A DNA stretch of 64,000 bases from Paramacrobiotus metropolitanus (Eukaryota > Tardigrada > Eutardigrada > Parachela > Macrobiotidae): the NCBI RefSeq assembly GCF_019649055.1, contig NW_026570349.1, positions 248,001-312,000 of the forward strand, read 5' to 3'. The notes below the pieces were generated by a model that was given only the letters and a program-made list of their open reading frames with translations, was not told the DNA's origin and ran no database searches. Made by a program: the position numbers and the translations under genes. Positions 1 through 64,000 of this stretch are shown in pieces. Each line of letters opens with the position of its first letter. Position 1 is the first letter of the stretch.

Positions 1-1044
1 CTTAATTTGAAACTCGGGAAATTCATTTTCCTGAAGCACGCCTAGGGCATCAAGGTCGCAGTAATGGCCAGGTTGCAGATCGCAGTTATTCATTATCTTG
101 ATGGCCTCCGCTTCCAACTTGCGACTTCGGTTAGCACGAATATAATTTTTCCATTTATTCTTATGCGGCGGAACTTCAAGGTCATGCGTGAGGCGGAATT
201 TTCCCAGAAACAACGCGGCGGGCAAGCAGAGGTTATTTTCTACACGGACGCTTACAATGGATTTCTTGAAACGATTTCGGTCATGCTTAACGTGCTGATG
301 CCTGAGGAACCAGGATCCACCAGCCGGCATGATAGAGCGCCAGATCCGTATGGTGAAAGAATCGTCAATTACCAACTTCTGGCCGGAGTTCAGAAGCTCA
401 ATACGATGCATAAAAGCGGGTATGCTAAAGTCAGAGAGCTTTCGCATGGTTAAATAGAACGCTCTTTCAAGCCCATCCGATTTGAGAGCCACAACAACAC
501 GGTCCGTCGGGGCAAATTCTTTAAAGCACAAATCCATTATGACGCGCAGGATTTCCGGCATGATGAGCATGGTTTCTTCTTTTGCAAAAATTCGCGGTAG
601 CGAGGCTATCTGGACACGGTATTTCTGTTCAGTGCTGTTGAAGGTTTTGAAAACGCGTTCCGACTCTTTGACCAATTGAAATAGACCTGAGAAATCGGGC
701 AGCGATTCATCTCGGACCGCATTTCCACCAGCTTGCGGCGCTGGTGGATCTTCATACTGCCAGTCGTCCAGTTGCGCAAGAGCAAGAGCGGCAGCTAAAG
801 ATCCCGGGCTTAACTGATCAACCTGATCCAGATGCAGCAAAGCGGTTGCTAGAGTCTGTTCATCGTGTTCATTGAACTCATTGGGATTAGCAAGCATGTG
901 ATCAAAGGCTGCTTGATCTTCAGCGGTTAACTGGTACGCATCATTAACTTGCGGCTGCTGCTGCTGCTCATCATCATCCATCCACGGCTCACTGAGTATG
1001 GCCGCAATAGCCGCATGATCAGAAGCAGACAACTGATAAGTCAT
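1..1044 (-). CDS. Protein-primed-type DNA polymerase B, N-terminal part (partial)
   Basis: An uninterrupted reading frame runs leftward from an ATG at 1044 off the window edge (348 codons seen). Residues 1-110 are acidic and Gln-rich and contain a twice-repeated motif of the type YQL(S/T)A.D.AA. Residues from about 120 onward resemble the N-terminal region of PolB proteins of Polintons/Mavericks and adintoviruses: an IDDSF segment, a MPAGG turn, and near residues 267-282 an ENNLCLPAALFLGK-like segment where such proteins have a conserved N-D-x-C-L-x-R-A motif (OTU-protease-like in some members). The exonuclease and polymerase motifs would lie outside the window. A TATA box lies 50 bp upstream. 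The family call is by remembered motif pattern, not alignment; a related parvo- or bidnavirus-like polymerase is the main alternative. Confidence 0.6.
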   Translation of the reverse strand, partial: MTYQLSASDHAAIAAILSEPWMDDDEQQQQPQVNDAYQLTAEDQAAFDHMLANPNEFNEHDEQTLATALLHLDQVDQLSPGSLAAALALAQLDDWQYEDPPAPQAGGNAVRDESLPDFSGLFQLVKESERVFKTFNSTEQKYRVQIASLPRIFAKEETMLIMPEILRVIMDLCFKEFAPTDRVVVALKSDGLERAFYLTMRKLSDFSIPAFMHRIELLNSGQKLVIDDSFTIRIWRSIMPAGGSWFLRHQHVKHDRNRFKKSIVSVRVENNLCLPAALFLGKFRLTHDLEVPPHKNKWKNYIRANRSRKLEAEAIKIMNNCDLQPGHYCDLDALGVLQENEFPEFQIK

Positions 1045-1094
1045 TTTTGCCAGACGTGAAGGATTTAAATGAAGAAAAATCTCGTGTCGCGCGG

Positions 1095-1103
1095 CTTTTA
1101 TAC
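1095..1103 (-). promoter_or_regulatory. TATA box of the polymerase-like gene
   Basis: Reading on the minus strand the sequence is GTATAAAAG, about 50 bp upstream of the ATG at 1044. It matches a standard RNA polymerase II TATA element and is placed correctly for a short 5' UTR. Confidence 0.6.
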
Positions 1104-1219
1104 ACGAGCTGAATTACTGCAGCGTGTGCTTATTGGTCTGATGTTTTCTGTAATGCGATGCAATTGGTTAACAGTGTTTAAGCCACACCTTTGGGCGTTC
1201 CAGTGGGCGCGAGTGGATA

Positions 1220-1246
1220 CTTACCGGCGCTAGCAGCGCCGGTAAG
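1220..1246. repeat. Perfect 12-bp stem hairpin in intergenic DNA
   Basis: CTTACCGGCGCT is followed by AGC and then its exact reverse complement. The hairpin sits alone in the 460-bp gap between the polymerase-like gene and the next minus-strand gene. It could be a terminator-like, replication or cruciform element; function is unknown. The rest of the gap (1045-1501) shows a twice-occurring CATTATCCC.GGTATG motif near 1388 and 1438 and nothing else recognised. Confidence 0.7.
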
Positions 1247-1501
1247 TAACCGCTCGGCCTTTCTTTCGACGTGTTTTAACGTGAAAAACTAACGAAAAAG
1301 AACCACGTTGTATTATTTCCACAACAGCAACAATCTCCATCAAAAACAGTCTACACCACAACATTATAATTCCGCTGTTACTGTAACCATTATCCCACGG
1401 TATGCGTTATCAAACAAGAGGTATGAAAACTGTACTGCCATTATCCCATGGTATGTATTGTATGTAAAGACAACGCCATAAAAGAAAAACACTACGACAT
1501 T

Positions 1502-2800
1502 TTAGTTTTCCGTGTTCACCTCAGTCTCTTGCTTCTTGGCAGGCGGTTCCTCGGTTTCGTTGTTGTCGTCGTCGTCGTCCGAATGCTTCCGTTTGTTGCC
1601 GCATTCGACAGTGTCCACAGGCTCAGTGCCGTTCAGGTACTCGTCCAAGTCAATGTCTCCTACCAGGAGAGTGTCGTCCAATTCCTCTTCGGCTTCGGTC
1701 TCCGGAATCGCGTCGATTTCTCCTTCTTCAGCTTCAGTCGCCGGCTCACTCTCCAAAGTGTCGTCTGCGAGAACGTGTTCACCTTCTTCTTCGTTTTCGT
1801 CACCCACGTCGCTTTCAGCTTCATCCGACGGATCGCCCTCAAAGAAACCCGAGTCAAGCGAGTTGTCCGGGGCGCCAGCAATGCGTTCGTAGTAAAAGTC
1901 GTGCAGTCGCTTCTACAAAAACCAAATAATGAATATAAGTTGAATTATGCACAGAAAAAAATACATCAACGGCGAGGAATCTTACCATAAAATCAGTTAG
2001 ACGAAGAAACACGAGAAGGACGCCAGCATTGCGGGTGTAACGCTGAAGATCGAACCACATATTCTTGGCCCGCTGATAGTACGTGTAGTAGGTGTGGATC
2101 TGGTCAAACTCAGTGCGTGAAGCCCAGTCCGAAATCAAATTGTTGGCTCGCTCTAAAATGTTAAGCATTTTATAAGTGTTGGAACAGACAAACACAAAAG
2201 TCTTTAAAAAAATATGAAAATTCAGTGGCTCACCAATGTACTGTGCAAGGAGTGGAAATTCGTCAGGCAAATCCGGAGTGGGAACAATGAGCCGATAGTA
2301 GAAATCGTGAAGTTGTTTCTACATAGAAAATTTTGAAATTAGCGATAAATGGTAAACCAAAGTCAAAGAAGAATTAAGAAATGCAAATCTAGGTGAAGAA
2401 TAAGATTTACAGTGACTGCTTACCAGAAATTCAGCGACATGGAGAAACAAGACGAGAGCATCATAATGGCGGATGTAGTAAGCAAGGTCAATCCACAACG
2501 CATAGGCTAGGTTGAAATAGCCAGAATAACGCCGGATTCTGCGGCAGTGGTTGAGAGCCAACCAATCCGAAAACAATTCATTTGCGATCTCTATAAGAAG
2601 CCGAGGATTTCTTTAGGTAATGGAGCAATAATCGTGTTATAAAGAGCCTCAATCTAACTATGAAAGGTCACCATTACTAATGTTAGAAAAATAAATTTGA
2701 CAGCTTTTGTAAATAAATAAGTCAGCAATACATACTGTTTGAACTTACCAGTGTACTCTTCAAGCAGTGGAAACTCGTCAGGAAAATCAGGAATAGCCAT
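1502..2800 (-). CDS. Spliced gene with duplicated helical exon pair and acidic tail (unknown function)
   Basis: Five exons on the minus strand: 2800-2749, 2590-2424, 2318-2234, 2152-1986 and 1912-1502, all with GT-AG borders and consistent phases, giving 293 aa. Exons 1-2 and 3-4 are a tandem duplication: exons 2 and 4 are both 167 nt, and both proteins read like PDEFPLL.(E/Q)Y followed by a helical block with SDW and a WxDL motif, then K(Q/R)LHDFYY at the start of the next exon. The last exon is strongly acidic (Asp/Glu about half) with a KRKH basic patch, suggesting a nuclear protein. A TATA-like GGATATAAG lies about 85 bp upstream (2881-2888). I do not recognise the fold. It shares exon phases (1, then 0) with the plus-strand genes at 3893 and 6644, so the three are likely paralogues in one element. 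Confidence 0.75.
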
Positions 2801-3892
2801 GTGGGATGCTGAAGATCCAGTTGCAGTGGTGCGTAAAAGAAAACTGTCCGAATGATTTGATTTTGTGTTAGAGAAATCGACTTATATCCTCGGGCTTGGA
2901 ACTCAACATTTTTTCCTGGTGCGCAGCCATTGGCTGCAGGTGATTTGTAAACTCCCACTACCCTTGACCAGACTGATGTGGTCCGAAGCAGAGAGTTTTT
3001 GGTCTGGTGGGCACTGGTTCTCTAACGATGTGGGTTGGGCTGTATGATACGTGAAGCTACCAAGGAAAATTCCTTTTGACCTATTAGGTAAAAAGGGCCG
3101 AGGGAGAACCATTGTAAGAATCCGGAAAAACCGTTTTTTAAACAATGAAAGTCGCGACGGAATCCGGCTCGCAGATATCAAGCTACCGGACCAAATCAAA
3201 AGAACGTGTAACCCAGATAAACAAGATTATGTCGGTAGCAAAACAATGCAATCTTGGTCAATGTCGCGACGAATCCGGGATATTAGCTAGGCAACAGGGC
3301 AAATGAACAGGAGTGCGACAGCCATTATACCAAAATTCTCAAACAATAGAAACCAGGCCGCTGACGCGACTTATTCAGGATCTAAGATACGGATGCAGGG
3401 TAAATCAAACCGTCGCTTGACCCAGAAAAACAAGAACATAATGGCTCTTATCCGGGTCGCGAGACGGATTACTGTTTATTGCTTGCGCTCTAACCTCTTG
3501 TAATAGGTCTCCTCTCAACTTTCCTTTACTTCAACACATACCGAAATTCCACAGAAACCTGTCTTTTCTTTTAACATTTGTACTAAGAAACTCAACCGTA
3601 TGCTTCGTGCCTTGTTGGTTAAAACTTTTTCCTTACACGTATGTATGGAAACAGTAAGGTTTCGTCTTACGAAGGAGAAAGAGCCTTAACCAGACCGACT
3701 GTAAGGAAACAAAAGGACAAGTACGGTGAAAAATCTGGAAACCAAATTTTCGCTGATATAAACCAACTGCAGCCACAGTTAATCCATCAGTTGCCTGAGC
3801 AGCAGTTTTTGGACGCTTCTTGGATCTTTACTGTTAGCTCATAACAGCGCTGTAGTCTTAGTAAGCTTCAGTTAACGAGTGACCTTTACATA
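2801..3892. other. Divergent intergenic region
   Basis: About 1.1 kb separates two divergently transcribed genes. It contains degenerate repeats built around CGCGACGGAATCCGG-like segments (near 3151, 3265 and 3460). The open frames here are short and have no supporting features. The right end carries the promoter of the 3893 gene. Confidence 0.5.
3755..3793 (+). promoter_or_regulatory. TATA box plus TCAGTTG initiator
   Basis: GATATAAA at 3755-3762 is followed about 31 bp later by ATCAGTTG (3786-3793). The spacing and the TCAGT initiator match arthropod-style core promoters. The same pair occurs before the IAP gene (TATATAAA 9762, TTCAGTTG 9792), suggesting a shared promoter class in this element. 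Confidence 0.55.
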
Positions 3893-5343
3893 ATGTCTTC
3901 CCGAACAGATTCAGTAGCATCTACCGGATCTTCTTCATCCTCATTGTCCTACGCATCATCCACTTCCTCCGATGGCGTGTATCGCCCATACAACTTAGTG
4001 GATCCTGGTTGTCCGTTTGCTAATGCTTGTCTGGAGATTGACCAGTTTTTTCATGTGTTCACTCGCACGCCAACGACTGCAGACCTGGCTGCCATTTCCA
4101 ATAGAGCATTCGGTAAGATAATTTTCCAATTGATTTTCTATCTGTTATTACAGCAAAATTAAATTAAACAGAAATTGCTACCCGTATACGTCGTGATATG
4201 CTGGCCCGGCGTCCAAACGTAAGCGCCATGGATAATCTTCCTGACGCCTGGGTGCATGCTATCCATCTGGCTAATATGATTTTGGTAAGTTCCACAATAG
4301 ATTTGGCTTAGTTTTTTTGCCCTGTTTTCAAAAAATATAAGCCGGATTTTTTATATAGTATAGTTTTCTACCATTTATAGGGAGACATTCAGTTTTTCCA
4401 TGACGCCCGTCTTATTTCTTTGGTTGGTCCGTATGGTCCTTGCGCCGCCTACAATTCAGTCTACCAGTTTGGCGTGACCGGCACCGTGCCGTTCATTGGT
4501 GAGAACCCCTTACCCACCTCGCAGCCTTACGCACCGCCAAGTCCACCACCACCACCACCACAACCACCTACTGGCTTCTACACTCCAGCCAACGACTATC
4601 CTCCAGACAACACCCACCAAATCTACACTCCAATCAACGACGGCGGCGTCTATACTGCCGCTTACAGCAACGTCTACTCTCCGTTGCCTGACGACCACGA
4701 GCAAGAGCTAGCATTTTCCCTGCCACAACGTTCTCGCACACCGGAACCGACCCAGATGGTGGAGTACAGTCCTGCTTCTCCTGACATGTCAACTCTGAGC
4801 CATTACCTTACGCAGCCAGCACATACCTCTCGTTGGAATGTTGCCCGCGTTGCCCGGGAACGAATGCCTTCACCGATTCGCACACAGCCCTTCAATTTGA
4901 TTCGCTTGACGTCACCATCTTCTCCCAGCAGTCCATACCGCTCACGTCTTTTGGATGCGCCGCGAGGTGGACGCCACCGCTCTTCCACTCCACCATCACC
5001 CACAGTGCCTTCCACGTCTGATGCTTTTACTACACCGACTCGCAATCCATGCCGATCACGCTTTGTGAATGCACCGCAACGCCGCCGCCGCCCGCCAACA
5101 CCGTTCCATTCGACGACTCCGCGCGGATCAACGCCAGTACAAGATTATTCACCAGAGGACCAGACCGCCGTTGAAAGAATCAATAGCCTTCTTTCCCAAC
5201 CTTTTATCCTTGACCAAATTAACCGTATCGCTAACTCACCCAGGGACCATTATCCGGAGGAAATTTACAGCCAGCCGACTACGCGAAAGCGCTCCACCGA
5301 TTCGCCGAATGAATCAGACCCTCGCCGTCGCCGCTATAATTAA
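3893..5343 (+). CDS. Spliced gene, helical N-terminus and Pro/Ser-rich basic tail (unknown function)
   Basis: Three exons, 3893-4112, 4172-4284 and 4381-5343, with GT-AG introns of 59 and 96 bp and phases 1 and 0, encode 431 aa. After a Ser-rich start the protein has a predicted helical block (about residues 45-125) ending in an FFHDARLISL-like segment that mirrors the HDFYY exon start of the minus-strand gene. From about residue 140 it is disordered, with a polyproline run near residue 150, many SP/TP pairs and Arg-rich patches, ending in an RRRRY-type basic tail. This looks like a nuclear or nucleic-acid-binding protein. I cannot name it. Its exon layout suggests common ancestry with the genes at 1502-2800 and 6644-8240. 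Confidence 0.75.
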
Positions 5344-5409
5344 CTCGCAACTTGCCTAAATTCTAATATTTCTCGTTTTTAAATGTTGTTTTGTTTGTTA
5401 GGAATCTCG

Positions 5410-6434
5410 GACTTGAACTATTGGTCACTGTCTTGTGTCTTTGTGGTAGAGGTTTAGCCTGGAACTAATGTTGTGGTATGTTGTACTACTGTTGTACTAA
5501 TGTTGTACTAGCCAACTGTGTTATGTTGTAGTGGGTGGCGATTTGTATTAAACTACGTTAAACACAGTGTGTGGTGCCATGTATTAAACTATGCTGTCTA
5601 GCTTGTTTATAAGCACGAAGAAGCTCTGTCTAGCTTAGTCATTAAATCAAGTTTTTAGTCTATCTGTATTGGTATAATTGTAACAATGATAGGTCCGGCT
5701 GTATAGGTTAAGATACTATTACATTTTGTGCCCATTCATTAAGTAAAAGAATGTCACGATTAGCTCCGGTTAGCTTCCATGAATACGGAACTACCGTATT
5801 GTTTTATGAGATGAGTGGCATCGTTCTTTGAATATTAAATGCTTTTAATCCGGGTTCAACGTGTTTGTAGTCGGGAGTTTATTGTATATCAAATTATACA
5901 CTAGCGGTCTATGGGTCAATAAAACAAAACCCTTTTATCAACAGAGGTTTCATTAGTATCCGGGTTAATAAGACAGCTAGTGACGTAACACAGTGGTCCG
6001 AGCGAAGCGAGGACCACGCGCGCCCTCTCGGTGTGTGCGCGTGAAGCCGATGCCCAATTTCAAGTCTGTGTAATAGCTGGCTGTTGTATCAGTACGCTCG
6101 TATTAGTTTAAGCCCGCCCACATGGGTTCTCTCTGATATTAGCGCGTTTCAGTCACTCATTGTTTTAGGAACGGTTTTTATTGGTTGATTCCAAACTGAA
6201 GTACGTCCACGTAGGTTTCTCTCTGATATTAGCGCGTTTCAGTCACTCATTGTTTTAGGAACGATTTTTACTGGTTGATTTGAAACCGAAGTACGCCCAC
6301 GTAGGTTTCTCTCTGATATTAGCACGTTCCAGTTACTTTCGGTAATACAAGTAATGGTGGTATTGTTAAGTGAAACGTTACGGTTGGTTACTAGTCTAAA
6401 CGTCAATTTTTAGTCTGGTCAACATAGTTCAGTT
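5410..6434 (+). repeat. Left arm of ~1.03-kb inverted repeat
   Basis: This segment recurs in reverse complement at 8580-9605 with only a few mismatches noticed by eye. Each arm holds about 2.5 copies of a ~90-bp tandem unit (left arm 6121-6350, with the shared core CTCTCTGATATTAGC) and a hairpin with stem GTGGTCC and loop GAGCGAAGCGA (left 5993-6017). No convincing target-site duplication was found at the outer edges, so this is not obviously a simple transposon end. It could be the inverted repeat of a viral genome flanking a short unique segment, or the product of an inverted duplication. Confidence 0.9.
5993..6017. repeat. Hairpin with GAGCGAAGCGA loop
   Basis: Stem GTGGTCC pairs with GGACCAC around loop GAGCGAAGCGA. 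The mirror copy is at 8997-9021. A third version at 8551-8569 has a different stem (GGCC/GGCC) around nearly the same loop, GAGCGCAGCGA. A conserved loop with changed stem suggests the structure matters, perhaps as a replication or protein-binding site. Confidence 0.65.
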
Positions 6435-6518
6435 AACGGTTGGCGTAGTACAAGTAACTAAAACAATAGTTAATACGTTGTTTTAAATTTTGAGAGTTGA
6501 AACCTACACTTTTTTGAG

Positions 6519-6525
6519 TATAAAA
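6519..6525 (+). promoter_or_regulatory. TATA box of the gene between the inverted repeats
   Basis: TATAAAA lies about 120 bp upstream of the ATG at 6644 and just inside the left repeat arm. It is the best core-promoter candidate for that gene. Confidence 0.5.
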
Positions 6526-6643
6526 CCTCAGCGGCCAAGCAAATTTTTTCATTCCAAAGTTTTTTTTACTCCAATCCACCTACCTTGGAATACCTGCCTG
6601 GATCCCCTCATATTTTCAGTTAGTTCAGTTTATCTTTTACTCC

Positions 6644-8240
6644 ATGGCTCCCTTCAAGTATCTTTCGGATTATCAGGAGTGGTGCCGCCAGCAATGTGGT
6701 AAGTCTTAACCCTTGTTTAAAAATCTTTATAATTTTTTAATTTTTTAATATTAAAACTTTTTATTATTATTGTTCTAAGAAAATAATATTGTTAGGTATA
6801 ATCAAGGAATTGAAAGTCCAGTGGGACGGTTTTTCGGAGCAAGAGCAACGGGAGTGTGCCCAGTATAATATCGGTACGTTTTCGTTATTATTTGTTAAAA
6901 GGTTTGAACTTAAACAATGAAAATTTAATTTATTAGATCTGTGTGCAAGTGTCAAGAAGTTTGTCGCCAGCTGTACATGGAGTAAGCCGGGAAGGGAGGT
7001 AGACCGTTTGCTACATGCGGTCAACCGGTTGGAGGTATATTGATTTTTATTTTATTTTCATAAAAATAATGGTACATCTGTATAATATGTTTAGTGGTCG
7101 GTTGCCTTCTTGAGTTGTGACATTGTTCCCGATCCGCGTCGTACCAACTTACAACTGGATACGGTCCCCATCATAATGGCAGGCAGTGTGGAGCGTGACC
7201 GAAAGAAGAAAGAGAAGCTCAAGGCCAAGTCTTCATCATCAGTGAAGCCATCCACTTCCAAAGCCAAGCCGAAGAAAAAGAAGCAAAACCAAGCCAAGCG
7301 GGTAATCCAATCACCAACGCCCTCTCCACCGTCAAGCCGTTCTCCAACCCCGGACTTTGGCTGTTACGATTTTACCCGGCAGCGGGAGCCCACCCCCCAA
7401 CCATCGCCGCCTGTCCTCTCTGAGCCACGTCAACCTACTCCACCATTGCCGGCGGCTGTCATCACTGAGGCACCTCAACCCACTCCACCATTGCCGGCGG
7501 CTGTCATCACTGAGGCACCTCAACCCACTCCACCATTGCCGGCGGCTGTCATCACTGAGGCACCTCAACCCACTCCACCATTGCCGGCGGCTGTCATCAC
7601 TGAGCCTACTCAACCATTCCCAGTATCTGTCACTGCTGACCAGCCGACTACTCTGCATATGGAGTTTCCTGTTAGCCAGCACGCCATTGTTTCCTCGGGT
7701 ACTATTACATTCCAGGCAACGTTCGCTGACGGTACGACCATTGAAGACACCCTGCCTGTCCCTTCGACTATTCCTACTCCACCGTCTCCACACTTCAAGG
7801 CGCCATTGCCAGTGAAAAAGTGCATCCTCGTTCCGCAGAAGTTTACGTTCCTGAACACTCAAACCGTGATTACCGTGAAAGACGATCCACTTGGCAGTGC
7901 CGAAAATCCTATCATCATTGAAGACAAAGAAGAGCCGCCCGTCATTACTTTGGATGACTCTGACAGTTCGGATGAAGGTATGAAAACGCTTTGCTTTGAG
8001 TCGGATAATGGGGGTGAAGCGGTCGTTTTGGACGGAGGCCAGGATACCGACATGGAGGACAATGATGAAGACGGCGGTAATGAAATGGACGACGGATTCT
8101 TGGGAGACATGGATGAAGATGAATTCGAGCCGCCATTTACGTCTACTCAGTATTCATTGGATAACAGTGCGATGGAGGACACAGCTGGCATGACTGAAGT
8201 GGAGGGCTGGTTGAACGCATTTGGTTATTACTTAGACTGA
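6644..8240 (+). CDS. Spliced gene between inverted repeats: helical N-terminus, proline-repeat and acidic tail
   Basis: Four exons, 6644-6698, 6796-6873, 6937-7034 and 7095-8240, with GT-AG introns of 60-97 bp and phases 1, 1, 0, give 458 aa. Residues 1-80 form small helical exons with several Cys and Trp residues. Then come a Lys-rich stretch (about 95-125, a nuclear-localisation candidate), four tandem 15-residue units of the type PQPTPPLPAAVITEA (DNA about 7423-7602, 45 bp each), and an acidic C-terminus with DSDSSDEG and many Asp/Glu. The domain order (helical block, disordered middle, charged end) parallels the genes at 1502 and 3893. Its position as the only gene inside the inverted repeats resembles a short unique region. 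Function unknown; a transcription-factor-like role is inference only. Confidence 0.75.
7423..7602 (+). repeat. Four 45-bp in-frame tandem repeats
   Basis: The unit CCACTCCACCATTGCCGGCG and its continuation repeats four times with very little change, encoding a 15-residue Pro-rich repeat. The near identity indicates recent expansion. Confidence 0.85.
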
Positions 8241-8550
8241 TGAATTGTTTTCTCATCTTCATGTTGTTACCTTAGCTAAACCATTTTGCTGATGATGGCT
8301 TTTATGTAACTTGCGGTTGAGGGGTGCAATGTTGTTAAGAAAATGTTAACAATAACAATATGTCTAACAATAACTTCTTGATGTGAACTCTGAATGAAAT
8401 CTGTTGTCGGTCCATTAAACTGTGTTTAAAAAAATAGTTATGCGGGTTCAATGATTTGTCGCGGAAACACAAAAAAGCACTTTATAGTGATGTGCACCAT
8501 AGGTCCATTATAAAGCGCCACAAGGCGCGCGCGCGCAAAGCCAAAGCCGC

Positions 8551-8569
8551 GGCCGAGCGCAGCGAGGCC
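8551..8569. repeat. Third GAGCGMAGCGA hairpin, outside the arms
   Basis: GGCC, loop GAGCGCAGCGA, GGCC. It lies just left of the right repeat arm in a GC-rich patch (GCGCGCGCGC at about 8527) and is the unpaired third member of the hairpin set. Confidence 0.6.
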
Positions 8570-8579
8570 AGGCTGAGTG

Positions 8580-9605
8580 AACTGAACTATGTTGACCAGA
8601 CTAAAAATTGACGTTTAGACTAGTAACCAACCCTAACGTTTCACTTAACAATACCACCATTACTTGTATTACCGAAAGTAACTGGAACGTGCTAATATCA
8701 GAGAGAAACCTACGTGGGCGTACTTCGGTTTCAAATCAACCAGTAAAAATCGTTCCTAAAACAATGAGTGACTGAAACGCGCTAATATCAGAGAGAAACC
8801 TACGTGGACGTACTTCAGTTTGGAATCAACCAATAAAAACCGTTCCTAAAACAATGAGTGACTGAAACGCGCTAATATCAGAGAGAACCCATGTGGGCGG
8901 GCTTAAACTAATACGAGCGTACTGATACAGCAGCCAACTATTACACAGACTTGAAATTGGGCATCGGCTTCACGCGCACACACCGAGAGGGCGCGCGTGG
9001 TCCTCGCTTCGCTCGGACCACTGTGTTACGTCACTAGCTGTCTTATCAACCCGGATACTAATGAAACCTCTGTTGATAAAAGGGTTTTGTTTTATTGACC
9101 CATAGACCGCTAGTGTATAATTTGATATACAATAAACTCCCGACCACAAACACGTTGAACCCGGATTAAAAGCATTTAATATTCAAAGAACGATGCCACT
9201 CATCTCATAAAACAATACGGTAGTTCCGTATTCATGGAAGGCTAACCGGAGCTAATCGTGACATTCTTTTACTTAATGAATGGGCACAAGATGTAATAGT
9301 ATCTTAACCTATACAGCCGGACCTATCATTGTTACAATTATACCAATACAGATAGACTAAAAACTTGATTTAATGACTAAGCTAGACAGAGCTTCTTCGT
9401 GCTTATAAACAAGCTAGACAGCATAGTTTAATACATGGCACCACACACTGTGTTTAACGTAGTTTAATACAAATCGCCACCCACTACAACATAACACAGT
9501 TGGCTAGTACAACATTAGTACAACAGTAGTACAACATACCACAACATTAGTTCCAGGCTAAACCTCTACCACAAAGACACAAGACAGTGACCAATAGTTC
9601 AAGTC
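8580..9605 (-). repeat. Right arm of ~1.03-kb inverted repeat
   Basis: Reverse complement of 5410-6434, including the ~90-bp tandem units (about 8690-8900) and the GTGGTCC hairpin (8997-9021). The arms end at the ACTTGAAC outer edge and at the GTTCAGTT inner edge; beyond these points similarity stops. Confidence 0.9.
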
Positions 9606-9761
9606 TAATACTCCAAGTAATGCTGTACGTGGAGACGACGAATCCGACTCATACGATAATCTGCAGTATAACTACGGGTTGGGCTACACCGTGATGAACC
9701 AATAGCTGCCGAGCACACTGTGCTAGGGGTTTTGCCTTGAGTTGAAACGACTGATAGATAC

Positions 9762-9799
9762 TATATAAACCCTAGCATTTCAGTGCGGCTATTCAGTTG
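9762..9799 (+). promoter_or_regulatory. TATA box plus TCAGTTG initiator of the IAP gene
   Basis: TATATAAA at 9762-9769 is followed 30 bp later by TTCAGTTG (9792-9799), ten bases before the ATG at 9809, implying a very short 5' UTR. Confidence 0.6.
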
Positions 9800-9808
9800 G
9801 TAGCCAAA

Positions 9809-10564
9809 ATGGATATGACACAGATGAGCAATCGCTTCGGGAGTTTTGAAAACTGGCCGGATCAGTCCCTTGCCCCTGAGGAACTGGCAAGCCAAGGGTT
9901 CTTTTATCAAGGGCAGCATGACGAAATCCACTGCGCATACTGTGGCTATATTATGGGTGACTGGGTGAACTCACGGTATAAACCATACTACCGACACCGT
10001 TTAGCACGTCCAGACTGTGTTAGGGCTATGGAGGAATCCGGATCAAGGAAACACATTCCGCACTCACCGGCAATGAAAGACTATAAGACACGCTTTGCTA
10101 CTTATGCTGAATGGCCTGCTAACAAACACCAGCAACCTAGAGATATGGCTGCAGCCGGCTTCTATTATGAAGGCCGAGATGACTGTGTACGCTGCTTTCA
10201 CTGTGGTGGTGCACTTTATGCTTGGGACGAAAATGATGTTCCGTGGGAAGAGCACGCTTGGACTTACCCGAAATGTCCGTATCTTGTACAAACAAAAGGC
10301 TCAGCATTCATCAACGATGTTCGTAAAAAACGCCAAGAAGCCGAAACAACATGTTGTGGACTAACACGAAAAGCTCAAGCACCTACAACTTCTGAAGACC
10401 CCAAAGAGAAATTACGCTGTAAAGTCTGCTATGAAAATGATTCGGAAATCATGTTCAGACCATGTGGTCATTTAGTTTGCTGTGCAAAATGTTCAAGCAA
10501 GCTGCTGTTGTGTCCGATTTGTCGGGGTGTCATTTTCCATAAGTGCTGGGCTTTCTTCTGTTAG
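9809..10564 (+). CDS. iap: Inhibitor of apoptosis protein, two BIR domains and RING
   Basis: A single-exon frame of 251 aa. The ATG at 9809 has a good context (CAAAATGG). BIR1 covers about residues 9-80 (zinc ligands CAYC, a His and a following Cys) and BIR2 about residues 90-160 (FHCGG, EEH, YPKC). The C-terminus is a C3HC4 RING (residues about 203-245, CKVC, CGH, CCAKC, CPIC). Known proteins of this architecture bind caspases or IAP antagonists through the BIRs and act as ubiquitin ligases through the RING. The compact two-BIR, intronless form is typical of baculovirus-type and other viral IAPs, and the context of viral-like genes supports that, though a retrocopied host gene is possible. 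A polyadenylation signal AATAAA lies at 10625-10630. Confidence 0.95.
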   Translation: MDMTQMSNRFGSFENWPDQSLAPEELASQGFFYQGQHDEIHCAYCGYIMGDWVNSRYKPYYRHRLARPDCVRAMEESGSRKHIPHSPAMKDYKTRFATYAEWPANKHQQPRDMAAAGFYYEGRDDCVRCFHCGGALYAWDENDVPWEEHAWTYPKCPYLVQTKGSAFINDVRKKRQEAETTCCGLTRKAQAPTTSEDPKEKLRCKVCYENDSEIMFRPCGHLVCCAKCSSKLLLCPICRGVIFHKCWAFFC

Positions 10565-10624
10565 TTTTTATTATCTGTATCATGCATGTTCATTCATGTT
10601 CATAGAAAAAAGAGGGTGGGGAAA

Positions 10625-10630
10625 AATAAA
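10625..10630 (+). terminator. Polyadenylation signal AATAAA
   Basis: Canonical AATAAA 61 bp after the IAP stop codon. Confidence 0.5.
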
Positions 10631-10674
10631 CCAAAGAAAGGGGAACAACCGGTTCAAAACCGGCTGAAAACCGA

Positions 10675-10757
10675 ACCGATTACAAGCCGAACCGCGGACC
10701 GGTCGAAAACCGGACCGATTACAAGCCGAACCGCGGACCGGTCGAAAACCGGACCGA
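10675..10757. repeat. 39-bp tandem repeat, two copies plus part
   Basis: The unit starting ACCGATTACAAGCCGAACCG repeats at 10675 and 10714 and begins a third time. Each unit contains palindromic CCGGTC/GACCGG-type segments. It separates the IAP gene from LINE-derived sequence and may mark the right end of the viral-like block. Confidence 0.8.
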
Positions 10758-10790
10758 TTCGGAGCTGACGCTAAACTAGCGCTATATCTT

Positions 10791-11394
10791 CTATTCAATA
10801 GTACTGGAGCTTATTTCTGCAAGTTTATCATCACCCAGTAGAATCCTGATTGCCCCCTTTACGTTTCCGTCCTGAAGCATGGAAGAGACTTGAGCACGTA
10901 ACCTGTCAGGTGGTATCTCATCGTGCTTGGGCTGATCACGACGGAGAACAGTGTGTCGCTTTGCTATTGACAAGTCCGCAAGATTTTTCCGGATGTGAGC
11001 TGCAAGAGACTCCCTGCGCAAACTTTTCGACGGAGGGAGTGACAGGGCCGTGGGTGCAAAAAGCAGCAGGTCGATCCAGCTCTCTGAAGAATTGGTGCGG
11101 GTGCAGTTTCTGATCAGTTCCGTCAACACCCTAGCACACTGCCGTCGTACAGCTTTTGGCACTCTTTTCGGGATGCGGAAACGATCACCTTCTACAAAAG
11201 ACTGAAGGGGGTGCTTGCGAGGTTGGCCTGGTGGAGGTGTTGGATGCTGAGCAGGGGAGGAACTGGCGGCATGTTTGCGGGAACATGCCCGTGCCCGTGT
11301 GTGGCGAATCCAGCTCCCTGTGTGAAACACACTCGGCAATGCGGGCAAGGCTGATCGCGAGCCATCCTACGTCTGTGGCAGGAAAAAGACTCAC
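10791..11394 (-). pseudogene. Fragment of a non-LTR retrotransposon ORF (N-terminal zinc finger region)
   Basis: The minus-strand frame from 11348 to 10791 contains a helical block (SWIDLLLFAPTALSLP and an RRESLAAHIRKNL-like segment) and then DGNVKGAIRILLGDDKLA. These are typical of the region upstream of the reverse transcriptase in a LINE group found in many invertebrates. Just upstream a CPHC appears in a neighbouring frame and joins, after a one-base shift, a HTGSWIRHTRARAC-like C2H2 finger. The frame stops where the reverse transcriptase would follow. This is a truncated, frameshifted relic. The LINE relic at 57060-58058 carries the opposite end of a similar protein. Confidence 0.65.
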
Positions 11395-11458
11395 CTAGTG
11401 CGTCCTAGAGAAGGCAAGATGCCCAAGAAGATTAGGTCGCCGCGAGCAGCTCCCCGTT

Positions 11459-11495
11459 CCGTGGCACTTTCCCCCTCCGTGGTACGGTGCCACGG
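11459..11495. repeat. 9-bp stem hairpin in LINE-derived sequence
   Basis: CCGTGGCAC at 11459-11467 pairs with GTGCCACGG at 11487-11495 around a 19-nt loop. Between this and the MULE end the sequence (11500-11615) ends in a run of AATAATAAT, which may be the tail of another LINE. No gene seen. Confidence 0.5.
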
Positions 11496-11623
11496 TTAAA
11501 TCTTCCGGAGCCACCCTTGCAGCCAGAGGGTAGCAATCCTCAAGGCGCGCAGGGAAATTTTGCGCAAAATTCCACCCATCCAGACACAGATAATCAGAAA
11601 TCAATAATAATAATAATTGAAAG

Positions 11624-14605
11624 GGTATCATCCCATTTCGCCAACGGGACATTTCGCCAACCGGGTAATTTGCTCCCGTTTACTGAACTACAGTACTATG
11701 CTATAAGACATCGTATATATGCCATTAGCATTAATGCACACGGCTCAACGCTACAATAACGTACAGATTGTACATCTTAGAATGTGATTCGAAAGTGAGC
11801 GGCACATGAACAATTGCTGATGTAAATGAGTCGATTCGAAGTCATTACTCACATGTCAGTCATATTATAAGCAAGGCTGATTAAACGTAAAATCGAACCC
11901 TCAGTACCACTTTTAATATGTGCACAGAAAAAGCCGTTGGATAATCATAAATTTCGTATTAACCACAATTTTCCAGCTTTTCTGTCTATGTTTTTACATA
12001 GCAGGGCGCAGATAATTAACTGCCTAGTTAATTATGACGGAAATAACGTTTTCTTTTACCAACCGCAAAGGCAAGGTGTTGAATTACAAAGGTTATGAGT
12101 ATATCGAATTCTGGAAACGCGCAGAAGACAGAACGGATAATTGTCAGAATTGGCGTTGCCGAGAAAGAGCCCACTGCAGTGCTCGTTTATATTATGCCGA
12201 TGGCAAAGCTGTTGAGCGCGGCCAGCATTCTCATGCCCCGGATGTCATAAAGGTTACTGCAAAATCAGCAAGACAGGCGTTGAAGGTTCGTGCAACAAAT
12301 ACAGTGGAGCGACCACGGCAGATCATTGACGAAGTTCGCGCCGGGATGCCTGTATATGCTGCAGTAAAAATGTCCTCTTACAACGCTCTTGCCAAAACCA
12401 TTGGACGCCAAAGAAAAGCGGAAGGTATCCCTACTGGTCGTGTAACTTGCTTAGCTGATATCGATGGCAGTTATTTTCTGAAAGAAACAACACGCAATGA
12501 ATCCGTGCTAATTGCCGATACTGGTGCAGAAGACATTCATCGGATTATTGTGTTCGGAGATCCGAAATGCTTCGATTATCTGGAGAGAACAAATGTTTGG
12601 CTCAGCGATGGCACCTTCAGCGTTAGCCCGCCTGTTTTCACGCAGTTGTACACGGTGCATGCGGATGTTTGTGGTGCAACGGCTCCGCTTATTTATGCGC
12701 TGTTGCCAAATAAATGTGAGCTCACTTATCGACGCTTTTTCACAATAATCCGTGACGCACTGATGCAGAAAAGTGGATCTGAAGAAATCGGACCCGAATA
12801 TATGCTGATGGATTTCGAACAGTCGGCTGTCATTGCGTTCCGAAATGTTTTCACCACGTCAAAATTAAGAGGTGAAATTAAAACAGCATTTTTATTAATG
12901 GAATAAATTGTCTTATTTTTATGCAGTTATAGTAAATAACAAAATATATGAAATATTCAGCTACTCTGTATGGTCTTAATTTCTTTCAATTTTGTTGTTT
13001 TACAACAGCTATTATTATTTGTGCTAATTGTTATTTTTTGTTTTCATGATTACAAATTTTTATGCAGTAAATATAATTATTTAATCGTTGTTATTTAGTT
13101 GTTGTTGGCTGGCATTAATTACTACTAATTTAACGCACTTATATCACGATTTTCAAAGAATACGCCGGTACTACTGCTGTTAGTGAAAGCAGAAATACTA
13201 CTAACAATGATTGATTATTAATAATTATTATCACTTGTTCCTGATTATTAACTTTTATTAATAATTATTGTTCATTATTGTTAATTATTATCTGCTAGAA
13301 ATTCTATGCTGTACTTTATATAAATTTTTTTTGTATAATAAAAATTTAATTTAAAGATTAATAATAGAAATTTTTTTCTTAAATTCTTAAAATCAATGAA
13401 AATAAAAAAGTTTTGCAAATAATTAACTTACAGGTTGCAACTTCCACTTCGGACAAAGCCTGTACCGGAAACTCGTTGCCCTGGGACACGGGCGTCTTTA
13501 CGCGACCAATGCTGAGTTCAACATTTCCTGTCGCATGCTTTTTGCCCTCGCATTCGTGCCGGTACAGGATGTGGAACGAGCGCTTATGGAACTGCTGGAC
13601 GCGCCATTTTTCCCGTTTAAACACAGCGATGTGTTCATCGAGTATTTGAAAACAACATACGTCGGCGAAACAACAACTATGTTTCGAGTAACCGGTTGTC
13701 GTATTAAACGCCCTTTTTATCCTGTTGAATTTTGGAGCTGTGTGGATAGACTGGAGCAGGATATTCACCGTACGACCAATCGCCTAGAAGCTTGGCACCG
13801 CACGTTTTCTGATGTGGTTAATAAAGACCATCCCGGCATCTATCAGTTTTTCAACCTACTGTGTCGGGAAATTGTTCACCAGCAAACAGAGGCAGCTTCA
13901 CGCATGGCAGGTGAAATTCCTAAACAAAGGAAGCAATACCTCGAGGTCACCAAGCGGCTAAAAAACGTTGCGTCCAACTACGGGCAAATCGATACGATCA
14001 GCTATCTGAGATCGGTTGCCATTAATCTGGAAATCATGTTGTAAAGTTTTCATTGTCAAACTGCAGCGCAGCAGCTTGTATTATAATTCTGACTTTAGCT
14101 TCATACTCGTAATGGTTTACTTACTAATATTAATATTAATAATTTGTATGTGTGCAAAATTACGTAGCAACACTTTCATTCCATTTTTGTTCTTGGAATT
14201 GGCATTCGATACTGTGCGTAACATGCCGACATATATTTTGAGTTTCGCATTTCCGCCGAATTCGGTGCTGGACGTAACCGCCTTTTGATACGTTCCTGCT
14301 AATTATTTTACCTTGCATGGCAAACTGTCGGTTATGGTTAAAAAGGGAAAATACTTGTAAATATTTTTTCTGTTCTTTTTGTAGTATTACAATGGGTGAA
14401 TGTCCTGCAGTACGTATGTATTTATTGTACATTTAAAATAAAAATGCATCTAAAATTTGCTGCTATGGCCAGCCAAGAGTGCCATATCTAATTGTCCTGT
14501 AGACTAAGGCCGCTAAACATACGGTACTCTAGGCTAAGTATCCTGTAGGCAGTTGGCGAAATGTCTGGTTGGCGAAATGTCCGGTTGGCGAAATGGGTGG
14601 TAGCC
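11624..14605 (+). mobile_element. MULE (Mutator-like) DNA transposon, complete
   Basis: A 2,982-bp element bounded by terminal inverted repeats: GGTATCATCCCATTTCGCC at the left and its near-complement at the right (GGCGAAATGGGTGGTAGCC). Both ends carry further subterminal copies of CATTTCGCCAAC (two at the left, three at the right). The direct 8-bp duplication ATTGAAAG occurs at 11616-11623 and 14606-14613; 8-9 bp is the size expected for Mutator-like elements. It carries one transposase gene. The remaining internal sequence (11668-12033, 14045-14551) shows no other gene. Confidence 0.9.
12034..14044 (+). CDS. FLYWCH-MULE transposase
   Basis: Two exons, 12034-12871 and 13434-14044, encode 482 aa with no stop or frameshift. 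The N-terminus (about residues 5-70) is a FLYWCH-type zinc finger (WRCRERAHCSARL, with a HSHA pair). The MULE transposase domain follows, with LSDGTF (first catalytic Asp), LMDFEQSAV (second Asp) and, across the intron, GCNFHFGQSLYRK and an ALAFVP block. The transposase excises and reinserts the element through its terminal repeats. The 562-bp intron is very AT-rich; splicing joins an Arg-Gly pair and restores the conserved GC-FH motif, which supports the model. Intact coding capacity with clean ends suggests recent or current activity. Confidence 0.9.
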
Positions 14606-14678
14606 ATTGAAAGTACGTAATTTTTGTAACTTTATTACACAAGCATTACAAATTTCTAACTACGTAATTTCTAGTTAT

Positions 14679-14741
14679 GTATATCTAACTCGTGCGTCAC
14701 AGCTTTTATTCCATTAAAAAGAGCAAAATAATACTGATATC
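14679..14741. repeat. 63-bp direct repeat, copy 1
   Basis: Identical over 63 bp to 15168-15230 (starts GTATATCTAACTCGTGCG, ends ACTGATATC), 489 bp away. Copy 2 lies just beyond the 3' end of the GPCR gene, so copy 1 may be the remnant of a second, lost gene copy. The rest of 14614-15339 has no recognisable gene. Confidence 0.85.
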
Positions 14742-15167
14742 TTAAGAAGTTTGATTAGGCCCCTTCTCATTAAAACACGTTCTAAATGCTTATAAAACAA
14801 AGATTTTGTTCGAAGAGTGGTCATAGTTTTTGGGCTGAGAAAAACGTGCTTAGAACAGCTTGCGATCATACTGTTAACGCATTTTTCGATCAGAACTGTT
14901 TTAAAGGCTTCGAACACGAAGTCGGAGCAAAACTGCTTCATTGTGATAAGCTGGCAATTGGCAACCCGAACCAAAATCTTATTAAAACCACCATGATTCC
15001 ACTTTTTCTTGTAGTGCTTTTGTCATGAATTAAATTGCACTGGTCTTTAATTAAATGACAACTGAACCAAACAACACAACAGCAACAACAATACGACATA
15101 GATAATTATTCTGTCGCTGGCAGCGTTGCCAGAACACTGGTCAGGAATCTCGTGAAACCAATCGTAC

Positions 15168-15230
15168 GTATATCTAACTCGTGCGTCACAGCTTTTATTC
15201 CATTAAAAAGAGCAAAATAATACTGATATC
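15168..15230. repeat. 63-bp direct repeat, copy 2
   Basis: See copy 1 at 14679-14741; this copy is in the 3' flank of the GPCR gene. Confidence 0.85.
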
Positions 15231-15339
15231 GGTAGCTGCATTTTGTCAGTTTGAAAAAGATTACCCAGTATTGGAAAGTTATATTTAAAACCGCCGTCGT
15301 GAAGTTCATAAGAGGAAATAATATTTGCACACAGTGAGA

Positions 15340-16256
15340 CTATTTTCGTTTCACCAAAGACCGGAAGGCATCTTTCATTTCTTGAAAGGTCAGTACAAAA
15401 CAAATCGGATCTGACACCGCCTGCAGTGTTGATAGGGTCAGCATCACCGCTAAGCAAACCTGGCCTAGATCTACACCGCCCAAAAATAATGCGGTAAAAT
15501 ACACTTTTGTCGGCATCCAAAATACCAGCAAGGTCGCCGTCAAAGCGGTCAGCGTGAGGAACGATTTGTCGATATGGACATGCCGAACACCTCCCGATTG
15601 GCTGAGTCCCCGTAAAGCGTCGTTAGCGGCAATCTGATTGAGACGTTTCTGCTGTGCCCACCAAATGACCGGGAACGCGGCGATCACCACCACGGACGGC
15701 AGATCGTATACCACCACTTGGGTAAAACTGTTGAATACGGTGTCTTTTTCGAAATCATCACAGAAGTTTCGCACGCTTAATATGCGGTAGATGAAATACG
15801 GAACAACGATAAGATGAATGTATAGAAATGCGCCACCACAGATTAACAAACCGGTTTTGCCGATGTGCAGATTTCGGTACGATATCGGAAGAACAACCGC
15901 CCAGATCCGGTTAATACTGATGAGGGCATGCGCCATGGCGACAACCCCGGAAAATGCATAGTCCCAGTAAAAATGTATTGCACATAGTGGGGAAATATCC
16001 AGCTGCTTGCTGCGATAAACCAGCTTAACCAGATCAAAAAATGCAAACAAACAGCTGAATATAGTTGATAATAATAAATTGGCGACGTACAGGGAAAATG
16101 GAGTTTTGTAGCGCACATGGAGAATGTATAGCAATAAAATGCCGGTGTTTAGGAAGAATGCGACAATCGTCGTTGCTGCGTTATAATAGACACAGCCAGC
16201 AGTGGATTGATTTCATCGGCCACATCAATGGATGTGTTGGAAATATTAATATTCAT
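15340..16256 (-). pseudogene. Class A (rhodopsin-like) GPCR with a frameshift in TM1
   Basis: The minus-strand frame shows seven hydrophobic segments. Useful landmarks are the TM3 cysteine (PLCAIHF), an ISINRIW at the DRY position, an extracellular-loop-2 cysteine (NFCDDF), FWMP in TM6 and DPICF in TM7, where DPxxY/NPxxY is usual. A likely start is the ATG at 16256, whose first residues carry two N-glycosylation sites (NIS, NTS). That frame does not join the TM1 frame without a one-base shift near 16180-16200, and no good intron sits there. The gene is therefore a pseudogene, a sequencing error, or begins elsewhere. Orphan peptide/amine-like receptor; ligand unknown. Arg retained in the NR pair argues for recent function. 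Confidence 0.75.
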
Positions 16257-19200
16257 ATTAAAAATTTGTATGATGATTTCAATGGAAAACGAAGGTTAGA
16301 TCTTGGAAGCATCGATGTTGTTTGCAAAATAAAACAAAGACGGTGTAGAGGAAGTTTGTTATACGTATAAAAGTCGTATGTTGCCTCGTTAGTAAAACTA
16401 ACAATGAGTGCCCAGTGGGTATTAGTCAGCACAGCTGTGTTGGCAAAACGGTTGCTGTGGCACTCGATTTCCGAGTTCACAACAGGCAATTACAGTATTT
16501 AAACCAGATCAGGGGAAATACAAACACGGATGCCGGTGCAAATGCCTAAATTTCCCTAAGGACTGCGATACACGTCCCATACCGAGCATCTTCTTTATGG
16601 AAAACTCCGCTTTTTTAAAGGTCAATGGTGATAATTATCGGTTTGATGACTGTGCTGTTTATTTTGTACAAAATATAATTAGCGCATTTTGAAGACACTT
16701 GAGAATATTCAAAATTTTCATAGGTGTTCAAACTCATTTTGATGTTAGCAAGGTTTATTCATGTTATCACTGCAACTGGCTGGGCTCAGAATGGCCAACA
16801 TTCAGTATTTTAGTAGACACACCTGCTACGTTAATACAACGGGATGTTTATTTAAAAGGGGTGTGGTGATTGTGCAAGATGTTTGGATCAGCTCGTTCCG
16901 ACAACAGTCATTAAAGCTGTAAATACATGCTCATCCCACTTGATGAGACCACGGGTTTTTAACCTGCTATGTAAGTGTAATATACAGAATAAATTCAAAG
17001 GTCTAATACATGTGTTACGATAAGCGGAGAGGTTATGTGTGCTTGCACTTAATAGCCAGATGATTTTTGTTTTACTCATAGTACTTTTGCGCTCTGCAAT
17101 TCGTCCGATTTTCCAGCAGCGCGCAGTTATAAAATCAAAACTGCTTAAAAATAAGCGGAGTTTTTTCCAACTGCACGACGTTTAATCTTGCACTATAATT
17201 TGCATGTAAATAACGGGTTAGGATGTTTACGACGTATTTTTAATCTGATTCATGCCGATTATTATACACCATTTTGAACAGTCGGACAAAATATCTGTCT
17301 GCGAACACGTTGTAATCGCTTGCTTCCGCATGCTGTTCTGCAGAAAAAATAGCTATTTTTGTTGCAACAGAGAACTGAACAAGTTTCCAATAGCAAAACA
17401 ATAAACGTATGGCGCTTTTCCCGACCCACTGCAAAAACCGATTTTGTCGCATAAAGGCTATACGCACGATCTATAAATCATTGCACGATTATGGCAGTTA
17501 TCGTGATCTGATTTTCACAACCAAATATATTTCATTTACAGTCGGAATTTTATCGCTATCGTATTTTAATAAAAAACTGATTTCGTTAATTAAGAATTAT
17601 TTATGCCAATGTTTTAATAACATGCTGCATTGTGGCAGGTGGTTAAACTTAAAATGGGTCAATGAAAAACTTGCAATTAATTTGTGACAGACGTGCCTAT
17701 GTTATGGCACTGGCCACCGCATTTGTCGATTTGTTGGCCCGAAAGCGGTACCATGAACCGAAAATTATGCGAGGTTCACGTGCGGGTCAAGAAAGGTCAC
17801 CCAACACCCGTGTTTACCCGTGGACGCTATCATAATGTAATTAGTAAATTAAATTGACATGCTATGCGGATGTCGCACTACGACTACCGCACTAGATGGC
17901 CAACAAATTAGCGGTAACCCAAGTAGTCAGATCTCGTACAACAGCGCGTCAATGTATTGAGCATAATAATGTATGATTTAATCGACCTGGGCGTGTGGAA
18001 GGTCATTTAAATTCCATAATGATAATACAGTGGCTGATCGGTAACCGTCTATTGGATGTCCGTTAAGGAATCAGCGCGATGGTTTTCTTACGTTTTCTTA
18101 TTTTTTTATGTTCTATTAGTCGTCGCCTTCGTAACGGTCGACGTGGTGCGGTCGAGATAGTGTCGGTCGACGACTGGTTCCTGGGTCGAAACGGATTTTT
18201 AAGCTGGTCTGCTTTGATTGAATTCTAGCTACGCCCTAGCACCGCGACCCGTAGTGAAGAAATTGTTTAAAACATGCGGTAATAAGAAAATCGATTAAGT
18301 ACCTTAACTACACAGTAATTTGTTGGTGGGTGACGTGCAGTGGTTTTTAAGAAAAAGTCCCCGAACTTGTCGCGGCGGGGCTGTAAAACGGTACATATGG
18401 CGTGTTGACATATAGTACATGAGACATCTCTATAAAGGAACTCTATAGAGCGGCACTGGTTGACACGATAAATTTACTGTGGCCAAGGTACTGCCGTCTA
18501 CTGTCCTGCCGAGTGCCGCTTGTGTCGTGCCAGCTGCCTGCCGGTGGCCTGCCGGTTACCTGCCACCTGCCTGCCACTTGCCTGTCTGCCTGCCGTGTCC
18601 AGGTTTTAGTAGTACCCCTGTTGGGGTGCTTAGTCTTACTGCAATAGTAGGCATTCGTTTTGCAATCTTATCTAACTGTTGTCTAACGGATCGGTTGGTA
18701 TACTCTGTATTAAAAAAACATTACTGATAATTTGTGAATACGTACTGTGCTTCAAAGTTCAAACTGACTGAGTAACCAAGCAACTATGAACTTTCTCCCA
18801 CCGAAACCCAAGTCCACCGAGACGAAACTAAGGTATCGAAACACGAAGGTGCTGTCAGCGATTCATAACAAAATACAGAATTACACTGTAACTTTAACTG
18901 GTTCTACAAAGTCTAATAGCCATGAAAAAGTAAGATTCTAGAGACGAATCTGAACACGTGAACTTTTCAGTCTGAACACAACTGCCTGCCGAGTGTTGCG
19001 AGGAAGCTTACCAAAACAGCAGTTATTTGTTGACACGACTGTTTCAACTCATATCTGTACACTGTACCTTAACGATATCCGAGCCCATCAAACTTGAGCA
19101 AATTTATGGTCTAGTTCATGGTTGTAAACTTGTAATCGTGTCTGAGACTTGAGAGGTTGTTATTTCGTTCTGTTCCAAAGTTGTTTCGTGAACCTTTTCT

Positions 19201-19257
19201 TGAATTTTCTATTAAGATTGTTTGGCTGTTGCCGAACTTTGGGTTAGAATTGAACAA
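16257..19257. other. Gene-poor stretch
   Basis: About 3 kb with no coding region I can support. A TATAAAAG at 16361-16368 is followed by a 32-codon frame only. A CTGCC-rich low-complexity tract runs 18490-18600. CTCTATAAAGG near 18429 and GGTCGAC repeats near 18137-18175 are noted without a gene attached. Confidence 0.5.
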
Positions 19258-19592
19258 ATGGAAAATAAGAGCAGTATGCAGAATGCTGGCAGTGGCCGCC
19301 GTTCTTTTGCGGCAGGCGATGTTGTGTTTCATTGTGATGACACTCTAGAAATTTGTGAAAACCCACTCTAGAAATTAAAGCATCGGTTCTCAAATTAATA
19401 GTGTCAGGATGTTCTGATTGCACCCACCCTTGAGTGCCAGCATAGCAAAAACGCCCGGGCTGTTTTTTCTTCAGTTGGGCACAGTGAATGATGTGCCTGG
19501 ATTAGGCCCGAAATCAGCCCAGGAAATGTGGGACATGCTGCCGTCTAACCCTAAATCAGTGCCAGCCAGCACCATGGCAGAGCTGTTAGCTG
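19258..19592 (+). pseudogene. SMYD-like gene copy A, 5' remnants (exons 1 and 3)
   Basis: An ATG at 19258 opens a frame whose GRRSFAAGDVVFHCDD matches the first exon of copies B, C and D, but it ends at a TAG after about 30 codons, before the MYND cysteines. Exon 2 is not found. At 19475, after TTCTTCAG, comes an exon-3-like frame (VPGLGPKSAQEMWDMLPSNP) running to a possible donor at 19593, five bases longer than in the intact copies. The giant LTR element at 19679 follows, and the rest of the gene continues at 50552. Confidence 0.8.
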
Positions 19593-19673
19593 GTATTTCA
19601 TCCCTTCATTTTATTTTACTCATTTACTTCATTCTTCTATCACATAAGTAAACAAAAAAAAAACTTATTTACT

Positions 19674-19678
19674 GTGGG
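19674..19678. repeat. Target-site duplication GTGGG (left)
   Basis: GTGGG directly before the left LTR; the same five bases follow the right LTR at 50480-50484. Confidence 0.9.
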
Positions 19679-20093
19679 TGTGACAGCTGGCAAACAAAGG
19701 CTCACGATGGTGAGAACAAAGGCTTTATTGAGGAATCAATAAGGCAAGAACCAAAATACAAAGCACGTGAAGGCTCGATAAGCGTATGCTAGTGTACAGC
19801 ACAGCGTGAGAGTGATTAGTAAATCATGAACAAGCGGCATATCGAGCCGTAACATAGAAAAGCCTAATGCGGCACTGGGCAGATCCAACACGAGCGAATG
19901 GCGAACGCTGATTGGCCGAGACGTAATGCCGTAGGTGTGGCAAGGCGGAATCGAGGCCAGTGATTCGGCGTCGACTGAGCGAGTGCGTGCAGGCGTGAGT
20001 GTGTGCGATATTGTGCACCACTGAGCCGTGCACCGGAAGCGGGACTGTCGCTAGCTGCCATACTCGTAGGCTGCCATAGCGACTGGCCCAACA
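19679..20093 (-). repeat. 3' LTR of the giant element
   Basis: 415 bp, read on the minus strand as TGTTGGGCC...CTGTCACA (TG...CA ends). It differs from the 5' LTR at four positions that I can see (near 19747, 19819, 19951 and 20010), about 1 percent. Confidence 0.95.
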
Positions 20094-21660
20094 TGCCTCT
20101 GGGCGGGAGTCCGAGCCCCTGCGAAGGACCCGACTCCTACCGTCCCAGTGCCCGCTCCGCACACGACCCTAATGGGGTCGGTGACATCGCCTCGGGGTGT
20201 CCGGTGTGGGTCTTTCCGGCACCGCGCTCTCCTCCGGACCCGTGGTGGCGGAACAACTCACGGCAGAAATCCGAAGGTCGGTCGGTGTTGTAGTTGGACC
20301 GGTGTAGGCTTCTGTTGATGGTGGTCCGTAACGGCAAAAAGTAAAGTAAAAAAAATAGTATTAATCAATCTTCTCTCTCTCTTGCGTTAAAGTAAAAAAA
20401 ACATCACAATTCCTGGTGAGCAGGTTAGTGAAACAGATCTGCTACAGATCTAAAGAAAATGAGAACATCATTCCGAGTAAAAAAAAATAAACTCAAAGTC
20501 TTTGGTCCGGGACTTTAGTCCGGGTGCTCATTCCGACTAGAGCCAATCCGCGCACGGGGGCTCCAGTCCACTGGATGTCCGGTCATCCGGGTTCGAGGCA
20601 TCAGTTCCCGAGATACCCGGTGTTTCCGGTTCAATTCACCGAGGGTCGGGTAAGAAACGGGCTTGAAACTTACTTCCGACCAAATGACTTCGGGTAAGAC
20701 ATGGATCTCCATAAGCCGGGTGAGAAACGGGCATGAAACTCACATTCCGACCGGGGATCCTCCGGTTAAGGTTGAATGGAACCACCGTTGCCGGGTTTTT
20801 ACGGTAAAGTGAATGGAGAGGCACTGTCGCAGTACGCGAAAGCCGTAAGGCTCCCTCTCTGAGTCAGGAACAAGACCTACTGGGTCTTTTTACGGGGGAA
20901 TCTTCCGGTAAAGTACCGGTTTTCCAGGGTTTCGTCCGGACAAAAACCGTGATTTCGCGTCCTGTCGCCTATTGGGCAACTTGGACCGGTTAATGTCGGG
21001 TTTGAAGGGTCTGATCCGGGGTAGCCTCGGTACACGGGGGTTAACCTCGGTCAAAAAGTTAAAGTCCTTTCGCAGCCTCGGTTACTGAGGTAAAGTCCGA
21101 TGGGATCCTTGGCTGCTTCAGCAGATCGTGATTTCACGATGCGTTGGGTACTTGGTCCGGGCAAAACCTCTAGGTAGCCCTCTAGCACCTATTGGGCGCT
21201 GAGGGTAGTGTTGATGCCGGACTCTGACGTCAAATCCAGGGTCCAAGGGTTGAATCCGAGGTAGCCCCGGTTTTGAAGTGAAAAATTCTAAGTCCACTGG
21301 CAGCCTCGGGTACAAGTTCTAAGTCCGGTGGCGAGCCTTAATTGATGGTCTGATGAAGGATCCATCCGGGCAAAACCCTTTAGATGGTCCTCTAGCACCT
21401 ATTGGGCGCTGAGGATAGGGTTGTTGCCGGGATGTAAAGCCTCTGAGCGGGGTCTGGGCCCCTGTGGGTTTGATGATGAGCCTCTGGGCTGTGGAGTCCG
21501 ATGTCGGCCATTGTCGGTTCGGGGGTTCCTACTGGGAACCAACCGAAACTAGCCCAACATGCCTCTGGTATGTTCTGCTGGAAGTCCGACCTCCATGGTC
21601 GGTGATGCCAGGGGTTTTCACCGGGCGACTAGCGAAAAGCATGCAAGAAGAGGCCTTCCT

Positions 21661-21694
21661 GCGGCTATATTAGACCTAATTGGGTCTTAGCCGC
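21661..21694. repeat. Two-tier hairpin with TAATTG loop
   Basis: Outer stem GCGGCTA/TAGCCGC and inner stem AGACC/GGTCT (21672-21687) around loop TAATTG, with TATT bulged on one side. Confidence 0.7.
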
Positions 21695-22809
21695 GAGGTT
21701 GGCACTCTAGGTTGTAAAGACGGGGTCCGTTCTGGTCCGTCCTTCGGCTGATCCCGTGCTTCTGCTTAGGCAGGAACACCCGGGATGCCGGTATCGAGGC
21801 ATCCTGGCTTGGTCATCGGGGAACACGTCCGTTCTGGGCGGTTCGTACCGTGGGATTCTCCACGGAAGGTCCATTCTGGATCCTGCCCGGGTAATCCAGC
21901 AAGTTCGGCTGGTATCCGTAGCCTCCTTCCGGGCGTGCAGTCGTGCCGGACTCGTGAATCCTCTCCCGGGCTTTAGTAGTCCTTCGGGGGATTGACGAGT
22001 ACGCTAACGTCCTTGTACATCCTTCCGGGGGTCGGATAGAACCTATTGGGCTCTTTCCTATTGGGTTCTCTACATCGAACCGCTGGCGCGCCGCTCTACG
22101 TCCGATCCATTCCGGGGGCTTGAGGGTAATTCATCCGCACGGCAAAGGCCTATTGGGCCTACCTGCCGAAGTTATTGGAATCTTCCATGGCTTCCGTCGG
22201 GCATGTAGTCATGCCGGACACGCGTCTCATTACTCGATCTTCTTCGAGGTCGAGCAAGGATACGCGTGTGCCCTAATGTCCTGACACGTTCCGTGAGATG
22301 ACCATGGTCCGGTTCGCGGGTGAGATGGTCATGCCGGTCATCAATACCATGAGTCCGATCCTCTGGATCGGAGCAATGGTATCGATGTGCCCTAATGTCC
22401 CGATCCATCCGTTCCGAAGGGGGTTTCTCCGGGCTGGAGGCCTATTGGGCCTCTACTGATACCGTACAGGTAGAGATCGTGGTTCACCGCGAGCTGCCGA
22501 GCTATGCCAGAGACCTATTGGATCTCTGCAAGCAGCCTCGAGGTTGAGATCGTAGTTGGCGCGGTCTGCGTAGCGGTCATCTTCCGAAGTCCGGAGTCCT
22601 TCTGCCGGAGGGACGAGCCATTGGAGCGGAGCGGGTTACCCTCCTCCACAATGGTTCGTCGCTTTTCGTACAAGGGATCCCAGGTGGAGTCAGCATCGTT
22701 CATCAGAGCCTATTGGGCTCGTCGCTGGTTTCAGAGTGCAGCCAGCTAATGCTCCAGGTCCCGGGTTATCCATCGAGGTCCTTCTGCCGGTCGGGTTTAA
22801 ACAGAGGTA

Positions 22810-22828
22810 CCCAGCAGATCGTGCTGGG
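22810..22828. repeat. Hairpin with GATCG loop
   Basis: Stem CCCAGCA/TGCTGGG, loop GATCG. Related hairpins: 23832-23848 (ACAGCA, loop GATCG), 24769-24783 (GGCAC, loop GATCT), 24573-24585 (CTGC, loop GACCT), 24664-24676 (CCAC, loop GGTCT), 24732-24744 (CCACA, loop GTC). This is a second hairpin series with changing stems in the 3' region. Confidence 0.65.
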
Positions 22829-23818
22829 AGCCCCTGGTTAACCTCCTTTCGTACGAAGGGTCCGATGATTAGGCCTTAACCTGGACTTCATCAGTATAGG
22901 GCTTATTGCTTCCTAGGCTGATAAGGTCCAGGCTGGTGGGGTCCAAAGGTAAGTCCTGCGGGGCCGGGGTTAAGGAGAAGTTGCTTCCCTAGCTCCCGTG
23001 GCCCGCATTCCGGTAAGCGGTGAGAGCCTATTGGGCTCTATGGTCAGAGTTACGGAACCTGTCTACCGGGATCCTTCTGCCGGAGGGGTCTGAGCAAGGA
23101 ACACTGTGTTGTGCGCAGTTGTGCTTGTCCATACCGCTATTCGTACGACGAGTCCCGTGAGGGTAGGTTATCACCCGGGCTTCATCGGTAGAGGGTCTAA
23201 GGCTTCCTTTTGCCGTAGAAGTCCGGGCTGGATTAAATGGGTGGGAGCCTATTGGGCTCCGAAGTCCAAGTTAGAGGACTGGTTTGCCGGGATCCTTCTG
23301 CCGGAGTGGCTGACCAGGGACGAGCTGCGTCTGCGCAGTTAGCCGCTAGCCAGCCGCCTTTTCGTGCGATTTGTCCCGTTGACGTAGCAGATTCGTGGTT
23401 CAGACCGCGATTTGTGGCTGTTCCACTCCTCCGATCCGGGGTTCTGACGTCGGGGTGTCCCTATTGGGGACAACTCCCTGGGTCGATGACGGATCCATGG
23501 TTGGTGTCATGGTCCGGGGCATTTTTATGGTTTTTCCTCCACAGGCTCTGCCGGAGTGGTCGACGGTGGCGGAGTCGCTGATTCAGCTGAAGCCAGCTAA
23601 ACCGTCACATATCTAGGCTCCGTCAGTGACGTTGCGTACCCTCGCTTATTGGCTCGGTTAGCCTCCTGTCATTGTCGCCGGTGACCGGAACATTCTGTCC
23701 GGTTCATCCAGGGGAAACCAGGGGGAACGTCCGGTACGGTCCATTTGGGTTGAACGCGTACTTATCGGGTTCATCCGAGGATCCATCCGAGGGTCGCTAG
23801 CTCTTCTGCCGTAGTGGG

Positions 23819-23861
23819 TTATCTGCGCAGGACAGCAGATCGTGCTGTACTGCGCAGATAA
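23819..23861. repeat. Long two-tier hairpin in the 3' region
   Basis: Outer stem TTATCTGCGCAG/CTGCGCAGATAA and inner stem ACAGCA/TGCTGT around loop GATCG, separated by one mismatched pair. This is the most stable-looking single structure in the element by eye. Confidence 0.75.
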
Positions 23862-25106
23862 GCCGCCTTTCGTACGAAGGGTCGTCGGACCACATTGTTT
23901 TAGGAGGTTTCTCTTCCAAAAGCACTGTTGGCCCTTTCCGTTAAGTGGTCACGCTGAGCCGTTCTAGCAACATGCTTGCCAAGTCCGGCTCAGCGTGGCC
24001 GAGGGTTCGCACGGGTTATCCCTCGCAGACGACGAGGTCTCAGTTCTGCCCGGATCGTCCATGGGGGATGGGGTCTCCAACGTCTACAGCAGCCTTTTAA
24101 GCGCTTTCCCCGGAACCTATTGGGTTCACAAGGTAGCTATCCGACGTTTTCGGGATCTAAGGTCCGGTCAGGTCCACTTCTTTGGACTCTGTTTCTTGAA
24201 CCGAGGCATTTAAGGTGATATGTCTCCCTAAAATGCCGTGATCCTTCCTTCCGAAGCTTCTCTGGTATTTCCGTTCCCCAGATGTAGGCGATGTTGCTCC
24301 CCACATCTAAGGGACGGAACTTAGGATTTCGTCCACGGGTGGAGGCCTATTGGGCCTCTACTCCGGAGCCTTCAAGGGTCCGGGTAGTTATTGAACAGTA
24401 TGTTCGTCGAGTGGCTTGATCGTGGTTCTGACCCGGCTGGCTTAGGCAGGGTCGAGATCTGCAGGCTGCAGAATAGTTAAGGTACCAGTGTCGTGGTTAC
24501 TCGCGATCTGCGGAAGGCTACTGCTGTATCCCTTATTGAGGGTCCGGCTAGTAGCTAGATCGTGGTTAGAGGCTGCGACCTGCAGTTTCCTCGCTGAGAT
24601 ACCCACCAGCCGTACTTGTGGCCGACCTCTGTGATATTCTTTGGTAGCAGAAGTAGTCAGATGCCACGGTCTGTGGGCTTGGGCTGGAGGCTCCATTCTG
24701 GGCCGGTGGTGGTAGCGGATCATGGTTAAGACCACAGTCTGTGGCTCCAAAGCAGAACGTGGTTAAGGGGCACGATCTGTGCCGGGGGTTAAAGGTAGCT
24801 GAATGTGGTTCGATCTGGTGCGATCTGCTCCATTAAAGGGTTAGTGCCGGAGGATCCGAGCCTTCTGACGGATTCTGTCCGGGGGAAACCGCGGGAGACA
24901 TACCGGTACGGTGCATCCACTGAAATTCTGACGGGTGCACCCGCAATTACCGGGTCGATCCGGGGAATCCGTTCCATAGGGTTCGTTTGGGCTTAGTACA
25001 GGGTGGGCTAACCCTACGTATCCCTTATTGAGGGTCCGTATGGGTAGCAGATGTGGTTACCCTGCGATTTGTGGGATTCTTCAGGTTTTGTCCGGGTAAA
25101 GTTCGT

Positions 25107-25129
25107 CGACATCCCTATTGGGGATGTCG
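25107..25129. repeat. Longest TATTG hairpin (9-bp stem)
   Basis: CGACATCCC, loop TATTG, GGGATGTCG. It lies about 70 bp beyond the stop codon of the last accessory ORF on the minus strand. Confidence 0.85.
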
Positions 25130-25195
25130 TCACGTCCATTTGGCCGGTTTTTTACGGTAAGCCTAACCCTATTGGGGTCCGGCTACCGGTCTCTT

Positions 25196-27448
25196 TCATT
25201 CTAAGTCCCCGACGACCGGGGCTCCACCACCGAAGTGGGATCCTTCCGAGTCGTCATCCTTATCCGGGCCGCGTTGCTCCGGTTGGTTTGAGGACGCGGC
25301 CTCCTGGGTACAGGTCGATTGGGGGTCCGGTGTCTCCTGACCTGGTTTTCCAGCCTTCACACGGCGCGCTTCCCGGCGGCGGCGATTTCGGCCGGATGAA
25401 GATGATCCGGGCCACATGTCATACCGATAGTATGACTTGCCCTCGGGCATCGGTGGCGAAGTGAATCCGGGCGGCAGGTGGCGATTGCATCTGCACCATT
25501 CGGAGAGGGTCGAAGCCTCATCAGTGTCGGTCTTCTCATCAGGGTAGTACTGGTACTCCTTCTTCCAGCGTTCCGCTGTCATAAGGAAGTCCCGAAGCCA
25601 CAAGCCGACTACTGCGTCCCGCATCGGTGTGCTGAGCAGTGCTACCGTGGTTCGCAGCCTGGGCGGGATGTTGTTGTTCCGGTACGCGCAGTACAAGGTG
25701 TAGTGGCTGTGATGGTGACCAAGCCGAGCCGCGAAAATCAGTCGCTGAGCCGTCAGGAAGGCCATCGGAGCATCTCCTTGAGCCTGTGGTTCTGCGGCTC
25801 CAAGGTATTCGGGAATGTTCCGGGATGCTCGGGCTGCAGTGACTACCATGGCTGCTTGTGCCTCTGGCAGCACGAACTGCGCAACCCATTCTGTATGGTC
25901 CGTGATCTCGCGTCCGTCCGAGTATATCGGAAGTTGGCTCAGCTGAGACCAATCGGGTCGATCCAGTGATGTGGCCAAGATGGCCGGGTCGGTGGCGCTG
26001 GGCAGGCCGTTGTTCCGGAAGTGCGGAAAGCCGATGCCGTACGCCAAGCGGTCAATCATCTGGAAGTCTTCCGACCACTGACGATGTTCAAACATCTGCT
26101 GGTATCCGGAGTTGTTGAGGAATTGTCGTAGGCCGTTCATCATGTTCCAGACTTGGGTCCGACGATCCTCTCGGTACCGCATGGTGGCCATAACGTAGTC
26201 CGTTCGTTCTGTCGGATGTGGAGTTTCCACCGCAATGCCCTGTCGGCGTGCATGGTCATACCGAGGGTCATGCTGGCCTGGCACCTCCACATCTAATATC
26301 GGGTACTGGGGCACCGGTAACTCGTCCGGGGCTATTACTTGTGGGTCCGGTCTCGAGGTCGGTGCTGGGTGTCGGGTCGCAGGTTGCGTGAAGTTTCGGC
26401 GGGACTTGGTGTTAGAGTCCACCACTAACCCTCCGTTATCCTCTGATTCGGACCGTTTGCCGGGGGAAGGTCGGGTTCGATCCTTCGAGGCTCGGTCGGT
26501 GGAAGCCCTGTTCTGACTCTCCAGCTTCCGACGCAAGTCGCCTTCCAACCGGTGACGTAAGTCGCCGGGGGCCAAGTCTACTATGCTCTGACTTCTTCGA
26601 TTGGACGGGGTGGACCCTGTTGGGGTCACTGCCACCGTCCCTGGCTGATCAGCCGAGCGAACTACCGGTTGAGCCGGGGTTTGAGGTAAGCCACTCACTT
26701 GCGGGGCTACCGGCTGTGGTTCCGGTTGAGCTTGCGGTATTGCCACAGAGGCTTGCGGTTGAGGAGGATGAATGATCTGGGCCATGTATTGCCGGCCGTC
26801 TGGTCCAATAAGTGCCACGGTGGCTCCTTGAAGGGGGATCGAATTCGCGACGAGTGCGTCGGCGACCACTGACATATCCATACCTCCTTCCGCATTTAGT
26901 ACATTCGAGAGTGCGGTGAAAGGTGCGGTGGGCTCGTCTGGGAACCTTTTGGGTTCCACTGCAAGCCTGCCGGGCGGGACCGTTGGAGGTGGGATATTCT
27001 CCCGGTTCATCCGCTCCTCATGCTCGCGCTGTCTGCGGGCAATCTCCCGGTCAGCTGCCGCTATTTCCCGTCGCTCTTCTTCGCGCTCCGTCTCCCTGCG
27101 TGCTTCACGGGCTTCGACCAGCCGAGGGTTATCCGGGACCGGTGGGGTGTTACGCCATCCGGGTTCCTGTCGGACCCGGCGGTGACGCTGCATGTCCCAC
27201 AGGTGGAGTATCTCCTGTGAACGCAGCTGGTCCAGGAATCGGCTAGAGCTAACCAGGTGAAGGTACGCGCTCAGGTTTCCAGTCACAACTTGAAGGTATA
27301 GGGCCACAGCCTGTTCTCGACGGTCGGCCCTATTGTCCGGAGCTTGCTTGTCCAGGTGCCGTAGCAAGCAGTCCGCGCAAGGTAAGCGGGTCCGCGGTGA
27401 GTCATTGTTGGCTCGGCACGTCTGGCACTCCGGGTTATAGGCCTCCAT
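25196..27448 (-). CDS. Accessory ORF 3 of the giant element, 750 aa, zinc-motif protein of unknown function
   Basis: Starts at an ATG (27448) and runs 750 codons. Residues 8-25 hold a CQTC...CADC pair (CxxC-x10-CxxC), a probable zinc site. An Arg/Glu-rich helical segment (about 105-145) is a coiled-coil candidate. A Gln/Pro-rich linker follows (about 225-290), then charged disordered sequence. A hydrophobic, apparently folded C-terminal block (about 470-680) contains YGIGFPHF, LPIYSDGRE, RLGHHHSHYTLY and a WLRDFL segment, and the end is a basic SSGRNRRRREARRV tract. CxxC motifs in the long insert of the pol ORF (CPEC, CPIC) look similar in style. No signal peptide or membrane anchor, so it is not a typical envelope protein. 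A second structural or RNA-binding role is a guess. Confidence 0.7.
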   Translation of the reverse strand: MEAYNPECQTCRANNDSPRTRLPCADCLLRHLDKQAPDNRADRREQAVALYLQVVTGNLSAYLHLVSSSRFLDQLRSQEILHLWDMQRHRRVRQEPGWRNTPPVPDNPRLVEAREARRETEREEERREIAAADREIARRQREHEERMNRENIPPPTVPPGRLAVEPKRFPDEPTAPFTALSNVLNAEGGMDMSVVADALVANSIPLQGATVALIGPDGRQYMAQIIHPPQPQASVAIPQAQPEPQPVAPQVSGLPQTPAQPVVRSADQPGTVAVTPTGSTPSNRRSQSIVDLAPGDLRHRLEGDLRRKLESQNRASTDRASKDRTRPSPGKRSESEDNGGLVVDSNTKSRRNFTQPATRHPAPTSRPDPQVIAPDELPVPQYPILDVEVPGQHDPRYDHARRQGIAVETPHPTERTDYVMATMRYREDRRTQVWNMMNGLRQFLNNSGYQQMFEHRQWSEDFQMIDRLAYGIGFPHFRNNGLPSATDPAILATSLDRPDWSQLSQLPIYSDGREITDHTEWVAQFVLPEAQAAMVVTAARASRNIPEYLGAAEPQAQGDAPMAFLTAQRLIFAARLGHHHSHYTLYCAYRNNNIPPRLRTTVALLSTPMRDAVVGLWLRDFLMTAERWKKEYQYYPDEKTDTDEASTLSEWCRCNRHLPPGFTSPPMPEGKSYYRYDMWPGSSSSGRNRRRREARRVKAGKPGQETPDPQSTCTQEAASSNQPEQRGPDKDDDSEGSHFGGGAPVVGDLE

Positions 27449-27689
27449 CCGGGGCTGTGGCTGGGGCTGTAGTCAAACTTAAATTTTTTTAAGTTATTTT
27501 TAAGTTTATTGGGCCTTACGTAAACCTATTGGGTTCTACGTTTTGTGGTTAAATAAGTACAACGGTCGGGTACGGTCGGTTCTCTTCCGTCCAAAGTTGT
27601 TCCCTCGAGCCTATTGGTCTCGAAGACGTTCCGTTGTAGAGGCTATCTACCCTTGCCTATTGGGCAAGGAGCCTCGGATGACTTGACTT
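27449..27689 (-). other. Gap between accessory ORFs 2 and 3
   Basis: About 240 bp with three TATTG-family hairpins: 27518-27541 (stem ACGTA plus AACC with one bulge), 27605-27623 (stem TCGAGCC with one mismatch) and 27651-27669 (stem CCTTGCC). Confidence 0.65.
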
Positions 27690-30600
27690 TCAGGTTGCTT
27701 TCCGGGTTCGATCCGGCAAATCGGCCGGGTTGATGGATTTCGCCCGTGCTAATCGTTTCTTGGACTCTTCTGCCCGGGCAGCCGAGGTAAGAGCTTTAGT
27801 TGGGCTCTCCGAGCTGGACCGGGTCTTAGGCAGATGTTGGCCAAAGTCCGAAGGTAGGTGGAAGACGGAGAAGCGCTGCGTGGGCGTCTTGTAGGCCTTA
27901 CTCATTCCGAGGGCTTTTTGCCGGCAGGCCTGCACCAGGACGTATTCCAGTTCATCCGCAAGGTGGTACAGGTTGCTCTCCTTCCTTCGGATCGGTCGGT
28001 ACCGATCATCTTCCAGTTGGGGTCTGGCGGACATGAGGATGAACTCGAACCGACCAATCAGGTGGCTCAGGATCTCCCGGCGAGTCAATCCGTCTGGGTG
28101 CCGATCCGTCCGCAGGCAGGCGATGACCGCATCGCGCCATCCAAGGTAAGTCTGGGGTGCAGGGTCTTGCTCCTCCCTCGGGAAGACGTAGTACGGCCTC
28201 CCGGTATGAGTGTAGACTCGAAGGATGGCTCCGGTCTCGTAAGCCAACCGACAGTATTCCTTGACTCTGTCGAGGTCGAGGTCGAACCAGCTTCCGTCTT
28301 TGTCGACGCGCCAGTGCTTCAGCAGCTGGTAAGCCAAGTCCGGGGTTGCGTATAGTGGGCCGGACCAGGACAGCGCCTTGAGTGCAGCATGTACATGCAC
28401 CCAACCTTCATCGGTGTCGGCGATCCGGGGCCTAAACTTTGGTTTAGCCGCTCGCATCGTCGCCGGCATTTTCGGCCGCGGTGGAACCCGTATTATGGGC
28501 CTCGATGGGATCTCCCGCGGTAACACTTGCGCTGTGTCCTGGTGCCACACCATGAGCAGTTGATCCCTCGGTGGGCTAGGTGTCCGTTCCCATAGCCCTT
28601 GCTGGTGAGTTGGACCCGAGACTCGCTGGTGGGAAGGGGCATCCCGGCAGGGGTCTTCACCATCCATCGGGTCATCTTGGTTTTCCGCCGGAGGGTCCTC
28701 GGGTTGGTCCGGGTCCTCCTGGTTAGGGTCCTGGGGTGCCGCTGTTGGCGGCTTCCCCTGATCTTCGTCATTCTCGTCATCTTCGTCGTCTGTTTTGCCG
28801 GATTTGTCGGAGTCTTGTTCCGACTCGGCCTCATCATCCTCCGAGGAAGGGTCTTCTTCCTCTTCCAGAGAGTGCGCATTCCGGGATGTCCGACCCTTAT
28901 CCTTAGACTTCTTAGGCGCAGACTGGCCCCTTCTTGAGGTTTCAGCCTGCGAGGTCGACAAGTCCATCGGGGAGGTGGGTTGCGGTGCCGGGGGAGCTGA
29001 CTGTGTGTCCTTAATGAACTTGCCCCGTCCATCTCGTACCACATGCTTAGATGCTTTATTGGCTGATTCCCGGGCCGAGGGTTCCATCATTCCGTAAACC
29101 TTCGAGTCCCCGGGTGCTCTAGGTCGGTCATGGGGGAATCTGCTACCCGCCGAGGCCGCTGTTGATCTGGCAAGTTCAAGCCAGACGTTCGCCTGGGCCG
29201 GTCGCGATCCCGGTGCCTTGGGTTGAGGGTCGACTCCGGCCGCGTCCCTGTTCTTGTTGTGGACGTACGAGATCCGGAGCTTCAGTTCCTTTCGTTTCGA
29301 TAAGGGGATGAAGTCGGGGACAGTGTACCGTAGGTTCTGTCCACGCTGCGCGTTGGTGGTCTGCAGCTCTCGGTCCCTGACCATTTGATGTAGGATCGGG
29401 GCGATCTCCGTCTGGATCGTTTCGATCTCGGCTTCACCTTTAGGCTTATCCCCGTAGGTGTACATCACGTTTAGGAACCGAGCGATCTGAAGTCGGGTCG
29501 AGCCTCGCGGATTACGGTAGTATCCGATGGCTCTGACGATTCTTTCGGGGATGGGTTCTTCCTGGCGGAGCTTGTTCGGTGGTTTAGGGAGGACCAGCTC
29601 TCCCATGGTGTCCCATGAGCGATGGAGTATAAGAACCAAGGCCTCGTCCTGTATCCAAGCGATGATCTTCGGCATGAACTGCTTGGTTAGGGAATGTCCC
29701 TTCTTCACGTGGTACGTCTCCGTCAGCTTGGCCACCAACTCCTGGTAGACGTCCCTTTTCTTCATGTCGGCGGTGGCGATCATGCGCCGAACATCCTCCT
29801 TAAAAGGGGCTTTGGGGAACGAAGGCTCGGGCTCCGAGGGTTGTCGGTCCGGCAGCCTCTCTCGGATATTGTCCGGGGCTGGTAAGTCAGACTGGTCGGT
29901 GTCCGCATCATAGTCCCAGAGTTCTTCATCGGAACCCTCGGCTAGATGTTCGGCGGACGCCGTATCCATCCGGTCAGACTCATCTAGAACCTTCGGTGGG
30001 ATCTCCGGTGAAGGTGTTCTCATCTCCAACTCCCGAGGTTCCGATTCTTCCTTCGGTTCCACCTTTCTAGCTTCCTCTCTACGGTTGGAGTTGTCGATCA
30101 TCCTTTGAAGCAGCGGGGTGCTTCGATCCAAGGGCTTGGGTGCCTCTATTGGAGGCTTCCCATCGGCCCATCGACGGATCTCGTCGACCCACGCGTCGAC
30201 ACTCTGACCAGGCTTCAGTTTCGGCTTAGGCCCCCGGTTCTTGTCGGGTTCCTGCCGGCCTGATTCGGCGTCTGACTCGCTGTCAGAGGATGACACCTGG
30301 GGTCTGACCCTTCTTCGAGTCCGGTCCCGGCGTCCCTCTGCGTCAGAAACGTCTGTGTCGTTTCCTCCGCGAGCCTTCTTGGGTAAACGGCTCGGTGACT
30401 CTTTCTTCGGGGCCGATTTCTTTGCTTCCCGCTTCTTCGGTACCGTAGCCGAGTTAGCCGAGTGGATGATTACTCCGCTAAGTCCCTGTGCCGGTTCATC
30501 ACAGACCTGGACAGAGGGTTCTCGGGTCGGCTGGACCATCCTTTTCGATGATACCACGGACACCTTATGGGTTCTCGTGGGTTTGAGGGTTTCTTGTCCG

Positions 30601-33014
30601 GTGACCGGTGAAAGTGCGATAGGGTGAGGCGCCGGAATTTGTCCGGAGGCCCGCTTCTGCCGATAGTCAGCACCCATCTGCTGCACTATTTCCTTCATCC
30701 GTTCGGTCAGGTTATGGTATTCCCGAATAACTTCATTGGAGTCGTTATCGGGCAGGTTGCCTCGGCGATCCTTGAGAGCGTTGAAGTAATTTCGCTCGGC
30801 GCTGGCAGCTCGGTTGATACAATCATCCCGTTCGGTGATTGTGAGGTCCTTGATAGGGTCCATAGCCGGGTCGTTATGGTACTGTCGGTACCCTTCGTTA
30901 CGAACCAGGGGCCCTAATTGGGGCTGCGCAACTGGTTGTACATGGCTTTCGACCGTTACTTCGGCGGCTATGTCCGGTACCGAGGCCATGCTGCCGGGCT
31001 CTTTTGCCGTAGGCTCGGGTTTTGGCGGGGACAAAGTGTCCATTCGTTCCCATGAAGGCTCCCGAGGGTTCCGTCTTGGGGAAAACCTCGGTGGCGGGGG
31101 TTGAATAGGGTTCATGCTCGGCATCCGGTTAGGCTGGGACAGGGCTCTAGTTGGAGACACCTGCTTAACCGGGGATCTGCTCCGTCTACCAGTCGGTGTT
31201 GCCGACATGGCTTCCGATGACAGCCGGGATGTCGTCCGAGCGTCCGCTAACAGGGCTAGCTGCCACTGTTTTTCCTCATCCATGTCGCTGTCCGGTTCGG
31301 TGTGGATATGCTCAGGGTCTTCATCGCCCGAGTGGTCAGACATGGTTTCCTTAATGAAGTCCGATTTCGGCTGACCGGGCTCCAAGGGTGGCTCGCGTAT
31401 GTATACGGCCGGGTTAATCCTTGGATTCCGTAGCAGTTGTGCGTACTCCAGCACTACCCTCGGTAACTTCTGCTGGCGAAGTACCTGCATCCCGCTTCTA
31501 AGTGCCAGGAGCCTGCGTAGGAGGGTATCTCGATCGGCTGCCCGGTCGGCTATCCTTTGAGTGATCCGTATCTGGTCCCTCGAAGACATGGGCCCGTAAA
31601 GTTGTCCACCAGTGAGCTCGCCTTCCTGAAGGACACGGTAGAATTCAGCCTGCTTGATCTGCTCTACCAGTTGGTTATGGTAGGCTAAGGCTTCCCGTTC
31701 CGTGGGTTCCAACACTGGCTTAACCTTCCTGGGCTGATGAGCCGCCTTGTGGCCATCTCCCGGGGGTACTAGTGCTGGCATCTGCATCATGAACTCTCGA
31801 AGTTGCTCGAGGGTTCGGACAGGTGGAGGGGGTGTTCCGAAGAGGCGCCTTCTTGGGTCGTTCTGTTCTTCCCTATCCTTCGATCTTGGTTTCCGCGTAA
31901 ACTTAGGTGAGTCAGGGCCTCCGGGTTGATGGATAGCCCTTCCTTCCGGGGTTCTCTCCGGGTCATCTGGCTGAGTTGATGGTCGCCGAATGACTAAGAC
32001 CTGTTCCGGTCGTTTTGGCCGGGCCGAACCACCTATTGGGGGTATCGGCAATGTTGTGGGCCGGGGTGTTCTATCCGCATTCGGCTTCTCCGGGGTTAAG
32101 TCCCTTGTGCGTGCGTAAGCCTCGCGCTCGATGGTCGAAGGCTCGAGGTTCTCTTCTTCACCCTCCAGGGGTGGCACGTCCATGGGTTCATCGGGCGGAG
32201 TGACGGGTCCGGTAGGCTCCGACGGTTTAGCCGGGGCTGCGGACGTCCCAGCCTGTTGGGCGGTTCGTTCCGCAGCTCGACGCCTTTTATTCCGGTAATG
32301 TTCTTCCGTGACCCGTTTGATGTCCTGAAGAGCCCGTGTTAAGGCATCCTCGGTCTCTGGGGTTCTGATGGTGGTCGGACTGAAGAGCTTCGCGATGGTT
32401 CTCCGGGCCTCGTCCAAAGTGTTAACATCAACATCAAGTCTTGCGGCCCGAGGATCCCATGCATTTATAGAGTGCAAGAGTTCGTGCATCTCATGGCTGG
32501 CATCCTCGGCCCTTTGAAGTGCCCGTCGAATAGTGTCCTCCATTCCAGGTATCGTTAGCGGCCAGTCTGCCATGGTTGGCGAAGCTGTGGCCGGTGGCTT
32601 AAGGGTCGGAATCCGGGTTAACGGGGCAGATGTACCCTGCATTGGGGGTTCAATCTGCCGGATCCGTGACTGTTGCAACCGAGAAGTACGTTCTGCTTCT
32701 CGTTGCTCCTTCTGTTGCCGTTCTTCTTCGTAGTCCCGGATGAAGGTTGACAGCCAAAGCACGGACGATTGAAGTTGTGCCGTACTCAGCTGATCCTTCG
32801 GGGCATCTGGATGTAAAAATATCCGGACGGACCTGGTGCAGCTTTCCACCATGGTAATGTCTCCGTCCAGCCGGAAAAATTCTTTGCTGTGCCGGTCACA
32901 AAAGCCTCGGCGAGTCCGCATCTCGGTCAAGACGTTATTTGCCCGGGTCACTGCTTCAACGATGTAGGGTTGAGTGCCGGGTGGGAGGACTCCCAAGTCA
33001 GGTATGACTTCCAT
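27690..33014 (-). CDS. Accessory ORF 2 of the giant element, ~1,775 aa, winged-helix-like segments
   Basis: The frame is open from 33086; the first ATG is at 33014. Most of it is Pro/Arg/Glu/Asp-rich and disordered. Two parts look folded. Near 29290-29760, a helical segment is followed by PIPERIVRAIGYYRNP, RGSTRLQIARF and a RDRELQTT stretch, which resembles the linker-histone H15 winged helix (helix, R-G-S-(S/T) turn, helix, basic wing). Near 27930-28430 lie WVHVHAALKAL and GWRDAVIACLR...GLTRREILSHLI, again winged-helix-like. Around 28760-28870 there is a Glu/Asp run. Ty3 elements do not normally carry such an ORF after integrase. A chromatin- or nucleic-acid-binding role is inference from pattern only. 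Confidence 0.65.
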   Translation of the reverse strand: MEVIPDLGVLPPGTQPYIVEAVTRANNVLTEMRTRRGFCDRHSKEFFRLDGDITMVESCTRSVRIFLHPDAPKDQLSTAQLQSSVLWLSTFIRDYEEERQQKEQREAERTSRLQQSRIRQIEPPMQGTSAPLTRIPTLKPPATASPTMADWPLTIPGMEDTIRRALQRAEDASHEMHELLHSINAWDPRAARLDVDVNTLDEARRTIAKLFSPTTIRTPETEDALTRALQDIKRVTEEHYRNKRRRAAERTAQQAGTSAAPAKPSEPTGPVTPPDEPMDVPPLEGEEENLEPSTIEREAYARTRDLTPEKPNADRTPRPTTLPIPPIGGSARPKRPEQVLVIRRPSTQPDDPERTPEGRAIHQPGGPDSPKFTRKPRSKDREEQNDPRRRLFGTPPPPVRTLEQLREFMMQMPALVPPGDGHKAAHQPRKVKPVLEPTEREALAYHNQLVEQIKQAEFYRVLQEGELTGGQLYGPMSSRDQIRITQRIADRAADRDTLLRRLLALRSGMQVLRQQKLPRVVLEYAQLLRNPRINPAVYIREPPLEPGQPKSDFIKETMSDHSGDEDPEHIHTEPDSDMDEEKQWQLALLADARTTSRLSSEAMSATPTGRRSRSPVKQVSPTRALSQPNRMPSMNPIQPPPPRFSPRRNPREPSWERMDTLSPPKPEPTAKEPGSMASVPDIAAEVTVESHVQPVAQPQLGPLVRNEGYRQYHNDPAMDPIKDLTITERDDCINRAASAERNYFNALKDRRGNLPDNDSNEVIREYHNLTERMKEIVQQMGADYRQKRASGQIPAPHPIALSPVTGQETLKPTRTHKVSVVSSKRMVQPTREPSVQVCDEPAQGLSGVIIHSANSATVPKKREAKKSAPKKESPSRLPKKARGGNDTDVSDAEGRRDRTRRRVRPQVSSSDSESDAESGRQEPDKNRGPKPKLKPGQSVDAWVDEIRRWADGKPPIEAPKPLDRSTPLLQRMIDNSNRREEARKVEPKEESEPRELEMRTPSPEIPPKVLDESDRMDTASAEHLAEGSDEELWDYDADTDQSDLPAPDNIRERLPDRQPSEPEPSFPKAPFKEDVRRMIATADMKKRDVYQELVAKLTETYHVKKGHSLTKQFMPKIIAWIQDEALVLILHRSWDTMGELVLPKPPNKLRQEEPIPERIVRAIGYYRNPRGSTRLQIARFLNVMYTYGDKPKGEAEIETIQTEIAPILHQMVRDRELQTTNAQRGQNLRYTVPDFIPLSKRKELKLRISYVHNKNRDAAGVDPQPKAPGSRPAQANVWLELARSTAASAGSRFPHDRPRAPGDSKVYGMMEPSARESANKASKHVVRDGRGKFIKDTQSAPPAPQPTSPMDLSTSQAETSRRGQSAPKKSKDKGRTSRNAHSLEEEEDPSSEDDEAESEQDSDKSGKTDDEDDENDEDQGKPPTAAPQDPNQEDPDQPEDPPAENQDDPMDGEDPCRDAPSHQRVSGPTHQQGLWERTPSPPRDQLLMVWHQDTAQVLPREIPSRPIIRVPPRPKMPATMRAAKPKFRPRIADTDEGWVHVHAALKALSWSGPLYATPDLAYQLLKHWRVDKDGSWFDLDLDRVKEYCRLAYETGAILRVYTHTGRPYYVFPREEQDPAPQTYLGWRDAVIACLRTDRHPDGLTRREILSHLIGRFEFILMSARPQLEDDRYRPIRRKESNLYHLADELEYVLVQACRQKALGMSKAYKTPTQRFSVFHLPSDFGQHLPKTRSSSESPTKALTSAARAEESKKRLARAKSINPADLPDRTRKAT

Positions 33015-33642
33015 CCTTCGAACCCTCGACCGAGGTGATTCTCGTTCAGTCGGTGCAACCTGTTGGGTCGCTACTGGCTGTCCCAAGCTTGATAAAGGGG
33101 TCCTGAAGAGTTGGAGGTATCCTCTTCTGAGGTTCAGACTTCGGCGATGTCCCGGCTCAGTCAGTTAGCCACATGACCCTCCAAGTGGGAGCCTTCGTTC
33201 ACGACTAATTCCTCCCGGAGAGCCTCGATTTCGTGTTCCGGCTGGGCTTCGAGATATTACCTGTTCTGGTCCCTGGTCTGTGGCTCCGAGCCTCGAAGTC
33301 AGACTATATCGTTGGTGATAACCTGTTCGTCTGGTTGGAGTGCGATCCGCCTCCGCCGTCTTTCGTCGGTTAAGCTCTTCCATGGTTATCGTGCCGAAGT
33401 CCATCGGTGGCGGGTCATCGAACATCTCGATGTTCGGCGATGAGGTTCTTCCATCGGTTCTCCCTGATTGCCGCCCATCTCCGGTACGGCCTTACTGTCG
33501 ACTGTGGCTCCGACTCCGGGCGAAGATTCTGTGGGTCGGTGGCAGTCTATGTTATATCTTGCCGGCATTCCGGTTCTCTGATCCCTCTGGGAGGCGTCTT
33601 TACCGAGTTCCAGCTCAGGACCTTCGTTGGGGTCCTGTTGGC
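33015..33642 (-). other. Gap between accessory ORFs 1 and 2, broken reading frames
   Basis: Two overlapping minus-strand frames (33568-33386 and 33425-33165) show similar Arg/Pro-rich composition to the neighbours and could be pieces of one coding segment broken by frameshifts. No motif recognised. Confidence 0.35.
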
Positions 33643-35048
33643 CTATGATCTGGATCTCCTGACCTCGATTAGGCCCACGATATCGGCTAACTCCCGGTTA
33701 AGTTGGACGATCTGGTCCGTGATGGGTAATGTGGCTTGATGGCCGCCGAGGTTGTGGGCTTGGTCTCGACGTTCGATAAGCATGTCTATAAGTCCTTCGC
33801 CCAGGGTTGTCGAGCGGCTGATCCGTTCCCACAACTTCACCCTATCCCGGGCTTGGTCGTATGCCAAACGGGTTACGGGGCCGGCTGCCCGTCCTGGGGG
33901 TCCGGTTTCTTGGGTCAGATTGTATGCGGCGACTTGTTGTTGGAGTTCTGCCGCTGCGCCTTCTAACTGCCATCGCTGCTGCAACCCTACCGGGATTCCT
34001 TCTCGGGTCAGGTTGCTGATCCGGCGGATGATCCCCTTGATATGTTCCATCAGGTCCCGAGGCTCGTCCGGCTCCCCTTCACCGTGATGTGGGCGAGAGT
34101 GGTATTCGTGTCGCAGCCTCGTATAGAGGTCCATCCCTCGGTCCCAAATCTGTCGGACTTCCGCCAGGAATTCCGGCTGTGTGTAATGCCCGCGGCGTGG
34201 GGATCCCGGTCGGGGAATCTCCGGCGACTGGGCTCTCGGGTGCTCGTCGATGAGCTTCCGGATGTTACGGAAGGCTGCCCGAAATTGCTGAAGTTGACCA
34301 GCAGTCGGGTTGTTGAAGTCATGTGACCTTCGTAGGATGTACAGGTCATGGACCAGGCTATTAATGGCCAATTGTTGGTCCAAGTACCGTGGTTCGTCTT
34401 GGCACGTTCCTCGTTGTTGTTGGCATAAGTATGCCGACAGCCGGTCCGCCTCCGCCAACGTGTTGTAAAGTTGGAGGTGGGACGGGTCATTTCTCCGGTC
34501 TTCCGCCGTGTCAGCCGGTGCCGAAGGTTCTGGCGGGTTTCGACTGCTACCTTGGCTACGTGTCCCGGACACCTCGCCCCCCCTTGGGTCATCAGCGGCC
34601 CTGTTGGGACCTGCTGGATGCCCGTCACCGTTATAGGGATGAAAGGTACCGGTTGCGGCATGACTGGTCCGGGGATGAATGGTCCCGGTAAAAGTGGCGG
34701 GCAGATCTGGCCTATTGGGCCGATCGGTACTGCCGGTACGTTGTGACCGGAGGCCCCGCTCACATTGACCAAAAGTCCGGTGTTATCGAGCATGGTGCCC
34801 GGTGGCAAGGCTTGGAGAGGGATCGTCCGGGGCTGAGTTACCGTCCGTGACCCGACCGTTAAACCTGCCAAAGAATCTGCCGCTATGTTCGCATGCGGAT
34901 TTATTACCTGTGGGGTTGAGGTCTGGGTTGCCGAGCGCGTTTCGGCACGGGAGCTCGACCGGTCAAGCGGGTATGGCTGTGACCGTCGGTTGTCGCGTCT
35001 GCTGCTCCCGCTTCCGCTCGATGGAGGGTCTCGTCGTCGGTCAGACAT
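33643..35048 (-). CDS. Accessory ORF 1 of the giant element, read in two frames
   Basis: The first frame starts at an ATG (35048) and is Pro/Ser-rich with PIGPIGQ and a PFIPGPV segment. At about 34574-34580 the coding strand has seven consecutive G, and the sensible sequence continues in the -1 frame to a stop at 33643. The second part is helical (LYNTLAEADRLSAYL, LRHEYHSR, LQQQVAAYNL, LADIVGLIEV), about 305 residues. The original frame also stays open to 34050 but becomes Arg/Thr-rich with no pattern. Either slippage at the G run, a mutation, or an assembly error joins the frames. Function unknown. Confidence 0.55.
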
Positions 35049-35226
35049 CGTTATGGGAGGCTATTGAGATAAGGAAATACGGCTCGTTAACATTCTGATT
35101 AAGCCGGGCAATTCAACTGAAGGTTCCATGCACAACTGAAGAGGTTCCATTCCGACACCAAAGGTCCATTCTTAACTTAACTATGTCCTAGCTAAGCCCT
35201 AACTAATTCTAAGTTCCCTATGGGCC

Positions 35227-38200
35227 CTATTTTGATTGTTGTGGTGTGGTGGTTTTTGCTGTTTTGGCCTTCTTCGTTGATTTCGGCTTCGGCTCAGCCC
35301 GTCCTTCGGTGATTCTCCCGAGGATATCCTTGTGGGCTTCATCCTCGGCTACTTGAGCCTCTTCAAGTACCTCCTGAGCCGTGAGCTTAGGCTTAGGCTT
35401 CTTCGCCGTCCCGTACTTCCGCTTCGGAGCCGGGGGCTCAGCAGCTGGGTTGCTGGTTGATGTGGCTGAAGGTTCAGCCGGGACTTCAGTTGATGCAGCC
35501 GGGACCGGTGTGTCGGGTTGCTTCTTCTCCCGCTTCTTAACCGGTTTCTTCTCCTTGGCCGGCTTTTCCTTCGGTTCCTTAGGCTCCTTCGACTTCCTCG
35601 AGGTAGCCTTAGGCTTTTTGGTGGGTTCCTCCGGTTTATCCGGGGTAGCCTCGGCTAATTCGGCTAAGTCCACCGGTTGCTCCGGTGTAGCCGCGGCTTC
35701 ATCTTCTATGATGGCCTGCTTCTGCAGTTCCTGCAGAGCTGGTGTTTCGAAGTCCGACGGGGGCTTCTTCCTCGGTCGGCCTCGCTTGGCCTTCGGTTTG
35801 TCCGATTCAGGCTCGGTGGCCGGGTTCGGTTTGCCGGGCCGACCCTTATTGGGGTCCTGCACCGACATTAAGTCCGGTTGCCGAGGGTCTTCTACCCTTT
35901 CCTCAGGCTTTTCTCCGGCTAGATCAGCCTTCCGGGCCCGGGTACTGCGAGCGGGCCGGCCCTCATGGGGGCCTGGCACCGTTGCAGTATTGTTACCCGG
36001 GGCTTCCTTAGTTCTTTGACCGTATGACCGGGTTATCCGGCGGCGTTTGTTGCTGGGGTGGTGCTTACAGCGATCCACCGCGACGACGTCTTCCTTTCCA
36101 GTTTCGACGTTCCGGAGCCAAAGGTTGTTGGGTCCGCGATGGTTGAGTACCGTCCATACTCCATCGTAGCGCTCCTTCCTGGTGGGATCCTTATTGGGAT
36201 ACTCCACCAGGACCAAGTCTCGCTTCTTGAAGTCCGGTACCGACTTCTTTTTGTTATAGACTTCGGCGCTCTTTTCGAAGGCTTCGTCGATGTTCGTTTT
36301 CGCGATGTCGTGTGCCCTCTGGAGTCGTTCCTTCATCCTTCGGATGTACTGCTCCTTATCGGTGTACTGCTCCGGTGCGTTGGTGCCGGTGATGACGTCC
36401 TGAGGTATGGTCATCTCACGTCCATACAGCATGTAGTAGGGTGAGAACTGGGTGGTCGCGTGTTTCGCACGGTTGATGCCGCATACCACGTACTGTAGGG
36501 CTCGGTGCCACCGGTGACCATCCTTGGCGTCGCAGTACTTCCTGATTCCGTCCCATATAGTTTGCATGGAACGTTCAACCTGTCCTTGCCCTTCTGGGTG
36601 GTAGGCTGTTCCAAAGGTATGCTGAATTCCAAAGATCTTAGCCACTTTGGCAAAGGTCTTAGCCGTAAAGTGGGATCCCTGGTCCGTATGGAGGTGGGTC
36701 GGCATGCCGTACTTCAAAACGACATCTTCCACGAAGAACTTCTCAAAGTCTTTTGCAGAGTTTGTCTTGGTTGCTCGGGCGACGGTGAACTTGGTGAACT
36801 GGTCGGTAATGACGGCGATGTACTGGTATCCCTTGGACTCTGTCCGGGGCAAGGGTCCCTTGAAGTCCGCGTATATGCGGTACCAAGGCTCGCCGACTTC
36901 CATCTTCTGAAGTTTACCGGGTGGTTTGGTCCGGGGCTTGTTCACCAGGGTGCACCGGGGGCAGTTGTCCACATAGTCGTGGACATCAACTAGCATCCGA
37001 TCCCAGTAGTACCGAAGCTTCGCTGCCTCCAGAGTCTTCACGCGGCCGAAGTGGTTGCCGGTTTTTCCATCGTGAAGAGCCCGAATGATGCCTTTTCGCA
37101 TAAAGAGCGGGACCACGAACCGTCGTTCCAGCTTGGTGTTATGGGTGGTCAGTCGGTAGAGTACACCTCCGCTCATCTGGTAGTGTTCCAGTAGCCGGGA
37201 CTTATGGTCCAGCTGATCCTGATTCTCCATTTCATCGATCAGTTTCCGGAGGTGAGGGTCCCGGAGTTGCAGTCTGTGTAACTCCTTATTGGACTCCAAC
37301 GGTTTCTCTTCTTCTTCCTCGGGTTCGCCTTGTAAACCCGAAGCCTCCGGTCCGGCCATTCCGGTTACTCGTACCCTTGCGGTTCCGACCCTCGACTCGC
37401 CTTGTGAGCCTGGGTCGTCCGGTACGGTGACGTTGATTATGCTTACGTCTGCCGTTGCAAGCTCATTCCAGTCGGAGATGACTTTGCATCCGGGGAGCGG
37501 GGTGTTCTTCGGAACTGGGCGACACATCCTAGTGGTCTGCTTCCATCCGACCGCTCGGAGAGACCTAACTCGGGCCTCATCCGTCAAGCCTCCGGGTTCC
37601 AGGGTCTGGTCCGGGTTTCTTCGGCTCCGTTCCTTCTGAACCTTCCGTTGTACCCTTAGAGACCTTATTTGGATCTCATCTTTGAAGCCTTCAAAGTTGG
37701 GTACTTGGTCGAGTTCTTCGTGAGGGTCATTATCGTCGGGTCGTTCCAACGGCCATCGAGACAGAGCATCCGCGTTGTCGCAGAAGACTCCGGGTTTATA
37801 CTCGATGGTGATGTCCTTGCCTTGCAGAGCCAATGCCCACCGGGTTAGCCGGGGGTTGATGCCGGGTCTATTGGACTCACAGCGCATCAAGTTCTGTAGG
37901 GCTCGGTGGTCCGTTCGGACGGTGAAGGGTCCATGGTCGATGAAGTGTTTAAACTTCTGCACGGCCCAAACTACGGCTAGGCATTCCCATTCGGTGACTC
38001 CGTAGTTCTTTTCAGCTCCGTGGAGTACTCGGCTGGCAAAAGCTACAGGGTGGTCTTCTTGTGACAACACCGCGCCAAGTCCGGCTCCACTGGCATCGCA
38101 CTCGATTACCGTCTTCTTGGACGGGTCGAACTTTGCGAGTACCGGGGCTGTAGTTAAGGCTATCTTAATGCCGTTGAACTCCGCTGTATGCTCGTCCGTC

Positions 38201-38340
38201 CAATCTGTCCGGATGGAGTGGGCTTTCCGGAGGAGTTCATACATCTTTGAAGTCCTCTGAGCATAGTTGCGGATGAATTTCCGATAGTAGTTAGCCAACC
38301 CGAGGAACGACCGCAATTGGCGTTCTGTTCTCGGGGGTTG
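35227..38340 (-). CDS. pol: pol, 3' part: RT connection, RNase H, integrase, charged tail
   Basis: About 1,030 residues in a frame different from the upstream pol frame; the join at about 38340 is the site of a deletion. Order: an LRSFLGLANYYRKFI connection motif, RNase H (ECDASGAGLGAVL, a WECLAVVWA segment, RTDHRAL), the zinc-binding N-terminus of integrase (HDGKTGNHFGR then CPRCTL), and the catalytic core with ADFKGPLP, TDQGSHF and ERSMQ (the D,D,E triad). A C-terminal YDGVWTVLNHRGPNNLWL segment has the GPY/F-like integrase tail pattern. The last ~300 residues are Lys/Pro/Glu-rich with many KPK/KKP runs. Integrase looks intact and could act on its own ends or in trans. Confidence 0.9.
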   Translation of the reverse strand, partial: QPPRTERQLRSFLGLANYYRKFIRNYAQRTSKMYELLRKAHSIRTDWTDEHTAEFNGIKIALTTAPVLAKFDPSKKTVIECDASGAGLGAVLSQEDHPVAFASRVLHGAEKNYGVTEWECLAVVWAVQKFKHFIDHGPFTVRTDHRALQNLMRCESNRPGINPRLTRWALALQGKDITIEYKPGVFCDNADALSRWPLERPDDNDPHEELDQVPNFEGFKDEIQIRSLRVQRKVQKERSRRNPDQTLEPGGLTDEARVRSLRAVGWKQTTRMCRPVPKNTPLPGCKVISDWNELATADVSIINVTVPDDPGSQGESRVGTARVRVTGMAGPEASGLQGEPEEEEEKPLESNKELHRLQLRDPHLRKLIDEMENQDQLDHKSRLLEHYQMSGGVLYRLTTHNTKLERRFVVPLFMRKGIIRALHDGKTGNHFGRVKTLEAAKLRYYWDRMLVDVHDYVDNCPRCTLVNKPRTKPPGKLQKMEVGEPWYRIYADFKGPLPRTESKGYQYIAVITDQFTKFTVARATKTNSAKDFEKFFVEDVVLKYGMPTHLHTDQGSHFTAKTFAKVAKIFGIQHTFGTAYHPEGQGQVERSMQTIWDGIRKYCDAKDGHRWHRALQYVVCGINRAKHATTQFSPYYMLYGREMTIPQDVITGTNAPEQYTDKEQYIRRMKERLQRAHDIAKTNIDEAFEKSAEVYNKKKSVPDFKKRDLVLVEYPNKDPTRKERYDGVWTVLNHRGPNNLWLRNVETGKEDVVAVDRCKHHPSNKRRRITRSYGQRTKEAPGNNTATVPGPHEGRPARSTRARKADLAGEKPEERVEDPRQPDLMSVQDPNKGRPGKPNPATEPESDKPKAKRGRPRKKPPSDFETPALQELQKQAIIEDEAAATPEQPVDLAELAEATPDKPEEPTKKPKATSRKSKEPKEPKEKPAKEKKPVKKREKKQPDTPVPAASTEVPAEPSATSTSNPAAEPPAPKRKYGTAKKPKPKLTAQEVLEEAQVAEDEAHKDILGRITEGRAEPKPKSTKKAKTAKTTTPQQSK

Positions 38341-41300
38341 GTGTTGAAGCGGTACATGCCCTCCGGGGTTACGAAGGTTGTCATGTCCTTAGAGGCTTCG
38401 TCCATTGGGATTTGCCAAAAGCCGGACTGGCAGTCTACCTTGCCGTAGAATTCCATCCCGGCGCACTGATCTAGTAGCTCGTCCGGGTTGGGAAGGGGGT
38501 AGTTGTTCTTCCTGGTTACTGCGTTCAACTTAATATAGTTGATGCAGAACCTGGTTCCGACGGAGCCGTCCGGGTTTTTCTTGGCTGCCAAGACCACGGG
38601 GAAGCTCCATGCTGCGTCGGAGGGTTCAATTACTCCTTGGTCCAGCATCTCTTGGACGTGTTTGGAGATGAACTCGCGACCCTTCCAACTCGTTCTGGTC
38701 GGATTCATCTTAATGGGCCTCGCGCCTTGGACGTCGATGACGTGGGTGACTCCCTTGACGTCACCGTAGGGTCGCTTCGAGGTCAGGAAGACCAAACGAT
38801 ACTCCCATGCGATGTCCCGTAAGACTTGTCGCTGCTCGTCGGTGAGGTTCTCTCCGAGCTTCATGGAGTTGATGGCCTTCTTCTGTTCTTCTAGGGTTTC
38901 CGGGTCTTCCTCACCTAATTGGGCAAGTCTGACCCGGGCCCTCCGGTCGTCCGTCATGTGTTCGTACGGCTCGATCCGGCCCATAGGGGTTCCTTTCCGG
39001 ATGATGACCTCCTTATTGTTATGGTTGGCCACCAGGATGGTGAACTTCTTCCCGTCGTGTGGGGTTGGACCATCCTTCATCTCAATGCCCTCCGCTAAGG
39101 CTTCTTCCGAGCCGAGGTACATGAGGTACTTGTGCTTGGTGGTGTCCACCTCCAGGTCGATGGTTACCGTGACTTCCACGACTGCCCGGGGTGGTAGCTC
39201 AACCTTCTGTTGGGTCCGAACCGTAGTGGCGTCATATTGTGTCGCCTTCGAAAGGTTGTATGGTCGGTCTCCATGCTTCTCGACCCGGGCAACTCCCATG
39301 GGAATCTCCCATTCGATGCCTTCATTGTCGAATTCGTACTCGTAGGTATCCGAGTAGTGCATGTAACCGATCTTAGCGCCCCTGCGAAGTGTCTGGCTGT
39401 ACTCGGTCGCGTTCTGGACCTTGATCCAAGCCGTGTCGCAGGTTGGTCGAATCTCGATGTCATCTTCTATCGGACGAATTCCGGAGTGCTTTCGCCGGAA
39501 TGATTCGTACCGGATACTCCGTTTAGGATCCATACTTTTAAGGGTTCGTACCAGTATGGCACAGGTTGAGTACGGAGGTAGTGTGGACTTATTTTCGACG
39601 AATACCGGTTGCCGGTCGTCGTCCTTATCCTCCGTATGCACGTGAAGACGTTTGACCGTTGGGTTAGATTCGCTCGCCGTCGCTATTGGCTTCGGCTTCT
39701 TAACCCGTTTCCATGGATTGTATACGGTCTTTTTGGACTTAGCCGATTTCACCGAGGCTTGAGCCTCGGGTGCCAAGGTTTGGCCGGATACGACGGGCTT
39801 ACCTCCGACGAATGTCGCCTGTTGGGCAATATGTTCGTCGTCGGTTAAAGGTACCCGTCGTTCCGTGTCGGATCCTTCGTCCGTCGAGCCTCCCTCCGAT
39901 GTTTCGTCTTCGGAGGGGTCGATGTCCGGGTCTAAGCCGGTATCACTTGACGTAGCCGAGGTTGACTGGCTGTTAGCCGGGCGAGAAACCGTAATTGCGG
40001 TTAACTCGGCCCGTTGATGGCCTGAACCTTCATTCCGAGGCTCGTTGGCTTCTTTTGAGGGTTTATGGCCGGGCGGTCCACCTTCTGGGGGTCCGTCCGA
40101 GGGTGTGTCAATCCCTACCCATCGGACCGACGGGTCGAAGCCGATGTCGTTATCGTCTTCGTCGTCATCCTCATCGTCTTCGTCGGACGATTCTTCATCC
40201 GAGGGGTCCGAGGGTTCATTGTCGGAGTCGGTGTCCGGTGAGTCACTTGTACTCTGGACGTCCGAAACATCCGAGTCCGGGGTTTCGAAGTCGATTTCGG
40301 CTTCTCCTTCGGCTAAGTCCCCGTGAGGTCCTAGTAGGCCGTCAGTAACCCTATTTGGGGTCTCCTGGACCGGTCCTACCCACCTTTCTGGTTCGGGAGG
40401 TGCGGGTGAAGGTGGTCTTCCATGCTCCCAGACCTGTTCGTTCCGGGTTCTGAGGGCTTGGACGATCAGTCCGTTGTTCTGACGGCAGATCGGGCATTCT
40501 AAGGCCATGTACTCCTGGTCCGGGAGATAGGCCCGCGTGTTAGCTAGACGACCCCCTTCTTGTGGGTGTACGTCCCCGCAAAGCCTCACTTTCTTGGCCT
40601 GGTGCCAATTACAAGGTTCAATTGGAGGTTCTGGGTCCGGTACGACTCGGGTTATCCGGGTATTTTCACCGAACTTGCTCCAAAATGAAGGAGTGTCCAG
40701 TGTACCAAGGTGATATGGGTCTCTGAAGTGCCAGAAGAGTCGCCGGCCCAGTTCGTGGGCTTGGATCTCAAGTATCGGCGGGATAGGGAGCTGATGTTCC
40801 GCAAATTGTGCGTGGAGTACAATTCGATCCTCTTCCCATTCAATGATCTCCTCTTCTAAGGCTTCGGTGAGGTTGATCACCGTCTGACATTCCTCCCTGG
40901 CTTGGCGGATCTGGTCGTCGGTTCTCGCGCCGACCCGTCCCAGCTCATTCACGATGTCGACCGTTCTGGTCTCTAGGAAGTGTCGAATGCCGATGAACCA
41001 TGTCCGGTACCTTTGTATGAGTATACCAGAGGCTGATGCCTCTGGTATCGGGATAGACTTTAATATCCCTTTAATTGGTTCCAGTCGGGTTGTCCGTACT
41101 TTGGCCATGTGCTGTTCGATGGCGTTGTGGACTTGCAGCTCCGTTATGAGGCTTCGTTCGGTGGCCGAGCATTCTGGGCAGATCAAGGGTACGGGGCTCG
41201 TCGGGTGATCAATCCGATTTATCCGAGCCTGATTCGTTGCCGTGCCCGATGCCTCTGGTATCGGGATAGGCTGCACTACACCCGAAGATGGGTTCCGCTG

Positions 41301-42722
41301 ACCCTCATTGGGGGTCGGCGCCCGGGTGAGAACGAACTTGGAGTGCAGGTAGTCGCATCCAAGTAGGACTGGAACATCCGAGTTGTTCGGTTGAACATGG
41401 AAGGTATGGGGGCTAGTGTACCCTTGCAGCGTTACCGGTACGGTGCAGCAATGGGTCACTATGAAGGCTAGTTGTCCGCCAACACCGAGGATTTTGGTGT
41501 AGCACCCCATGGATTCGAGTTTGAGGTTGTTGGCCCGGCAGAAACGCTCCTCTATTAGGGTTGTTTCGGCTCCGGTGTCCAACATTGCCATAGTTGTGGT
41601 CGGTCCAATCTGGACTTCATGGGTCCATGCCCGGACTACCTTCGGTCGGCCGGTGGACGAATGCGGTTGGAAGGTCACTTCCCGTATGGTGACTTCCACC
41701 GGAATTAGGGTTGATTCGCCGGGTACACTATCGGTGTCTACACGCGGCGGTTGCAAGGGTTGCTGGGCAGGTCTGACTGAGTCTACTCCGTCTTGTGGGT
41801 AGACGACCAGTGTTCCAGCCATATCCGAGGCTCGGTTGCGTCGGATAAGTCCTTCAGCCGGGGTTGGTCGGCCCGGTGAAACCTCGTTGACCGAGTGTTG
41901 CACCTCTGGTCGGTTAGCTACTCCGTCCATTAGTGCTTCGGCGGTTTCTACCGGGGCTATTCGGCTGTTGATCAGTTCTTCCATGGTTGGTTCTCCTTCC
42001 CGCAGCGTCGGTAGGTTATACTGCATGTTGAAGAACGTGCGCGATCCAGTTACAGTTCTCGCTGGCTGGCGTTGGAAGAGGTCCGCTTCCTCCGGCCGAG
42101 AGTAGACGGGTACCTGTACTTCCAGTGGGACTGATTCCCATCCCTCCGGAGTCTTTGCTCGTACGGTGGGATCTTCCGTTCTTTCGACGGGCCGTCCTCC
42201 CGGTTGGCCTACCGGTGACGGTTCGGATGTCATTCTGGCATCCTGCGAGGTTGCGGGCCGGCGTCCCGGTTGTCCGCTGAGCCCGGGGTTCGTAGTACCT
42301 AATTGGGTACTGAACCCTCCAGGCGGCTCGGTGACGTTTCTCGTCCCGGCCGGTCGGTTCCGAGTTCCTCGGCCGACCCCTCCGGCACCTCTTCTGGGGC
42401 CGGGTGGAGCATTTCTTGCTCCTGCCGATCGGGCCAAAGTTCCTTGGCCGATCCCCCCGGGTACCTCTTCTGGTCCGGGAGCCGCATTATCGGTACTGCG
42501 AGGTTCGGGTCGGTTCTCCGAGTTTCCGAACCGGGGAAGTCCGGTGCCTAGTTGGGCTACCGTCCCCGCCGCCAAGGTTGTGGAAGCTTCGCTGACCGTT
42601 GCGGAGGCTAAATCCAAGCTGTCATTCCGAGTTGTGTCCAAAGGGTTAATCCGGTTAGTAGGGTTATCCTTATCCGGTGGTTCCGTTGGATGACGGAGGT
42701 CGAATGAGTCACCGGAGCTCAT
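38341..42722 (-). pseudogene. pol: pol, 5' part: protease and truncated reverse transcriptase
   Basis: Starts at an ATG (42722) six bases after the stop of the preceding ORF. A disordered N-terminus of about 375 residues precedes an aspartic protease (MLDTGAETTLIE near residue 380; VLLGCDYL near 455). Next is an unusually long insert of about 870 residues with CPEC and CPIC zinc-like pairs and a Ser/Asp/Glu-rich run near 40130-40220. The reverse transcriptase starts near residue 1340 (GVIEPSDAAWSFPVV, NYIKLNAVT, DCQSGFWQI, TFVTPEGMYRF). It ends abruptly: the FGL-NAP segment and the YxDD catalytic box are absent, and the next recognisable sequence is the connection motif in another frame. This copy cannot encode active RT. 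Confidence 0.88.
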
Positions 42723-42727
42723 CGACC

Positions 42728-43696
42728 TTAGCCGTTTCCCTGGGACGTTCCCGGGGCCGGCCCGCCAGCTACCGGTGAAAACCTACCCTGGCTCCTATTT
42801 GGAGCCGGGGAAGGCGGCAACTGCGGCCGCTGGCCTGGTGGCGGACTCGCCAACGGGGCCCGACCGCCGCTTTGACGGTTTGCCCCGCCCCCTTGGGCAG
42901 GCTGCTGATTTCCTCCGCCGGCATTCTGCTGACGGGGTCGCGGTGGTGGCACTATGCTGGCGTAGTTCGGATTCGCCGAACCCAGTGGCCATCCGTTGTC
43001 ATAACGGTACCGCCAGTCGTTGTACCATCTCCGGTTGAGGTTGTCCTGTTCCCGGAGTCCGGCATCCCCACAACTCGCTTGGTTGTGGTTGCCCCACATG
43101 CAGTGGGAACACGAGATCGTTCCGTCCTGTGTCCACTGGAAGAACTTTGCTTCCATCCGATCGACGTAGGTCGCTAGTTGGCGAGCCTCCTGCTGTGGTG
43201 TGCGGGGTTGCCGTTGGGCATTCTGCGCCGGGCCACCTCCGCCTCCGCGGTTGCCGAAGTTTCCGCGACCGCGATTCCCGCCGCCACGTCTTCTGCCGAA
43301 GCCTCCATATTGTGGGGCTCCACCGCCTCCACATCCGCCTCCAGAGCCATACCCCTGGTTCTGAGGTTGACCGTAACCGGAGTTCTGGCCGTAACCCTGT
43401 TGGGGTTGGCCGAAGCCTTGTTGAGGCTGACTGAAGCCGGGACTCCGGGGCTGGCTGTAGCCCTGTTGGGGCTGGCCATAGCCGGAGTAACCCTGGCTCT
43501 GAGGTTGGCCGTAGCCGGGGCTCCGAGGTTGACTCGGTTGGCCACTATTTCCGTAAGCGGGCGGCGGAACCGCGGTCCCTATTGGGGACCCGTTAAGGTT
43601 CATCGCCGCCATCGCTGCCCAAGTTTGATCGAGTTGGGCTCGGGCTTGAGGAGGGGGTGTCGCCGGAGGGCTTGATCGGTGAAGCCCTGGTTGCAC
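42728..43696 (-). CDS. gag: gag, nucleocapsid-like ORF with prion-like repeats, RGG box and zinc knuckle
   Basis: Overlaps the capsid frame by about 100 bp in the -1 frame. It begins with many YGQPQ/QGYSQP repeats (about residues 50-115, low-complexity, prion-like), then an RRRGGGNRGRGNFGNRGG-type RGG region, then one zinc knuckle, CSHCMWGNHNQASC (C-x2-C-x4-H-x4-C), near residue 205, and a Pro/Gln-rich end. Nucleocapsid proteins bind and condense genomic RNA. The Gln/Gly/Tyr repeat array resembles phase-separating RNA-binding proteins and is unusual for gag. Four hairpins of the TGTTG/TATTG loop family fall inside the gene. Confidence 0.85.
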   Translation of the reverse strand: MQPGLHRSSPPATPPPQARAQLDQTWAAMAAMNLNGSPIGTAVPPPAYGNSGQPSQPRSPGYGQPQSQGYSGYGQPQQGYSQPRSPGFSQPQQGFGQPQQGYGQNSGYGQPQNQGYGSGGGCGGGGAPQYGGFGRRRGGGNRGRGNFGNRGGGGGPAQNAQRQPRTPQQEARQLATYVDRMEAKFFQWTQDGTISCSHCMWGNHNQASCGDAGLREQDNLNRRWYNDWRYRYDNGWPLGSANPNYASIVPPPRPRQQNAGGGNQQPAQGGGANRQSGGRAPLASPPPGQRPQLPPSPAPNRSQGRFSPVAGGPAPGTSQGNG

Positions 43697-44930
43697 GTTC
43701 TGGTAACCTGGCGAACTGGGTTGGATGTAGCCGGGGGCCTGTTGAGTTGCTGAGATGGGCGTCGCCGTTCTGACGGTGATGTAATTGGTGGTATGCCACC
43801 CTTCTGAACCTCATACATCGGCCTTCCCCGGGTGAAATCCCGAAGGTAGTCGCGGAACTCCTGCGTGGTTTTAGGCATTCGGATGTCCAAGGCCGCCCGT
43901 AGGTTCGGCTCCAAGACGTTTGCCCGCAGGTAGTGGACGGCCAGCTGATCGCTGAGGTTGCCTCGCTGTTGGAGGTTAATGATAGCATCATAGCACTGCT
44001 CCGGGGTCTCTTGCCCGAACTTGTACTTTCGGTTGGTGATGTCCGCTATCGCCGTCACCTGCTTATCTGTCTCCGCGAAGCGGGCTGCGAACTGCTGGAG
44101 CCAGTATTCTACCGGCCAGCCGTTCTCCTCAGGTTCCAGGGCCGACTGGTTCTGGAACCAGTCCAAGGCTTGCCCGGTGAGGACGCTCTCCACTTCGTTC
44201 ATGAAGGCGGTGTTGGATATCCCCATGTCATCCGCCTCCTGGCGATAGATTCGCCGGATTTTAGTGATCCACCCCTCCACTTTGGATCGATCGCCGTCGA
44301 ATTTCGGCAGGTCGCCCCGGAGCTTCTTGGCTGCGATCCGAGCCATTCGCTCTTCGTACCGGTTTCGGCCTTCTTGGTAGCCCTCTTGTCGGGCTTGCTC
44401 AATCTCCTGTTCGAGTACCGCGGGCTGATAGGCCTGTATCGCCGGTTGTGCCTGTTGGGCTACCGGAGGATACAAGGCCGGCACGTATGGTACATGCTGC
44501 AGTTGCGCGGCCGGGGCTGGTTGAGGTGGGTTCGGTTGAGGGTGAGGGTTCGGGTTTCCCGGGGGCGCCGGCTGTTGTGGCTGTCCTGGCCCGGGCGGAG
44601 GGTTCTGTGCTCCATACCCTTGGTTCGGCGGAGGATTCTGCGCTCCATAGCCGGGGATCATCTGGAGGACTCCGTTCTGGTCGAGCCACATCCCTGGTGG
44701 CACTACCAGATACCGGTCAACCTGCGGCGCTGGACCTATTGGGCCCTGCCGAAGCTGATGAGGCTGGTTAGCCGGGTAGCCGGGGTTCTCCGGGTCGGAC
44801 CAGTCTCTTTGTCCTCCTTGAGCTGGTTGTGGTGGGGCTAGGGATGGGTACGCGTTCTGCGAGTTAGCCCTTCCTCGGTCGTCGCCGGAAATTGCCGAGT
44901 CAGGCTGTAGACCTCCTATTGGGAAGTTCA
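43600..44930 (-). CDS. gag: gag, capsid ORF
   Basis: The frame is open from about the stop of the coiled-coil ORF (44928) to 43600. It begins with Pro/Gln/Gly-rich sequence (YGAQNPPP repeats), followed from about 44330 by a retrotransposon gag capsid domain: LPKFDGDRSKVEGWITKIRR, LTGQALDWF, a WPVEYWLQQF segment, and LRANVLEPNLRAAL ending near 43850. Capsid forms the particle shell. There is no ATG at the natural start, so it is probably made by -1 frameshift from the upstream frame, or from an alternative start. Confidence 0.85.
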
Positions 44931-46462
44931 GCGGTGGCCTGGATCCGGTTCCATTGCCGAAGTTATCCGACCCGGCAGCCGGGGCTCGAGGGTTTGAGCC
45001 TCGGGTTGACCCTGTTGTCGGGTGTCCGGGTTCGGTCTGGGTGCTGTTGATGCCGCGGGCCTGGTGCCGGTTGAGAACATCACACTTGCGGACGTTCCCC
45101 CGAAGGCCATGGTTGTTGTTGCCGTGGATTGGGTCGGTACGTTGGACGTGGCCGTCGAAGTGTTCCGTTCTGGCTCCGGGGCCGAAGGGATTGGTGGCCT
45201 TCGCGGTATGTTCCCGGTGGACAGCGGCTCGCCCTGGATGACTCCGACCATATAGGTTTGGTCAGTGGACATCCCCGGTTGGCCTATTGGGCCAAGCAGG
45301 GGGTTGTCCCGGAGCAGGTAGTCATCAATCTGATGACACTTATCCTGCACCTGAGTGGTCTGATATGACGGGGGTTGCTCGTTGAGCGACTCCTCGAGGT
45401 AGGACTTCTCTGCGTTGAGGCAGGCCACCTCGATGTCCCGTTCTTCCTTTTCTTGGAGGTATCCGCGGATGATCTTTGCCGCTTCGCAGTTGTACTCGAA
45501 CATTTCGTTCAAATACTCGATAAACTCCTTCTCTTTGGCCTCCAGTTGGGTAATTCGGGCTCGTTGAGCCTCGATGACCTTGAGGTTCTCTCTTCGGTCA
45601 TTCTCAAACCGAGCGGTTTCGCTCCGAAGATGGTCGTTGAGGCCGTAGATTTGGTCGGTGAGTTGGGCTTGGCATAGCCGAAGGTCCACGGCTATACCCT
45701 CCGGGTCGTTCTGATTCAGTCGGAGGTTCTCATAGGCCTGCCGGAGGACTTCGAGCTCTGATTGGAGCTCGTCAATTTCTCCCTCCAGGCCGATAATGCC
45801 CTGCTTTAACCGGTTGTTCTCCTCCCGGTATTTATCTACCCGACCCAGCATGTCCAGCAGGTAGGCCGAGGTAGCCTCCGAGTCGCTAAGGGTCAGTAAC
45901 CGCTCCTCCAAGTCATAGCGAAGGGTGGCCACTTCAGCGCGAGACTGCTCCAGCATGTCCTGGAGTCGAGCGATTTCGTTCTCGTCATATCGGCAGGGCG
46001 CTTCAGTTGCTTGTAACTGGGCCTCTAACCGTTGGATCTGTTGGGTAAGGTCGCCGATAGCGATGTTCGCGCTATCTAGGTCAGCCGTAAGCTTCTTGCG
46101 CTCACGCTGATGGCTGTTCACCGTTTGAGATAAGACGTTTTCCGTCGACTCCACGATGTTATTGGCGGCTACGAGTTGATTCTGCAGTTCGTAGATCCGT
46201 TGACGGAGGACCTCCGGATCATGGATCTTCTCCGGTGGAGTCTTCGTTAGGTATCGGTGAGGGGTGTAGTCCGAGACTCCAATGTGGGAACCAGGGTACT
46301 GCTTCGGTAGGGAGTTCGGAAGAACCCTTGCGAGCTGTCCGGACGTCCGGTCGTCTGATTGGGCAACACGGTATCGTCGAAGACGTCATCAGTCGGTGAC
46401 GGTGTCTTACTACTCTTTCCACTCTTTCTCGTCATCCACTCTTTCTCGTCATCCACTCTTTC
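44928..46462 (-). CDS. gag-like long coiled-coil ORF
   Basis: Open from about 46386 to a stop at 44928. From about 46240 to 45390 it is a near-continuous heptad-rich coiled coil of some 270 residues (Leu, Glu, Arg, Gln; LQNQLVAANN, LTQQIQRLEAQL, LEGEIDELQSELEVLR). A Ser/Thr/Pro-rich region follows. Upstream, a neighbouring frame carries MTRKSGKSSKTPSPTDD, which would join it by a frameshift near 46330-46385 and continues toward the Ser/Pro/Thr ORF beyond the nested LINE. So this is probably the second half of a single large N-terminal gag protein, split by the LINE. A scaffold or matrix-like role is inference. Confidence 0.7.
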
Positions 46463-46464
46463 TT

Positions 46465-47720
46465 ACAACACGAATATTTTTGAATATTTTATAAAATGGG
46501 TGATTCTTCGTATTCTTTCGACTTTTCGGGATCCCAGATGAATTGGAAAACTTTTCTACCAGATTTTGAAAAGTTTGTCAACTCTGTGGAAAGTATGAAA
46601 TCGGAGATTGACACCCTGAGAGCCCAGAATGTGTACTTAACGGGCCTGTTGAAAAAGCATAGGTCGTCACCGAGCGTTGATTTGTCTGTTGCTTCTCCTC
46701 AAAACTGTGAGATAACTACGCAGAATTTGAATGTCAACAAGTTCAATGATGCCCTTGATGATTTGTCGCAGCGTGTGTATTTACTGGAATGCAAAAAAGA
46801 AGAAGAACTTGGGTTTGGTGTGGACCACGATATTGCAACCAACGGTAGCGTTAAGGCTGGAATGTACGATCCCCACGTTGTGCAGACTATAAAGGAAAAT
46901 TTCGGATATCAGGACCCCAGAATTCGTGATCGAGCTCGGGCGCTGGTAGCTGAAAGAAAAGCTATGGCAAAGGAAGGAAAACTGTGGAAGCCACGTAAGA
47001 TCAATATCCCTAAACTCATGGTTGGGCCGGGGTCATCCCCACCCCGGCTGCTGGGATACATTCAAGATATTGATGGCGAGCCCGCTGAATCCACCACCAA
47101 GCAAGCTGCTACTGGGCCGATTGCCTCTGTGAAAACTCCATCGTATGCTGCTGTAACGAAACGACAACCGAAGACTATTCGTGGTGAACAGGATGCTGAT
47201 GTAGGAAATGGTGAGCAAGCGAACGTTTTGATCCAGGCTTTGCATTGCAACCGTAAGCCTCATGCTGATTTTTGTGTACGAGGTATTCCTCGCTTGGGTA
47301 ATTCGAAATTTCTAACATCAAAGAGTATAACACCTTTATATCGGATCAGCTAACCGCAGCTGGGATTGCTACAAGATTTGTGAGCGTTTTTGTCCCTCCC
47401 CCTGGGGACAGAAGAACGTCAACGTTTGCCCGTGTTGGAACCTTCAAGGAAGCTTGCGAAAAGATTTTGGACCCTAAGATCTGGCCGTCAAACGTATTCG
47501 TTAGGGAATGGGTTTACTAATTTTCTGCCTAAGTGTATGAATTTCATTTAGAAAATGTCGACAATTTCAAATTACGTGAAGTTTTCTTATGGCTGAATAC
47601 TGTTGTCGCTATCGGTTTACAAAGATCTCGTCTTTGTTTGATTGCTGTCTGAAGCCTAGAGGGGCTAACGCCTCGTTGCAAGGACATTAAACTCCATTAT
47701 TATTATTATTATTATTATTA
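46465..47720 (+). mobile_element. Nested ORF1-only non-LTR retroelement (HAL1-like)
   Basis: An insertion in the opposite orientation to its host. It has a 5' segment, an ORF1 (46496 to about 47520), then directly a short 3' end with GGGGCTAACGCCTC (a small hairpin) and an (ATT)n tail at 47693-47720. No reverse transcriptase or endonuclease is present. The target-site duplication could not be fixed; the left edge is near TTTCTTACAAC. It interrupts the first gag-like ORF, which runs into the tail as a run of Asn codons. Confidence 0.7.
46496..47520 (+). pseudogene. LINE ORF1 protein, frameshifted
   Basis: Residues 20-60 form a short coiled coil (ESMKSEIDTLRAQN). The C-terminal part resembles ORF1 of CR1/L2-type LINEs: after a frameshift near 47300 the second frame reads RTSTFARVGTFKEA and WPSNVFVREWVY before a stop at about 47520. 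ORF1 proteins bind RNA. The frameshift and missing ORF2 make this copy dependent on another LINE. Confidence 0.65.
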
Positions 47721-48832
47721 CTAGCCCGGGGTTCCGAGGGTTCGAACATGGGTGGGGTCGGTGGAAGGTCCTCTGTCGGCTTCTCCTTCTGAGGCGACGC
47801 GGATTTCGACTTCCGAGACGATTCCACCCGGCTCGTTTTGGTCAAGATGGGTTCGCTTCCCGGTGAAGGCCCGGTGACGGGGGTCCGAAGCCCGGTGGCC
47901 GAGGTTCCTTCGGTTCCGGACGGTGAAAACCGGAACTTAACCGGGGAAATGGCCTTTTTGGCCGGAGAAGTAGGGGTTGCAGACCGGTTTTTCGGAGTTC
48001 CGACCTGTTGGGTCGGGGTCCGAGCCCCGGTGTTAGGGGTCTTGCCCGGCTGCAATGTCCCCGATGACGACTTCTGGCTTCCCGAAGTCGGCCTTGGTGA
48101 GTCCAAGGTCCGAGTTGGGGTCCCTGTCCGGGGCTTCGGGTCCGGTGACGTCATCTTCGGAGTCCCCGAGGTCCGTTTCGGGTCCGGGAATGTTGATTTC
48201 CGGGTATTGCCCGGAGACTTAGGGTTTCCACCCGGGGATACCGGGGTTTTGACCGGTGAACCCGCTTTGTGGGTCACCTCCCGGGCCGGTGGAACCTTCC
48301 CTCCAGTCTGGTTGGGGCTCTTCTGGGTCTGCCTCGGGTCCGTTCCGGCTCCCATGCCACCCTGTTGGGGTGACACCGGGTCACCCATGTCCGGTGACTC
48401 CGCGGCACTGCTTAGTGTCGGGTCCGAGGCTCCACTGTCCGAGGACTTAGCCGGAGAAGTGCTTGGCATGGCACCTATTGGGTGCCCATGTCCCACTACA
48501 GGCTCCGGGTTCACCATGTCTTGGCCTATTGGGCCAAGCAGAACCTCCGGTTCAGCCTGTGATGGCTCCAAGAACGTCCGGTCATGGGCGTCCTCGAAGC
48601 TATCCTCCGGCGATTGGTTTGAACCGGCTCCCAGGATCCGCTGGTCACGCTTCTCCTTGGCTGAGCTGGGTGACTTGTCCGATTTGTCGGACTTTGTCGA
48701 CCGATTGGAGCCTGTTGATTTGGGCTCCGGGTTGCCCGGGCCGGCGTGGCGGAAAGTGTACCCACCAGCCTGGTCACGTGGGGCGTAACTCTGGTCGAAC
48801 TTCCGAGCGTAGATGTCCTCCCGCCCAGACAT
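47721..48832 (-). CDS. Ser/Pro/Thr-rich first ORF of the giant element (gag N-terminus?)
   Basis: Best start ATG at 48832 (MSGREDIYARKFDQSY). About 370 residues, almost wholly disordered, with many SP, TP and KSP-type sites (SGTPKMTSPDPK, TGTPTRTLDSPR) and little hydrophobic sequence. It is cut by the nested LINE at 47720. TATTG-family hairpins at 48470 and 48520 lie in the coding sequence, as do the TGTTG hairpins at 48000 and 48358. Function unknown; possibly a phosphorylated matrix- or tether-like part of gag. Confidence 0.6.
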
Positions 48833-50064
48833 GTCCAAGTACAGCTCTATTGGAGCCGTGAACTAGCCTCCGGGTTATCCCTTCGGCCGATGAAGTCCGG
48901 ACTTGTCCCTAATTGGGGACGTCCGTGATGAAGGGTCTTTGCCTTTACGGTCCGAGGGTCCGAAGGTCCGGTGGGGTGGGGATGATGTAGTGTATGTACT
49001 TGTACTACTTGCAACTCAGTACTGGTATTAATACAGGGTAGAGCTTACGTACGTCCTATACTACCGTACTGACCGCTATGACGTCACACTGTTAAGTGGT
49101 CTTGCGGATTACTGCCTACGTCACGATTCTGCGTGCCGTGTGCAAATTTCGAAAAAACAGTGACTCACTACGGTCCTTTAACACAGGGAATTTCCCCGCG
49201 ATTCTGATTGGCTGGTCTTAACTATGGGATTTCGGCCAACGTGACGTCACAATTATTTTAAAATTTGAATTAATTAATTTCCGCGATAAATAAAATCCGG
49301 AAAAATCGACAAAAATTCAGAAAAATTAATTTAGCCGACCAAAAATTGATTTGGCCGGGGGAAAGTTATTCCCTTAATTTTCCGAAAGTTGGAAAAGGTT
49401 GAAAACCCAAGTTCTAAGGGTCTTCACCGAGGCTCGAGGGTTCGACCTAGTAAGGCCGGCTAAACCCTAAATCTACCCGAAAATAGATGTTTTAAGCCCG
49501 TTTTTCCGGGTGAAAAAGGTTTCTAGCCGTACGAAACTAGTTTTCGTCGGTGGAAAATAAAAATCGCCCGGTTCTATCGGGTTCTTAAGGCTCTACGAAG
49601 GTCTTAAAGACCTATTTACCGGGTGGGCACGGGTTGGGTGCCGTCCGTGAAGTCCGTGAGGGTCGATCCGCCGGATTCTCCGGGTGAAATCCTCCCGCAA
49701 GTGTTGGTAAAGTTGCGGGTGCTACTTAAAGCAAAGGCGACCCCGTTGTTGAGGCTTGAAAGGGTTCCGTCCGATGTTGTGAGGGTTCCGCAGGAACGTT
49801 CCGTCCGCAAGTCTACCCGGGCCAAGTCGTTCCGCTGGCCGTAAACGCCGGATCGTTCCGTCCGCACGCAAGAGAAGAGTCCGCTGAGGCTTTCTGCCCG
49901 CAAGAGAGAGAAGAGGGACCAGACCGTTCTGGCTGGCGGCGATCAGATGGGGATAGGAACCGTTTTACCGATTCTCCCCTTTCTTCTCGTCGGCCGTTAC
50001 GGCTGTAATTCTACACCGTCTTCTCAAATGGTCCGTTGAAGGAAAACTCAACGATATGCTATCA
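48833..50064 (-). other. 5' leader of the giant element
   Basis: 1.2 kb between the 5' LTR and the first ORF. No credible coding frame. Immediately after the LTR on the minus strand the sequence is TGATAGCATATCGTTGAG, the position of the primer-binding site; it does not begin with the usual TGG, so the primer tRNA is unclear. A hairpin with stem GTCCC and loop TAATTG is at 48905-48920. The part around 49250-49350 is AT-rich. Confidence 0.6.
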
Positions 50065-50479
50065 TGTGACAGCTGGCAAACAAAGGCTCACGATGGTGAG
50101 AACAAAGGCTTTATTGAGGAATCAATAAGGCAACAACCAAAATACAAAGCACGTGAAGGCTCGATAAGCGTATGCTAGTGTACAGCACAGCGTGAGAGTG
50201 ATTACTAAATCATGAACAAGCGGCATATCGAGCCGTAACATAGAAAAGCCTAATGCGGCACTGGGCAGATCCAACACGAGCGAATGGCGAACGCTGATTG
50301 GCCGAGACGTAATGCCGTAGGTGTGGCAAGGCGGAGTCGAGGCCAGTGATTCGGCGTCGACTGAGCGAGTGCGTGCAGGCGTGAGTGGGTGCGATATTGT
50401 GCACCACTGAGCCGTGCACCGGAAGCGGGACTGTCGCTAGCTGCCATACTCGTAGGCTGCCATAGCGACTGGCCCAACA
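50065..50479 (-). repeat. 5' LTR of the giant element
   Basis: 415 bp, same ends as the 3' LTR (TG...CA on the minus strand). Transcription of the element would start here and run leftward. Confidence 0.95.
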
Positions 50480-50484
50480 GTGGG
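50480..50484. repeat. Target-site duplication GTGGG (right)
   Basis: Matches 19674-19678 on the other side of the element. Confidence 0.9.
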
Positions 50485-50551
50485 TTTCATCCGTTTGGAG
50501 CTCAGGCTTAGTTAAGTAAGAAACTCCGCCCCCACCGATATCTCTTTATAG

Positions 50552-52271
50552 ACCAGGACTTATGGATGTGCAGCAGAGCTATTCCGTCCCCGAAATTCTG
50601 ACATTCAGTGCGAAGTTAGCGTATAAATACTCGGCTTATATACGATTGGATGAAGGGTTCGGCCCCCATTGGGATGGCGATGTATCCTCTGGCTCCCCCT
50701 GGCCTCGTGACGCCGGTATGTTGGGAGTCTTGGGACAAGAATGTGGTGGCGTTCCGTGGACGACGTTTGTTTATCCACGCCGCGGAGGACATTCCCAGCT
50801 ATACCGGACTGAAAGATGTTAGTCAAGTCGTTTTCGAAATTTCGCCTGGTTGAAATTTAATCAAATGATACTACCCTAGTTTTTCTGTGCTTTAGAATTC
50901 AACAGAACGTTGAAATTCTGAAGCGTATTCTTAGCAAATCGAAATAGGATTAATTCTCTTTCTTCTAGCTGCGATACAGTCGGATGCACGAACCGTACTA
51001 TCTGACACGAGCCGGGCGTCGAGCTGAATTCGAGAAGCTGCACGGATATCCGTGCACATGCCGGAAATGCACACCGGCATACGTAAGTCATATTCTGGCA
51101 CTCAGATATGACACGATTTTGCGTTAGGTACAGATAAGTTGCGTAGCGATTTATATAAGTAAATCTCTCATGCTCTCACCATTGCAACTCTCGCATAGCA
51201 GAACGTTACTTACTTTCCTACCAGAACAAAATAGTTTAATGTGGTCGCTGGTCATTGTTCTGTACCTTCGCTATGCTATCGCCTTGTTAACATAAATTTC
51301 ATAGCAGAAAAATTTCTTGTGAAAATCCAATCCTTGTAAATAACGTAACAGAAAGCCGCGGAAACCCCTCTAGCTTTGCGTAACCTTTGAATTGCCAATC
51401 TAATAATGACTGTATCGTGCGCTGTATCGCTTTTAATGCAGTGTTACTCCAGGCCTTTGTCTGTCACAGGAGGCTGATATAAATCCGCTGAAATGCATTA
51501 CCGTTGGATGTCCGAATCGTATTCCCAGCGACGATCGTGCTTTGCAGCCCTGTGCTGAATGCGGCGCGTTGAACGCGGAACACTTAACGGCGTTCCGACG
51601 TTTCGTGCAGCTGTACGAGACCATTAAGACGCGTTTTCCCAACGAATCCCACCAGGCTAAGGCTAACGAGTTGTGCACGGAGATCGATGCTGCCGGCATC
51701 CTGCAACCGGATGCGCATCTACGTTACGCGTGCGGCTGGGAATTGCCGCGGAATTTGTACGATAAGAACCGCTTCAAAGATGGCTGGAAGATGATGCAGG
51801 AGATGACTGTCTGCATACGGTATACACCACTTTAAATTTGTTATCGATTCGGTACTTGGTGATATAATTTTGCCTAACATATAAGGAAACGAAGCACTAG
51901 AATTCCGCGTAATACTATTCCACGTAATCGGCGTTGCCGCCTTGATGATTATTTTTTACAGAAACATTTATCCAAAATACGAAGTTTTCCGCGCTTTTGT
52001 GCTGTCGGCTGCCGCAGTATCTTCAACAGCAGCTCTAAGGAAGCGAGTGCTGGAGCAGATTGTCTAGCTGTCAGCTGCGGATAGGAAACAGCTGAAAGCG
52101 ATGCCCGACCAAACATTTTCTGTTGCTTTCAGTTATATTCGAGAAGCGAGAGACATTCTTGTTCTGTTATATGGTGAACGTTCCAACGAAGTCCTCAGGA
52201 GCAATAACATGCTCACGCGTGTCGAAGGTTTAGTGGGAGACATCGAGAAAGCTTTCCGTGACAGGAAATAG
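50552..52271 (+). pseudogene. SMYD-like gene copy A, 3' exons 4-7
   Basis: Exon 4 (50552-50817) begins in one frame (SVPEILTFSAKL) and finishes in another (PIGMAMYPLAPP, VTPVCWESW), a one-base frameshift near 50640. Exons 5 (50969-51082) and 6 (51470-51819) are open and match copies B and C in length and phase. Exon 7 (51962-52271) is the same length as in B but has an in-frame TAG at 52065-52067. Together with the truncated exon 1, missing exon 2 and the 30.8-kb insertion upstream, this copy is dead. Exons 5 and 6 are still clean, so decay looks recent. Confidence 0.88.
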
Positions 52272-53085
52272 CTGCAAAAATGTGGTATCATTTCTCTAAT
52301 GACCGGCTTTTTTTGCTTTAGCTTCTGCTTATGTCTTTATGAAGTATTTCGTTCTTGTCGTACTTTTACAATTTGAAGTCACTCGGTTCTGCTCGTAAAC
52401 TAATCACTTGTACTTTAAAGTTTAAGGTGCATATTAATTTTGGTCCCAACACACAATTAAGTACGAAACGCGTCACACGGAGAGCTAATGTTCGGTTAGT
52501 TGAGTTGTACAGAAAGAATGCGGAAAATCGATGTGTACTTGCAGCATAAAGAAACTTGGCCATCGATACGGTCCAGTACAGTGCATATATTTCTTTGCAG
52601 CATTACATCAAACTACTCGGTAACTCACCGTCAGATCAAGCCGCCGCCGTTTCTCATGTAGTGGGATGTTTATTGACTAACAGCGTATATCCGAATAGCT
52701 GTGTCATTGTGGCGAATTGAATAGGCAAGTTTGAAACTTGTCTCAATGACTCAATCTACTAAAAGCCTAAAACTACTTTCAATCCCTCCAAGTTCGTTCA
52801 GTCAACCACGCTTTTGATTCAGCGAGTTTGTTGCGTTGTTGAGTATTCATACGGAATACGGATGTTATCGAGACAGTTTTAAAAAATATACTCCTCTCAC
52901 GCGGAATTTCGAAAATCAGCCTTAACCGTTCTTGTTCCGAATTTCACGACTAATGGTGTATTCTGAAAACTTTGATAGGAGCATATTTTAGAAACCTGCA
53001 CAAGGGTCTCGATACGGGCCTGGATGCACCTGCTAACTTGTTGTTTTCCATAATTACTGTACTTAGCGTCCGTTTAAACCTCACA
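52272..53085. other. Intergenic region between SMYD copies A and B
   Basis: About 0.8 kb, AT-rich, no gene supported. The promoter of copy B should lie here but no clear TATA box was found. Confidence 0.5.
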
Positions 53086-55754
53086 ATGGAAAAGGCGCCT
53101 AGCCATGGCAGCAGCCGCAGTTACTTTATTGGAGACATGGTAATCTCCTGCGACCCGTTGGTGTGGGTATTGGAGAGCAGCGCTTACAAGACGCTCTGTG
53201 CTTATTGTTTTCAAGAAAGCCAAGAACTGCGAGCATGTTCGGGATGCCACCTGCATCGCTACTGCAATCCTGTTTGTCAGGTACGGTAATCAGCAAGTAC
53301 GGTAGAACTCTTGCTTCTGAGTAATCGAGTAACCTGATAACTGAGCACCCGTAATTGGTGGGGCTCACTAAATATTTCTTGTCTCCTACCTAGTTAAAAA
53401 GGAAATTTAGAGCTGATTTTATGCAGTACATGCGATTGCCCATAGCGTTTAACTTCGGCAATTTATTAAGAACAGATAACCCGATTAACGGGACTAAAGA
53501 CTATGTTTTTAATGTGCCATAGGGCTCAATTTGATTGTTACACAGGCTGCGGACTGGAAAGCGGAACATAAGCTGGAATGCGCCATGCTGAAAAAGATCG
53601 GCACTGGTACGCGCCCTCGACCAGAGCGCGGTCCACTGGGTGAATCAGCATCGGGCAACTATCCCGTCCCTACGGATATGATCGCCAAGCTGGCCAATAA
53701 AATCAAGGTTTGTGCTGTGTAAAGATCCTCTTTGAACGAATCCCTGCTTGTTTGCTTATAGTAATGATGGTTTAGCACTCAAGCTGTTGTTTTCTTCTAC
53801 TGAACCCTGATGGCAAATTTACTAATTGAAATGTGGTTCAATATATAGCTAGCGTGCTGACAAATTTTGCGAAGAATTCTTACTATCTTTTAATCAGATG
53901 GTACGATACAGAAAACGGGAAAGATAATCCATGCTTGGTAGTAGTCACTAGTTGGTATTGTTGGGATCCAGGCTCGTTACAGTGCATGTTTTCTTCAGTT
54001 AAATACGATGATGGACATCCCGGGCATGGGTCGGAAATCGACCAAAGATCTTCTGCTCATGCTGCCGGAAAATCCCATGCAAGCGGAAGTCGAATGGAAG
54101 CTACAACCAGCGTAAGCTTTTTTCCTCCATGTATAGACCCGACCTTGTTCAGGTCATTCTGCGCTCGTAGGTTATCGGCTATGGAGTCGCGAAATTCCCT
54201 GATAGACGAGTTGCCAGCAGCGGAATTTTTGGCGTACTACGGAATGCTCCGCTACAACGTTCTGCCCATTTACGATATGCTCGCCGCACCGATCGGCTTA
54301 GCCGTGTATCCGCAGGCACCGCCGCGACGAATGACGCCGGTGTGCTGGGACATTAACGTGGTATTACACTACCGCGGGCGCCGGCTGGTTATACATGCCG
54401 TTCAAGACATTCCGCGTTACACAGGGCTTGAAGATGTAGGTACAGTAGGTTGCGTATGTACGTAGCATCCAGCGCATCGTAATGCAAACTGTTTAGGTTT
54501 AGCAGGCCCGTTTCACACTCGCACTACGTGTTCGATTAACGTTGCATTTTAACCAACGATTTACAAAAAATTGGCAGTTAACATAGCGGTTTCAGAATAC
54601 ACGCGAAATTTGAATTGACAAGACGTGTGTATATATCAGTATTATTCAGTACAGTAGTTGATTAGTGAAACCGGTCCAAAACCAAAGGGTGTTCGGTTAC
54701 AATACGCAGATTCCAACGGGCATAAAATGAGTACTAAAACATTTTGTAATTTTGCAGCTACGATACAACGACACCCGGGAACCATTCAGTTTACCACGAG
54801 CTGAACGTCGCCTCAGATTTGAGAAGCGTTACGATTATGCGTGTACTTGTCGCCGATGCACGGAAGAATATGTACGGTAGCTACAAGCAGTTTCTTATTT
54901 TTGTGATTGATGCAGTGTGCGGCAAAAGTGTCAATGCTGTTTCCGACCACTGCGACAGAAAATACACTTTGATACAAAAGGTTTTCTGAGTGATGCAATT
55001 TCGGCTGGTATGGTTGTTTTTAGGATGCGGAGATTAATTCGTTACGTTGTGTAACAGTTGGATGTACGAATCGGATTCCCAGCGACAGCCGTGCAAACAC
55101 AGCCTGCTCAGAATGCGGTGCTATTAACACTGACCGGCTCATGCAGTTCCGCCGTTTCGTGCTCCAGTACGAGGCCATTGGGCGCTGCCCGAGAAAGCTC
55201 CACAAAGACATGCTTATGGCGCTGTGCAAGGAAACGGAAGCTGCCGGCATCCTGCAGCCGGATGCGCATGTCCGTTTTGTCTCCGGCTGGGAATTGCCGG
55301 ATCAATATTACGATGAGGGCCGCTTTGAAGAGGGCTGGCAGATGGTGCAGGAATTACTTGTCTGTGCACGGTAAGGTTCGGTAGTTTCGAATTTTAGAAT
55401 TTAGGAAAGTCAACAAAGCAGTGAAATATGCTAATCATCTTCAGGAAAATATATCCAAAGTATGCTGCTTTCCGGGTTCTTCTCCTGATGTCAGCGGGGA
55501 TGTCGGCCATTACGGCGCTGCATCGGCACGTGCTGAATGGGGCGAACCAGCTGTCGAAACCGGGAAGACAAGAGCTGGAAACATTAGTCGCGCAAGTTTT
55601 CGGTCTCGTGATCGAATATTGTGAGGAAAGCCTGGATATTCTGGCGGTGCTGTTTGGGAAGACGTCCAAGGAGTCTCAGACCGGCTATGCTGATTTTACG
55701 GAGGTGGTGGCAAAAATGCGTTGCATCGAGCATATTCTTCGCGGCAGCAAGTGA
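53086..55754 (+). CDS. SMYD-like protein B (MYND finger, degenerate SET), 501 aa
   Basis: Seven exons: 53086-53280, 53546-53707, 53999-54111, 54171-54435, 54758-54871, 55024-55370, 55445-55754; all borders GT-AG and all phases agree. The MYND zinc finger is complete (C38, C41, C51, C54, C60, C64, H73, C77) and inserted, as in SMYD proteins, after a short SET-N segment (GDMVISCDPLVW). The SET-core region in exon 4 reads PIGLAVYPQAPP then MTPVCWDINVV where active enzymes have NHSC-x-PN, and RYTGLED where they have GEE-x-x-x-SY. The post-SET cysteines (ACTCRRC) are kept. Exons 6-7 form the helical C-terminal domain. I infer loss of lysine methyltransferase activity but retained MYND-mediated protein binding. 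Confidence 0.9.
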
Positions 55755-56439
55755 CGGCTGATAACGTTTCTTTCTAATAAGTGCAACTTAGCGCTGCTTC
55801 TGTTCTTGTTGCGTATTGAGAAATGGTGCTAACGAACTGAGAGTACGTACATTTCTATTGCGTTGTTTTGATTAGCTAGGTAGTCCGCCGGACGACATTG
55901 TTCATGTTCTGTGCGTGACCACTCTCAATTAAAAGAATTATTCTCGTGGCGTTCGTGATATGGGTGGAGCGAAGAATATGCCTACCGTTCTACTAACCAA
56001 AAATTAACAACACCCGAAAATGTATTAACATACTGTGCGATGGAATTCTTAACAAAAAACGAGCGTTGCTTCCAAATTTTAAGAAAATGTACCTAGCAAA
56101 ATATTGTTTCCTGTGTAAAGTGATGATTTAGACTAAGCACGGTCTTAAAAAGTTTGCGTGATGTACACAAACCACTGCGCACGAGCTTGAAAACTTTCAC
56201 CGGTCATGGCCCCCTTGGACACAGCCGGATGGTGATGTCCTGCGCTTCCCGGCAGTAATTCGGTATAAACAGGGGCGCGTTGGCCGATGTGGTTTTCACT
56301 TTTCATTTAATGCCTCTCCGCGTCCGTCAGTTTCCCAATTTTTCTAAAACACTCGCTTTTCAAGCGCTAGAGCGACGATGCTCCGGCCAGTGCCAGAGCC
56401 ATAACGCAAAACGCGGGGCATTTCGGGTGAAAAGTACAG
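55755..56439. other. Intergenic region after SMYD copy B
   Basis: About 0.7 kb; no gene supported. Confidence 0.5.
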
Positions 56440-56765
56440 ATCCGCGTAGCGCGTCGCATTCCGAGCGACGCCCGTGCTCTTCAGCCCTGTGACGAATGCG
56501 GTGCGCTGCATGCAGATCAGTTTATAGAGTTCCGTTGTTTCGTGGCTCAACTGGAAACCATCACACGCATTTCCCAGAAGAATTCCAAACGGCTATGGCT
56601 ATCAACCTGTGCAAAGAAATGGACTCTGCCGGTATCCTGCATTCGGATTCCGGATGCACATATCCGTTTCGTCTGTAGCTGGGAACTGCCGCGAAAATCT
56701 GTCTGATGAGGCCGCTTCAAAGAAGGCTGGAAGATGATCCAGGAAATTATTATTCCTGTGCGGTA
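56440..56765 (+). pseudogene. SMYD-like exon 6 relic
   Basis: The sequence matches exon 6 of copies A-C across a CDECGALHADQF segment, an ILHSDS piece and RFKEGWKMIQE, but in several frames with stop codons, and it ends with a CGGTAGG where the exon-6 donor sits. No other exon of this copy remains nearby. It is evidence for a further, lost array member. Confidence 0.75.
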
Positions 56766-57059
56766 GGTTGATGTGATTAAGCTTTCTAGAATTTTCTACA
56801 GTCGTAACTTACTGACCGCATGTTGCGCGTTGCAAATTTAATAGTTTTTTTCCCTATATAGATCTTGGCCATAGGATGCCATCCGAAGAGGCCAGCCCAC
56901 TTCGAAGATGCTTTTAAATTTATACGTACGTCCGTGCTCGCAAATAGTACGTACAGTTTTATGGAGATGTTTTACCAATGATAACCGAACTAATTTTATT
57001 ACAGTACGTACTCTATTAAAGTTATTAACGTTTGAAGCCTTTCTAGCATCGGTGTACGC

Positions 57060-58058
57060 TGTGCGGCCTCTCATTTCCAGATTTTACGCGCCAGCTGGTG
57101 ACCGTATGACGCAATCGGCTGTAGAGAACTGGCTACCGACGACAAACTGCACGCTACCAGAAGATTGTGTGCGAAAGTTTCAGTACGTGTGGGATGTACC
57201 GATGATTGACAGGGATGTATCAGAACTGATGTTATCAACGGTTGGCAATGAGCGCACAAGAGCCGTTTTGTTGGCTGCATTTAGCAGAGATTCCGGGGCT
57301 TGGCTGAATGCGTTACCGGCGCCTTGTCTTGGAACGTTTTTACGAGACGAAGAAGTCAGAGTTGGAGTGGCATTACGTTTTGGATTGCCTGTACGTAGTG
57401 ACAGCTCATAACTGCGTGGCATGCGGCAAATTAGTGGAAACGAATGGCCATCACGGGCTTTCCTACAATAAATCAACGAAAGGGCGATGGGCCAGACATA
57501 GAGAAATGAACAGTATTGCCAAAAACTGTTGCGAGAGCGCAGGATACCCTTGTCAACTGGAACCGACGGGCCTATCACAAAGTCCGGCGATTCGACCTGA
57601 CGGCATGACGCTTATTCCAGTCCGTCAGGGAAAGCCTGTTGTATGGGATGTCACAACTTGGTGTACAGTAGCCGATTCCCATGTCCACGGAAGTTCGAAA
57701 AAGGCAGGAAGTGTGGCTCACCTGGCAGAAAATGAAAAGCGACGGAAATACTCTCCACTGGAAAGTTGACACCTGTTCTATCCCTTACTCCTTAGTTGTT
57801 GCAACGTTTGGTGTTTTCGGCCCAGCTTTAAGTGAATTTGTACATTTTATGGGCCGTAAAACTCGTGAATTAACTGGAGAAGCGCGTTCTACTTCTTTTA
57901 TGAAGCAACGTTTTAGTTTGGCTGTCATTAAGGGAAATGCTGCTGCTGTGTTAAGGGATTTGGCCCGGTACATGTTGCGCGCGAAAACGGATTTCACGCC
58001 TCTGTATATAAATCATTTGGCTACAGAATGTCAAAAAGCAACCCAAAAAAGTGTTTGA
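57060..58058 (+). pseudogene. 3' end of a non-LTR retrotransposon with restriction-like endonuclease, frameshifted
   Basis: Three consecutive frames align to the C-terminal part of a LINE protein family: SGAWLNALPAPCLGTFLRDEE (57270-57350), then after a shift near 57390-57405 a NCVACGKL...GHHGLSYN zinc-like segment, an EPTGL, IRPDGMTL and VVWDVTTW series (57550-57665), then after a second shift near 57765 FGVFGPALSEF and FSLAVIKGNAAAVLRDLA. The E...PDG...WD pattern is that of a PD-(D/E)xK (restriction-like) endonuclease of site-selective LINEs. The reverse transcriptase is missing, as expected of 5' truncation. It lies between two members of the SMYD array. The relic at 10791-11394 appears to be the other end of the same protein type. 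Confidence 0.75.
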
Positions 58059-58737
58059 AAGTGCGCGAAAGCGAATATTCCCGTCAAAGTACACGCTTTT
58101 AGTGCTATGTACCGGGCCAAATTCCTTAAGTACGTTGCCTTTTAACCCACGGGCGGATAGAGATTTGGCTGTTTTTTTAATGTTTAAATTTTAACTGTAA
58201 AGTATTGTGCCCGCGCTTGCACTTTCTGTTGTTAGCTGAAGAAATGGCTGTTAACGTTTTCACTACATACCGCAGTACAAATACAGTACATGCATTCTAC
58301 TCGTATTTCGATAAGTACTTACAAAGTGCACTTCTGCAGTAAGTACGAGTCCAATGCACTTGCAAAAGTTTGCGGATATATCCGGTTGCGCAACTGATTG
58401 ACAGAGCAGAGAGAGAGGGAGTAGAGCAGAGAAACACTGAAACAGAGCACGCTTTCGCGATTGCTGATCAGATCGGTAGTGACAGCGATAAAGCAGGGAC
58501 GGCGTTTTATACGCGGCGATCACTCTTGCTGTCTTGCACGCACAGAGTCGCCACAGACAGACGTTTGTCTGGAGAGAGGTCAACGGTACGGAGCAAATCA
58601 GTTTCGATATCCATAGTCTAGAAAGTAGAAATCCGTTGCATTTGGCTTTCGTTGCGCTGCATTTTTCATACTGTAATTTTAACAGAATATCGCTGTTCGT
58701 TGTGCAGTATTAAGCAAATAAAATCCGTGAATTTAAG

Positions 58738-61700
58738 ATGGAGATGAAGGTGGCTAAACTGCCCATGGGCAGGCGTTCTTTTACGGCTGGAGATGTTGTG
58801 ATGTGCTGTGAGCCCGTGGTGTGGGTACTGGAGAGTGGCGCCTACAAAACACGCTGTGCTTATTGTCTGCGGCAAAGCCAGAACCTGGTCACCTGTGCCA
58901 GATGCAACCTGCATCGCTACTGCAGCGTCGCTTGTCAGGTAAGGACTCCTTCTGTCTCGGCCACCGACCGCGTTGACAAGATTCGGCGTGCGAATTTACC
59001 ACAACGGTCAGAGCTGAGAGTTCATCATACAGCTGACAGCAATATGATTATAGTCATCAAATTAGAGATGGCAACGGCCGGCTAAACGGCTGACCTTTCG
59101 GCTGACGGCCGGCTGAAATCCTTAGCCGGCTAACTTAACGCGGCTGGAAGTCCCAGCCGGCTATGGCGGCTGACCAATTTTTCCAGCCGGGCTTAGCCGG
59201 CTATCGCCGGCTAAGCCGTTTAAGCCATTATCAAAATTATTAATAATTTCTGAAAATAAAAACTGCTGCTTGTTATGCCGTACTACGTAACTGCAGTCTA
59301 CGGCGACGAGTATGGGATAAGCAATAACGAGTATTGGATAAGACCAGCTTTTTAACTGGAATTCCTGTATCGGGGGCGGGTGCGGAAGAAACTGCCGTGG
59401 CATCGATCGTAGAACCCGGAGTCGCTGGTGGTTGGATATCGTCTTCTGTGTCGGCAGTACGATAGTTATACCGTGTAGCGTCTTCCGCGGCATCTTCTGC
59501 AATTTCTTGCATCAACGGGGGCCTCCAAAAGGCATACTAATAACTGTTTTGCACTGATCAAGAAAATTAAAACTGCGTGACAAAACAGCTCATATTGCGT
59601 TCAATGCATTTGCTTTCACGCAAACCGTACAGCGACAGCCGCAGACTCACAGTAGCAATCTCAGTATTAGCATTCTGCATTTGTGATTCGGGAATTCCTG
59701 CCCAAGCAGCATGCAGTGCAACTGCAGAATTTACGCAGACTTGAATCGTGCGTCGATGCGGCGAATGCGCCGTGCGTTTTTTCGAATGCGCCAGTCGCAC
59801 GACAATGCAGCCGCGCAAGCCGCTTAGCCGAAGCGGCCGCCGGCTAAGCCTCAGCCGGCTGGAATCCTTAGCCGGCGTAGACAGCCGGCCTGTCGTCGGC
59901 TACGGCTCCCAAAAATGCTCAGCCGGCTGGCTAATAGCCGGCTAAGCCGCGGCTTAGCCGGCTTTCAGCCAGCCGCTGCCATCTCTACATCAAATTACCG
60001 ATTGGGATTGTTTGTATAGACTGCTGACTTGGAGCTGGAGCATAACCTGGAATGCACACTACTGCAGCAGGCGACTGGTATGGAAACTGCGCCAACACCA
60101 CCGGACAGCAGCGCGGAGTACAGTTTCGACGTGCCTCAAGAGCTCATCGCCAAGTTGGCCAACAAAATCAAGGTAAATGTGGCATTTTTCGGTTTGGTAC
60201 ACCACCCCAATAGAAGTGTTGCCACAGAGCTCGTGACGTCACGAACCGAAAAAAAAGCCGAACCGTGGCAAAACCGACAGCGAATTTACCCGAAGCGCCA
60301 ACAGAAATAATCAACTGCAGCCAATATAGGCATTTTCAACCGGAAATGCGCGGCAGTATGGGTAACTAGGAAATTTGTTTGTAGCTATAACTTTGGTGCC
60401 GCAGAAATCTGTATTTCTACGTTCCCCTTTTGCAAATTATCCCTGTATGCTAATTATTTTGACACAATCTGCTTATCAAAACTTTATTTGGTTGGTGAGC
60501 AATGGAGGTGCGAACATGGACCCAATAGCGCTGCAGCTTACGGGGAAATCGCTTCCGCTCCACCAGCTCTTGTCACGTGATCAAAAGTCACCTGTGGCAA
60601 CACTTCTATAACGCCCCTGGGTTCCAGTGGTGTGATTTTCTGGCTAACGTGATAGTTGAGATCTAAACGGAAGTGATGAAGTGGTTGCGGGGCATCGGTA
60701 CAATGGCTGCTCAATGTAATTTGCATCTGCTGTGGTCCTTAGTTAAACCAGATGGTGGATGTTCCGGGAATGGGTCAGAAGTCTGTCAAAGATCTGCTGT
60801 CCATTCTGCCAACCAATCCCGATCAAGCGGAAATCGAACGCAGTCTGCTGCCAAAGTAGGTGCTTTTTTCCCACATGTATCAGCCATATCTTGCCCGGTT
60901 CTGAACGGATCATGCTGTTTACAGAATATCCGCTGGAGAGTCCAAGCATTCCATGTTAATCGATCTACCTGCAGCCGATGTGTTGACCTATTTTGGAATC
61001 CTGCGCTACAACGTTCTGTCTTTGTTCGATGGGCTGTTTAGCCCCAACCCACGGATCGGCTTGGCGCTGTATCCACATGGACCGCACTCGATGACGCCGG
61101 TGTGCTGGGACATCAATGTGGTGGTGAACTACCAAGCCCGACGTACCGTCATGCATGCCGTGGAAGACATTCCGCAGTATACCGGACCGTCAGATGTGAG
61201 TCCTTAAAGCGTTCTTTGGTTTTAAGAAATTCTCTGGGTTCCTTTAAGCTTCAGAACGTCCATAACTTTGCACGCTGCAACAATCTATAAGCTGAAAACA
61301 AATCGCAGTTTAGCTAATTGTAAGGTGTGCAGGGATAGGCCCTGGTATGGTTAATCATGGTATTATTTTAACAATGTAAAACAAAATTTTAACAATGTAA
61401 CAAAGTATAATGTGATAATTAATAACAATAAGAAATTAATATCAATTTACTTTTTTTAAAAATTTAATTTGAATTATTATTATTATTTATTTATTTATAA
61501 CAATTTAATAATTAATTTATGTTAATATCTGTACTTGCCAATAAGTAGCCATTTTCTAGGTACCAGTGATGACTCATCACTATAATGGGCTTATACTATG
61601 GTTCATCTTGCAGCTACGACACACTACCATCCTGAAAGTATTCTGCCTGACACGAGCGGAGCGTCGTGCTGCATTCGAGCATCACCATGGCTATCCGTGT

Positions 61701-62730
61701 ACTTGTCGACGATGCACGCCGGAATATGTACGTACAAGCCGGTTGATTGATTTCTTGCGTAAATGCCCGTGTTGCTGGCCCGCTCTACTTAAGAAAGTAG
61801 CCAGTACACTACAATTATTTAGCGCAATGAGTAAATTTTATAAAGCGCGTGGCGTGGCGGGCCGCGGTATGCGTAACCCATGAATCTGTACTTCTCGCTG
61901 TACTTTTGCGCATGAAAATACTAAATCCTCGCGCTTGTACGCTCTTGGTCACTTGACCTTAATTCTCTGCTTTTTGCCGTAATTTGCGTTATGGATATGC
62001 GTCATATGCCCACAGGATGCCGAAATTAATCCGTTACGCTGCGTAATGAAGGGCTGCTCGAACCGAATTCCCAGCGACAGCCGTGCACAACAGGCTTGCT
62101 CGGATTGCGGTGCCATCAACAGTGACCGGTTGCAGAAGTTTCGTGAGTTTTCCGAGCAGCATGAGAAGATCCGGACGAGCTACCCGGAGAAGCGCCGCGC
62201 GGCCATGGTCTTGCAGCTCTGCCGAGAAATAGACGCCGCGGGCATTCTGCAGCCGGATGCGCATTTCCGCTACGTGTGCGGCTGGGAATTACCGCAGAAA
62301 TACTTCGACGAAAATCGCTATGAAGAAGGCTGGAAGATGATCGCGGAAATGATTGTTTGCGTGCGGTAAGTTTTCCCGTCTTAAGATGGCATATGACGAG
62401 TGATCGTAGACACAGATAATCAAAAGTGACGGTTGCAGGAAGATTTACCCAAAGTATGCGGTGTTCCGTGCGCGTGAACTGAATTTAGCGGGATGGTCGG
62501 CCATTGATGCGCTGGAAAAGCGAATGCAGAATATTGGGCCGGTTCCGATGTCTCGATCGGCCATCCTTGAAGTGTGTGAGCTGGTGAAGAATTATTGTGG
62601 AGAAGCGAAGGATATTTTAGCGAAGCTGTTTGGCACGCAGTGCTACGGCGCCCAGAAATTCCTAGCCACTTGTGGGCATGTATATATGAAAGCGTTCCGC
62701 ATTCAGCAGGCTCTGTACAGCCGTAAATAA
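58738..62730 (+). CDS. SMYD-like protein C (MYND finger, degenerate SET), 497 aa
   Basis: Seven exons: 58738-58938, 60020-60172, 60743-60855, 60925-61195, 61614-61727, 62016-62365, 62439-62730; borders GT-AG, phases as in copy B. MYND ligands C40, C43, C53, C56, C62, C66, H75 and C79 are all present. Exon 4 has IGLALYPHGPHS then MTPVCWDINVV in place of the SET NHSC box, and QYTGPSD in place of the GEE/SY box. The post-SET CTCRRC is kept. The C-terminal helical domain (KIYPKYAVFR onward) is intact. Intron 1 is enlarged by a MITE (59063-59987). Intact frame and conserved splice sites suggest it is expressed and under selection as a non-catalytic scaffold or MYND-binding protein. Confidence 0.9.
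59063..59987. mobile_element. hAT-type MITE in intron 1 of SMYD copy C
   Basis: 925 bp with terminal inverted repeats TAGAGATGGCAACGGC (left) and its near-complement GCCGCTGCCATCTCTA (right), flanked by the 8-bp direct duplication CATCAAAT (59055-59062 and 59988-59995), the size typical of hAT elements. Both ends are packed with subterminal AGCCGGCT palindromes in both orientations (about 59070-59220 and 59815-59970). The middle contains a minus-strand frame (59515-59273, EIAEDAAEDATRYNY) that may be a remnant of transposase; no complete transposase is present. Confidence 0.88.
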
Positions 62731-63582
62731 TGTTCTTGATGTTGTCCAGTGTGTTTCTTGTTACATTTCTCCTGGCGGTCTTTTTAGCATCATTATTGTT
62801 TTTGTACAGGCCGGTAATTGATTTGAGAACCGAGGAATCGTTCCCGAGTACGTTATTGAATTCCGTGCTACGAGATTGCTTAATGTTTTGCCAGAGCGGG
62901 CTTCATTTCTGCCCACCTGGCTTGTTTTCGCTGTTGTGCTTTACTGTTTCTGAGGACCTCCGTCCCCGCTTTTTGTGTATTTCTGACCGGATCATGTGGC
63001 ACAGTTGCACTGGCTGCAGAGTCCGCTTGTTTCGGTTGATTGGCTTCGACCTTTTGGGTGTGGCGGCAACATCGACAATTATAAATTGCTGTTTCCGGGT
63101 TGTTCAATCCAGGATGTTGTGTAATTTCTCTACTTTGTGTTGACCACCGTACATGGGGACTTATCTGCCATGTACTGTGGATATTATTTTGCTAGATCTG
63201 GAAAATATTTTTTCTTCATCGTTTCAAATATTTTTACGAAGATTGCCGTAAACTACGAATTGTTGATTTAGACTATGTAACATTTAAATCAATAGATGCA
63301 GCGTGGACGAGCTTGTGCCACGCTGCCAAGTGCCAACCCATGGTGGCCGACATGGTACACCAGCGTAGCCTCGGCGAACTCCCGTTGGCTACAGTTCCTT
63401 ACCACTAAGCCTTTCGGGCACCAGTCATTTCTTGCAGTTGCAGATAGCGGATAGCGTATTGTAATTTTGGAAGTAGTACTAGATTTTGTGGTTAAACTAC
63501 TATACACTTTCTCACTTATATCCCAAGTTAACGTGATTTTCCGTTTGATGATAAAATTACCTTGAGCGTCTTCTTTCCCGCA
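62731..63582. other. Intergenic region between SMYD copies C and D
   Basis: About 0.85 kb containing the 3' UTR of copy C and the 5' region of copy D. No separate gene supported. Confidence 0.5.
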
Positions 63583-63783
63583 ATGGAGATTCAAAAACCT
63601 GTGCCAAGCGCTGGCAGGCGAAGCTTTGCACCTGGCGACCTGATTGTAGCTTGTGATCCCTTGGTGTGGGCCCTGGAGCGGAGCGCCTATAAAACGCGCT
63701 GTGCGTTTTGTTTGGAGGAGAGCTCGGAACTGCGAGCTTGTTCCGGATGTCAACTGCACCGCTACTGTAATTCCACCTGCCAG
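63583..63783 (+). CDS. SMYD-like protein D, exon 1 (partial at window edge)
   Basis: 67 codons from ATG 63583 to a GTACGC donor at 63784, the same length and phase as exon 1 of copy C. It shows the SET-N segment (GRRSFAPGDLIVACDP) and the first six MYND cysteines (CAFC, CSGC, YCNSTC). The rest of the gene lies beyond the window; 63784-64000 is intron. Confidence 0.88.
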
Positions 63784-64000
63784 GTACGCTGAGTTGCTGA
63801 CTTGTTTGAACAACGCTAATACCATGCAACTGTGGCGCAAGAGAGGACGAACTCGTTATATTGTACAAGTACTAGGTAGTAGGTACAGTGTGTCTTCACT
63901 GTTCCATGTGCAATTTTAATCCACCACGGATTTGTTTCGCCCGTGAGATGGGGTGTTTCGTCGACAGTGTGCTTACACTCAGGGAGGGAGAGGTTTAGCG

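Follow-up and report, generated by a model that had tools for sequence, protein, structure and literature searches.

A family of CAAYA-loop hairpins along a giant Ty3-type retrotransposon of the tardigrade Paramacrobiotus metropolitanus

The element and its reading frames

The window analysed here is a 64-kb (64,000-nt) stretch of the Paramacrobiotus metropolitanus genome. Positions 19679-50479 hold a 30.8-kb LTR retrotransposon of the Ty3 type (Table 1). Its two LTRs are 415 bp each, agree at 404 of 408 compared bases, have TG...CA ends and are flanked by a short target site duplication (GTGGG, 5 bp). The Pfam domains of pol follow the order protease, reverse transcriptase (RT), RNase H, integrase (RVP, RVT_1, RT_RNaseH, Integrase_H2C2, rve). 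RVP scores 21.6 bits against a cut-off of 20.7, and RVT_1 is a partial match of 23.5 bits, under its cut-off of 29.6.

A Pfam search gave no match for the RGG/CCHC ORF, whose product is a candidate reader of the hairpins described below, or for other large ORFs of the element. The open frame around gag covers 1414-1702 residues in four other copies, where it would run on into pol; in one copy a stop falls within the match. Since other copies have this longer frame, the break in gag in the window copy is probably not a family trait.

Table 1. LTRs, reading frames and hairpins of the element, in window positions. Every feature is on the minus strand; hairpins are named by loop (DNA letters) and stem length.
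Feature	Positions	Context	Evidence, or state in other copies
3' LTR (TG...CA)	19679-20093		direct repeat with 50065-50479
CATTA in window copy, 6 bp	20164-20180		CAATA in 15/17 copies
CAGTA in window copy, 6 bp	20872-20888		CAATA in 13/18 copies
CAATA, 6 bp with G.U	20964-20980		
CAATA, 6 bp with G.U	21184-21200		
CAATA, 6 bp with G.U	21394-21410		
CAGTA in window copy, 6 bp	21524-21540		CAATA in 3/5 copies having the site
CAATTA, 5 bp	21672-21687		
CAATA, 6 bp with G.U	22038-22054		
CAATA, 5 bp	22146-22160		
CAATA, 6 bp	22437-22453		
CAATA, 8 bp with G.U	22508-22528		
CAATA, 5 bp	22706-22720		close copies: compensated change GAGCC to GGGCC; distant subfamily: stem broken past 3 bp
CAATA, 6 bp	23023-23039		
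CAATA, 6 bp	23244-23260		
CAATA, 6 bp	23456-23472		only 3 bp in distant subfamily
CAATA, 5 bp	24113-24127		
CAATA, 6 bp	24342-24358		
CAATA, 9 bp	25107-25129		four different fully paired stems
CAATA, 5 bp with G.U	25165-25179	3' of 750-aa ORF stop	
CAACA, 5 bp	26613-26627		
CAAAA, 6 bp	26941-26957		
CAATA, 5 bp with G.U	27522-27536	intergenic	
Hairpin, one mismatch in window copy	27606-27622	intergenic	better, different stems in most of 14 retrieved relatives
CAATA, 8 bp	27650-27670	intergenic	
CAACA, 5 bp, weak candidate	28738-28752		
CAATA, 5 bp, weak candidate	30142-30156		
CAACA, 6 bp	33055-33071		
CAACA, 5 bp	34597-34611		
pol, two overlapping frames	35227-42722	protease, RT (partial match), RNase H, integrase	Pfam
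CAATTA, 6 bp with G.U	38910-38927		
CAACA, 5 bp	39815-39829		
CAATTA, 6 bp plus outer helix	42294-42311	in pol ORF	compensatory changes in both helices (distant copies)
RGG-rich ORF with a single CCHC motif	42728-43696		translation, motif by eye
AAATA, 6 bp	42790-42806		
CAACA, 5 bp	43393-43407	in QPQQGY repeats	codon repeat possible
CAACA, 5 bp	43459-43473	in QPQQGY repeats	codon repeat possible
CAATA, 6 bp	43574-43590	in RGG/zinc-knuckle ORF	
Gag capsid ORF	43600-44703		weak Ty3_capsid match, E 0.0097, under Pfam cut-off
CAATA, 5 bp	44732-44746	before gag	broken in few copies
CAATA, 6 bp	44911-44927	directly 3' of coiled-coil ORF stop	absent in distant subfamily
CAATA, 6 bp	45279-45295	in coiled-coil ORF	weaker in distant copies
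CAACA, 6 bp	48000-48016	in ORF1	
CAACA, 9 bp with G.U	48354-48376	in ORF1 (another frame)	
CAATA, 6 bp	48470-48486	in ORF1	
CAATA, 7 bp	48520-48538	in ORF1 (frame LGPIGQ)	TGGCC/GGCCA to TGACC/GGTCA
CAATA, 7 bp	48841-48859	just upstream of ORF1	compensatory changes
CAATTA, 5 bp	48905-48920	leader	register shift in distant subfamily: AGTCCC-CAATA-GGGATA
5' LTR	50065-50479		direct repeat with 3' LTR

The hairpins and the pairing of their stems

An earlier note on this DNA had proposed many hairpins with a TATTG-type loop closed by CC/GG, all in one orientation. Both points hold. CC-(TATTG, TAATTG, TGTTG, TTATTG or TATTT)-GG occurs 45 times on the plus strand of the 64 kb and never on the minus strand, and 44 of the matches lie inside the element. 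CCTRTTGG has 39 matches, all on the plus strand, where 4.04 are expected (100 dinucleotide shuffles, largest count 9). Read in RNA sense the stem is 5-6 bp with mainly C-G closing pairs. The CAAUA loop first proposed is the main form, but it is better written CAAYA, with the minor forms CAAUUA, CAGUA, CAAAA and CAUUA. The set runs from 20164 to 48920, so the start first given, 21661, was too far in.

The sense anchor CC-CAAYA-GG is found 35 times in the element and not once antisense. Pairs 3-5 are all paired at 30 of these anchors, G.U allowed, and 5 have no full 5-bp stem. Over 300 dinucleotide shuffles, anchors average 0.56 (at most 4) and stemmed ones 0.023 (at most 1). The flanks were said to hold no hairpins. 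This is true of stemmed CC-CAAYA-GG, but there is one stemless anchor, and the one loop match outside the element (18617) has a 3-bp stem. When all loops of 3-7 nt in the window copy are compared, TATTG is the strongest (16 of 58 with a perfect stem of at least 5 bp, p ~1e-28). With CTATTGG, which contains it, set aside, TGTTG (8 of 65) and TAATTG (4 of 9) come next. The same scan of the flanks gave no comparable loop enrichment, and Rfam 15 at gathering score had no match in 19600-50500. All 58 exact hairpins with a listed gag match within 32 kb have the orientation of their element, and three of them adjoin gag of only 42-44% identity. Chance is excluded as the origin of the set, and its orientation is fixed.

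The 43 sites are unevenly spread. Two short intergenic gaps are the densest, at 8-9 per kb, followed by the RGG ORF (4.1), the 3' non-coding region (3.6) and the first ORF (3.5). Pol and the 1798-aa ORF have 0.4-0.5 per kb; part of the sparse coding sites could have a chance origin. None was found in the 3' LTR stretch 19679-19978 or the 1.3-kb nested insert. Hairpins do occur both in non-coding DNA and within ORFs, as first claimed: 25 of the 43 sites are outside ORFs, and 19 sites fall in the 5-kb 3' non-coding region, where they are not all independent because that region contains internal duplications.

The claim that outer stems differ yet stay paired is borne out across sites. Given the anchor alone, pair 3 is paired at 33 of 35 sites, pair 4 at 32 and pair 5 at 31, with differing letters. 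Pair 6 is paired at 20 of 35, and pairing beyond it is near background. Among the element's 247 other CC-N5-GG anchors, 25-39% are paired at pairs 3-6. Covariation across sites is 0.654 versus 0.152 when shuffled (0 of 500 shuffles), and the anchor is all that the 35 aligned sites have in common.

Covariation between copies of the element, which the earlier note had proposed to test, is seen too. At least two Watson-Crick types occur in 24 of 212 orthologous pairs, at 17 of 39 sites, compared with 6-13 such pairs in each of ten slid controls; this takes one row per copy wherever overlap was noticed (25 of 214 versus 7-14 with duplicate rows), and the rows are not independent since the copies are related and partly decayed. 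Watson-Crick cells make up 82% at orthologous sites versus 11-39% in slid controls. Compared with the window copy at 25 sites, identity is 86-99% for loop and inner pairs, 71-87% for the outer stem letters and 69-91% for the flanks: the loop is conserved and the stem varies between relatives.

Individual sites show compensatory changes between aligned copies whether they lie in non-coding DNA or within an ORF; the coding cases are in ORF1 and pol. At 48520-48538 relatives carry Gly to Asp plus a matching silent change that keeps the pair (read by eye). The stems at 44732-44746 are GGGCC/GGTCC, GGACC/GGTCC or GGGCC/GGCCC. At 42294-42311 four of six retrieved copies have the anchor; one copy has U.G at pair 2 and another a broken closing pair. 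The hairpin at 27650-27670 is recognisable in 14 of 14 retrieved relatives (24 found), with inner pairs changed in two. The distant subfamily has lost 44911-44927, as well as 22706-22720 and 23456-23472 beyond 3 bp.

On the sense strand G.U exceeds A.C by 11 to 1 in the window copy and 34 to 15 over all retrieved DNA, whereas tallies of distinct pair types, by event (53 versus 46) or by haplotype (70 versus 62), are not significant on their own. Since G.U prevails by most measures, RNA is probably the form under selection. This agrees with the earlier note, which had argued for RNA structure from covariation and orientation. We consider it well supported by these comparisons that some 40 short hairpins form a family under selection in the sense RNA of this giant element.

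What could read the hairpins

We argue, at a probability of roughly one half, that the hairpins form a dispersed cis element read by its loop, with Gag as the reader and packaging or assembly of the genomic RNA as the function. A factor would recognise the loop rather than the stem letters, and many sites would raise avidity along the 30-kb RNA. The most likely reader would be the element's own Gag, perhaps its RGG and CCHC zinc-knuckle part, using the hairpins to select, coat and compact genomic RNA in particle assembly. They would then be multivalent Gag or RNP-assembly sites like the packaging signals of some RNA viruses, which likewise have many stem-loops with a common loop motif genome-wide. 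Packaging is also the best fit among the three functions first suggested. It must be noted that the 3' and 5' parts hold most of the hairpins; spliced RNAs, if there are any, would have these parts too, and the set may therefore mark more than the genome. More tentatively, the set may be a genome-wide RNA recognition code, a CAAYA hairpin repeated dozens of times with stems drifting in pairs and Gag condensing a 30-kb RNA.

The reader could instead be a host RNA-binding protein or an accessory protein of the element, serving export, stability or translation of the 30-kb RNA. We regard this as unlikely, but it is the strongest competitor. Export elements such as RRE or CTE are compact rather than dispersed, and coding sites in gag and ORF1 would be unusual for one. 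However, the hairpins are dense in untranslated RNA (the 3' non-coding region and two intergenic gaps), the element has large ORFs without Pfam match, and the Cer1 accessory protein CERV is described as exporting genomic RNA (PMC10309623).

That the loops pair with a complementary URUUG or UGUUG strand is improbable. A candidate in the same RNA is UGUUGGG at the start of U3; it could pair with CAAUA (one G.U) and CAACA. Pyrimidine freedom at loop position 4 suits pairing to G, and of the 16 aligned rows (window included) that have letters at the LTR edge GGCCCAACA, 13 match it exactly. But the complementarity is short and was noticed post hoc, the loops CAGUA, CAAAA and CAUUA do not fit, and the LTR edge is under constraint as an integrase end as well.

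We give an equally small chance to an explanation at the DNA level, whether a self-spreading mini-palindrome, a cruciform or a CCAAT-type protein site. Certain hairpins lie within indels and are found in one subfamily but not in another, and CCCAATAGG contains CCAAT. The self-spreading palindrome of the earlier note is a poor fit: a copied palindrome would bring its stem letters with it, and instead the stems differ at nearly every site while matching locally. Ten of 35 anchors carry CCAAC, a CCAAT site needs no palindromic arm, and the single orientation and G.U over A.C on one strand also speak against DNA.

A frameshift, readthrough or termination-reinitiation signal is less probable still. 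Hairpins do sit close behind stop codons (44927, 27670, 25179) and one (43590) about 10 nt past the capsid ORF stop, but the 19 sites in the 3' non-coding region do not fit the translational role once suggested, and the gag frame break is probably no trait of the family. Finally, that the hairpins are a codon by-product of a repeated peptide is very improbable: several coding sites encode (L)GPIGQ, but the hairpins in ORFs are read in all three frames (as PIG; as PQQG or QLG; as PNK or PNR), so no peptide explains them, most sites are outside ORFs, and 48520-48538 keeps its pair through an amino acid change. A dispersed peptide motif in one frame is refuted as a general cause.

If the Gag packaging reading is true, this would be the first LTR element, in the literature searched, whose dispersed packaging signals can be recognised in the sequence by itself; the search found no similar hairpin set in an LTR element. 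With one evident loop and compensatory evolution over tens of copies in one genome, the family provides a clean, naturally occurring data set on which multivalent RNA recognition can be tested, and it bears on the handling of a 30-kb RNA by giant retroelements. The hairpin as RNA bait is a handle for finding the binding protein.

Comparison with known systems

In retroviruses and Ty1/Ty3, as proposed here, genome RNA is selected by a Gag with an RNA-binding part. The known packaging or Gag-RNA sites there are few structures, mostly 5', and we know of no case with some 40 like hairpins. Parechovirus 1, STNV and HBV have multiple dispersed RNA packaging signals, with proposed multivalent capsid protein contacts.

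The giant Ty3/Gypsy elements Burro (planarians) and Ogre (plants) are likewise about 25-30 kb with extra ORFs (PMC6431247), in hosts other than tardigrades; the parts of that description consulted contain no such hairpin set. Cer1 is likewise an LTR retrotransposon of an animal, and an accessory protein acts on its genomic RNA; a word search of the paper gave 'RNA element' 0 times and 'hairpin' once, in a protein fold (PMC10309623). The alphavirus nsP1 signal selects genomic RNA through its 4 to 6 stem-loops, in which a GGG is conserved (PMC8233893), but it is confined to one gene and has another loop.

In RNA viruses, the evidence for dispersed packaging signals comes from short, degenerate motifs that were identified by aptamer selection and structures (PMC7793301). 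In the tardigrade element, an LTR retrotransposon, one loop is evident in the sequence by itself, and its binding by Gag is a proposal. Enterovirus E offers a precedent for such a mechanism: it is reported to carry 29 dispersed stem-loops with a common purine loop motif, which are proposed to contact coat protein (PMC7793301). In both, many short stem-loops are spread over the genome with a shared loop and varying stems, but here the loop is far more uniform (CAAYA with two mostly fixed inner pairs) than in the RNA viruses.

Pairing, orientation and spread of the hairpins

The hairpin set was examined through its anchor CC-CAAYA-GG, which is the loop and the two inner pairs; pairs 3-6 are counted outward from the loop side. 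This sense anchor occurs 35 times in sense and 0 times in antisense within the element, and once in the flanks. The earlier note held that the hairpins all point one way, and its loop forms bear this out with 45 on the + strand and 0 on the - strand of the 64-kb window. The 35 sites were picked by loop and inner CC/GG alone, so outer pairing is free of ascertainment. Pair 3 is formed at 33/35 sites, pair 4 at 32/35, pair 5 at 31/35 and pair 6 at 20/35, and pairing beyond that is near background. The element's other CC-N5-GG anchors (n = 247) are paired at 25-39% for pairs 3-6. Pairs 3-5 are all paired at 30 of the 35 anchors; 300 dinucleotide shuffles give an expectation of 0.023. A separate pattern search with its own shuffles concurs (39 matches vs 4.04).

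The earlier note proposed a covariance model as a check, and one trained on these 35 sites agrees. It gives 43 matches in the window at E <=1, all sense and all within the element (34 training sites and 9 new). From E 1 to 10 there are 22 further matches, as expected by chance: 3 are on the other strand and some others fall in the flanks. The Rfam families have no match to the element. The local fold probability of the stem is 0.95 in sense (43/43 above 0.5) and 0.82 in antisense (38/43); these values fail to separate the strands because either strand can form the stem. The covariation score of the 35-site alignment is 0.654 vs 0.152 shuffled (0/500), and slid controls do not exceed 0.196. AU, UA, GC and CG are all represented among the pair types, and the two inner pairs are invariant by construction of the anchor. 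Two of five covariation measures do not stand apart from the shuffles (pairs changed on both sides 4 vs 4.0; further pair types 18 vs 15.9, 69/500), owing to the small number of pairs and the variability of the columns.

The 169.8-Mb assembly (533 contigs) contains two exact hairpin 15-mers 52 and 55 times; reversed controls give 0. A gag hit lies within 32 kb of 58 of these 107 occurrences (58 gag hits used, of 121 rows). All 58 share the element's orientation. Three of them adjoin a gag of 42-44% identity (contigs C48, C59, C105), and on that sequence evidence the hairpin seems to extend past the close family. The other 49 are without a gag hit among the 58 used. Many of these belong to loci alignable to the element (e.g. 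C12, C109, C138, C313, C379), and the rest are unexplained. The 78 fetched loci, which overlap and are not independent (20 were drawn from pattern hits), have 627 anchors that follow the locus's majority orientation, and pairs 3-5 are formed in 466 of these. Six loci are without anchors. Only 2 anchors go against the majority, both in one locus (L022) where a second element may adjoin.

The host element

The element is of Ty3 type, and the 404/408 identical compared bases are from its two LTRs of 415 bp each. Gene order on the - strand starts with ORF1 (383 aa) and an ORF of coiled-coil type (408 aa), followed by capsid and by an RGG-rich ORF that includes a CCHC motif. Protease-RT-RNase H-integrase comes next, then several ORFs lacking a Pfam match and a 5-kb stretch in which no ORF reaches 150 aa. 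The capsid ORF has a weak Ty3_capsid match (E 0.0097). Its one protein match is annotated in Paramacrobiotus metropolitanus, with a 100% identical protein on another contig (C325), and this species is almost certainly the host. The ORFs of 383, 408, 750 and 1798 aa have no convincing Pfam assignment, and the 408-aa one has coiled-coil-type matches. A protein search with the 750-aa ORF found nothing among 8000 candidates scored. For the 1798-aa ORF no sequence in PDB matched at E 0.1, and the structure predicted for its residues 1479-1798, with no alignment used, has a mean pLDDT of 37.9 and is useless.

Since neither a TGG-type tRNA primer site nor a clear polypurine tract was seen by eye, priming of the element may be unusual. 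The LTR edge resembles the hairpin's CC-CAACA, and its sense RNA, UGUUGGG, is complementary to the loops. The AT-rich inverted repeat may act as a promoter within the element or in translation. Second hairpin families suspected by eye, with loops such as GATCT, ATTCTG and TTCG, were rejected; no other loop is comparably enriched in the window copy alone. Many other loops score too in 18 pieces, a result confounded by redundancy of the copies.

Features of the window, with stems written in sense
Feature	Coordinates	Observation
Two adjoining inverted-repeat arm pairs	5401-9614	374 and 664 nt, 99% complementary
ORF enclosed by the arm pairs	7110-8240	
IAP-like BIR/RING ORF	9797-10564	adjoins the inverted-repeat region
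Giant LTR element	19679-50479	30.8 kb; 5-bp target duplication GTGGG
LTR edge GGCCCAACA	20085-20093, 50471-50479	exact in 13/16 aligned rows with letters
Before 3' LTR	20094-20112	no clear polypurine tract (by eye)
3' non-coding region	21000-25195	diverged repeat units in which further phrases recur, e.g. CCTTTCGTACGAAGG, CTTCTGCCGGAGG, beside hairpins (by eye)
Hairpin site	22706-22720	only 3 bp left in distant subfamily
Hairpin site	23456-23472	only 3 bp left in distant subfamily
Hairpin site	25107-25129	CGACATCCC/GGGATGTCG, ACGGCCC/GGGCCGT, ACGTCCC/GGGACGT, ACGTCTC/GAGACGT
AT-rich inverted repeat AACTTAAA...TTTAAGTT	27470-27500	slightly upstream of the 750-aa ORF's ATG; counterpart in both subfamilies
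Hairpin site in pol	42294-42311	GGGTTC-AGTACC/GGTACT-GAACCC, GGCTC-AGTGCC/GGCACT-GAGCC; closing pair broken in 1/6 pieces
Hairpin site	44911-44927	missing in distant subfamily
1.3-kb insert	near 46412-47717	interrupts window copy; missing from relatives matched on both sides; 285-aa + strand ORF; free of the set's hairpins
Hairpin site in ORF1	48520-48538	TTGGCC/GGCCAA, TGACC/GGTCA
After 5' LTR	50030-50064	no TGG-type tRNA primer site seen (by eye)

Stem changes between copies and the probable selected strand

Orthologous sites were compared in 18 copies for the 3' non-coding region (window and 17 fetched), in 15 for an intergenic gap, and in up to 30 rows for leader/ORF1 and coil/gag, where seven rows repeat a copy already present in another row. 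The 3' non-coding alignment permitted wobble on the + (antisense) strand, so its stem lengths that include G.U are set aside. Stem covariation between copies, which the earlier note proposed to test, is found as compensatory sets in coding and non-coding sequence. A Gly to Asp change in the ORF1 site is paired with a matching silent change. At least 2 Watson-Crick types are present at 24/212 pairs of 39 sites once duplicate rows are dropped, vs 6-13 in ten slid controls (25/214 vs 7-14 with duplicates kept). The most conserved letters at 25 sites are the loop and inner pairs, which match the window at 86-99%. In the outer stem (71-87%) letters drift at a rate similar to the flanks (69-91%).

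Selection on the sense RNA should tolerate G.U more than A.C. Pairs 3-5 of the window copy have 11 G.U vs 1 A.C, against a background that tilts to A.C (0.160 vs 0.094 for G.U). Of the single departures among the 171 distinct anchored 17-mers of all fetched DNA, 34 are G.U, 15 are A.C and 19 are of another kind; the difference between G.U and A.C has p = 0.009. G.U outnumbers A.C in the true register, in cells (196 vs 100) as well as in pair types; in all ten slid controls A.C is ahead on both counts. Counted as distinct pair types per site the G.U excess is not significant (53 vs 46; by haplotype 70 vs 62), and decayed copies might dilute it. We argue that G.U over A.C gives moderate support, from sequence, for RNA as the selected form.

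Candidate readers of the loop

These comparisons establish a selected hairpin that is near-constant in its loop, dispersed and oriented. A factor would then read the loop, and Gag is our first-ranked candidate. Three points put it there: the element codes for an RGG/CCHC protein, the sites occupy coding as well as non-coding RNA, and RNA viruses have dispersed stem-loops sharing one loop motif as proposed capsid-protein contacts (PMC7793301). The main rival is that another protein reads the hairpins for export, stability or translation (PMC10309623).

Other causes fare worse. A frameshift element, one possibility in the earlier note, is hard to square with 19 sites in the 3' non-coding region and with the long open frames that surround gag in other copies. 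The self-spreading palindrome it also raised is unlikely, since no stem is carried over from one site to another. The peptide motif GPIGQ is out since coding sites use all three reading frames, and a CCAAT box is out as a general cause with CCAAC at 10/35 anchors.

At 30.8 kb the tardigrade element is comparable in size to Burro of planarians (PMC6431247). The open-licence literature searched describes no such hairpin set in an LTR element. Alphavirus PS are a further RNA-virus case (PMC8233893).
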